From contig JAGBCQ010000025.1 in the NCBI GenBank assembly GCA_017937925.1, positions 1 to 38,923 on the forward strand: a stretch of DNA of 38,923 nt. Reading direction: 5' to 3'. This DNA is from Paraprevotella sp. (GTDB lineage Bacteria > Bacteroidota > Bacteroidia > Bacteroidales > Bacteroidaceae). Made by a program: the position numbers and the translations under genes. Shown in pieces: positions 1 to 38,923 of this stretch; the stretch's first letter is position 1, and the number at the start of each line of letters is the position of its first letter. Under the pieces are notes generated by a model, which was given only the letters and a program-made list of their open reading frames with translations, was not told the DNA's origin and did not search any database.

Positions 1-1
1 A

Positions 2-328
2 GCCGTAGGTGCAGGAACCGCCACTATTACAGCAACTGCAGGCGACTGTTCTGCTACTTGTGAAGTGACAGTAACAATACCTGTCATTCCGGTCAGTGGT
101 ATTACATTAAGCCAAAACGCCGCTTCTTTGTTTGTAGATGAAGCCATGACCCTTTCAGCAGAAGTAACTCCGGAAGATGCAACAGATAAGACCGTAACAT
201 GGAGCAGTTCCGATGCAAGCGTGGCAACAGTCGATCAAAATGGTAATGTTACAGCCGTAGGTGTAGGAACAGCCACTATTACAGCAACTGCAGGCGACTG
301 TTCTGCTACTTGTGAAGTGACAGTAACG
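2..328 (+). repeat. Near-identical BIG2-encoding direct repeat, 252-bp period
   Basis: Bases 2-75 recur almost unchanged at 254-327, with only a few third-position differences (for example GGTGCAGGAACC against GGTGTAGGAACA). The unit encodes one 84-residue Ig-like domain. Identity at the DNA level, not only the protein level, points to recent duplication or gene conversion. More copies may lie upstream of the window. Confidence 0.9.
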
Positions 329-1489
329 AAGCAAGTGTCATTAGTTACTCTTACCGATGGAGTTTACTATATGAAGAATGTAGGTGCCGGATTGTTCTTG
401 ACCGGTGGTAATGCGTGGGGTACTCAAGGTACATTTTCCGAGAATGGTTTTGACGTTACCGTTACAACATTGCCATCAGGAAAATACGTTATCGATACCA
501 AAGTGGATAATTGGGGAAATCACTATCTTGGTGCGGACGGCTTTATTGATGCGCCGCAAGCAGAGTGGACCATTGAACCACAAACCGACGGTACTTACAC
601 CATAACGAACGATGGCGTGAACTACATTGGATACGACGGCAGTACAACGGTATTGAATCTGCATTTGACAAACCCGTCTGAGGACAACGCACGTTGGCAG
701 TTCATGACTTATGAGGAAGTAATGGCAGAAATCTGTACGGCAACAAAAGATAATCCGAAGACTGTAACAATGCTCCTTCCGGGTGCATCATTTAACCAAA
801 ATGACACTCGCAACGGATTGTGGAGTGATGCGCCTGCGGTAGGAGGTTATCAAACAGAATTTGCTAGCAATAAGTGCGGTGAGAAATATAGTACTCCGTC
901 TTTCGATGTGGCACAGACATTGACCAATGTACCGAATGGTTATTACAAAGTCAGCATGCAAGGTTTCTACCGCATGGGTGGTGACGAAAATGTTTATGAC
1001 GCATCTTTGGCTGAGGCTCACCATAAGGACGGAACAGAAACGTTGAATGCCATTTTCTATGCCAACAATGAGGAGAAACGCCTGATGTCTATCATAGAGG
1101 GCGCACAAGCCGAAGAGTTTGCTTATGGTGGTGCGTTCTATACCGCATACGGCAATGTGCCTCAAGATATGGATGCAGCGGCATCGGCCTTTACGGATGG
1201 CAAGTACGAACATAGTCTTTGGGTAGAGGTGACAGACGGTACGTTGCGTGTAGGTGTGAAGAAAGATGCAGAGTCAGTTCGCGATTGGACCATCTTTGAC
1301 AACTTCCGCGTAGTATATTACGGAACTCAACAACCGGATGCAATAGAAGAAGCTATAGCAATAGTAACTTTCCAGACCAACGACGTTTACGACCTCAGCG
1401 GTAGATTGGTTAGACGACAAGCCGAGAGCCTTGACGGATTGAAGTCGGGTGTTTATATCGTAAATGGAAAGAAGTACATGGTTAAATAG
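2..1489 (+). CDS. Secreted BIG2 (Ig-like) repeat protein, 5'-truncated by the window edge
   Basis: The frame is open from base 2, so the true start lies upstream; the GTG at 65 is internal. Two Ig-like BIG2 units are visible (about codons 1-25, the end of one, and 32-110, a whole one); the shared segment VGTATITATAGDCSATCEVT recurs with a period of 252 bases. A RICIN-like or beta-trefoil-like segment follows (about 115-240), then a jelly-roll or CBM-like segment (about 255-430). The C-terminus reads VYDLSGRLVRR...GVYIVNGKKYMVK, the short C-terminal module common on exported proteins of Bacteroidales and resembling type IX secretion (T9SS) sorting domains. By family the protein should be exported, probably surface-bound, and may bind or act on glycans, but no catalytic domain lies in the visible part. 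A strong terminator follows at 1531. The frame and module order are certain; the substrate is unknown. Confidence 0.85.
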   Translation, partial: AVGAGTATITATAGDCSATCEVTVTIPVIPVSGITLSQNAASLFVDEAMTLSAEVTPEDATDKTVTWSSSDASVATVDQNGNVTAVGVGTATITATAGDCSATCEVTVTKQVSLVTLTDGVYYMKNVGAGLFLTGGNAWGTQGTFSENGFDVTVTTLPSGKYVIDTKVDNWGNHYLGADGFIDAPQAEWTIEPQTDGTYTITNDGVNYIGYDGSTTVLNLHLTNPSEDNARWQFMTYEEVMAEICTATKDNPKTVTMLLPGASFNQNDTRNGLWSDAPAVGGYQTEFASNKCGEKYSTPSFDVAQTLTNVPNGYYKVSMQGFYRMGGDENVYDASLAEAHHKDGTETLNAIFYANNEEKRLMSIIEGAQAEEFAYGGAFYTAYGNVPQDMDAAASAFTDGKYEHSLWVEVTDGTLRVGVKKDAESVRDWTIFDNFRVVYYGTQQPDAIEEAIAIVTFQTNDVYDLSGRLVRRQAESLDGLKSGVYIVNGKKYMVK

Positions 1490-1530
1490 TCGTTCAAAAC
1501 AAAGGAAACAGTAATCGTTTTTCATGAAAG

Positions 1531-1571
1531 GGCGACGGCGAGCGGACCATCCGCATCCGGCGCCTTTTTTT
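1531..1571 (+). terminator. Rho-independent terminator of the BIG2 protein gene
   Basis: An interrupted GC-rich hairpin (outer GGCG/CGCC, middle CGG/CCG, inner GCGGA/TCCGC around the loop CCA) is followed by seven T residues at 1565-1571. It lies 42 bases after the stop codon at 1489. Confidence 0.85.
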
Positions 1572-1644
1572 GTTTCTGTCCGTCTGTGGAGTAACACTCT
1601 GTTTGTATTTTGACAACCTGAGGTTTTTACGTTTTTCTGCGTTT

Positions 1645-1742
1645 ATGATTGTCGTTACCCCATCGAGTCACATGCGTGACACGAACGTGTCACGTGTGTG
1701 ACTCCATAGGGACACGTGTGTGACACGAACGAGTAACGACAA
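1645..1742. repeat. 22-bp-periodic GTNAC array between convergent genes (array 1)
   Basis: GTNAC five-mers start at 1654, 1667, 1676, 1689, 1698, 1711 (degenerate, GACAC), 1720 and 1733. The steps are 13, 9, 13, 9, 13, 9 and 13, an exact 22-bp period with two sites per unit. Within it, 1665-1704 is a near-perfect 40-bp palindrome. The array is framed by a 10-bp perfect inverted repeat, TTGTCGTTAC (1649-1658) and GTAACGACAA (1733-1742). Eight-base spacers alternate between ACGAACGT-like and CCATCGA/CCATAGG-like forms. It sits between two terminators and is not coding. Confidence 0.85.
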
Positions 1743-1790
1743 AATCGGACTGACTTTTTATCAAAGAGTGAGGTGGATAGTGTTGATACT

Positions 1791-1827
1791 TTAAATGCCC
1801 TTTAACCGATGATTAAAGGGCATTTAA
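1791..1827 (-). terminator. Perfect 15-bp hairpin closing the minus-strand msrC operon
   Basis: TTAAATGCCCTTTAA (1791-1805) and TTAAAGGGCATTTAA (1813-1827) form a perfect 15-bp stem with a 7-base loop. It starts 18 bases beyond the msrC stop codon. The minus-strand side has no long U-tract, so it may work as a weak or bidirectional terminator or as an mRNA 3'-end stabiliser. Confidence 0.65.
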
Positions 1828-1845
1828 TAAGTATAGTTTCTTTTA

Positions 1846-2325
1846 TTATAACTGCTTGCAAAGTATCTCGCAAACTTGTTCCAATCCTTTCCGGTCGGTC
1901 TCGTCAAAGTCGTTCAACCGGTCGCTATCAATGTCAAGTACACCTTTTATTTCACCATTGACGGTGAGGGGGACGACTATTTCAGAGCGCGAGAGTGAAC
2001 TGCAGGCGATGTGGCCGGGGAACTGCTCCACGTCGGGAACCAGTTGTGTTTGTCCTTCCGCCCATGCTGTACCGCAAACACCGCGTCCTTTACGGATGCG
2101 GTAACACGCGACGCTTCCTTGGAATGGACCTAATATCAGTTCTTCTCCTTTTACCAAATAAAAACCTACCCAAAAGAAATCGAAGGCTTCTTTTAGAGCG
2201 GCAGCTGTGTTTGCCAATATGCTTATTTCTTCCTTCTCGTCGCTTATCAGTCGCTCGTAGTCGGTAAGGAACACTTTATAGCGTTCCTCTTTATCGGTCG
2301 TTGTTTGTTTAAAACTTGCTTCCAT
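1846..2325 (-). CDS. msrC: Free methionine-(R)-sulfoxide reductase (GAF domain, fRMsr)
   Basis: A 159-residue cytoplasmic protein that is a single GAF domain of the YebR/MsrC type. It reduces free methionine-(R)-sulfoxide with thioredoxin as electron donor. The three redox cysteines are Cys74, Cys84 and Cys108; their spacing (10 and 24) matches Cys84, Cys94 and Cys118 of the E. coli enzyme. The family core GFYLVKGEELILGPFQG and the SEIVVPL strand are present. The start codon overlaps the stop codon of the upstream nucleoside phosphorylase (TGATG at 2323-2327), so the two are translationally coupled. Thioredoxin reductase is encoded elsewhere in the window (16283). Length and motifs are normal for the family. 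Confidence 0.93.
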   Translation of the reverse strand: MEASFKQTTTDKEERYKVFLTDYERLISDEKEEISILANTAAALKEAFDFFWVGFYLVKGEELILGPFQGSVACYRIRKGRGVCGTAWAEGQTQLVPDVEQFPGHIACSSLSRSEIVVPLTVNGEIKGVLDIDSDRLNDFDETDRKGLEQVCEILCKQL

Positions 2326-3203
2326 CAGATTCTGTCAAGTGCCAACTTAATTAAATTGTCTATTTGATTTTTGTAGCCGGTATTGGCTTCGCCTGCCACT
2401 CTGTTGGCTATTACCATGCAGCATGTGGTGGCTTTGTGTCCCATCAGTCGTGCCAGTCCGGCCAACGCTGAACTTTCCATTTCAAAATTGGTGATTTGAT
2501 AACCGTTAAAGTTGAATGTCACGACTTTCTCATTCTGAGTAGGGTCGGTCAGTGGGATGCGGAGCTGTCTGCCTTGTGGCCCGTAAAATCCTCCGCAAGC
2601 AATTGTTACACCTCTTACCATATCGTTGGCCGCGATGCGTTCTATTAGTTCTGCGTCTGCATCGATGACGTATGGAGCAGGAGCGCACATGTTACCGCTC
2701 CAACCCAAATGTTTGAGAAGGGCTTGTTCCATTGGTATGTCACACACTTCGTTGCGCCCTTGATAGAAATTGAGCAGACCATCGAAACCAACGGATTTAA
2801 CCGAACAGATAAATGTGCCGACCGGTGTGTAGGGTTGCAATCCTCCGCAAGTCCCGATTCGTAAAATCTCCAACGAACGCAATTCGTCTTTCTCTGTCCG
2901 TGTTGTGAAGTCGATGTTTGCCAATGCGTCAATTTCATTCATCACAATGTCGATGTTGTCGCAACCAATTCCGGTGGAAATCACCGTAATGCGTTTGCCT
3001 TTATAAGTTCCGGTTATTGTTCTGAACTCACGACTGGATATGTCACATTCTTGTGTGTCAAAATGTGATGCCACCATGGGTACTCTACCCGGATCGCCTA
3101 CGAGTATGACTTTGTCTGCTAAATTTTCCGGTTTGATATGAAGGTGGAAAATACTACCATCCGCGTTAATGATGAGTTCGGATTCTGCAAATCTTTTTTT
3201 CAT
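2325..3203 (-). CDS. Nucleoside phosphorylase (uridine/purine nucleoside phosphorylase superfamily)
   Basis: A 292-residue cytoplasmic enzyme of the PNP_UDP_1 superfamily, which splits nucleosides with phosphate into free base and pentose-1-phosphate. Visible signatures are the N-terminal phosphate-binding GDPGRV (residues 37-42), the glycine-rich IGTCGGL in the middle and FEMESSAL near residue 240, which carries the nucleoside-binding Met-Glu pair. The sequence does not decide between uridine and purine specificity. It lies 29 bases downstream of the PD40 gene and is coupled to msrC. A nupG-like nucleoside importer at 28453 could supply substrate, though it is not linked. Confidence 0.9.
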   Translation of the reverse strand: MKKRFAESELIINADGSIFHLHIKPENLADKVILVGDPGRVPMVASHFDTQECDISSREFRTITGTYKGKRITVISTGIGCDNIDIVMNEIDALANIDFTTRTEKDELRSLEILRIGTCGGLQPYTPVGTFICSVKSVGFDGLLNFYQGRNEVCDIPMEQALLKHLGWSGNMCAPAPYVIDADAELIERIAANDMVRGVTIACGGFYGPQGRQLRIPLTDPTQNEKVVTFNFNGYQITNFEMESSALAGLARLMGHKATTCCMVIANRVAGEANTGYKNQIDNLIKLALDRI

Positions 3204-3232
3204 AAGCGTTGTGTTTTAGGTTTCTGAGTATT

Positions 3233-4486
3233 TTATTTGTTCAAAGCCTCTATCTCTGCGTTACGGATTCTTTTGGTCAAATCGTTGAGGTAGGCTTCGT
3301 TCTTTTCTAATTCAGTTTCATCTTTCATGATGTGCGGTGCCATTTTGGCTTTTTGTTTGGCGTCGCTTTTGCCGTAAGTCTCTCTGAGAACGTCCAGACT
3401 TCTCGTTAAGGAAATGTTCTGCTTGTTGGCATGAATCCATTCGTTTATAAGTTTTTTGGCTGTGTCCGACTTGAAGTCTGTTGGGTTGTAGTAGGTCAGA
3501 TGGTCGTTGATGATGAACTGAAACATGGTTGTTTTCTTGTCCGAATTCCAACTGCTCCTCACGGTATTCAATCTCTCTTTTGCTTCGTTCACATAGGTTT
3601 GGTCGCCCCATGTCTCGGCAATGCTGTGTATGAGCGCAAGTCGGCCCATCTCCTCTTCCGTATAAAGACGTGTGTCGTATTGCTTTCTTACATTGTTAGG
3701 GATAAATACGTATATACATACTTTACCTTCCGGCTGATTGCGGTCGGAAACGAACCATCCCAATGCGTTAAACTCGTCAATGGCAAACATATAGTCGTTG
3801 GCGGGGGAGTTGAATGGCATTCCTAAATTTTCGGGTTGCAGGTACTTGTTCTCATCCGAATCGTATCTTGTAACAAAGATGTCGTACCCTCCAATACTTT
3901 CTTCTCCTTGAGCGGCGTAATATAATGTGATGCCGTCGGCCATGACATACGGATAGTTTTGAATACTGTCGCTATCCAATTCGGAAATTTGCTTGTGTAT
4001 GTTCCATTCGCTGTCTTCGCAATCACTGTAATGCAGTTTGAGGTTGCCCGATTCATCGCCTTTGGCTAACCAGATTCTTTCTCCTATTTCCGGTTTGTAT
4101 ATCATTGCGCCGGTCGTGTCATTCTGATTGTCGAAGAAAGTCTGAGCCTGAATAATCCGTCCGCACTCATCGCCCAAAGCGATGTGTTTGAAAAAATCTT
4201 TTTTTGATACCACCATACTGTCAATGAAGGTGACACGTTCCGTTGCGCTCATGATGGAACGCAGACGGTCAATCTCCTCAAGTTTCGTTTCTTGACTTTG
4301 AGTCGGTTTGCGACGTCTTTTAAGATTCTTGATTTCTTTTTCCAACACTTCTTCCGCTTTCTCAAACATGTACTTGTCAATGTAAGTTTGTGCGTCTATG
4401 GTCGGAGTCTCTTGCTTTTTCTTCTGCGCTGCGGCAGGGAGGGTGAGCAATGTGAAAAGAGTGAGTATATAAATAATGTGTTTCAT
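3233..4486 (-). CDS. Secreted PD40 (WD40-like beta-propeller) protein of unknown role
   Basis: A 417-residue protein with a signal peptide (about residues 1-20, ending AAA-Q). A charged helical segment follows (about 30-100). A PD40-type blade region spans about 150-280, with motifs such as NYPYVMADGITLYYAA, GGYDIFVTR and LGMPFNSPANDYMFAID that are typical of periplasmic WD40-like repeats. The last 140 residues are helical and rich in Lys and Glu. PD40 proteins in Bacteroidota are found in envelope complexes (PorE of T9SS and OmpA-linked proteins), but no OmpA domain or lipobox is seen here. A near -7 box (TACCTTTA on the minus strand, near 4520) lies upstream. The gene sits between the ttcA-like and nucleoside phosphorylase genes. 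Its function cannot be assigned. Confidence 0.8.
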   Translation of the reverse strand: MKHIIYILTLFTLLTLPAAAQKKKQETPTIDAQTYIDKYMFEKAEEVLEKEIKNLKRRRKPTQSQETKLEEIDRLRSIMSATERVTFIDSMVVSKKDFFKHIALGDECGRIIQAQTFFDNQNDTTGAMIYKPEIGERIWLAKGDESGNLKLHYSDCEDSEWNIHKQISELDSDSIQNYPYVMADGITLYYAAQGEESIGGYDIFVTRYDSDENKYLQPENLGMPFNSPANDYMFAIDEFNALGWFVSDRNQPEGKVCIYVFIPNNVRKQYDTRLYTEEEMGRLALIHSIAETWGDQTYVNEAKERLNTVRSSWNSDKKTTMFQFIINDHLTYYNPTDFKSDTAKKLINEWIHANKQNISLTRSLDVLRETYGKSDAKQKAKMAPHIMKDETELEKNEAYLNDLTKRIRNAEIEALNK

Positions 4487-4609
4487 AACCTTATGATTTC
4501 AACATTGATATGTAAAGGTATTATTTTTTCTATTAGATTGTATCGTTCTCTTATATAAATTAAGAAACTTCAAGCAAAAAATAGTTTTGTTTGTAGTGTA
4601 TAACGATGA

Positions 4610-5344
4610 TTATGGGCGCTCTATCAGTTTGTCTTCTTGTTCCAAAGCATTCCAAAACGAGTGTCGTGCCTCAGGGTTCATCCGCTCTATTGTTTCAAAG
4701 ACGTTCTTCATGTCTGTACGGTGAGAATCACTTTCGTACGGACAACTCTTCTTTTGTTTTTGATATGCTCTCACCGCGCTCCATGCAGTAAGGTCACATT
4801 CGTGTACCAAACAAAGCGGACGGATGATGGTTATGGGGAACTTTCGCATTTCAAGCAGTGCCGGCATGGTGGAGAATTGTCCTTGAAAAGACAGATTGAG
4901 TAATGTCGTATGTATGATGTCGTCCTGATGATGTCCCAAAGCGATTTTGTTGCATCCCAAGTCCTGCGCTACTGTAAATAATGTTTTTCGTCTGTTCCAT
5001 GAGCAAAGGAAGCATGGACTTTTCCTTTTGTCGGTGCTAGGATCAAAGGCGGTTTCTTTAATGATGAGCGGTACTCCAAGGTTGGCGCAAAAATCCTTAA
5101 GATAGGATGTGTCACTTTCGTAAGCGATGTTAGTCATTCTTACGTGGAGTGCGGAAAGGCGTATCTGGGGGCGGTGTATATTGGCACGCTTCACCATAAA
5201 CTCAAGCAAGGCCAAAGAGTCTTTGCCTCCGGACAGCCCGATAAGTATGTGGTCGCCGTCTTGAAGAAGTCCGTATTGTGTGACCCCTTTATTGAAATGT
5301 TTCCATATCCGCCTTTCTAACAATTGCTCCTCGGTCAGCTTCAT
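4610..5344 (-). CDS. ttcA: TtcA-like tRNA 2-thiolation enzyme (PP-loop ATPase, Fe-S)
   Basis: A 244-residue member of the TtcA/TilS PP-loop family. TtcA adenylates and thiolates cytidine 32 of some tRNAs using a [4Fe-4S] cluster. The ATP-binding loop SGGKDS is at residues 38-43. The cluster cysteines are in CFLC (Cys111, Cys114), with a distal Cys201 in the motif SCPYES, matching the three-cysteine pattern of TtcA. The GHHQDD motif is at 137-142. It starts 9 bases downstream of the DUF486 gene on the same strand, so the two are probably co-transcribed. The length is at the short end for the family. Modification of a different tRNA position cannot be excluded. Confidence 0.88.
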   Translation of the reverse strand: MKLTEEQLLERRIWKHFNKGVTQYGLLQDGDHILIGLSGGKDSLALLEFMVKRANIHRPQIRLSALHVRMTNIAYESDTSYLKDFCANLGVPLIIKETAFDPSTDKRKSPCFLCSWNRRKTLFTVAQDLGCNKIALGHHQDDIIHTTLLNLSFQGQFSTMPALLEMRKFPITIIRPLCLVHECDLTAWSAVRAYQKQKKSCPYESDSHRTDMKNVFETIERMNPEARHSFWNALEQEDKLIERP

Positions 5345-5353
5345 GTCCGGATG

Positions 5354-5719
5354 TTATAAGAATACGAAATAAACGGCCAAAATCAAGCAGATGAATGCGA
5401 CGAGGTGGTTCCAATGAAGTGACTCGCCTTGGAACATTACTGTGGCAATAACCGTAAAGACTATCAGGGAAATAACTTCTTGAATCACTTTCAACTGCAT
5501 CAGCGTGAAAGGACCACCATTGCCAATAAAACCTATCCTGTTTGCAGGTACTTGACAGCAATACTCGGCAAATGCTATAATCCATGAAAACAGTATGACG
5601 CCAATGAGTGGCCAATTGCTGGAAACACCTGTTTGCTGTAGTTTTAGATGCCCGTACCATGCCAATGTCATGAAGATGTTACTGCTGATGAGTAGTAATA
5701 TGGTGTATAGTATGTTCAT
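5354..5719 (-). CDS. Four-helix membrane protein, DUF486/DMT family
   Basis: A 121-residue, very hydrophobic protein with four predicted membrane helices (about residues 3-20, 36-54, 68-95 and 102-121). The central segment, AEYCCQVPANRIGF, followed by a short loop to LMQLKVIQE, is the hallmark of the DUF486 family, placed among small drug/metabolite transporters. No substrate is established for the family. It precedes the ttcA-like gene by 9 bases. Its upstream region holds the MITE-like element at 5764-5913, so its native promoter may have been displaced; no clear TAnnTTTG box lies between the element and the start. Confidence 0.85.
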   Translation of the reverse strand: MNILYTILLLISSNIFMTLAWYGHLKLQQTGVSSNWPLIGVILFSWIIAFAEYCCQVPANRIGFIGNGGPFTLMQLKVIQEVISLIVFTVIATVMFQGESLHWNHLVAFICLILAVYFVFL

Positions 5720-5763
5720 TTGATGCTTTATTTAAGTTGTTTTGGTGTCGGTCTCTACTTAAA

Positions 5764-5913
5764 GAGGGTGTGTAAAAATAGATGTTGGCTACCATTTTGT
5801 CATTTTGAAAGAGCGAAGCGATGAGAACTTTCCTTTGCTAAAGTTGAAAATCCTCCATTCGGTCTTGAATGACGCATTACTTTGATAGCGTGTTTCTATT
5901 TTAACACACCCTC
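5764..5913. mobile_element. MITE-like element, about 150 bp, with 19-bp terminal inverted repeats
   Basis: GAGGGTGTGTAAAAATAGA at 5764-5782 is matched in inverted orientation by 5895-5913 (18 of 19 positions). The interior has no gene. It contains a subterminal inverted pair around GTCATT (5800s, and 5870s on the other strand), suggesting the whole unit can fold on itself. A clear target-site duplication is not visible. The size, the paired ends and the absence of an ORF fit a non-autonomous derivative of an insertion sequence; the parent element is not in the window. Confidence 0.75.
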
Positions 5914-5934
5914 CTTTTCTATTTGTTCATTATC

Positions 5935-8295
5935 TTACTTTTGTAAGTATTCGTGCATACTGCTTGCGGCCTTACGTCCGTCGCCCATAGCAAGGATTAC
6001 AGTGGCTCCTCCGCGAACAATATCACCACCGGCAAAAATTGTCGGTATGTTTGTTTGCATACTGTCATTAACTACGATAGTATTCTTACGTCCAAGTTCA
6101 AGACCTTCAATGGATGTCGGTACGATAGGGTTGGGCGAAACACCAACGGCAACGATTGCCATGTCGATATCTATCGTTTCAGTAGCACCCGGTATTGGTT
6201 CCGGACTGCGACGTCCGCTTGCATCAGGCTCACCCAATTGCATTTTCTGAAGAATGACTTGCTTGACAGCTCCCTTCTCGTCAGCGATATATTCCAATGG
6301 GTTGTGCAAAGTTAAGAATTCAATACCTTCCTCTTTGGCATGCTTAACCTCTTCCAAACGTGCCGGCATCTCTGCCTCCGAACGACGGTAAACGATGAAG
6401 ACGCGTTCGGCACCTAAGCGCTTGGCTGTACGGCAAGAGTCCATAGCAGTATTTCCACCGCCCACAACCATTACGTTGCGTGCTATATGGATAGGAGTGT
6501 CGGTTTCCGGGTTAGAGGCATCCATCAAATTGACGCGTGTCAAATACTCATTACTTGACATGATGTTGATGCTGTTCTCACCGGGGATTCCCATGAAATT
6601 GGGCAGACCGGCACCGGAACCAACGAAGATGCCCTTAAAGCCTTTTGCTTCAAGTTCCTTAACGCTGATAGTCTTGCCTACTAAGCAGTCCTTCTCAAAT
6701 TTAACACCGATTTTTTCCAAACTTTGTATCTCTACGTCCACAATTTTGTTAGGCAAGCGGAACTCAGGGATACCATATTTTAATACACCGCCAATCTCGT
6801 GCAGTGCTTCGAAAACAGTCACGTCATATCCGTATTTTGCCATATCGCCGGCAAAAGAGAGGCCTGCAGGACCCGAACCGATGACTGCAATCTTAATGCC
6901 ATTTGCAGGAGCACATTCAGGGAGTGAACTCATACCGCTTTCGCGTTCATAGTCGGCTGCGAAACGCTCCAAATAACCTATGGCTACTGCCGGTTCGTTC
7001 ATCTTCAAATGGATACACTTGCTTTCGCATTGCTTCTCTTGAGGACAGACACGTCCGCAAACGGCAGGCAATGCCGATGTGCTTTTCAAGACGCGAGCTG
7101 CATTAAGGAATTCGCCTCTTTCTATATTCTTGATAAAAGAAGGAATGTTGATGCTTACGGGGCAACCTTGCATACAAGTTGGGTTGGCACAGTCCAAACA
7201 ACGTTTTGCCTCTGTCATGGCTTGCTCTGCCGTCAAACCCATATTAACTTCTTCTGTACGGGTTGTTGCACGATATACAGGGTCAAGTTCCGGCATAGAA
7301 ACACGATGAATGGCTGTACGCTCTTTCGGTTTCATTGTTTTTCTGATTTCCTGACGCCATTCGGCATTGCGGTCGGTGAGTACGGCCAATGGTGTTGTTG
7401 TGTCCATTTTGTCCGTATCTAATGCTTTTTCTGTAGGAATGGCCTTACAATCAGCAGCTTCGTCGTGTGTGTCAGTGTGTTCATTTAAGTGTTCCATGTC
7501 TTCCATTTCTTCTTTCTTGAACGCACCCATACGTTTCAACATTTCGTCAAAATCTACTTGATGACCATCGAACTCAGGACCATCAACACATACGAAACGA
7601 GTCTTTCCTCCCACTGAGATACGGCACGCACCGCACATACCGGTACCATCTACCATGATGGTGTTCAGTGATACGTCTGTAGGTATTTCATATTTTTTTG
7701 TGAGCAGACAGCAGAATTTCATCATGATGGCAGGGCCAATGGCGAAGCACTTGTTGACGGTCTCGCGTTTGATGACGCTCTCAATACCTTCGGTTACCAA
7801 ACCTTTGTTGCCATAACTGCCATCATCTGTCATAATGATGACTTCATCCGAACTCTTACGCACTTCATCTTCGAGGATAATCAAATCCTTTGTTCTTCCT
7901 GCAAGGACAGAAATGACACGGTTACCGGCTGCTTTTAATGCTTGTATGATAGGAAGCATGGGGGCAACACCGACACCCCCTCCGGCGCATACCACTGTTC
8001 CGAAATTATCAATGTGTGTTGCTTTTCCTAATGGTCCGACAACGTCTGTTATATAATCGCCTTCGTTGAGGTTACATAGTTTGGTTGAAGACAGACCGAC
8101 TTTCTGTACAACAAGTGTGATTGTACCCTTTTCGGTGTCAGCACCGGCAATGGTTAATGGCATACGTTCGCCTTTTTCGCCAACGCGAACTATCACAAAA
8201 TGTCCGGCTTTACGAGCTTTGGCTATCAGTGGAGCCTCAATCTCAAACTTATAGACTTTTTCAGAAAACTGTGATTTGGAAACAATCTTGTTCAT
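5935..8295 (-). CDS. Fused NfnA-NfnB-type oxidoreductase (DHODB-like electron-transfer subunit + GltD-like subunit)
   Basis: A 786-residue cytoplasmic flavoprotein. Residues 1-250 are a ferredoxin-reductase-like FAD/NAD module with GGGVGVAPM (105-113) and a [2Fe-2S] site with Cys221, Cys224 and Cys236 plus the nearby Asp216. Three Cys and one Asp is the ligand set described for NfnA. A charged linker of about 80 residues (258-335) joins it to a GltD-like module with two cysteine clusters (Cys367, Cys370, Cys374, Cys378 and Cys413, Cys417, Cys423, Cys427), an FAD motif GSGPAGLS (473-480) and an NADPH motif GGGNTAMD. Nfn enzymes bifurcate electrons between NADH, ferredoxin and NADPH; the same gene is often named a glutamate synthase small subunit. 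There is no GltB large subunit nearby, which favours the Nfn role. It lies 32 bases after serS on the same strand. Confidence 0.87.
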   Translation of the reverse strand: MNKIVSKSQFSEKVYKFEIEAPLIAKARKAGHFVIVRVGEKGERMPLTIAGADTEKGTITLVVQKVGLSSTKLCNLNEGDYITDVVGPLGKATHIDNFGTVVCAGGGVGVAPMLPIIQALKAAGNRVISVLAGRTKDLIILEDEVRKSSDEVIIMTDDGSYGNKGLVTEGIESVIKRETVNKCFAIGPAIMMKFCCLLTKKYEIPTDVSLNTIMVDGTGMCGACRISVGGKTRFVCVDGPEFDGHQVDFDEMLKRMGAFKKEEMEDMEHLNEHTDTHDEAADCKAIPTEKALDTDKMDTTTPLAVLTDRNAEWRQEIRKTMKPKERTAIHRVSMPELDPVYRATTRTEEVNMGLTAEQAMTEAKRCLDCANPTCMQGCPVSINIPSFIKNIERGEFLNAARVLKSTSALPAVCGRVCPQEKQCESKCIHLKMNEPAVAIGYLERFAADYERESGMSSLPECAPANGIKIAVIGSGPAGLSFAGDMAKYGYDVTVFEALHEIGGVLKYGIPEFRLPNKIVDVEIQSLEKIGVKFEKDCLVGKTISVKELEAKGFKGIFVGSGAGLPNFMGIPGENSINIMSSNEYLTRVNLMDASNPETDTPIHIARNVMVVGGGNTAMDSCRTAKRLGAERVFIVYRRSEAEMPARLEEVKHAKEEGIEFLTLHNPLEYIADEKGAVKQVILQKMQLGEPDASGRRSPEPIPGATETIDIDMAIVAVGVSPNPIVPTSIEGLELGRKNTIVVNDSMQTNIPTIFAGGDIVRGGATVILAMGDGRKAASSMHEYLQK

Positions 8296-8327
8296 TGTCT
8301 TATTTAGTTATGTTAATGTATTTCTTA

Positions 8328-9617
8328 TTAAAATGGTTGGTCGTCCAATATCTCAAAACCGCAATACGGAACAAGACATTTTGGAATGCGGATGCCTTCC
8401 GGAGTTTGGTTGTTTTCCATAATGGCAGCAACAATACGCGGTAAGGCTAGTGCCGAACCATTTAATGTGTGGCATATCTCTGTCTTTTTATCCTCAGCAC
8501 GACGATAACGGCATTTCAAGCGGTTGGCTTGATAAGTGTCGAAGTTGGAAACGGAGCTAACCTCTAACCAACGTTTTTGTGCTTCCGAATAAACCTCAAA
8601 GTCGTAGCAAACGGCTGCTGTGAAGCTCATATCGCCACCACAAAGTCTCAAGATACGGTAGGGGAGTTCCAATTTCTGTAACAGTCCCTCAACGTGCGCC
8701 AACATTTCTTGATGTGATTGTTCTGAATGTTCAGGGGTGTCGATACGTACGATTTCAACTTTTGAAAATTCATGAAGGCGGTTAAGTCCACGAACGTCTT
8801 TACCATACGAACCGGCTTCACGACGGAAACATTGCGTGTAAGCGCAGTTCTTGATGGGTAGTTCCTTCTCATCGAGGATGACGTCTCTATAGATATTGGT
8901 TACAGGAACTTCGGCCGTTGGGATAAGGTAGAAATCATCTAAATTGCAGTGGTACATTTGACCTTCTTTGTCAGGTAACTGTCCCGTGCCGTAACCTGAA
9001 GCCTCGTTGACAACTGTAGGAGGCATAATCTCTTCGTAGCCGGATTTGCGAGCCTCGTCCAAGAAGAAGTTGATTAAAGCGCGTTGCAAACGTGCGCCTT
9101 TTCCGCGATATACCGGAAAACCGGCACCTGTAATCTTTACGCCAAGGTCGAAATCAATCAGATTGTATTTCTTTGCAAGTTCCCAATGTGGTAAGGCATT
9201 TTGTGGCAATTCTGTTTCCATACCGCCTGTTTTTACTACTACGTTGTCTTCTGCGCCTGTACCTTCAGGAACAATGTCGTAAGGGATGTTTGGAATGGCA
9301 CATAACTGAAGTGTCAATTCATTTTGTGCGGCTTCCATTTCTTCTTGCAATGCTTTGCTTGTCTCTTTAAGTTTTGCAACTTCTGCTTTAATGGCTTCAG
9401 CTTCATCTTTTTTGCCTTGCTTCATCAAAGCTCCGATTTGTGCTGCTAGTTTTTTGCTTTCGGACAGATTCATATCTAATTGCGTCTGTGCCTCACGACG
9501 TCTTTTGTCGATATTCTGTACATTCTCAATAGCTTCTTTAGCTCCTGAGAAATGTTTTTTCTCCAACCCTTTGATGACCATTTCGGTCTTCTCGTTAATG
9601 AGTTTAAGTGTAAGCAT
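8328..9617 (-). CDS. serS: Seryl-tRNA synthetase
   Basis: A 429-residue class II aminoacyl-tRNA synthetase that charges tRNA-Ser (and tRNA-Sec where present). The N-terminal antiparallel coiled coil that grips the long variable arm spans about residues 25-105. Class II motif 2, QCFRREAGSYGKD, is at 262-274, and the motif 3 region with LNGSALALPR and the C-terminal IPKCL follow near 385-415. Length and domain order are normal. It is the first gene of an operon with the Nfn-type fusion. A -7 box on the minus strand (TAATTTTG, 9663-9656) lies 39 bases upstream. Confidence 0.97.
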   Translation of the reverse strand: MLTLKLINEKTEMVIKGLEKKHFSGAKEAIENVQNIDKRRREAQTQLDMNLSESKKLAAQIGALMKQGKKDEAEAIKAEVAKLKETSKALQEEMEAAQNELTLQLCAIPNIPYDIVPEGTGAEDNVVVKTGGMETELPQNALPHWELAKKYNLIDFDLGVKITGAGFPVYRGKGARLQRALINFFLDEARKSGYEEIMPPTVVNEASGYGTGQLPDKEGQMYHCNLDDFYLIPTAEVPVTNIYRDVILDEKELPIKNCAYTQCFRREAGSYGKDVRGLNRLHEFSKVEIVRIDTPEHSEQSHQEMLAHVEGLLQKLELPYRILRLCGGDMSFTAAVCYDFEVYSEAQKRWLEVSSVSNFDTYQANRLKCRYRRAEDKKTEICHTLNGSALALPRIVAAIMENNQTPEGIRIPKCLVPYCGFEILDDQPF

Positions 9618-9655
9618 TTTATTTTGTTTTTATATGAACGTTGAATTATAAACCG

Positions 9656-9663
9656 CAAAATTA
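9656..9663 (-). promoter_or_regulatory. Bacteroidota-type -7 box for serS
   Basis: TAATTTTG on the minus strand fits TAnnTTTG and lies 39 bases before the serS start. The -33 partner is weak (CTTG at 9689-9686, spacer 22). Confidence 0.55.
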
Positions 9664-9789
9664 AATAAAAAAATGTGAAAGGGGGCAAGTTTAAAGGAAA
9701 AAGTCATTAAAAATCAATGACTATAGGTTATAAATGTTTCTACTAGAGTCGTCGAGTGTGATGCAAAAGTAAATATAGTGTCGTTTTCT

Positions 9790-9819
9790 TTTCTATTATA
9801 ACACTTTCCATTATCTTTG
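9790..9819 (+). promoter_or_regulatory. Bacteroidota-type promoter for the AspT-like transporter
   Basis: TATCTTTG (9812-9819) matches the -7 consensus TAnnTTTG. TTTC at 9790-9793 is a degenerate -33 box with an 18-base spacer. Initiation near 9824 would leave about 20 bases of leader. Confidence 0.6.
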
Positions 9820-9844
9820 TGATAGAATAATATTATGATAGATT

Positions 9845-11440
9845 ATGTTAACCGAACTTCTGAATTCTTCTTACTTTGCCCTATTCCTTATTGTCGCTTT
9901 AGGTTTTATGCTGGGACGTATTAAGGTGCGCGGTGTTTCTTTGGACGTCTCTGCTGTCATTTTTATTGCACTGTTGTTTGGGCATTTTGGTGTGTTTATA
10001 CCTAAGGAATTAGGCAATTTTGGGTTGGTCTTGTTTATCTTTACTATCGGAATCCAGGCAGGTCCCGGATTTTTTGATTCGTTTAGGAGTAAAGGAAAAA
10101 CGTTGATCATCATTACGATGTTAATTATCGCTTCTGCCTCTCTTTCTGCTGTAGCATTCAAATACCTTTTCGATATAGAAACAGCAAGTCTGGTAGGACT
10201 TATAGCCGGAGCTTTGACGAGTACACCGGGTCTGGCTGTAGCTATTGACAGTACAGCTTCGCCTTTGGCTTCTATCGCGTATGGTATTGCCTATCCGTTT
10301 GGAGTTATCGGAGTCATATTATTTGTAAAGTTGCTTCCCAAAATATTGCGAGTGGATTTGGAAAAGGAGGCTCGCCAATTGGAAAATGAGAGAAGAAGCA
10401 AGTATCCAGAATTGCAGACGTGTATATTTAAGGTAATAAATCAGCCGGTCTTTAATCGCACATTGGCTCAACTGAACATCGGCAGAATGACAGGTGCTGT
10501 GATTTCACGTATTAAGTCTGGTGAAGAGATTTTGATTCCTAGTGGTAGCCGCGTGTTGCACGAAAATGATTGGGTACAAGCAGTTGGTACTGAAGATTCA
10601 TTGTCGCAATTAGAAATGTTGCTGGGTAAGCGTGAAGAAGGAGAATTGCCATTGGTTGATAGCCAAGATATACAATCGTTGCTATTGACGAATAAGAAGA
10701 TGATTAACAAACAATTGGGTGATTTAAATTTGCATCAAAACTTCGGCTGTACCGTTACAAGAATACGAAGGAGTGGTATAGATTTGTCTCCCTCACCTGA
10801 CTTGGAGTTGAAATTTGGCGATAAGTTAATGGTAGTAGGTGAGAAGGATGGTTTAGAAGGATTGGCATGTATGTTAGGTAATAATGCCAAATTGCTTTCC
10901 GATACAGATTTCTTCCCTATAGCTATGGGTATTGTATTAGGAGTACTTTTCGGTAAGTTAAATATTTCCTTCGGTGATGGTATGTCATTCTCACCCGGTT
11001 TGACCGGTGGAGTATTGATTGTGGCATTGGTCTTGAGCGCGATAGGAAAAACCGGACCAATACTTTGGTCTATGTCCGGGCCTTCCAATCATTTGTTACG
11101 ACAATTAGGATTACTCCTTTTTTTGGCGGAAGTTGGAACTTCCGCAGGTAAAACGTTGGTAGCAACGTTCCAAACTAGTGGCGCTCTATTGTTTGGTGTA
11201 GGTGCCGCCATTACATTGATTCCGATGTTAGTGTCTGTTTTAGTCGGTAAATTTATATTCAAGATTTCTTTATTAGATCTTTTAGGAACAATAACCGGAG
11301 GAATGACTAGTACACCGGGATTGGCAGCAGCGGACTCTATGGTTGATAGTAATATACCGGGTGTGGCTTATGCCACCGTCTATCCAATAGCGATGGTATT
11401 CCTTATTATATTTATACAGGTTATAGCTTTAGCAATTTAA
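9845..11440 (+). CDS. AspT/YidE-type putative transporter with two RCK-C domains
   Basis: A 531-residue inner-membrane protein with two homologous membrane halves. The first (about residues 5-165, five helices) carries GALTSTPGLAVA and the second (about 360-531) carries the matching GGMTSTPGLAAA, the duplicated signature of the aspartate:alanine exchanger family. Between them are two cytoplasmic TrkA-C/RCK-C domains (about 195-275 and 280-350) ending in KFGDKLMVVGEKDGLEGL. Characterised members exchange dicarboxylic amino acids, but most, such as YidE and YbjL of E. coli, have no known substrate. It has its own promoter and reads away from serS. The next gene starts 72 bases downstream, so co-transcription is possible but not obvious. 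Confidence 0.88.
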   Translation: MLTELLNSSYFALFLIVALGFMLGRIKVRGVSLDVSAVIFIALLFGHFGVFIPKELGNFGLVLFIFTIGIQAGPGFFDSFRSKGKTLIIITMLIIASASLSAVAFKYLFDIETASLVGLIAGALTSTPGLAVAIDSTASPLASIAYGIAYPFGVIGVILFVKLLPKILRVDLEKEARQLENERRSKYPELQTCIFKVINQPVFNRTLAQLNIGRMTGAVISRIKSGEEILIPSGSRVLHENDWVQAVGTEDSLSQLEMLLGKREEGELPLVDSQDIQSLLLTNKKMINKQLGDLNLHQNFGCTVTRIRRSGIDLSPSPDLELKFGDKLMVVGEKDGLEGLACMLGNNAKLLSDTDFFPIAMGIVLGVLFGKLNISFGDGMSFSPGLTGGVLIVALVLSAIGKTGPILWSMSGPSNHLLRQLGLLLFLAEVGTSAGKTLVATFQTSGALLFGVGAAITLIPMLVSVLVGKFIFKISLLDLLGTITGGMTSTPGLAAADSMVDSNIPGVAYATVYPIAMVFLIIFIQVIALAI

Positions 11441-11512
11441 AATAAACGTAACCGCTTTTATATTTATTAGTAACTAAAAGGATTATTGAACAAATAAAAT
11501 ACAAAAACAAAT

Positions 11513-14500
11513 ATGAAGAAAATGAAAAAACTAAGTTTGATGTTAAGTCTGTTTGTCGCTTTATTGACAACGACCTTGAGAGCAAATGAATCGTTCAATG
11601 GCTATACCATAACGTCTGAAGGTGCATGGTGTTGGTTTGCCGACCCTCGTGCTATTCATTATGAAAATGAGTCGGGAACAATCAACTCTAGTTATATTGG
11701 ATATATTGATGTACATGGAAGCGTTCGAGCAACGCAGTATAATTTTTTGACAGGAAAGCGTGAGGAGGTTTTGGTGCGTTCATGTTTTCAACCTGATGAC
11801 CATAACAACCCGACGTTCTTAGTCTTGCCGGACGAACGCGTGTTAATAATCTATTCTCGCCATACTGATGAAGCTGCTTTCTATTATAGAGTTTCAACTG
11901 TTCCCGGAGATATAACGACATTAGGAGAAGAAAAATGTATTAAGACGAACCATAACACTACTTATCCTTCTCCTTTTATCTTGAGCGACGACCCAGACCA
12001 TTTTTATATGTGTTGGCGCGGTTTAGGATGGCATCCGACGATAGCGAAATTTACTTTGCCGGATGCAAATGGTGACGTAAAGACAGCATGGGGACCTTAT
12101 CAGATGGTACAATCTACAGGTGCGCGTCCTTACGCAAAATATCATAGTAACGGTAAAGACAAACTTTATGTAACTTATACGACAGGTCATCCTGATAACG
12201 AGCAACCCAACTGGGTATATTTCAATGTTATCAATATCAATGCGAAGAATAATAATGGTGTTGTGACTACTAATCCTACGCTCGAAGATATTAAAGGTAA
12301 CACCCTTTCAACGATTGCAAACGGAAAGTTTAATGTTAATAAAACCGATAGCTATAAATCCTCTTATCCTTATACTATAGTTGATGCACCGACCAATATG
12401 CGTGATTGGGTATGGCAGATTACTACTGATACTGATACTAATCCGGTCATTGCAATGGTTCGTATCAATGGCGGTAAGAGTCAGCATGAATATTTTTACG
12501 CTAAGTGGACCGGTTCACAATGGCGTTTGACTGATTTGGCTAATGGTGGTGGACGTTTCCATCCGTCCAATACAGAGTACTGTTACAGCGGCGGTGAGGC
12601 GATAGACCCGGCAAATCCCAAAGTTATTTATCTGTCAATCCCAACAATCGGCGTCTCCGGTAAGTCTGTGTATGAAATATGGAAATATACACTCAATGAC
12701 AATGGTGACATTGTTTCTAAGGAACAAATAACTAAAAATTCGGAGAAGAATAATGTTCGTCCGTATGTACTGCCGGGATCCGCTGATTCTAAATTGCGCT
12801 TGACATGGATGTATGGTGATTACTATTATTGGATGGTTAAGAAAGAGTTCCCGTTAGGTTATCCTACAGGTATTCATTGTGATTATGAATATCCTGAAAC
12901 CATAACGTCAATCGTTGATACACCGACCGGTAACAAGAACTATGGTGGTAAAGTGATGACAACGACTACTGTTGAAACAGAAACATTGCCGGCAACAGGA
13001 GCCTTTACATTCAATATGTCCTTGAAGTTGAGTCCGTCAGCTTATTACGGTACATTATTTACAGTAGGTAATTTGTCTTATGGTATCTCTCAAACGACCG
13101 TAAAACCATATATTGATATAAATGGTTCGAAATATGAAGGCTCCAATGTTTTATATACATCCGATGATTGGGCATCAAATTCAAGTGGTACAAGTGGCGA
13201 TAGCTGGCCTACCAAATTAGGAACCTTTAATATTACGCTAACTTATGATGGTAATCAATTGACCATATACCGAAACGGATTGATAGACCAAAGAATCAAC
13301 GGTGTCTCATTGGAAAGTGAAGATGTTAAGATTGGTGGTTTTGAAGGTAATCTATATGCGGTGCAAACATATTCGGAATGTTTGAATCAGGATGAAGTAA
13401 AATATATGTTGAGAAAAGGCATATTAGAAGCTTTGTGGTTGCCGACAGAGGTGATGACTGATGTCGTTTTGCCTACAAAATTAAATGGAGAAAATATAGT
13501 ATGGACTTCTAATAACGAAGATATATTGGCTGTAAATGGAACATTTGTAGCTCCGGAAGAAGTGACGGAGGTGAAATTGACTGCTTCTATCGGAACTTCG
13601 GTGCGTGAGTTTGTCCTCCTAGCGCAACCGCGTATAGCACTGGTATATCATGAGTTGTTGAGATATGACTTCAACGGTTCAAATGATACATATACTGTTG
13701 ATGGAACTATATATGTAAAGGATCATTCCGGCAAAGGTAACGACCTTATGTTAAAAGGTGGAACGGCAATAGATGAAACTCTGAATTTGACGAGCAATAC
13801 TTCTACCGGTTTCTCAACCAATGGTTATGGTGTTGTGCCTGCGGGTGTAATGGATAGTCTTCGCAGTTATACAGTTTTGCTGGAAGCTACACCGAAAGTT
13901 CTCTCAGCAGCTCCGCGTTTCTACGATTTTGGATTTAATTCAGGAAATAGTTTGTTCTTCCGTGCCAATCCTTTGGCTGCCGGTATTAAGTATAATGGCG
14001 GAACAACTACAATGGTAATCGCTAATACTTCGTTGGAAGTAGGTAGGACTTATAAGTTGGCAGTGACCTATGATGCACGTCAAGGTGTGACAAGCATTTA
14101 TGTTGACGGTGTGTTAGTTGGAAGTGGAAAAGAGAATGTGAACGAGCCTTATATGATTGCGGCATTACAAGAAACGAATCGTTCCTATATTGGTAGAACT
14201 CAATGGTGGGATTCTAATGTAGCTAACGACAATGGAGATTATGTAGGTACGATAGACAATTTCTATTTGTTCAACGTTGCCTTGACTTTAGAGGAAATAG
14301 CTGCGATGCAAGAAATCCGTCTTGAAGACGAAAGTTTGAATGTGAATTGTACTGAAAGGTTGTCGAATCCTAATTTTGAAGGGACGTATTCTGTAAAGAG
14401 TGGTACAGGAGTGGTTTCTGACAGAGCGATTTATCAACCTCAAAACTGGACCGTGTCATATTCTTCAGGTAATGAAAATGATATGACCATATTGAATTCA

Positions 14501-15259
14501 TCTTGTTTGTATTCAAGTTTGTTTACGTCAGTGCCTTTGAGTGCAGATAATGGCGATAACGCATATCTAGCTCGTCAAAAGTGGGGAACATCAACAATAG
14601 GATTGAAGCAAACTGTAGATACGATACCGGCAGGTTATTATCGTCTGTCAGCCGTTGTTTGGCAGTCGGGTAGTGGCGGTTCAGCGAATGTGTGGGCGCA
14701 ACGCACAGGTAAAACTAAAGTGTTAGCGACATCGACTTCATCCGGTGTGTGGGGAAAGACTTCCGTTATTTTTACAACCGATGGCGTAAAGAGAGTGAAT
14801 GTGGGTGTTGAAGCTGTGCACTCTACGAATGGAGAAGAGAAAATCTGTGGATTTGATAACCTGACGTTGTATGATGTAACAATCAATCGTTCCGAGTATG
14901 AGTTGGCAGAATTATTAGGCGATATGGTAAAGGCATCAGGAAGTTTGTTGGCAAAAGATTTACCCAATGAGACGATGCGTACTGCGTTATCTGATGCAAC
15001 AGAAAGTGCTAAGCCTTTAACTCAGGACAATACTCATGAACAGTTGTATGATGCTTATGTAGCCTTGCGTGATGCCATTCGTTATGCCCAGAATCCCAAT
15101 TATACCGGAATTTTAGAAGTGAGTCAAGAGTTACAGAATGCAATTCAACCCGTTTATGACTTATCCGGACGTAAGGTCGCAGATGATGTGACTTCACAGT
15201 CAGATAAACTTCAGAAGGGTATATATATAATAGGTAATAAGAAGACGTACGTTAAGTAA
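11513..15259 (+). CDS. Large secreted BNR/LamG multidomain protein with a T9SS-like C-terminal module
   Basis: A 1248-residue exported protein. Signal peptide about 1-24. Residues 25-450 form a BNR_4-type beta-propeller, with AWCWFADPRAIHY near the start and HNTTYPSPF and YMCWRGLGWHPTIAKF further on, as in polysaccharide-degradation loci (several ulvan and rhamnogalacturonan lyase families use this fold). A first laminin-G/concanavalin-like domain lies at about 465-640, an atrophied Ig-like domain at 645-715 (VWTSNNEDILAVNGTFVAP) and a second LamG domain at 730-960. A CBM-like jelly roll (about 965-1130), a short helical region and the tail VYDLSGRKV...GIYIIGNKKTYVK follow. It is probably a cell-surface glycan-active or glycan-binding protein. 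A catalytic residue cannot be fixed by eye. No SusC/SusD pair flanks it. Confidence 0.82.
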   Translation: MKKMKKLSLMLSLFVALLTTTLRANESFNGYTITSEGAWCWFADPRAIHYENESGTINSSYIGYIDVHGSVRATQYNFLTGKREEVLVRSCFQPDDHNNPTFLVLPDERVLIIYSRHTDEAAFYYRVSTVPGDITTLGEEKCIKTNHNTTYPSPFILSDDPDHFYMCWRGLGWHPTIAKFTLPDANGDVKTAWGPYQMVQSTGARPYAKYHSNGKDKLYVTYTTGHPDNEQPNWVYFNVININAKNNNGVVTTNPTLEDIKGNTLSTIANGKFNVNKTDSYKSSYPYTIVDAPTNMRDWVWQITTDTDTNPVIAMVRINGGKSQHEYFYAKWTGSQWRLTDLANGGGRFHPSNTEYCYSGGEAIDPANPKVIYLSIPTIGVSGKSVYEIWKYTLNDNGDIVSKEQITKNSEKNNVRPYVLPGSADSKLRLTWMYGDYYYWMVKKEFPLGYPTGIHCDYEYPETITSIVDTPTGNKNYGGKVMTTTTVETETLPATGAFTFNMSLKLSPSAYYGTLFTVGNLSYGISQTTVKPYIDINGSKYEGSNVLYTSDDWASNSSGTSGDSWPTKLGTFNITLTYDGNQLTIYRNGLIDQRINGVSLESEDVKIGGFEGNLYAVQTYSECLNQDEVKYMLRKGILEALWLPTEVMTDVVLPTKLNGENIVWTSNNEDILAVNGTFVAPEEVTEVKLTASIGTSVREFVLLAQPRIALVYHELLRYDFNGSNDTYTVDGTIYVKDHSGKGNDLMLKGGTAIDETLNLTSNTSTGFSTNGYGVVPAGVMDSLRSYTVLLEATPKVLSAAPRFYDFGFNSGNSLFFRANPLAAGIKYNGGTTTMVIANTSLEVGRTYKLAVTYDARQGVTSIYVDGVLVGSGKENVNEPYMIAALQETNRSYIGRTQWWDSNVANDNGDYVGTIDNFYLFNVALTLEEIAAMQEIRLEDESLNVNCTERLSNPNFEGTYSVKSGTGVVSDRAIYQPQNWTVSYSSGNENDMTILNSSCLYSSLFTSVPLSADNGDNAYLARQKWGTSTIGLKQTVDTIPAGYYRLSAVVWQSGSGGSANVWAQRTGKTKVLATSTSSGVWGKTSVIFTTDGVKRVNVGVEAVHSTNGEEKICGFDNLTLYDVTINRSEYELAELLGDMVKASGSLLAKDLPNETMRTALSDATESAKPLTQDNTHEQLYDAYVALRDAIRYAQNPNYTGILEVSQELQNAIQPVYDLSGRKVADDVTSQSDKLQKGIYIIGNKKTYVK

Positions 15260-15286
15260 TCATTGAATTGAAAACGGAATAATATT

Positions 15287-15322
15287 TAATGGAGGGCATA
15301 TGATGTTCTCCATTATTTTTTT
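15287..15322 (+). terminator. Terminator of the BNR/LamG protein gene
   Basis: TAATGGAG (15287-15294) pairs with CTCCATTA (15308-15315), followed by a run of T residues to 15322. It begins 28 bases after the stop codon. Confidence 0.8.
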
Positions 15323-15423
15323 ATGATTTGTTCTTCTGTGTTTATCGTCGTTAGTGCTTATATATATAATAAGGTGTAATTTGAGGAATGTGACTTTTGT
15401 TATTACAAAATGTATTAGTTTAT

Positions 15424-15462
15424 AAAAAAAGTAATGCCGATGAACTCTCATCGGCATTACTT
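15424..15462 (-). terminator. Terminator of the rplU-rpmA operon
   Basis: A perfect 15-bp stem, AAGTAATGCCGATGA (15429-15443) with its complement at 15448-15462 and loop ACTC. On the minus strand it ends in a run of seven U residues (15430-15424). It lies 25 bases beyond the rpmA stop codon. Confidence 0.9.
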
Positions 15463-15486
15463 GTAATTTTTATCGCGTTCTGATAA

Positions 15487-15762
15487 TTACGCTTCTGCTT
15501 TAGCTACTACAGAAACAACGCTTCTGTCTTGACGGCCTCTGTAAGCACCTTTCTTGAATGTTACAACACCATCTACCAATGCGTAAAGAGTATGATCCTT
15601 ACCCATACCTACGTTAGCTCCGGGGTAGTGAACTGTACCACGCTGACGAACGATAACGTTGCCGGCAATACACTTCTGTCCACCGAAAATCTTTACGCCT
15701 AATCTCTGACTTGCTGACTCGCGGCCGTTCTTAGAACTACCAACACCTTTTTTATGTGCCAT
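15487..15762 (-). CDS. rpmA: 50S ribosomal protein L27
   Basis: A 91-residue protein with the canonical [16 protein letters not shown] start, which places the N-terminus near the peptidyl-transferase centre, and the conserved [20 protein letters not shown] core. There is no cleavable N-terminal extension of the Firmicutes type. It lies 20 bases after rplU in the usual rplU-rpmA order and is closed by the strong hairpin at 15424-15462. Confidence 0.98.
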
Positions 15763-15782
15763 TTTCTTCTAAATTTTAAGGA

Positions 15783-16100
15783 TTAAGCAATAACTTGTTT
15801 AATGGTTAACTCAGTGAATTGTTGACGGTGACCGTTCAACTTGCGATAACCTTTTCTTCTCTTTTTGTGGAACACCAAAACCTTGTCGCCTTTTACAAGT
15901 GGAGTTACTACTTCGCAAACCACTTTAGCACCTTCTACGGTAGGAGCGCCTACGGTTACGTTACCTTCGTTGTCAACCAACAACACTTTCTCAAATTCAA
16001 CAGCTTGGTTAGCCTCGGCATTTTGAATGTGGTGTACAAACAATTTCTTGCCTTCTTCAGCTTTAAACTGCTGACCGTTAATTTCTACAATTGCGTACAT
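15783..16100 (-). CDS. rplU: 50S ribosomal protein L21
   Basis: A 105-residue protein with the L21 start [18 protein letters not shown] and the RNA-binding tail [21 protein letters not shown], where the basic cluster contacts 23S rRNA. It leads the rplU-rpmA operon. A consensus Bacteroidota promoter lies at 16216-16185 on the minus strand, leaving a leader of about 78 bases that contains a possible 19-codon upstream ORF (16169-16110). Confidence 0.98.
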
Positions 16101-16109
16101 TTTTATTTA

Positions 16110-16169
16110 TTAAACGGGTTTTTCCATAAGGCGGAGAACCGTCGTGGTCTCGCTTGTTTGAGCCTCCAT
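16110..16169 (-). CDS. Possible 19-residue leader ORF in the rplU 5' untranslated region
   Basis: An ATG at 16169 (minus strand) opens a frame of 19 codons, MEAQTSETTTVLRLMEKPV, ending in TAA at 16110, 9 bases before the rplU start. It would begin about 10 bases after the predicted transcription start. It fills almost the whole leader. Codon evidence is too short to decide; it may be chance or a regulatory leader peptide. Confidence 0.3.
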   Translation of the reverse strand: MEAQTSETTTVLRLMEKPV

Positions 16170-16184
16170 GGACTAAATCGGGTG

Positions 16185-16216
16185 CAAAGTTAATAATATC
16201 GGCTCACTCGACCAAA
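16185..16216 (-). promoter_or_regulatory. Consensus Bacteroidota promoter of rplU-rpmA
   Basis: On the minus strand, TTTG (16216-16213), a 20-base spacer and TAACTTTG (16192-16185) fit the TTTG-N19/21-TAnnTTTG consensus. This is the clearest promoter in the window and suits a ribosomal protein operon. Confidence 0.85.
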
Positions 16217-16266
16217 CTTTTTCATAGTTTTTTCCTAATAAAAAAGTACGTGTGAACCGATATTAC
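16194..16266. repeat. Inverted repeat between trxB and the rplU promoter
   Basis: TAATATCGGCTCAC (16194-16207) and GTGAACCGATATTA (16253-16266) are inverted copies (13 of 14). Between them is a T-rich/A-rich stretch. The left arm overlaps the rplU promoter spacer; the right arm lies just past the trxB stop, so it may act as the trxB terminator, as an operator, or as both. Confidence 0.55.
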
Positions 16267-16282
16267 GGACCTCTAGTCGGTC

Positions 16283-17221
16283 TTACAATTTATTTTCTGC
16301 CAAATAGCGTTCTGCTTCGATAGCTGCTTTGCAACCACTTGCTGCTGCAGTAATTGCTTGACGGTAGTGCGGGTCGGCAACGTCACCGGCAGCGAATACG
16401 CCCGGAATGCCGGTACGTGGTGATGCTCCTTCGGTAATGATATAACCTGTTTCGTCAGTTTTTACCCAAGGTTTGAAAATGTCAGAATTGGGTTTATGGC
16501 CGATGGCGAGGAAGAATCCGTCGATTGCGATATCGTAATGTGTCTCGTCTGCTTCGCCTTTACGTTTAACGACGTGCGCACCTTCAACACCGTTGTCACC
16601 GAACAGTCCTTCAGTGTTATGTTCGAATAAAACTTCAATTTTCGGGTTCTCCATTACGCGCTCTTGCATGATTTTAGAAGCGCGAAGGAACGGCTTACGA
16701 ACAATCAAATATACTTTGGCTGCAAGTCCGGCAAGATAACAAGCTTCCTCACAAGCGGTATCGCCACCGCCTACTACTGCTACAGTCTTTTTACGGTAGA
16801 AGAATCCATCGCAGGTCGCACAAGCGCTGACACCCATTCCTGCGTATTTCTTCTCGTCGTCCAAACCTAAGTATTTGGCTGTGGCGCCTGTAGCGATGAT
16901 GACAGTTTCTGCTTCAACTTCATCACCGTTGTCAAAGGTTACTTTGTAAGGGCGTTCGCTTAAATCTGTTTTGATGGCGATAGCTGAACGCATATCTGCT
17001 CCGAAACGTACGGCTTGCTTGCGTAAGTCCTCCATCATGTCCGGTCCGGCAATTCCTTCAGGGTATCCGGGGAAGTTCTCAATCTCAGTGGTAGTTGTCA
17101 ACTGTCCGCCGGGTTGTATTCCTTCGTATAATACCGGGTTTAAGTTGGCGCGTCCGGCGTATATGGCAGCAGTATATCCTGCCGGTCCGGAACCGATGAT
17201 TAAACAACGAATGTGTTCCAT
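16283..17221 (-). CDS. trxB: Thioredoxin-disulfide reductase
   Basis: A 312-residue NADPH-dependent flavoenzyme that recycles thioredoxin. The N-terminal FAD motif GSGPAGYTAA (10-19), the redox CATC (Cys134, Cys137, in SACATCDGFF), the NADPH motif GGGDTACEEA and the C-terminal FAD contact FAAGDV are all present. Length and order are standard for the low-molecular-weight type. It is the last gene of the ftsK-lolA-trxB run, 51 bases after the lolA-like gene, with no promoter box in between. It could supply reduced thioredoxin to the methionine sulfoxide reductase at 1846. Confidence 0.97.
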   Translation of the reverse strand: MEHIRCLIIGSGPAGYTAAIYAGRANLNPVLYEGIQPGGQLTTTTEIENFPGYPEGIAGPDMMEDLRKQAVRFGADMRSAIAIKTDLSERPYKVTFDNGDEVEAETVIIATGATAKYLGLDDEKKYAGMGVSACATCDGFFYRKKTVAVVGGGDTACEEACYLAGLAAKVYLIVRKPFLRASKIMQERVMENPKIEVLFEHNTEGLFGDNGVEGAHVVKRKGEADETHYDIAIDGFFLAIGHKPNSDIFKPWVKTDETGYIITEGASPRTGIPGVFAAGDVADPHYRQAITAAASGCKAAIEAERYLAENKL

Positions 17222-17272
17222 AATAGTTTTATATTTTTATTGTTAATATTGTCTTGTATGTCTTATATGAAC

Positions 17273-17914
17273 TTAGCGCAAGTCTATAATCTCTGCGTTA
17301 GGAAAGTCCTTGGCGTTGAACTTGAAGTCATCTTCTCCAAAACTTAATCCCGACTTAAAATCATGGATGGAAATACGCGTCCATTTGCCGCTCTGTCGAT
17401 CTGTCATTCGTACACACATCAGACTATAATCTTTTTTGTTAATGTTAAGGATGAGTGTATGTACGTTTTTCTTCTTGCTTTTTGCTGTAAGTGTCACTTC
17501 GTAGCAAGGTTCGCCTCTCAATTCGGTTTCTTTCATCTTGTATTTGTAACCATTCTTGTATAAGTTGACAAATACATAGGGATTCATGTTCTCTTGTTCC
17601 TCCGGTGTTGGTATGCTCACATTCACTTCTTCGTTGGCTTTAATATAGCTCCATTGTGTAGAGCCATCGTACCAACTGATGATGTCGGGAGTTGTCATTT
17701 GGAATTTATTGTTCATGAAACTCATGGTCCCCATGGTGTATCCTTGTGAAACGCCGTCGTTGAAAATTTCTGCTTTAAAGTTCGCTTGTACGCCCTTTTC
17801 GTTTGTGAGCCTTGACGCTGTTGCGTCCAAAACGTCTTTAGCATTGGCATTTTTTTGTGCCATACCGATGCCGAAAGTCAATAATAAAGCGATAATCGTC
17901 GTTATATATCTCAT
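17273..17914 (-). CDS. lolA: LolA-like periplasmic lipoprotein carrier
   Basis: A 213-residue exported protein with a signal peptide (about 1-19, ending GMAQ). A single LolA-fold beta-sandwich follows, with hallmarks such as GVQANFKAEIF, GTMSFMNNKFQMTTPDIISWYDGSTQWSY (residues about 61-89) and the C-terminal FKFNAKDFPNAEIIDLR. LolA carries outer-membrane lipoproteins across the periplasm. It lies 19 bases after ftsK, the same pairing as in Enterobacteria (ftsK-lolA), which supports the call. Bacteroidota members diverge strongly in sequence, so function is inferred from fold and position. Confidence 0.85.
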   Translation of the reverse strand: MRYITTIIALLLTFGIGMAQKNANAKDVLDATASRLTNEKGVQANFKAEIFNDGVSQGYTMGTMSFMNNKFQMTTPDIISWYDGSTQWSYIKANEEVNVSIPTPEEQENMNPYVFVNLYKNGYKYKMKETELRGEPCYEVTLTAKSKKKNVHTLILNINKKDYSLMCVRMTDRQSGKWTRISIHDFKSGLSFGEDDFKFNAKDFPNAEIIDLR

Positions 17915-17933
17915 AGGTTGGTTTGTTACAAGT

Positions 17934-20426
17934 TTAACGAAGGTTGTTCAATCTCATTTCAAGGTCGTTGTCGTCAATGCACAATACTTCGCGCGGTTTA
18001 CTTCCTTGTGCTGCACCAACGATACCGGCTTTCTCAAGTTGGTCCATCAAGCGTCCGGCACGATTGTAACCAATGGCGAACTTTCGTTGAATCATTGAGG
18101 TGGACCCCTGTTGTGTTGCCACAATCAGTCTCGCAGCTTCCTCAAACATCGGGTCGAGGTGGGTCATGTCAACATCACCTGCGCCACCGCCGTCTTCACT
18201 TTCCAGTTCTACTCTTGGCAATTCAAACGGACCTGTATAGCTTTGCTGTTTGGCGATGTATGCTGTGATGCGTTCCACTTCGGGAGTGTCAACAAAAGCA
18301 CATTGTACACGTACCGGTTCGCTACCGCTGAGGAACAACATATCTCCACGTCCGATTAACTGATTGGCTCCCGGTCGGTCAAGGATGGTACGAGAGTCAA
18401 TCATCGAACTTACCTTAAATGCCATACGCGCAGGGAAGTTGGCTTTAATAGTACCTGTAATGATGTTTGTAGTGGGTCGTTGTGTTGCTATAATCATGTG
18501 AATACCAACGGCACGTGCCAATTGGGCGATACGTGCGATAGGCAATTCAATTTCCTTACCTGCCGTCATGATTAAGTCGCCAAACTCGTCAATGATGACT
18601 ACGATGTATGGCATGAATCGATGCCCATTGTTGGGATTTAGCTGACGGTTCTTGAACTTGGCGTTATACTCTTTCAGGTTTCTTGCACGCGCTTTCTTCA
18701 ATAAGTCGTAACGTGTGTCCATTTCGCAGCACAGACTTTTAAGTGTTGCCACAACCTTTTGTACGTCGGTAATGATAGGTTCGTCACCACTATCCGCAAC
18801 TTGTGCAAGGAAATGGTTCTCGATGGGAGAATAAATGCTGAACTCCACTTTCTTGGGGTCCACCATGACCAATTTTAATTCCGCAGGGTGTTTCTTATAT
18901 AATAATGAAGTGATGATGGCATTCAATCCTACGGACTTACCTTGTCCTGTTGCTCCTGCTACCAGCAAGTGTGGCATTTTTGCAAGGTCAACCATAAATA
19001 CCTCATTAGTAATGGTCTTTCCCAGTGCGATAGGAAGTTCATAATCTGTCTCGCTGAATTTCTTACTGTTCAAGATGCTTTCCATTGACACCATGCAAGG
19101 GCGAGCATTAGGTACTTCTATACCAATCGTACCCTTACCCGGAATTGGAGCAATGATACGAATACCGAGAGCGCGCAGACTTAGTGCGATATCGTCTTCC
19201 AAATTCTTGATGCGTGCAATACGCATACCTTTGTCCGGTGTAATTTCGTATAAGGTAATGGTAGGACCGACGGTTGCTGTGATGGAAGAAATTTCTATAC
19301 CGAAGTTTCTAAGAACCTCTACAATGCGGTCCTTATTCTTGTTTTGTTCTTCCATATCAACCGCCACTTCACTATTGTTGTGTTTATCTAACAACTCTAA
19401 TGTCGGGTAGCGATAATTTTCCAAATCCAATTTGGGGTCATAAGGTTCCAGTGCGCCAACGCCATTGGTGCTGGCTACTTCCTCTCCTTCAGTTTTGATA
19501 ATGCTCAAATCTACAGAAGGCGTGTCCTCTTCATCCTTTTCTTGAGCCTCAATTCCCTCGTCGCTTTCTTCGTTCGGCACAATCTCGGCAGTAGTTTCTT
19601 CTCTCTCTGTGTTAGGGATACTAAAGTCTATTGTCGGTGCCGGTGCTTCAATATGTGCCTCTTCAACCGGTGTGATAGGCGTATTCTCTGCGTCCTCACT
19701 TTCTTTGTTTTCCTCAGTTTTTGTCTTTACAGGAATCTTTGACTTGATGTAACCGAAAGGATTTAGGAGTTTTCTGACAATCTGTATGGTTTCACTGCTA
19801 ACGTAAACCAAATAGCAGATGGCAGTAAATGCTAATATAAGGAATGTTCCTATTTTACCTATGCGCAAACTCAACCAAGTGGAAACAAATCTGCCATGGT
19901 CACCTCCCGGATTGATGAAACCCAAACTTTCCACACTGTCAAAAGCGGTTTGCAAGAAGAATGAGCATGCCAATGAAAGCCATATAACGAGGATGATGCA
20001 ATTCAAAATCCATTTCCACATTCTAATTTTGTACGCCCGAGTCAGTTTCATGGCTATGGCAAGCAATAAAACGGGGATGAAGAATGCGGAGAAACCGAAA
20101 CAACGATTGATGAAATAGTTAGCGCATCTTGCTCCTATACAACCTGTCCAATTGGAATATTTCTCAATGACACCTTGTTCCAGCAATACCATATCTTCTT
20201 TGCCGGAAATCAGGAATGAAGTGAACGATATGAATAGTAATAAAGAAATAACTAAAAGTATCAGACCAATGATGAAACGTACAATTTCTTTGTAGTCTCT
20301 CTTTTTGCCATCCGGTTCTGCGGTTGGTTCCGTCCCTTCTTTTTTACTCTTTGTTTTTCTTTTCTTATCCGTTTGAACTTTGTTACCTAATTTTGTGGTT
20401 TCTATGTCTGCTTGATTCTTTTTCAT
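17934..20426 (-). CDS. ftsK: DNA translocase FtsK/SpoIIIE
   Basis: A protein of about 830 residues that pumps chromosome ends through the division septum. Four N-terminal membrane helices (about residues 50-230), an acidic Glu/Asp/Thr/Pro-rich linker (about 235-340), then the motor: Walker A GATGQGKSVG, Walker B VVIIDEFGDL and the arginine-rich IATQRPTTNIITG. The C-terminal winged-helix gamma domain (RKFAIGYNRAGRLMDQLEKAG) should read KOPS-like sites. I start it at the ATG at 20426 (MKKNQAD) and not at 20480, because a TACTTTTG -7 box at 20465-20458 would place the RNA start inside the longer form. It heads ftsK-lolA-trxB. The linker is short compared with E. coli FtsK. Confidence 0.95.
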   Translation of the reverse strand: MKKNQADIETTKLGNKVQTDKKRKTKSKKEGTEPTAEPDGKKRDYKEIVRFIIGLILLVISLLLFISFTSFLISGKEDMVLLEQGVIEKYSNWTGCIGARCANYFINRCFGFSAFFIPVLLLAIAMKLTRAYKIRMWKWILNCIILVIWLSLACSFFLQTAFDSVESLGFINPGGDHGRFVSTWLSLRIGKIGTFLILAFTAICYLVYVSSETIQIVRKLLNPFGYIKSKIPVKTKTEENKESEDAENTPITPVEEAHIEAPAPTIDFSIPNTEREETTAEIVPNEESDEGIEAQEKDEEDTPSVDLSIIKTEGEEVASTNGVGALEPYDPKLDLENYRYPTLELLDKHNNSEVAVDMEEQNKNKDRIVEVLRNFGIEISSITATVGPTITLYEITPDKGMRIARIKNLEDDIALSLRALGIRIIAPIPGKGTIGIEVPNARPCMVSMESILNSKKFSETDYELPIALGKTITNEVFMVDLAKMPHLLVAGATGQGKSVGLNAIITSLLYKKHPAELKLVMVDPKKVEFSIYSPIENHFLAQVADSGDEPIITDVQKVVATLKSLCCEMDTRYDLLKKARARNLKEYNAKFKNRQLNPNNGHRFMPYIVVIIDEFGDLIMTAGKEIELPIARIAQLARAVGIHMIIATQRPTTNIITGTIKANFPARMAFKVSSMIDSRTILDRPGANQLIGRGDMLFLSGSEPVRVQCAFVDTPEVERITAYIAKQQSYTGPFELPRVELESEDGGGAGDVDMTHLDPMFEEAARLIVATQQGSTSMIQRKFAIGYNRAGRLMDQLEKAGIVGAAQGSKPREVLCIDDNDLEMRLNNLR

Positions 20427-20457
20427 TCTTTTTTGATTCGTAGTGTGAAAACGTTTA

Positions 20458-20465
20458 CAAAAGTA
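20458..20465 (-). promoter_or_regulatory. Bacteroidota-type -7 box for ftsK
   Basis: TACTTTTG on the minus strand, 31 bases before the chosen ATG. No good -33 box is seen. It decides between the two possible ftsK starts. Confidence 0.55.
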
Positions 20466-20509
20466 AGCGAAAAACCTCAATTTTTCTATTTTTTTAAGTA
20501 CTTTTTTTG

Positions 20510-20517
20510 TAGCTTTG
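20510..20517 (+). promoter_or_regulatory. Bacteroidota-type -7 box for the DUF5063-exonuclease-rlmI operon
   Basis: TAGCTTTG on the plus strand, 32 bases before the start at 20550. The -33 region is only T-rich. Confidence 0.55.
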
Positions 20518-20549
20518 CGCTTTTTATGAGCAGCAAGTGAATTTAGTAT

Positions 20550-21128
20550 ATGACAGGAGATAAGAAAACGGTGATATATTCGCGCAACACGATTGAATTC
20601 GTGACAGTAGCGACGGAGTTTTGTGCTTACCTTGAGGGAACTGAAGGAAAACTACGCAAGGAATTTGTTGATACTGTGTTGAAACTTCTTCCGCTTTTAT
20701 ATTTGAAGGCATCAATGTTAGAACGCATAGAGAGTGATACCGAATTTTTGCCAGAAGCATTTGTTACAGAGCAGGATTATGAATTTCTGCGATTGACGCT
20801 GTCCGGTGTGATGGCTACCGAAGACGATTATCTTGATTTATGTAATGAGGCCGTTCGTTTTGACGACGAACCAATGGTAAAAAATATTTCCGAAGATTTA
20901 GCGGATATTTATCAAGCGTTGAAAAATTTTGTAGAAACTTATCGGTTGGGACTTGAAGATAATATGTACGAGGCAACAGCCGAGATAGCTCAATCATTTA
21001 GTATGTATTGGGGGCAGACACTAACCAATGCGATGCGAGCTTTGCACCGTGTCAAATATTCGTTCTCGGACGAAGATGACGAGTGTTTCAGTGATGATGA
21101 ATACGGAAGTTATGAGGGAAATCTATAG
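20550..21128 (+). CDS. DUF5063-like cytoplasmic protein
   Basis: A 192-residue acidic, mostly helical protein with no signal peptide or membrane helix. The body reads like the DUF5063 family of Bacteroidota, of unknown function: VATEFCAYLEG near the start, LKLLPLLYLKASML in the middle and AEIAQSFSMYWGQTLTNAMRALH near the end. The tail is very acidic (SDEDDECFSDDEYG). Its 3' end overlaps the start of the exonuclease gene by 17 bases, and the two genes are probably translationally coupled, suggesting a shared nucleic-acid task. That link is inference only. Confidence 0.8.
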   Translation: MTGDKKTVIYSRNTIEFVTVATEFCAYLEGTEGKLRKEFVDTVLKLLPLLYLKASMLERIESDTEFLPEAFVTEQDYEFLRLTLSGVMATEDDYLDLCNEAVRFDDEPMVKNISEDLADIYQALKNFVETYRLGLEDNMYEATAEIAQSFSMYWGQTLTNAMRALHRVKYSFSDEDDECFSDDEYGSYEGNL

Positions 21129-21756
21129 CAATTACGATAAGAAAAAGATAGCCAACCTTCCGCGTGCAGTGTTCGACGGTAGAATTATAGTTATTCAAAC
21201 TGAAAACGAAGCGCAGAAGGCGGTTGATTATTTGTCTTCCTTTTCTCTTGTCGGAATTGATACTGAGACGCGTCCTTCTTTTAAGAAAGGGGTGTCACAC
21301 AAAGTGTCTTTGTTGCAGCTCTCTACGGATGACACTTGTTTCCTGTTCCGATTAAAGCATATTGGCATACCGGAATCCTTAATACGTTTTTTCCAAGATG
21401 AGCGGATTACTAAGATAGGACTTTCCTTACATGACGATTTACTCTCTTTGCGTCGGCGTGGTGAGTTCGAACCACGTTCGTTCTTGGATTTACAACAATA
21501 TGTCAAGGCGTTTGGAATTCAGGATATGAGTTTACAGAAAATTTACGCCAACGTCTTCGGCCAGAAAATATCTAAAGGACAACGACTTTCCAATTGGGAG
21601 GCAGATGTTTTGACAGACGGACAGAAATTGTATGCAGCCACCGATGCTTGGGCTTGTATCAAGCTCTATCGTGAGTTGGAAACATTGAAAAAAACAAATG
21701 AATACCGATTGATAAAGCAGTCGGAAGTGGGCGGCAGCACAGAAATAGAAAAGTAA
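21112..21756 (+). CDS. 3'-5' exonuclease, DEDDy type (RNase D/WRN-like)
   Basis: About 214 residues. Exo I is VGIDTETRPSF with Asp50 and Glu52; Exo II is IGLSLHDDLLSL with the third acidic residue; Exo III is YAATDAWACIKLY, whose Tyr-x3-Asp makes it DEDDy. The fold is that of the WRN/RNase D exonuclease domain, standing alone without a helicase or HRDC domain. The substrate (DNA or structured RNA) is not decided by sequence. I place the start at 21112 (MREIYSN); ATGs at 21094 and 21097 and the open frame back to 21028 lie inside the DUF5063 gene. It lies 7 bases before rlmI. Confidence 0.85.
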   Translation: MREIYSNYDKKKIANLPRAVFDGRIIVIQTENEAQKAVDYLSSFSLVGIDTETRPSFKKGVSHKVSLLQLSTDDTCFLFRLKHIGIPESLIRFFQDERITKIGLSLHDDLLSLRRRGEFEPRSFLDLQQYVKAFGIQDMSLQKIYANVFGQKISKGQRLSNWEADVLTDGQKLYAATDAWACIKLYRELETLKKTNEYRLIKQSEVGGSTEIEK

Positions 21757-21763
21757 CAGTATT

Positions 21764-22948
21764 ATGATGTATAAGAATTTATATTTAAGACGAGGTAAAG
21801 AAGAAAGCCTAAAGCGTTTTCATCCTTGGATATTCTCAGGTGCTATTCATCACATTGAGGGTGAACCGGAGGAAGGCGAAGTGGTAAGAGTACTTACTGC
21901 TGAGGGTAAGTTTATTGCGGTCGGCCATTGGCAGATAGGTTCTATTGCCGTGAGAGTACTCGACTTCGACGATCGCAATATTGATGCAGAGTATTGGGAA
22001 GAACGCATAAAAGTGGCTGTGGAAGCAAGACGTACAATAGGCGTATTAGGACGTGACGACAATGATATGTTCCGATTGGTCCATGGCGAGGGCGATGGAT
22101 TGCCGGGCTTGATTATAGATGTTTATGGCAAGACGGCTGTCATGCAGGCACATAGTGTAGGAATGCACGTGTCACGTTTTGATATAGCGAATGCTGTTGT
22201 TAAGGCAACATCGGGGATGGTGGAGAATGTCTATTATAAGAGCGAAACGACTTTGCCTTATAAAGCCGATTTAGGACAAGAAAATGGTTTTATTGTTGGT
22301 GGCAGCAATGAGAACGTTGCTTTGGAGAACGGATTGAAATTTCACATTGATTGGTTAAAAGGTCAGAAGACCGGCTTTTTTGTCGATCAGCGCGACAACC
22401 GTTCACTGCTTGAACAATACTCAAATGGTCGTTCGGTGTTGAATATGTTTTGTTATACCGGTGGTTTCAGTGTCTATGCCATGCGTGGAGGTGCCAAATT
22501 GGTACATTCGGTCGATAGCTCGGCAAAGGCCATTGATTTGACCAATAATAATATAGCATTGAACTTCCCCGGCGACCAACGTCATGAGGCATACGCAGAA
22601 GATGCGTTCAAGTATTTGGATGCGATGGGAAGCAATTACGATTTGATAATTCTTGACCCGCCGGCATTCGCAAAGCACAAAGACGCATTGCGACAAGCAT
22701 TAAAAGGTTATACACGTTTGAACGCGAAGGCTTTTGAGAAGATTAAGCCGGGCGGTATTCTCTTTACATTCAGTTGCTCACAAGTTGTTACAAAGGACAA
22801 TTTCCGTACTGCCGTTTTCTCGGCAGCGGCACAGAGTGGGCGCAGAGTGCGCATCTTGCATCAGTTGCATCAACCTGCTGATCATCCTATCAATATTTAT
22901 CATCCAGAAGGAGAATATTTGAAAGGTTTAGTGCTCTATGTAGAGTGA
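21764..22948 (+). CDS. rlmI: 23S rRNA m5C methyltransferase RlmI-like (PUA + SAM domain)
   Basis: A 394-residue enzyme with an N-terminal PUA-like RNA-binding domain (about 1-75, with RFHPWIFSGAI), a middle domain and a C-terminal Rossmann methyltransferase. SAM-binding VLNMFCYTGGFSVYA is at 225-239, the catalytic-loop motif ILDPPAFAK at 296-304 and FSCSQVV near 336-342. RlmI methylates cytosine 1962 of 23S rRNA in E. coli; Bacteroidota orthologues are usually assigned to the same group. Length is normal. It is the last gene of the operon that starts at 20550. No hairpin terminator is evident directly after it. Confidence 0.9.
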   Translation: MMYKNLYLRRGKEESLKRFHPWIFSGAIHHIEGEPEEGEVVRVLTAEGKFIAVGHWQIGSIAVRVLDFDDRNIDAEYWEERIKVAVEARRTIGVLGRDDNDMFRLVHGEGDGLPGLIIDVYGKTAVMQAHSVGMHVSRFDIANAVVKATSGMVENVYYKSETTLPYKADLGQENGFIVGGSNENVALENGLKFHIDWLKGQKTGFFVDQRDNRSLLEQYSNGRSVLNMFCYTGGFSVYAMRGGAKLVHSVDSSAKAIDLTNNNIALNFPGDQRHEAYAEDAFKYLDAMGSNYDLIILDPPAFAKHKDALRQALKGYTRLNAKAFEKIKPGGILFTFSCSQVVTKDNFRTAVFSAAAQSGRRVRILHQLHQPADHPINIYHPEGEYLKGLVLYVE

Positions 22949-23005
22949 TTTTTGTTGAGAAAAACGAAAAAATGTTAAAAGTACACTTATTTTTTTGTGA
23001 GAGTA

Positions 23006-23035
23006 TTTGCATATTAAAAAAATCTCGTACCTTTG
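23006..23035 (+). promoter_or_regulatory. Bacteroidota promoter of a candidate small RNA
   Basis: TTTG (23006-23009), an 18-base spacer and TACCTTTG (23028-23035). It is followed within 75 bases by a terminator and by no gene, so it should drive a short RNA. Confidence 0.7.
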
Positions 23036-23040
23036 TAACG

Positions 23041-23110
23041 TGTTTTTCATGGTATTAGATTTAAGGTTAATGAAAGATTGGTTGTCGTGATGACAACCTT
23101 CTTTTTTTTT
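23041..23110 (+). ncRNA. Candidate stand-alone small RNA of about 70 nt
   Basis: The unit runs from the predicted start just after the TACCTTTG box to a terminator hairpin, GGTTGTC (23080-23086) with GACAACC (23092-23098) and loop GTGAT, then nine T residues (23102-23110). AAGGTT at 23063-23068 can pair instead with AACCTT at 23095-23100, giving two exclusive folds. A 13-codon ATG frame (from 23050, ending MKDWLS) runs into the hairpin. The form (alternate-consensus promoter, compact body, terminator) resembles the published Bacteroidales-1 RNA class, but I cannot confirm membership by eye. Confidence 0.6.
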
Positions 23111-23326
23111 GTGCCTGTTTGAACTTGCCTGTTAATTACTTATCAATCTTATTCTTTCCTGATGTTTAGGCGTTGCCTTAAAGTATTCCTTATTTATATA
23201 ATATGCCTATCTTTCTTTTAAGAAATCCCTTTATATATATTAAATAAGGTATTTAGTATTTTATTTAAATTCTCTTCAAACACCATTTTCCCTTTATTAA
23301 AAAAATGATGTTTTGTTCTCACAAAA

Positions 23327-23432
23327 TTATCGTGCTGATACCATCGAAGTGACAGACGTCCGTCATCGTGATGAGAACGGTCCGTCGTCGCGACGGCGGA
23401 CGTCCGATATTTTTGCTCGGAACGCACGATAA
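23327..23432. repeat. 22-bp-periodic GTCCG array (array 2)
   Basis: GTCCG occurs at 23358, 23380 and 23402, exactly 22 bp apart. The second sub-site of the unit, ATCGAAGT, ATCGTGAT and GTCGCGAC, starts at 23343, 23365 and 23387, again 22 bp apart. The segment includes the perfect palindrome CGGACGTCCG (23397-23406). It is framed by a 9-bp perfect inverted repeat, TTATCGTGC (23327-23335) and GCACGATAA (23424-23432). The core is much richer in G+C than its flanks and is not coding. Confidence 0.8.
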
Positions 23433-23512
23433 AAAGATGTAAAGATATTTTTCATTTTTATTACTAAAGTTACAAGAATTAAGGCAATACTTATATTATT
23501 ACTAATTAAAGC

Positions 23513-23542
23513 GGGTTTGCAAACTTTTTGCAAACCCTTTTT
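23513..23542 (+). promoter_or_regulatory. Perfect TTTGCAAA hairpin just upstream of the regulator promoter
   Basis: GGGTTTGCAAA (23513-23523) and TTTGCAAACCC (23527-23537) pair perfectly with a 3-base loop and are followed by five T residues. It could be a terminator of an upstream transcript or an operator. It holds two copies of the palindrome TTTGCAAA and ends where the -33 region of the next promoter begins. Confidence 0.6.
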
Positions 23543-23543
23543 G

Positions 23544-23574
23544 TTGTGCCTTGTCCGTTGATTACCTAAATTTG
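23544..23574 (+). promoter_or_regulatory. Promoter of the membrane-bound regulator gene, giving a nearly leaderless mRNA
   Basis: TTG (23544-23546), a 20-base spacer and TAAATTTG (23567-23574). The ATG is at 23582, so initiation about five bases after the -7 box would leave almost no 5' untranslated region. Confidence 0.65.
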
Positions 23575-23581
23575 TGGCACT

Positions 23582-24631
23582 ATGAAGATGAAAGGATTTA
23601 TTTTATTATGTGCTATAGGAGCACTCTTATGCGGATGTGTGAAGCAGACCGAACGAGCGCCATTCAAGATGCGTGGGGCGTGGATTTTGACACAAGAGTT
23701 ATTACCTACAGGAGAATCTATCGATTATCCCATTGAAGGGCGAACTGAAATGCGCATTTATAGTAGCGACAGTGTGTTTTACTTTTGTGTAATGAAAAGT
23801 ATGAAACCCGAGCAAGAACTCGAGAACATCAAGAACGCAACGGATGTTATTGTCACGCCTGCCGGTCGTGTGGACTTTACATTAGTGGATATGGGACACG
23901 ATGGTAAGGCATATTCTGAGAATGGAAGACCCAAACCGCTCACTGTGCTCAATGATACGACGGTGGTCATACAGTCGATGGGAGTGAAAGGTACATGGAA
24001 ACAAGCGTATGCGATGCCGCAGGCACGAATCGACGAGATAAAGAATATTATAGTAGGAGCAATGGGCAAGGAACGAGCCCAAAACTTTGTGCTTTCATCT
24101 GTTGAATGTCAATTGAAAACTTTCAATCATGTGCTTCTCATTCTAGTCATTATCTTAGTTTTATTCATTGCGCTCATCGGTAATATTATGGTAGGAGTCT
24201 ATCGCAAGAAAGAAAACATTGAAATGCAAATGAAACAGATTAAAGAAGAACGTGAGCAACGTCCACAACCTGTGCGACAAGTCATGCAAGCGGTGGAAGA
24301 GGATTTCTTCTGCTCGGATTACTATAGGGCGCTTTGCAAGAAAGTGGCTTCGGGCGTGATGTTGAGAGAGGACGATTGGAACGAGATAGAAGAACGTTTA
24401 AAGCCCGTTTATCCCGGTTTTAGCAGCCGCCTTTATGGCTTGTGCCGGATGTCCGAATTGGAATACCATGTGTGTCTGCTGATAAAGTTACGCATTGCGC
24501 CGTCGGAAATGGCATCAGTATTGAGTAAGGATGTCAGTACCATCAGTACGGTGCGCAGCCGTCTTTATCACAAAGTGTTCGGGAAGAAGGGCAAATCGAA
24601 GGATTGGGACGACTTTGTCAACTCTTTATGA
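23582..24631 (+). CDS. Membrane-spanning one-component transcription regulator (periplasmic sensor + cytoplasmic LuxR-like HTH)
   Basis: A 349-residue protein. The N-terminus is a lipoprotein-like signal (LLCGC, Cys19) or an uncleaved anchor. Residues 20-180 form a periplasmic domain with a lipocalin-like GAW start (32-34) and the motif YSENGRP (111-117) to KGTW (136-139). One strong membrane helix spans 183-206. A charged coiled coil (208-230), a linker and a C-terminal helix-turn-helix follow: MSELEYHVCLLIKLRIAPSE (290-309), then VSTISTVRSRLYHKVFGKKG (318-337), the GerE/LuxR-like layout of Bacteroidota regulators. Signal and DNA binding thus sit in one chain across the inner membrane. It heads a unit with a secreted paralogue of its sensor domain and an outer-membrane barrel, which it probably controls. 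No named family is recognised; the ligand is unknown. Confidence 0.8.
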   Translation: MKMKGFILLCAIGALLCGCVKQTERAPFKMRGAWILTQELLPTGESIDYPIEGRTEMRIYSSDSVFYFCVMKSMKPEQELENIKNATDVIVTPAGRVDFTLVDMGHDGKAYSENGRPKPLTVLNDTTVVIQSMGVKGTWKQAYAMPQARIDEIKNIIVGAMGKERAQNFVLSSVECQLKTFNHVLLILVIILVLFIALIGNIMVGVYRKKENIEMQMKQIKEEREQRPQPVRQVMQAVEEDFFCSDYYRALCKKVASGVMLREDDWNEIEERLKPVYPGFSSRLYGLCRMSELEYHVCLLIKLRIAPSEMASVLSKDVSTISTVRSRLYHKVFGKKGKSKDWDDFVNSL

Positions 24632-24674
24632 TTGGCAAATAGTTGGCATCCGACATTGCCAATGTTTTGCCAAT
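24631..24674. promoter_or_regulatory. Nested TTGGCA/TGCCAA inverted repeats, candidate operator
   Basis: Immediately after the regulator stop codon, ATTGGCAAA (24631-24639) and TTTGCCAAT (24666-24674) form a perfect 9-bp inverted repeat. Between them TTGGCA (24643-24648) and TGCCAA (24657-24662) form a second one. Four half-sites in the order forward, forward, reverse, reverse precede the promoter of the next gene. There is no T-run, so a terminator is unlikely. Confidence 0.55.
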
Positions 24675-24681
24675 AGAAAAG

Positions 24682-24713
24682 CTTGGCGACCTTTGTTCAT
24701 GGTTATACTTTTG
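24682..24713 (+). promoter_or_regulatory. Promoter of the secreted sensor-domain gene
   Basis: TACTTTTG (24706-24713) fits the -7 consensus; CTTG (24682-24685) is a degenerate -33 box with a 20-base spacer. The ATG is at 24746. Confidence 0.55.
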
Positions 24714-24745
24714 TATCGACAAAATCAATTATTAACGCTTAAATC

Positions 24746-25252
24746 ATGAAAGAAATGAGAAGATTATTTGTAATGGTTGTATTGACAGTTTGTGTTTATG
24801 GAATGACGGCACAAACCACCGACAAGAACCTTTTAGGAGTTTGGCTGGCGGAGTCGATGCAATATGATGGTGAGAGGAAAATCGTTTGTGGCGATGAAGC
24901 CGGATTCGTTACCTTAAAGTATTATGGCGAGGATGGTGAGTATGCTTGCGTATTTTTTGTACGCGGAGAAAACGGAGAATATTTGATGCAGGCACATGAA
25001 TATGGAACCTATACATATAAGAATGGTGTCTATTCAGAGATGGGACGTCCGGCGGGAGGCCCCGACGCGTTGGTCATGGTAGATAAAAATACCTTCAAAG
25101 GTCGCTGGTTCAACCGTAGCGACGTGTGGAAAAAGCAGAACAATATGTCGAAGAAACTCCTCGATTATATCTTGGAAACGCTCAGACGTGAGCACCAAAT
25201 CTCTTCCACTGAACTTCAGAATTTGATAAGGCGGGATGTCTTCCGCAAATAA
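24746..25252 (+). CDS. Secreted protein homologous to the regulator's sensor domain
   Basis: A 168-residue exported protein with a signal peptide (about 1-23, ending MTAQ) and no lipobox. The mature part starts with a lipocalin-like GVW (31-33) and carries YSEMGRP (96-102) and KGRW (118-121). These line up in order and spacing with YSENGRP and KGTW of the regulator at 23582, so the two periplasmic domains look paralogous. A short basic helical tail (about 134-168) replaces the regulator's membrane and DNA-binding part. It could be a soluble ligand carrier, a decoy or a co-sensor; none of these is established. It starts 114 bases after the regulator and ends 24 bases before the barrel gene. 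Confidence 0.75.
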   Translation: MKEMRRLFVMVVLTVCVYGMTAQTTDKNLLGVWLAESMQYDGERKIVCGDEAGFVTLKYYGEDGEYACVFFVRGENGEYLMQAHEYGTYTYKNGVYSEMGRPAGGPDALVMVDKNTFKGRWFNRSDVWKKQNNMSKKLLDYILETLRREHQISSTELQNLIRRDVFRK

Positions 25253-25276
25253 GCAAATCAGCTAACACTTAGGTTA

Positions 25277-28189
25277 ATGAAAAAGTTGGTTTATGTCCTG
25301 CTCCTGACCTTAATGGTTGGGAGTAGGGCTGCTTATGCTCAATCAGAGAAAGGTCGTACCGTAGCCCTTTGGGGACACGTGAAGAACTCGTTGACAAAAG
25401 TCGGAATCCCTGACACCAAAATAACTTTGATGGATGCGGACAGTACGACGATAGATACGATGACAGTTTGGACCAATAGTTATAATGCCACCAAAATAGA
25501 TGCTTCTTATCGCTTCAAGGTACCGGCAAGGTCGGCAAAGTATATCATCAAGGCAACACATCCTGATTATGATGATTGCTATGTGGACTTTGAGATAAAG
25601 CGAATAGCCCGCAACACCTTTTTCGACGTGCCACACCATTTGATGAACCGCATCGACCCTTCTGTGAAGTGGGAGAAGATGTTGGGCGAAGTGCAGATTA
25701 AGGCGTCCAAGGTAAAGTTGACATACAAAGGCGATACCATTATCTACAATGCCGATGCTTTCAAACTGCCCGAAGGTTCGATGTTGGACGCACTTATTCG
25801 TCAGTTGCCGGGAGTGGAACTGAGCGATGATGGCGTCATCAAAGTCAATGGCGTACAAGTGGATTATCTGACACTGAACGGAAAGGACTTCTTTAAGGGA
25901 AAGAACAAAATCATGTTGGAGAATCTGCCCAACTATACGGTAAAGGATGTCCGCGCCTATCATAAGACGTCGGCATTGACGGTATGGATGGGACGTGAGA
26001 TGGAGAAAAAAGATTATGTGATGGATGTTACATTAAAACGTGAGTACAGTAAGGGATACATTACGAACGTCGGTGTGGCGGGCGGAACGCACGACCGCTA
26101 TTTGGCGCGGCTCTTCGGAATGCGCTACACGGACAATTCGCGACTCACCGTTTTCGGTAACTTGAACAACGTGAACGAATCGCGTAAACCCGGCAGCAAA
26201 GGAGAGTGGTCGCCTTCGAATATGCCGGAAGGGCAGCAAACCACCAAACATGCCGGCATCGACTTGATGATAGACGATAAGGACAAGCGTTTCTTGGAGA
26301 GCGGAAACATTGAACTGATGCACACCGGTTATACCAATATTATCCAGTCGGCGAGCGAGTCATTCCTGAGCGATGGAACCAGTTACACCCGTATGTACGA
26401 CAACTCCAATGGCAAAAGACTTCGGCTGTCCGGAAAAAATGAGTTCACATGGAATAATGATAAGTATCGATGGTTTACCAACTTAGGCGCCAACTATAAC
26501 AAGAGCGAGAGTTCGGGATTGAATGTAAAAGGAACATTCAATTCGGACCCAACGGTAATCGGTACGACCATGCAAGTATTGGATTCGCTTTATGCCCTGA
26601 CCTTGAATCCCGAATTACAAGCCATGACGCTTAACCGTCGCCGTTCCAATACGTTGGACAACGGGCGAACATTGGACTTTAATTGGTACACCCATTTGAC
26701 AAGGAAACGCAAGAACGGAGATAATTGGCAAATCGCATTCGAGGGTGACAGTCATGACTCGAAGGTCAGACAGTATAGTATAAACTCTACCGACTATCTT
26801 AAAGAGGCTGACAGAAACGACTATCGCAACGAGTTCTTGGAGATGCCCGAGAATAAGCGCCGTTTCAATCCTTGGGCTGAGTATGAACTTCATTGGTTGA
26901 ATAATTGGAACTTTAAGATGATTTACGGTTACAACCATACCAATTCAAGCAAAACGAACGGACATTACAGGTTCGACCGATTTAATGATTGGGCAAACGA
27001 CGACCTTCATCCCATAGGCGTTTTGCCTTCGACGCGTGATTCCATGCTTATGGCTATCGATGGCAATAACAGTTATGACTATAACCTATTACAGCGACAA
27101 CACGATATATTCTTTACACCGAACTACTCCAAAGAAAAGGATGGCACATACATCTCGTTCAGAGCGTGGATTCCCTTTAAGCATATCACGCAGGAGTTGG
27201 ATTATCACAGTGCGTCGTTAGACACGTGCGTGTCGCAGCGAAGGTGGACGTTTGAACCTCAAATCAATTTTGCTTGTTACACTGATAACTACAAACGAAG
27301 CTTCAATTTCAGTTATAATATGGAAATGCCATTGCCGTCGCTCTATCAGAAATTGGATATCACCAACGATGCCAATCCGCTGAACATCCGCAAGGGTAAT
27401 CCGAACTTAAAGGGAAGCATGACACACCGAATACAGATGAGTGTGGGACTGAACAAACCGGAAAAACAACAATGGTTGAATGTCACTTACGGACTTCGCT
27501 TCTTCCTCAATCAGGTGTCGCAAGGCTATACGTTCAATGCCACTACGGGAGCTTACACCTTTATGCCCGAAAACGTGGACGGCAATTGGCAGACGTATGT
27601 TTATACAACTTTCGGCCGGGCTATCGATAAAGAGAAACGTTGGCGTTGGAGCACTACGACACATGTCGATTACACCAGAAATGTTGATATTACAGCCGTT
27701 GAGGGCACCGTAAGCTCGGCGCTGAGTAAAGTGGATAATTGGTATGCTAACGAACGCTTGTCGCTCGACTACCATTTTAATAAGTTGCGTGCCGGCATCA
27801 ATGGCGGTGTGTCCTATCGTCATGCTGTGGGCAACAGGCGCGACGTGCAAAGGGTGAGCGCCTTTGATTTCAATTATGGTTTTACCTGCAATTACGAGTT
27901 GCCTTGGCAGATTATACTCGCCACGGACATGAAGATGTTCTCACGTCGCGGATACGGCGAATCGTCAATGAACACGGACGACCTGATATGGAATATGTCT
28001 GTCTCCAGAGCATGGCTCAAAGGGAAACTCACTAGTCGCCTCGAAGGTTTTGACCTGTTGAATCAAGTGTCCGGCAATTCCATCACCATTAACGGACAAG
28101 GGCGCACTGAGGTGCATCGCAATGCCTTGCCACGCTATGTCATGTTGCATCTGGCGTACAACTTCAGTGTGATGCCGAAGAAGCGATAG
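25277..28189 (+). CDS. Outer-membrane beta-barrel protein with CarboxypepD_reg-like and plug-like domains
   Basis: A 970-residue protein. Signal peptide about 1-22 (AAYA-Q). Residues 28-115 look like a carboxypeptidase-regulatory beta-sandwich. Residues 140-250 resemble a TonB-receptor plug (YKGDTIIYNADAFKLPEGS, LIRQLPGVELSDDGVIKVNG, LTLNGKDFF). The rest is a long run of aromatic-rich beta-strands ending in a terminal strand near LHLAYNFSV, as in the OMP_b-brl_3 family of Bacteroidota. No SusD partner follows, so a SusCD-type glycan importer is unlikely; members of this family have no established substrate. It lies 24 bases after the secreted sensor paralogue, so it is probably in the same transcript. 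Uptake of a peptide, metal complex or small molecule is possible. Confidence 0.82.
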   Translation: MKKLVYVLLLTLMVGSRAAYAQSEKGRTVALWGHVKNSLTKVGIPDTKITLMDADSTTIDTMTVWTNSYNATKIDASYRFKVPARSAKYIIKATHPDYDDCYVDFEIKRIARNTFFDVPHHLMNRIDPSVKWEKMLGEVQIKASKVKLTYKGDTIIYNADAFKLPEGSMLDALIRQLPGVELSDDGVIKVNGVQVDYLTLNGKDFFKGKNKIMLENLPNYTVKDVRAYHKTSALTVWMGREMEKKDYVMDVTLKREYSKGYITNVGVAGGTHDRYLARLFGMRYTDNSRLTVFGNLNNVNESRKPGSKGEWSPSNMPEGQQTTKHAGIDLMIDDKDKRFLESGNIELMHTGYTNIIQSASESFLSDGTSYTRMYDNSNGKRLRLSGKNEFTWNNDKYRWFTNLGANYNKSESSGLNVKGTFNSDPTVIGTTMQVLDSLYALTLNPELQAMTLNRRRSNTLDNGRTLDFNWYTHLTRKRKNGDNWQIAFEGDSHDSKVRQYSINSTDYLKEADRNDYRNEFLEMPENKRRFNPWAEYELHWLNNWNFKMIYGYNHTNSSKTNGHYRFDRFNDWANDDLHPIGVLPSTRDSMLMAIDGNNSYDYNLLQRQHDIFFTPNYSKEKDGTYISFRAWIPFKHITQELDYHSASLDTCVSQRRWTFEPQINFACYTDNYKRSFNFSYNMEMPLPSLYQKLDITNDANPLNIRKGNPNLKGSMTHRIQMSVGLNKPEKQQWLNVTYGLRFFLNQVSQGYTFNATTGAYTFMPENVDGNWQTYVYTTFGRAIDKEKRWRWSTTTHVDYTRNVDITAVEGTVSSALSKVDNWYANERLSLDYHFNKLRAGINGGVSYRHAVGNRRDVQRVSAFDFNYGFTCNYELPWQIILATDMKMFSRRGYGESSMNTDDLIWNMSVSRAWLKGKLTSRLEGFDLLNQVSGNSITINGQGRTEVHRNALPRYVMLHLAYNFSVMPKKR

Positions 28190-28200
28190 AAGAAACACCG

Positions 28201-28310
28201 TCACGAACCCCCTTTTGTGTACTCTTGTGTACATTTTTGTGTACACTTGAGTACATTTTTGTGTACGCCTGAGTACATTTTTGTGTACGGCCGAGGGGAT
28301 TCTTGCGTAC
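28201..28310. repeat. Five 22-bp units with paired GTAC sites (array 3)
   Basis: GTAC starts at 28219, 28229, 28241, 28251, 28263, 28273, 28285 and 28307. The steps are 10, 12, 10, 12, 10, 12 and 22; the missing site at 28295 reads GGGG in an otherwise matching unit. The unit is therefore 22 bp with the layout GAGTACATTTTTGTGTAC plus four variable bases. The array starts 11 bases after the barrel gene's stop codon and ends 142 bases before the nupG-like gene. It is too T-rich and regular to be coding. Confidence 0.88.
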
Positions 28311-28413
28311 ATTTTAGGGCGTTTTTTGTCATCGGTTGCGCGTTTTTGTTCAAAAAGCGTTTAAAGGGTGCTTAAAAGTCGTTTGAAAGCGTGCGCCGAA
28401 CGATAAAAGTTCA

Positions 28414-28421
28414 TATATTTG
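28414..28421 (+). promoter_or_regulatory. Bacteroidota-type -7 box for the nupG-like operon
   Basis: TATATTTG, 31 bases before the ATG at 28453. No -33 box with good spacing is seen. Confidence 0.5.
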
Positions 28422-28452
28422 CAGTAGTATGAATCAATAAAAAGCAAAGACT

Positions 28453-29721
28453 ATGAATCTGAAAGTACGCTTGACAATAATGAACTTCTTGGAGTTCGCG
28501 GTGTGGGGTGCGTATCTCACCTCAATGGGAAGTTATTTGGTGAATGTCGGTATGGCAGAGAATATCGGATGGTTCTACTCTGTACAGGGTATCGTGTCGC
28601 TCTTTATGCCGGCATTGGTGGGCATAGTCGCCGACCGTTGGATGCAGGGACAAAAGGTGTTGAGCCTTTGTCATTTCCTGGCCGGTGGTTTTATGTTGGC
28701 GGCAGCTTACTATGGCTTTACGGCTCAAACGGTAGAGTTTTCTACGCTGTTCACCCTCTATTCGTTAAGCGTGGCATTCTTTATGCCCACCATTGCACTG
28801 ACCAACTCAGTGGCTTATTCCGCACTCGACGGTGCCGGACTGGATACGGTCAAGGCGTTTCCGCCCATCAGAGTGTTCGGAACCATTGGTTTTATCTGTT
28901 CCATGTGGGCAGTGGATTTGGGCGGTATGCAACAAACTGCCGGACAATTCGCTTTCTCCGGAGTGTTAAGTCTTATTCTCGCCGCCTATTCATTGACATT
29001 GCCGGCCTGTCCTACAAGCAAGGGCGAAGGGGGCAAATCGCTCGTCGATGCGTTGGGACTTCGTGCCTTCGCGTTGTTCCGTCAGCCCAAAATGGCGATG
29101 TTCTTCATCTTCTCCATGTGTTTGGGTATGTGTTTGCAAGTGACCAATGGATTTGCCAATCCGTTTATATCCGCCTTCAAAGACGTGCCGGAGTATGCCG
29201 GAACGTTTGGAGTGGAACACGCCAACATTCTCATCTCCTTGTCGCAGATGAGTGAAACGCTGTGCATCCTGTTGATACCGTTCTTCTTGAGCAAATTCGG
29301 CATCAAGAAAGTGATGTTGATGGCGATGTTGGCATGGGTGTTGCGTTTCGGTTTCTTCGCATTGGGAAATCCGGGCAGCGGCGTTTGGTTGTTCGTCTTG
29401 TCAATGATAGTCTATGGTGTCGCTTTCGACTTCTTTAATATTTCCGGTTCTTTGTTTGTTGACAAGGAAACCGATTTAAGTATCCGCAGCAGTGCGCAAG
29501 GTCTGTTCATGATGATGACCAACGGCTTTGGAGCCACCATCGGAACATTGGCAGCTCAAGAAGTCGTGAATAAGTATGTACCGCAGTTGAGCGATACGGT
29601 CACCGCAGCGCAAGTGATTGAAGGTTGGAACACAAGTTGGTTCATCTTTGCCGGTTACGCATTAGTGGTGGCGGTGTTGTTCGCCATCTGTTTCCGTTAT
29701 AAGCACGTAGCCGAAAAGTAA
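28453..29721 (+). CDS. nupG: Nucleoside:H+ symporter, NupG/XapB-like MFS permease
   Basis: A 422-residue inner-membrane protein with about 12 hydrophobic helices. Its N-terminus (MNLKVRLTIMNFLEFAVWGA) and the segments FMPALVGIVADRW, AFPPIRVFGTIGFI and LTLP closely follow the order and wording of E. coli NupG, which imports nucleosides with protons. Length is normal for the family. It is the first gene of a tight plus-strand run (15 bases to the next start). Substrate range within nucleosides is not decided by sequence. It follows array 3 and a -7 box. Confidence 0.92.
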   Translation: MNLKVRLTIMNFLEFAVWGAYLTSMGSYLVNVGMAENIGWFYSVQGIVSLFMPALVGIVADRWMQGQKVLSLCHFLAGGFMLAAAYYGFTAQTVEFSTLFTLYSLSVAFFMPTIALTNSVAYSALDGAGLDTVKAFPPIRVFGTIGFICSMWAVDLGGMQQTAGQFAFSGVLSLILAAYSLTLPACPTSKGEGGKSLVDALGLRAFALFRQPKMAMFFIFSMCLGMCLQVTNGFANPFISAFKDVPEYAGTFGVEHANILISLSQMSETLCILLIPFFLSKFGIKKVMLMAMLAWVLRFGFFALGNPGSGVWLFVLSMIVYGVAFDFFNISGSLFVDKETDLSIRSSAQGLFMMMTNGFGATIGTLAAQEVVNKYVPQLSDTVTAAQVIEGWNTSWFIFAGYALVVAVLFAICFRYKHVAEK

Positions 29722-29736
29722 ACAGACATTACCATT

Positions 29737-30294
29737 ATGGCAGACGATATAAGAGAATTAAGAGTACAGGCCGTTTCCAAATGTACGAAGGATGGCAGTA
29801 TGTATATCGCCATTCTGCAAGAACGCGATGGCAAACGCATCCTGCCGATTCTGATAGACGGCAACGATGCTTTCCAACTTCTGATGAAGATGAAAGGACC
29901 GAAAGATATGGGACTGCCATCATCCATGTCGGAAGTGATGAAAGCCGCATTTCAACAGTGCGGTATGGACATTGAAGAGATTAGAATCGCAGCTGTTCAA
30001 GGCGGAATAACGTATTGCCATATTCTTTATACCGAGAAAGATACTTATCACATGATTCGTTATTGTAAGGCATCGGACTGCCTGATTTTAGCTTATACCT
30101 TCGGTTGCCCCATCACTATCAATAATGAATTGCTGGAACAACAATATATGCGTGAAGTAGGAGACGGGACGTATTCTATTCCTGTAAACTCGGTAAATAT
30201 AGAAGCACTTGAAGAGGCTTTGCAACGTGCCGTAGAAGATGAGAATTATGAATTGGCTTCCCAATTAAGGGACGAGATAGAACGAAGAAAATGA
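29737..30294 (+). CDS. Bifunctional nuclease-family (DUF151) protein with UVR motif
   Basis: A 185-residue cytoplasmic protein. Residues about 5-140 form the BFN/DUF151 domain (YIAILQERDGKRILPILI, then LLMKMKGPK and CKASDCLILAYTFGCPI). The last 35 residues (LEEALQRAVEDENYELASQLRDEIERRK) are a UvrB/UvrC-type helical hairpin used for protein contact. BFN proteins have been reported as RNases/DNases in plants and some bacteria, but catalysis here is not proven. The stop codon overlaps the rsmE start by four bases (ATGA). Confidence 0.87.
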   Translation: MADDIRELRVQAVSKCTKDGSMYIAILQERDGKRILPILIDGNDAFQLLMKMKGPKDMGLPSSMSEVMKAAFQQCGMDIEEIRIAAVQGGITYCHILYTEKDTYHMIRYCKASDCLILAYTFGCPITINNELLEQQYMREVGDGTYSIPVNSVNIEALEEALQRAVEDENYELASQLRDEIERRK

Positions 30295-31052
30295 AAGAAG
30301 TCCGCTATTTTTATGCACCTGATATTGCGTCATCAAACGAGTTGCCGACAGAAGAGGCAGCCCACTGTTTGAGAGTGTTACGACTGCAACCGGGAGATGA
30401 AATTCATCTGACAGACGGCTGTGGAGGTTTTTATAGGGCGGAAATCACGACCGCAACCAATAAACGCTGTCTGTTTGACGTGATTGAGGAGCAACATCCG
30501 GGAAAGGCATGGCATGGGCATTTGCATTTAGCGGTGGCTCCGACCAAGAATAATGACAGGATAGAATGGTTGGCGGAGAAAGCAACCGAGATAGGTTTTG
30601 ACGAACTGACGTTTCTGAATTGCCGTTATTCGGAACGCAAACAAATGAAGGCGGAACGTATCGATAAGATTCTGGTCTCGGCCATGAAACAAAGTCATAA
30701 GTTTGAGAAACCGCAACTGAACGAGATGACCGATTTCAAGAAGTTTGTTGAAAATGTTCAATCCGAGCAGAAATTTATCGCCCATTGTTATGATGAGGCT
30801 GATATAACGGGGGAGAGCCATTCGGACCAACCTAAAGAAATGGATGCCGGCAAACCTTTTTTGCTCGATGTGCTATCGGCCGATAAGGATGCTTTGGTGA
30901 TGATAGGTCCCGAAGGTGATTTCAGTGTTGACGAGGTGCGATGGGCATTGGCGCATGGGTTCCGCTCTGTCAGTCTGGGCAAGAGTAGGATGAGAACCGA
31001 AACGGCAGCATTGGCAGCTGTGCATTTAATGAGTATTTCTCACATGAAGTAA
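30291..31052 (+). CDS. rsmE: 16S rRNA (uracil-1498-N3)-methyltransferase
   Basis: A 253-residue SPOUT-class methyltransferase that modifies U1498 near the decoding site. An N-terminal PUA-like domain (HCLRVLRLQPGDEIHLTDG) is followed by the knotted domain with ATEIGFDELTFLNCRYSER, the SAM-binding IGPEGDFS and LGKSRMRTETA, where the Arg-x-Glu-Thr-Ala signature is intact. Length is standard. It is translationally coupled to the BFN gene through ATGA and is followed within 10 bases by the DUF4836-like gene. Confidence 0.95.
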   Translation: MKEVRYFYAPDIASSNELPTEEAAHCLRVLRLQPGDEIHLTDGCGGFYRAEITTATNKRCLFDVIEEQHPGKAWHGHLHLAVAPTKNNDRIEWLAEKATEIGFDELTFLNCRYSERKQMKAERIDKILVSAMKQSHKFEKPQLNEMTDFKKFVENVQSEQKFIAHCYDEADITGESHSDQPKEMDAGKPFLLDVLSADKDALVMIGPEGDFSVDEVRWALAHGFRSVSLGKSRMRTETAALAAVHLMSISHMK

Positions 31053-31061
31053 TTGGAAAAG

Positions 31062-32519
31062 ATGACAATGAAGAAATTTGTAATATGGTTTATCCCGATA
31101 CTGTTAATAGCAGGGGCGTTCTGTGCTTATATCTCTTATACTTTTTTTAGTTCCGATTATGTTAAGTTCTTGCCAAAGAACCTGAAAGTAATCACTGCTG
31201 TGGATTTAAAAAAGTTGACGGTGGCTTCAGATTTTGCGCCGGAAGCTCTGCTCATAAACGGTCTCGCTATTTATGAGGTGGATAAAGTAGGCATTGAATG
31301 GGCGCAACCCATTTATGGTTTCTTGACCAATGAGAATGAATTAGGATTGTTGTTGCCTGTAGATGATAAAGATGACGTAACCAATGCTTTGCAGAAGTTG
31401 GTAGAGAAAGGGCATTGTAAGGAAGTCACTGAGCGGGATGAAGTGCATTGGACAGTTTATAAAGGTCGTTGGATTGTCGCTTACAATGACGATGCTGTGT
31501 TGGCGATGGAAACCGAATCGGGGTTGGAGGATAATAAGAAGCGCCAAATACAAAAGTTGTTTGCACAGTCGTTTGAAGAGAGTGGAGCGAACACGGTTCT
31601 GTTTGAAAAAGCAGAGGTTGCGACAAGTCCTGTTTGTATATCTGCAAACGCCGAGTTAATCTCATTCCTCAAACCTTATATGGCATTGACACAACTTCCG
31701 GGACACACGAATTTGAGAGACATTTACTTAACCGCCAATTTGTTTTACGAGGACAATAAGGTTATTGCAAAGTGTGAAGTAAGTTCGCCCAACGAACAAC
31801 TCAATGAAAAGTTAGGAAAAGTATTCAAGAATGGAAGAACATTGAAAGAGACATACGTTGACTGTGTTCCCAATGATGCAATGGTATGGAGTTGTGTCAA
31901 TATAGACGGTGATGAGTTGTTGAAAGTCTTGCGGAAAGACCCCGTAATACGTACCGCCTTATTAGGAATCAATATGTGTGTCGATGCCGATATGATGATA
32001 AAGAGTATTGATGGTGATGTCGCCTATACTCTTAAAGATATTGACGAAGAAGGAAATAAGGACTATATCGTTCGGTCGCAAATAGAGAATGATGATTTCT
32101 TATCGGAGGCATCTTATTGGTTGGAGAGTGCCAATATGCTGGGGATTATGAGTTTGAACCGTATCGACGAAAAGCAATTCTATTGGACAATGGACGACCA
32201 TAAAGGTTGTTTCGGTGTGTGCGATTCCTCCCTTTGCTTGGCATCCAATAATATCAATGATTATCAGTGCGTGACGGGCGAAGCATCAGCCCTCGCTAAA
32301 TGGAAGAAAGAGATAAATGGAAAGGGTTTCTTCCTGTGGATGAATTGGGAACAGTTGCTTGCCAATCAATATGTTTTAAATGAATGGCAGATGCACAATG
32401 TCCCAATGTTACTGAAAAAAGGAGTGATGCGTGAAACGGTTGTCTATTTTACAGCAGACTGTCATCTAGATATTGTCTTCAAATTGGATGATGATTGGCG
32501 AACCAAAATAGGATTGTAG
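31062..32519 (+). CDS. Membrane-anchored DUF4836-like protein
   Basis: About 485 residues. One N-terminal membrane helix (about residues 6-26 of MTMKKFVIW...) anchors a large extracytoplasmic part that opens with FLPKNLKVITAVDLKKL. This pattern (a protein stating its own per-bin values for ordinary residues) recalls the DUF4836/DUF3352 families of Bacteroidota envelope proteins. No catalytic motif is visible. I start it at the ATG at 31062; the frame is also open from a TTG at 31053, but that lies directly after the rsmE stop and is less likely. It sits between rsmE and the AmgK-RapZ gene in the operon. Function unknown. Confidence 0.75.
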   Translation: MTMKKFVIWFIPILLIAGAFCAYISYTFFSSDYVKFLPKNLKVITAVDLKKLTVASDFAPEALLINGLAIYEVDKVGIEWAQPIYGFLTNENELGLLLPVDDKDDVTNALQKLVEKGHCKEVTERDEVHWTVYKGRWIVAYNDDAVLAMETESGLEDNKKRQIQKLFAQSFEESGANTVLFEKAEVATSPVCISANAELISFLKPYMALTQLPGHTNLRDIYLTANLFYEDNKVIAKCEVSSPNEQLNEKLGKVFKNGRTLKETYVDCVPNDAMVWSCVNIDGDELLKVLRKDPVIRTALLGINMCVDADMMIKSIDGDVAYTLKDIDEEGNKDYIVRSQIENDDFLSEASYWLESANMLGIMSLNRIDEKQFYWTMDDHKGCFGVCDSSLCLASNNINDYQCVTGEASALAKWKKEINGKGFFLWMNWEQLLANQYVLNEWQMHNVPMLLKKGVMRETVVYFTADCHLDIVFKLDDDWRTKIGL

Positions 32520-32541
32520 TGAATAGAAAAGTGATGAGTCG

Positions 32542-34035
32542 ATGGAAGAGTTAAAGCATATATATATAAGGTGGAGTGGCAGTGAGCCTTCACGAATAGA
32601 AAAATTGCCCGGAGCCGGTAGTAATAGATGTTATTACCGCATATATGATGCGAAAGGGGAGTCGGTGATAGGAGTTGTAGGAACATCCGTAGAGGAGAAC
32701 GATGCCTTTGTATATCTTGCCAACTCTTTCTATAATAAAGGCTTGTCAGTACCAAATGTTTATGCTGTTTCCGAGGACGGGTTGAGGTATCTGCAAAAGG
32801 ATTTGGGAAGTCAAAGTCTTTTCGATGCAATTGCCGACGGTCGGAGCAAAGGCGGACATTATTCCGAAGATGAGAAAGAACTGTTGCGCCGGACAATTTC
32901 GCAACTGCCGCAATTGCAAGTTGTTGGCGCAGAAAACTTGGATTTCACTAAATGTTACCCACAACCGCAGATGGACGATATGAATGTGATGTTCGACTTG
33001 AACTACTTCAAATATTGTTTCTTAAAGACGACAGGCATTGACTTTCATGAACTGAGGTTGGAGGAGGACTTCCGACAGTTTGCCAATGACTTGATGGATG
33101 GCTCCCATGATACGTTCCTATATCGTGACTTCCAAGCGCGGAATGTGATGCTTGACTCAAATAGAATGCCGTATTTTATAGACTTTCAAGGTGGCAGAAA
33201 GGGACCGCTTGAGTATGATTTAGCAAGTTTCCTGTGGCAGGCGTCAGCGCACTATTCGAATGAATTGCGCGAGGAGTTGATAGGTGTGTATTTGACTTCA
33301 TTGAAGAATTATAGAAATGTGAATGAAGCGGATTTTCGGAACCGTCTTAACAAGTTCGTTCTGTTCCGAACGCTACAAGTTTTGGGCGCTTATGGATTCA
33401 GAGGTTATTTTGAGAAGAAGAAGCATTTTATTGATAGTATTCCTCCTGCGATAAGTAATCTTCGTTCATTGTTGGATGAAGGAATATGTACTTACACCTA
33501 TTTATATATGGTGTTGGATGAATTGACTTCTAAATTTTCACCAACCGAAAATATACAAGGGAATTTGTCAACCCCAAATGCCGACATGAAATGCAGTGTG
33601 TCAAAGTATGATGGCAACGGACCTTTGAGAGTGCGCATTTTCAGCTTCTCTTATAAAAAAGGCATCCCGCAGGACGAAAGCGGTAATGGAGGCGGTTACG
33701 TTTTTGATTGCCGTAGTACACACAATCCCGGACGTTACGAACCTTATAAACAACTGACCGGTTTGGATGAGCCGGTAATTAAGTTCCTTGAGGAGGACGG
33801 TGAGATTCTGACTTTCTTGGAGAGTGTCTATAAATTGGCAGACGCCCATGTAGCACGTTATATAGAAAGAGGATTTACAGACTTGATGTTCTCATTCGGT
33901 TGTACGGGCGGACAACATCGTAGTGTATATTCGGCTCAACACTTGGCAGAACATTTGCATCTGAAATTTGGAATAGAAGTGTCGGTTTGCCATAGAGAAC
34001 AGAAAATAGAAAAGGTTTTTACGAGAAAAGCATAA
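32542..34035 (+). CDS. AmgK-like amino-sugar kinase fused to a RapZ C-terminal domain
   Basis: A 497-residue cytoplasmic fusion. Residues 1-325 are an aminoglycoside-phosphotransferase-type kinase: the catalytic loop YRDFQARNVM (194-203, Asp196 and Asn201) and the metal-binding IDFQGGRKGPLEYDLASFL (213-231) match AmgK, which phosphorylates MurNAc/GlcNAc at the anomeric position. Residues 363-497 are a RapZ-C domain: FSFSYKKGIP, HNPGRYEPYKQLTGLDEPV and GCTGGQHRSVY (453-463); E. coli RapZ has GCTGGKHRSVY. RapZ-C binds glucosamine-6-phosphate. The RapZ N-terminal P-loop domain is absent. murU follows after 8 bases, which supports a role in cell-wall sugar recycling. The kinase could be regulated directly by the attached sensor; that is inference. 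Confidence 0.87.
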   Translation: MEELKHIYIRWSGSEPSRIEKLPGAGSNRCYYRIYDAKGESVIGVVGTSVEENDAFVYLANSFYNKGLSVPNVYAVSEDGLRYLQKDLGSQSLFDAIADGRSKGGHYSEDEKELLRRTISQLPQLQVVGAENLDFTKCYPQPQMDDMNVMFDLNYFKYCFLKTTGIDFHELRLEEDFRQFANDLMDGSHDTFLYRDFQARNVMLDSNRMPYFIDFQGGRKGPLEYDLASFLWQASAHYSNELREELIGVYLTSLKNYRNVNEADFRNRLNKFVLFRTLQVLGAYGFRGYFEKKKHFIDSIPPAISNLRSLLDEGICTYTYLYMVLDELTSKFSPTENIQGNLSTPNADMKCSVSKYDGNGPLRVRIFSFSYKKGIPQDESGNGGGYVFDCRSTHNPGRYEPYKQLTGLDEPVIKFLEEDGEILTFLESVYKLADAHVARYIERGFTDLMFSFGCTGGQHRSVYSAQHLAEHLHLKFGIEVSVCHREQKIEKVFTRKA

Positions 34036-34043
34036 AGTAAAGG

Positions 34044-34784
34044 ATGAAAGCGATGATTTTTGCGGCCGGGTTAGGGACGCGTCTAAAACCCCTGACCGAC
34101 ACGATGCCTAAAGCGTTAGTTCCTGTTGCCGGCAAACCTTTATTGGGGATATTGATTGAGAAGTTGAAAAGTGAGGGGTTTACAGATATTGTTATCAACG
34201 TGCATCACTTTGCCGAAATGATAGTGCGTTACGTCAAAGAGCATGATTCTTTCGGTTTGAATATTAGTTTTAGTGACGAAAGCAGTGAGTTACTTGAAAC
34301 CGGTGGTGGAATAAAGAAAGCTGCTAATCTGTTAGCGTCGGATAGCACAGAGGCGGACGAACCATTTTTGGTGCATAATGTTGACATTCTGAGCAATGTT
34401 GAAATAAAGTCATTCTGTAATGAGGGGAAAAATTATGCAGCATTGCTTTTGGTCAGCGAACGTGAGACACAGCGCTATCTCTTGTTTGATGATAATAATC
34501 GCTTGGTAGGTTGGACGAATATAAAGACAGGGGAGGTTAAGTCACCGTACTCTCACTTGGATGTGAGTAAGTGTAAGAAGTATGCTTTTGCCGGTATCCA
34601 TTTATTTTCACCTCGTTTGTTCCACTATTTCCCTGAGTGGGGAGATAAGTTCTCCATCATAGACTTTTATCTGTCAGTCTGTGATAAAGAACCTATTTAT
34701 GCTTGTTGCTATCCAAATTTGAAACTGATAGATGTAGGTAAATTAGATACACTTGAAAAAGCAGAATTTTTTTTGAATTATTAG
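34044..34784 (+). CDS. murU: MurU-like MurNAc-1-phosphate uridylyltransferase
   Basis: A 246-residue sugar-1-phosphate nucleotidyltransferase. The signature FAAGLGTRLKPLTDTMPKAL (residues 6-25) holds the nucleotide-binding Gly-x-Gly-Thr-Arg and Pro-Lys. VHNVDIL carries the metal-binding Asp, and LLETGGGIKKA is the segment typical of MurU and related enzymes. MurU makes UDP-MurNAc from MurNAc-1-phosphate, downstream of AmgK, bypassing de novo UDP-MurNAc synthesis and fosfomycin-sensitive MurA. The direct neighbour is the AmgK-RapZ fusion. It lacks the left-handed beta-helix of GlmU. A different sugar phosphate cannot be excluded. Confidence 0.85.
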   Translation: MKAMIFAAGLGTRLKPLTDTMPKALVPVAGKPLLGILIEKLKSEGFTDIVINVHHFAEMIVRYVKEHDSFGLNISFSDESSELLETGGGIKKAANLLASDSTEADEPFLVHNVDILSNVEIKSFCNEGKNYAALLLVSERETQRYLLFDDNNRLVGWTNIKTGEVKSPYSHLDVSKCKKYAFAGIHLFSPRLFHYFPEWGDKFSIIDFYLSVCDKEPIYACCYPNLKLIDVGKLDTLEKAEFFLNY

Positions 34785-34807
34785 CGTCCTTTTTTGATAA
34801 TTTATTG

Positions 34808-34815
34808 TACTTTTG
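34808..34815 (+). promoter_or_regulatory. Bacteroidota-type -7 box for the GMP synthase-like gene
   Basis: TACTTTTG, 73 bases before the ATG at 34889; no -33 box with proper spacing is seen. It separates this gene from the murU operon. Confidence 0.5.
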
Positions 34816-34888
34816 CGAAATATTTTTCAATAGACTTAGACTATTGATGACAGAAACAAGAATAGTAACCATTTCAAACTGAAGAAAA

Positions 34889-36196
34889 ATGAAACAGGAC
34901 ATGATTGTAATTTTGGATTTAGGTAGCCATGAGAATACAGTGGTGGCTCGTGCAATCCGTGCGTTAGGCGTTTATAGTGAAATTTATCCGCATGATATTA
35001 CAGCGGAGGAGTTAAAGGCGCTTCCCAACGTCAAAGGTATTATTATCAATGGAGGTCCTAACAACGTAATAGATGGTGTTGCGATAGACGTACTTCCCGA
35101 AATATATGAAACCGGTATCCCTGTGATAGCAGCCGGTCACGATAAGGCTTTATGTAAGATGAAGTTACCTCAGTTTGGTAACGATGAGGAGAACATTAAG
35201 AACGCTCTGCGTATGTTCGTATTCGATACTTGCAAGGCGGAAGCCAACTGGAATATGAAAAATTTCGTGGCAGACCAAGTTGAATTGATTCGTCGTCAAG
35301 TAGGCGACAGAAAGGTTCTTTTGGCATTGTCAGGAGGTGTTGATAGTTCCGTTGTGGCAGCATTGTTGCTCAAGGCTATTGGAGAGAATTTGGTTTGTGT
35401 ACACGTTAATCATGGTTTGATGCGTAAAGGCGAATCTGAGGCAGTTGTCGAAGTGTTCCGCAATCAATTGTGCGCAAACTTGGTTTATGTAGATGCTACT
35501 GATCGTTTCTTGGATAAGTTGGCTGGTGTTGCCGATCCGGAAGAGAAACGTAAGATTATAGGTGGTGAGTTTATTCGAGTATTTGAGGAAGAAGCTCGCA
35601 AATTGGACGGTATAGATTTCTTAGGTCAAGGAACTATTTATCCGGACATTGTGGAGAGTGGAACAAAGACCGCAAAATGCGTCAAGAGTCACCACAACGT
35701 AGGTGGTCTGCCCGAAGATTTGCAATTTGAGTTGGTAGAGCCATTGCGTCAATTGTTCAAGGACGAAGTACGTGCTTGCGGTGTTGAATTAGGTTTGCCA
35801 TACGAAATGGTTTATCGTCAACCGTTCCCCGGTCCGGGCTTAGGCGTTCGTTGTTTGGGTGCGATTACTCGCGACCGTTTGGAGGCGTTGCGTGAGAGTG
35901 ATGCCATCTTACGTGATGAGTTCCAAAAAGCAGGATTGGACAAGAAAGTTTGGCAGTACTTTACGATAGTTCCTGACTTCAAGAGCGTCGGCGTGCGCAA
36001 CAATGCCCGTTCATTTGATTGGCCTGTTATCATCCGTGCCGTCAATACCGTTGATGCTATGACTGCTACTATAGAGCAATTAGATTGGTCTATACTTATG
36101 AAGATTACCGACAGAATTTTGAAGGAAGTGCCGACGGTAAATCGTGTTTGCTACGATATGTCGCCGAAGCCTTCTGCAACAATCGAGTGGGAGTAA
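34889..36196 (+). CDS. guaA: GMP synthase with reduced, triad-less glutaminase domain
   Basis: A 435-residue protein, about 80 residues shorter than usual GuaA (505-525). The start (IVILDLGSHENTVVARAIRA) and IIINGGPNNV match the glutaminase domain, but at the place of the catalytic Cys (usual Pro-Val-x-Gly-x-Cys-x-Gly) it reads PVIAAGHDK, with Gly83 where Cys is expected. The segment with the catalytic His and Glu (usual FHPEV) is missing. The ATP-pyrophosphatase part is intact: SGGVDSS (148-154), GQGTIYPDIVES (246-257), QPFPGPGLGVR (311-321), and the C-terminal KPSATIEWE. Such a protein should make GMP from XMP with free ammonia or with a separate glutaminase. It has its own -7 box and terminator. 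Whether a full-length guaA exists elsewhere cannot be seen here. Confidence 0.88.
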   Translation: MKQDMIVILDLGSHENTVVARAIRALGVYSEIYPHDITAEELKALPNVKGIIINGGPNNVIDGVAIDVLPEIYETGIPVIAAGHDKALCKMKLPQFGNDEENIKNALRMFVFDTCKAEANWNMKNFVADQVELIRRQVGDRKVLLALSGGVDSSVVAALLLKAIGENLVCVHVNHGLMRKGESEAVVEVFRNQLCANLVYVDATDRFLDKLAGVADPEEKRKIIGGEFIRVFEEEARKLDGIDFLGQGTIYPDIVESGTKTAKCVKSHHNVGGLPEDLQFELVEPLRQLFKDEVRACGVELGLPYEMVYRQPFPGPGLGVRCLGAITRDRLEALRESDAILRDEFQKAGLDKKVWQYFTIVPDFKSVGVRNNARSFDWPVIIRAVNTVDAMTATIEQLDWSILMKITDRILKEVPTVNRVCYDMSPKPSATIEWE

Positions 36197-36208
36197 TAGT
36201 GAATTAAC

Positions 36209-36240
36209 AAGAGGTTGGATGCAGATTCAGCCTCTTTTTT
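36209..36240 (+). terminator. Terminator of the GMP synthase-like gene
   Basis: GAGGTTG (36211-36217) pairs with CAGCCTC (36228-36234), with one G-U pair, followed by six T residues (36235-36240). It starts 13 bases after the stop codon. Confidence 0.8.
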
Positions 36241-36258
36241 GATTATATAAAGAAAATT

Positions 36259-37782
36259 ATGTTGTTCAGAAAGTTAACTCTTCTCTTTGTGGTATGTCTG
36301 TTTTCGAGTGCAATAAGTTTTGCCCAGAAACAACCTCGATTGACCTACAATGTGGAGATGTCCGCAAATATGAGTTCGGGTGATTATGCTCCGCTATGGT
36401 TTACAGCCAATAAATGTGGGTTGTCGAGTTCCGATCCGAGTAGTGGCTATTTAAGGGCAGGATTGGAACTCAATCAACCTTTGCGCCGTGGATGGAAAAT
36501 CGGAGCCGGTTTGGATTTAGCGGGTACATATAATAGTCCTACACCCTTCATTGTGCGACAGGGATATTTTGATATTTCTTGGCGTATGCTTAAACTTAGT
36601 GTAGGAAGTAAGGAACGTTCGCCGCTCGGAAAGAATCCGTATTTGAGTAGTGGAGGAATGGTGGAAGGAGTTAATGCACGACCAATTCCACAAGTCAGAG
36701 CTGAAATAGAGGATTACTTTACTGTTTCTGGAACAAAAGGTTGGTTTGCTTTTAAGGGACATTTGGCATACGGGTGGTTTACCGATGGTCGATGGCAAAA
36801 GGATTTTGCAGGAGACGTGCATAAACCGTACCTCAAAAAAGTGTTATACCATAGCAAAGCGCTGATGTTGAAAGTTGGAAACAAAGAGAAGTTCCCGTTG
36901 GAGGCTGAAGTCGGTTTGTTGATGGCAGCACAGTTCGGAGGTGAACTTCATTCTTTCAAAAAACTTACCGATGGCAGTTATCAAGAGAATGTCAGTGAGA
37001 TGCCTCATGGTTTGAAGAACTACGCTAAGGTGTTTATGGCGCAGACGGGTGGAGAAGATACGGCAGGCGGTGATCAGGTGAACGTAGAAGGTAATCATGT
37101 AGGTAGTTGGAATGCCGCATTAAACTATTATCTTGGCGATTGGAAATTCCGTGTTTATTATGAACATTTCTTTGACGACCATTCGCAGATGTTCTTTGAG
37201 TACGGTCGCTGGAAGGACGGACATCTGGGTATAGAAATTACTTTGCCTAAAAACAGATTTGTTAGCACTTTATTGTGGGAAGGATTAGCCACCAAAGACC
37301 AAAGCGGACCGATACTTTACGATGGTGACGAGCGTTTCGGCGATGCTTCAAATCTCGCATTTGCCGGTACGCAGATAAGTGCAATGGATAACTATTATAA
37401 TAATTATTTCTACCAATCATGGCAACATTACGGAATGGGAATAGGAAATCCGTTGTTGCCCGGACCGATTTATAATAAGAATGGATCTTTGGTGTTTAGA
37501 AGTAATCGCGTCAGAGCAAATCATTGGGCATTTGCCGGTGAACCTACCGATGAGTGGAAGTATAGAGTTTTGATGTCCTATGCCTTGCATTGGGGAACCT
37601 ATGAGAATCCGCTCGACAATATCAAGAATCAGTTTAGTTCATTGTACGAAGTCACTTATTCGCCGAAGAAGTTAGCGGGTTGGAATTTCTCTGTGTCCGC
37701 AGCAGTCGATCATGGTTCGTATTTAGGCAATAGTACCGGTGGTATGATAACAATAAGAAAGGAGGGGATATGTATCAAGTAA
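36259..37782 (+). CDS. Wzi-like capsule assembly outer-membrane barrel
   Basis: A 507-residue exported protein with a signal peptide (about 1-22, ending SFAQ) and a repetitive aromatic beta-strand pattern without a plug. The opening (NMSSGDYAPLWFTANKCGLSS) and the segment LKLSVGSKERSPLG are typical of the Wzi-like family, whose E. coli member anchors group 1 capsule to the surface. In Bacteroidota, members are common outside capsule loci, so the role is uncertain. The last strand reads GGMITIRKEGICIK. The end overlaps the start of the following lipoprotein gene by 13 bases. No capsule gene is seen nearby. Its promoter is not evident; it starts just after the terminator at 36209-36240. Confidence 0.85.
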   Translation: MLFRKLTLLFVVCLFSSAISFAQKQPRLTYNVEMSANMSSGDYAPLWFTANKCGLSSSDPSSGYLRAGLELNQPLRRGWKIGAGLDLAGTYNSPTPFIVRQGYFDISWRMLKLSVGSKERSPLGKNPYLSSGGMVEGVNARPIPQVRAEIEDYFTVSGTKGWFAFKGHLAYGWFTDGRWQKDFAGDVHKPYLKKVLYHSKALMLKVGNKEKFPLEAEVGLLMAAQFGGELHSFKKLTDGSYQENVSEMPHGLKNYAKVFMAQTGGEDTAGGDQVNVEGNHVGSWNAALNYYLGDWKFRVYYEHFFDDHSQMFFEYGRWKDGHLGIEITLPKNRFVSTLLWEGLATKDQSGPILYDGDERFGDASNLAFAGTQISAMDNYYNNYFYQSWQHYGMGIGNPLLPGPIYNKNGSLVFRSNRVRANHWAFAGEPTDEWKYRVLMSYALHWGTYENPLDNIKNQFSSLYEVTYSPKKLAGWNFSVSAAVDHGSYLGNSTGGMITIRKEGICIK

Positions 37783-38204
37783 AATATCTGTTCAGAACAT
37801 TGTGCATCGTTTCGTTGTTGGCATTATTGACGGCTTGCACAGAAAAAGCACCGGTATATCCCGACCTCGAGGGCAATTGGAAATTGGAACGTATTGAGAC
37901 GAACGCGACCGGAAACACAGAGTCTTGTAACCGTTTGTATTGGGCGTTGCAGTTAGGCATTATAAAGTTGAATGATAGAGGAACGAATGAAAACCCGCAA
38001 ATCATCGGTGCATACCTTTACGATGAAGGCGCAAAAACTTTGACAATGGCGGAAATGTATATCGGTAAGACCGTACCAACACAACAGCAATTGCAAGTCT
38101 ACGGCATTCCGTCTGTAGGAACTGTATTCAATGTTTTGCAGTGCGATGGCGACAATATGGTACTACGTTGTGAGGAATACACCCTCTATTTACGTTCGTT
38201 TTAG
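37770..38204 (+). CDS. Small lipocalin-like lipoprotein
   Basis: A 144-residue protein with a lipoprotein signal (LLALLTAC, Cys23) and a lipocalin-like first strand (LEGNWKLERIET). The body is mostly beta (LTMAEMYIG, GTVFNVLQCDGDNMVLRCEEYTLYLRSF). The start codon lies inside the end of the Wzi-like gene (13-base overlap in another frame), so the two are translationally coupled and the lipoprotein may be an outer-membrane partner of the barrel. No function is known. Confidence 0.8.
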   Translation: MYQVKYLFRTLCIVSLLALLTACTEKAPVYPDLEGNWKLERIETNATGNTESCNRLYWALQLGIIKLNDRGTNENPQIIGAYLYDEGAKTLTMAEMYIGKTVPTQQQLQVYGIPSVGTVFNVLQCDGDNMVLRCEEYTLYLRSF

Positions 38205-38279
38205 TTGATATATATCAAGGTAAAGAATTATTCTATTAAAAAAACGCTCAATCCGATACGTCGTTTCAAAAGAATTTCC

Positions 38280-38287
38280 TAAATTTG
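38280..38287 (+). promoter_or_regulatory. Bacteroidota-type -7 box for gap
   Basis: TAAATTTG, about 100 bases before the gap ATG; no good -33 box. It predicts a leader of about 95 bases rich in A and T. Confidence 0.55.
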
Positions 38288-38375
38288 CAAAGACATTGGG
38301 CAGAGTACGCTTTGCCTTTTGAATAAAAGAAATAAACAGAGATAATTAATTTTATATTTAAACCTTTAAATTTAA

Positions 38376-38923
<548 letters not shown>

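What the first reader, a model, noticed from the sequence alone, without database searches (positions are those of the whole stretch)
1645..28310. Three intergenic arrays share a 22-bp period but not a sequence
Seen directly: in 1645-1742, 23327-23432 and 28201-28310 the repeated words differ (GTNAC, GTCCG, GTAC), yet each array has an exact 22-bp period with two sub-sites per unit (13+9 in array 1, 10+12 in array 3, and two sub-sites in register in array 2). Arrays 1 and 2 are also framed by perfect inverted repeats of 10 and 9 bp, and both contain CCATCGA next to a GT-AC word. All three lie outside genes. About 22 bp is two turns of DNA, so sub-sites would fall on one face. Inference: an uncharacterised family of intergenic elements whose architecture is conserved while the word changes per locus, as in multimer-binding sites or evolving satellite-like repeats.
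Basis: partly seen in the sequence, partly recalled or inferred. Interest (0 to 1): 0.78.

Follow-up and report, generated by a model that had tools for sequence, protein, structure and literature searches.

The report
Intergenic hairpin arrays with 22-bp ruler
A gut bacterium carries dozens of short hairpin-forming DNA elements between its genes whose sites sit exactly 22 base pairs apart although the site sequences differ, and many relatives do the same with other sequences, which suggests that something in the cell measures the spacing rather than the letters.

Summary
The three arrays are real. Each belongs to a dispersed family in a Paraprevotella-like genome: 6, 40 and 12 places at E<=0.01. 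In 400 kb of that genome, 11 of 13 noncoding tandem arrays have lag 22; five shuffles gave none. Spacing is strict: 67 of 70 GGACGTCC pairs lie 22, 44 or 66 bp apart. Elements with array-1-type ends are 94 bp (8) or 50 bp (1), with different inner words; array 2 is 106. Relatives carry such arrays with other words; a few genomes use 23. They fold into hairpins more often than other tandem arrays (42 of 54 against 8 of 46), without transcript-strand bias, and favour convergent gaps (20 of 49 against 48 of 284). Constant-size, variable-sequence 20-23-nt repeats are already described (PMC8161180), and P. gingivalis has a 23-nt MITE minisatellite (PMC4596501): a new variant of a known kind. Best reading: MITE-like palindromic arrays whose evenly spaced sites are read by a multimeric DNA-binding protein, which is inferred, not found.

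The parts
1649..1742 (.). Array 1: 94-bp palindromic element, sites GTCAC-N4-GTGAC every 22 bp
   Evidence: dispersed family; 94-bp frame; orthologue 50 bp in G003
1649..1658 (+). left terminal inverted repeat of array 1 (TTGTCGTTAC)
1733..1742 (-). right terminal inverted repeat of array 1 (GTAACGACAA)
23327..23432 (.). Array 2: 106-bp element, ends of the array-1 type around GACGTC-family sites (chimera)
23355..23360 (.). first GACGTC site of array 2
   Evidence: 44 bp from the site at 23399, family spacing
23399..23404 (.). third GACGTC site of array 2 (the middle site near 23377 is degenerate)
23327..23335 (+). left terminal inverted repeat of array 2 (TTATCGTGC)
23424..23432 (-). right terminal inverted repeat of array 2 (GCACGATAA)
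28213..28311 (.). Array 3: GTAC sites at 10+12 bp spacing (period 22), last site 22 bp on; first to last GTAC 88 bp

Best explanation
The arrays are short dispersed intergenic elements (MITE-like, hairpin-forming) built on a lattice of sites 22 bp apart, in this genome often four intervals (88 bp between outer sites; 94-bp elements, 50-bp short form). SHOWN: dispersal, strict spacing, different words in one register, hairpin symmetry, a period that is largely uniform within a genome (22 or 23), two orthologous copies differing by 44 bp. INFERRED: a multimeric DNA-binding protein acting in trans (a transposase that spread them, or a nucleoid-type protein) occupies one dyad site per two helical turns, so the protein fixes the spacing while words drift together with it; unit number then changes by recombination.
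For: Dispersed copies: 6, 40 and 12 places at E<=0.01 (the 40 is a lower bound, 40 of 45 candidates were scored). Spacing: 67 of 70 GGACGTCC pairs and 37 of 41 TTGTGTAC pairs within 70 bp are at 22, 44 or 66; exceptions 10, 19, 70 and 10, 12, 34, 56. Register shared by different words: 10 of 10 CTACTGAG-to-GGACGTCC distances give centres 22 or 44 apart (it prints 21 and 43 because my formula took off one too many). Frame: 7 of 19 matches to a loose end pattern in held G000 DNA are exactly 94 bp, plus L008 with a mutated end; 8 of 12 GTAC elements share one 88-bp site pattern. Period: 17 of 17 G000 arrays at lags 16-30, 44, 46 not divisible by 3 have lag 22; 1 of 14 genomes mixes 22 and 23 against 5.1 expected, P=0.0004, or 0.023 with at most two arrays per genome. 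Hairpins 42 of 54 against 8 of 46. No sense/antisense stability bias (24 of 48), which favours a DNA role.
Against: No protein was identified. No target-site duplication at 7 array-1-type elements (one with an offset only). No parent transposon found or searched for. Compensatory change in the outer arms of 29 GACGTC elements is not significant (106 of 2000 permutations reach it). Unit palindromy alone is significant in 13 of 58 arrays. Arrays of one genome are partly related by descent, so uniform period is not independent evidence. TRF at score 40 reports indels in 7 of 32 G000 arrays and gives period 23 for 15 of 41 arrays in the other loci. Array 2 (106 bp) breaks the 94-bp frame. 5 of 26 genomes looked at, one with 113 kb, showed no such array.
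Confidence: 0.48

Rival explanations
1. Neutral or selfish minisatellites: replication slippage and hairpin template switching create and homogenise palindromic 22-bp arrays in gaps where nothing is harmed; there is no reader protein.
For: Convergent gaps favoured; divergent gaps rarer than among gaps of at least 150 bp (5 of 49 against 26 of 80, p=0.005), though not rarer than among all gene pairs (46 of 284, p=0.39). Copy number differs by 44 bp between orthologues. Words turn over between species.
Against: Slippage alone does not predict one unit length per genome shared by different words, a fixed 94-bp frame, or dispersed copies.
Confidence: 0.27
2. RNA hairpins: terminators or 3'-end stabilisers transcribed from neighbouring genes; 22 bp is two turns of A-form duplex (recalled helix geometry).
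For: Folding z from -3.7 to -7.8 in ten of ten stretches (both strands of the three window arrays and four chosen others); 42 of 54 arrays with z<-3; convergent gaps.
Against: No sense-strand preference (24 of 48, p=0.16); no terminator-like site inside the three window arrays; no Rfam match on them at gathering score.
Confidence: 0.15
3. REP elements spread by a RAYT (Y1 transposase).
For: Intergenic palindromes in tens of copies.
Against: No Y1_Tnp (PF01797) match in G000 (78.6% complete); a match in 1 of 18 genus genomes.
Confidence: 0.04
4. Chance periodicity or assembly artefact.
For: Array 2 alone is not above chance; the genome is a 33-contig assembly of 78.6% completeness.
Against: 0 hits in five 400-kb sets shuffled within 120-base blocks; other genomes agree.
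Confidence: 0.01

Closest known systems
Constant-size, variable-sequence bacterial tandem repeats (Subirana and Messeguer; PMC8161180: abstract, sections 3.3 and 4 and passages read; their J Bacteriol 2020 paper not held)
   Same: Noncoding, species-specific words, several families per genome, constant size (20-21 or 52 nt; [quoted passage not shown] A protein that polymerises on the DNA is proposed there too.
   Different: There 20-21 or 52 nt in Bacillus; here 22 (23 in some genomes), short elements of 2-5 sites, hairpin symmetry, conserved ends, mixed words in one register. The words Bacteroid- and Prevotella do not occur in its main text.
BrickBuilt MITE of Porphyromonas gingivalis (PMC4596501: abstract, section 5, first part of section 7 and passages read)
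   Same: Bacteroidales, intergenic, 19 copies in one strain, 23-nt tandem repeats, predicted long stem-loops, inverted-repeat ends.
   Different: Long leader and tail and IS5-type ends; no such end (<=2 mismatches) in 45 G000 elements checked (49 were listed, but for four at contig ends the stretch checked did not hold the element). Up to 22.8 repeats there, 2-5 sites here.
REP/BIME elements with RAYT (recalled)
   Same: Dispersed intergenic palindromes.
   Different: No Y1 transposase found in G000; 22-bp lattice.
TAACTGA heptamer repeats (PMC4679880: passages read)
   Same: Intergenic direct repeats, also in five Bacteroidetes.
   Different: Heptamer direct repeats of one fixed word, in one genome mostly just upstream of start codons.

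Membership tests
Constant-size variable-sequence repeats (Subirana and Messeguer) | constant unit size in the 20-23 nt range | tested here: met
   17 of 17 G000 arrays at lags 16-30/44/46 not divisible by 3 have lag 22; two further noncoding arrays have lags 57 and 59
Constant-size variable-sequence repeats (Subirana and Messeguer) | noncoding, species-specific words, several families per genome | tested here: met
   GACGTC element in 1 of 18 genus genomes (own only) and 1 of 118 of the phylum (own only); GTAC array in 2 of 18 and 2 of 60 of the order, the second weak; three families in G000
Constant-size variable-sequence repeats (Subirana and Messeguer) | at least four tandem repeats (methods passage of PMC6749651) | tested here: inconclusive
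   TRF lengths 1.9-4.9 units in G000; GACGTC elements mostly have three sites
MITE | terminal inverted repeats | tested here: met
   10 and 9 bp; related ends on 94-bp elements
MITE | target-site duplication | tested here: not met
   none exact in 7 array-1-type elements; one offset case; not tested for the other two families
MITE | ends shared with an autonomous transposon | not tested
BrickBuilt | IS5-type ends GAGACCTTTGCA | tested here: not met
   0 in 45 elements effectively checked
REP/RAYT | Y1_Tnp transposase in the genome | tested here: not met
   none in G000, 1 of 18 genus genomes; G000 is 78.6% complete

The most novel reading that the evidence does not exclude
A trans-acting, largely word-independent ruler: each such Bacteroidales genome has one factor that recognises dyad-symmetric sites by their 22-bp (or 23-bp) helical spacing, and the words are free to be replaced lineage by lineage, so the elements form a class defined by geometry rather than sequence.
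Probability: 0.28. Interest if true: 0.85.

Novelty: new variant of a known kind. Interest (0 to 1): 0.6.

Why it matters
Repeats of constant size but free sequence are an open puzzle in bacteria. Here the puzzle becomes tractable: a compact frame, exchangeable words, hairpin symmetry, related species with 22 against 23, and orthologous copies of different length give clean substrates and controls to look for the factor that sets the spacing.

Tried and rejected
RNA-level selection: tested by sense against antisense folding, no bias. Compensatory covariation of the outer arms: not significant. Unit palindromy as the universal feature: significant in 6 of 13, 3 of 17 and 4 of 28 arrays (some arrays counted twice there), so hairpin symmetry of the whole array was tested instead. 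RAYT: not found in G000. Phage carriage: the GGACGTCC triple pattern gave 2 viral contigs whose matches look like chance in G+C-rich DNA; the GTAC pattern gave 0. Empty-site comparison in G003: among the 20 contigs and 3 earlier loci, no alignment spanned a GACGTC-family site. My first orthologue printout read minus-strand loci on the wrong side and was redone. The context count held two duplicate elements; searches use a de-duplicated list. What I say about print is limited to ten searches.
Full report
WHERE. The window is a whole contig (C22) of a 2.06-Mb, 33-contig genome, G000, 78.6% complete. The nucleoside symporter beside array 3 matches 'uncultured Paraprevotella sp.' records best (80 and 78% identity), and two same-genus genomes have first contigs of the same lengths as those records (G014 and G149, G006 and G150).

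OBSERVATION. Arrays 1 and 3 have significant 22-bp periodicity; array 2 does not by itself, but belongs to a family that does. Neighbours: array 1 lies between a Big_2-domain gene and a GAF-domain gene, convergent; array 2 after a SAM-methyltransferase gene; array 3 between an outer-membrane barrel gene and the symporter gene.

FAMILIES. BLAST in the own genome gives, at E<=0.01 and counting each place once, 6 places for array 1, 12 for array 3 and 40 for the GACGTC family to which array 2 belongs (query a family member, 40 of 45 candidates scored). Of the 30 loci that one search returned, 29 hold a cluster of at least three sites; successive distances are 22 (or 7+15, where a further GACGTC lies in the spacer), with one extra 30. 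29 elements that could be written in one orientation align without gaps, but that pattern demanded exact spacing. Without that demand, allowing one mismatch per word, 67 of 70 word pairs within 70 bp are at 22, 44 or 66. End words (CTGAGG or CTTTCG type, at least 7 letters alike) sit in register on at least one side in 27 of 29 elements and on both sides in 6 (no chance control was run for this).

FRAME. Of 19 matches to a loose end pattern in held G000 DNA, 7 are exactly 94 bp and one is 50 bp; L008 is also 94 with one end mutated; 200 kb of E. coli gave 3 matches, none of these lengths. The inner words of the 94-bp elements differ: GTCAC/GTGAC, GCATTTGCATCACGCACGTGTA, TCTATAGGCGCACGCACGTGTA. 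8 of 12 GTAC elements share the same 88-bp pattern of sites. Array 2 is 106 bp. TRF lengths in G000 run from 1.9 to 4.9 units, with periods 22 (26), 44 (5) and 23 (1) and indels reported in 7 of 32; in the same genus 22 (8), 23 (3), 46 (1); in the other loci 22 (24), 23 (15), 44 (1), 46 (1). A fixed frame is thus shown for G000 only.

CLOSE RELATIVE. In the closest species found, G003 (symporter 95% and GAF protein 93% identical), the orthologue of array 1 lies at the same place, with one base changed in the left end, but is 50 bp, not 94: two units fewer. The one GTAC match in G003 is in the same neighbourhood as L046 and is also shorter by 44 bp; that contig is 95% identical to G000 where other compared G003 places are about 68-85%, so a contaminant or transferred piece is possible. 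No GACGTC-family match was found in G003 at E<=0.01 (about 70% complete). In G009 and G016 the gap behind the same GAF gene holds a lag-22 array of another word.

SURVEY. Lag scan, 55 compared positions, threshold 7. G000, 438 kb with the window: 13 of 21 arrays have lag 22. Same genus, 66 loci, 556 kb: 17 of 23 at 22, 23, 44 or 46. Other loci, 139, 2.54 Mb (including six loci of the two same-genus records): 28 of 144. E. coli K-12, 200 kb: 0 of 7. By set: one stretch per family of the order, 380 kb, 2 at 22/44 and 2 at 23/46; same class, 346 kb, 1 and 0; records reached through, 293 kb, 6 and 1, with the two same-genus records among them. So the signal is densest in this genus and in other gut Bacteroidales and thin elsewhere; no phylum beyond E. 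coli was controlled. G000 DNA shuffled within 120-base blocks gave no hit in five sets. Period by genome: 22 in most, 23 in G005 (3 of 3), G167 (2 of 2), G002 (1 of 1) and 2 of 3 in G014; 21 of 26 genomes have at least one array at 22, 23, 44 or 46, 5 have none, and single arrays at 16, 19, 20 or 28 occur in five genomes. Mixing of 22 and 23 is rarer than random. Some same-genus lag-22 arrays fall in called ORFs (8 of 18); since 22 is not a multiple of three I take those ORFs as spurious.

STRUCTURE. 42 of 54 arrays at 22/23/44/46 have a folding z below -3 on the better strand, against 8 of 46 at other lags not divisible by 3, 9 of 83 at multiples of 3, and 12 of 80 random mid-gap pieces (one strand only). 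Twelve do not; L114 folds only in a longer stretch. For 48 arrays in tandem gene contexts the transcribed strand is the more stable in 24. Covariation is not significant.

CONTEXT. G000: 20 convergent, 24 tandem, 5 divergent of 49 classified (6 more unclassified), against 48, 190 and 46 of 284 neighbouring gene pairs. Convergent excess p=0.0004, and p=0.007 against gaps of at least 150 bp; divergent deficit p=0.39 and p=0.005. Other genomes: 9, 24 and 4 of 37 classified, no background computed. Genes were called by a simple longest-ORF rule.

KNOWN. Repeats of constant size and variable sequence, 20-23 nt, are in print (PMC8161180), where a polymerising protein or small RNAs are proposed; the 2020 paper it cites could not be read. 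P. gingivalis has a 23-nt MITE minisatellite and reports of 41-, 23- and 22-nt repeats (PMC4596501). In the listings of ten paper searches and the passages read I saw no mention of the fixed 22-bp frame, of mixed words in register, or of 22 against 23 by genome; that is no proof of absence.

READING. I file this as a new variant of a known kind. Best supported mechanism: sites for a multimeric DNA-binding protein in MITE-like carriers. The protein, the mobility and any benefit to the cell are inferred.

Noticed in passing
window 23040-23111: Rfam match to the Bacteroidetes FopS paralogous sRNA family (84.4 bits), upstream of array 2.
   Followed up: no
L147 100-420, L146, L150, L151, L025: Several GACGTC elements are followed by a second repeated module with ATGAAACATGAAACAT arms around CGCGCGCG, perhaps another palindromic family.
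   Followed up: partly
G000 contigs C1, C2, C3, C5, C17, C32: Six contigs start 135 to 621 bp before a GACGTC element, as if assembly broke at repeats that lie next to it.
   Followed up: partly
window 22949-28452: In several relatives (for example G007, G009, G010, G016) the methyltransferase and symporter genes are neighbours; here about 5 kb with arrays 2 and 3 lies between them.
   Followed up: no
L187 4528-4641 and 15875-15986: Tandem repeats of 59 and 57 bp with CTCCCC/GGGGAG words in G000.
   Followed up: no
L001, L002: Two 94-bp elements share similar flanks beyond their ends, so the mobile or duplicated unit may be larger than the array.
   Followed up: partly
L075, L093, L096, L097 and others: Lag-14 arrays of heptamers are common in the other Bacteroidota loci (15 of 144 arrays).
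   Followed up: no
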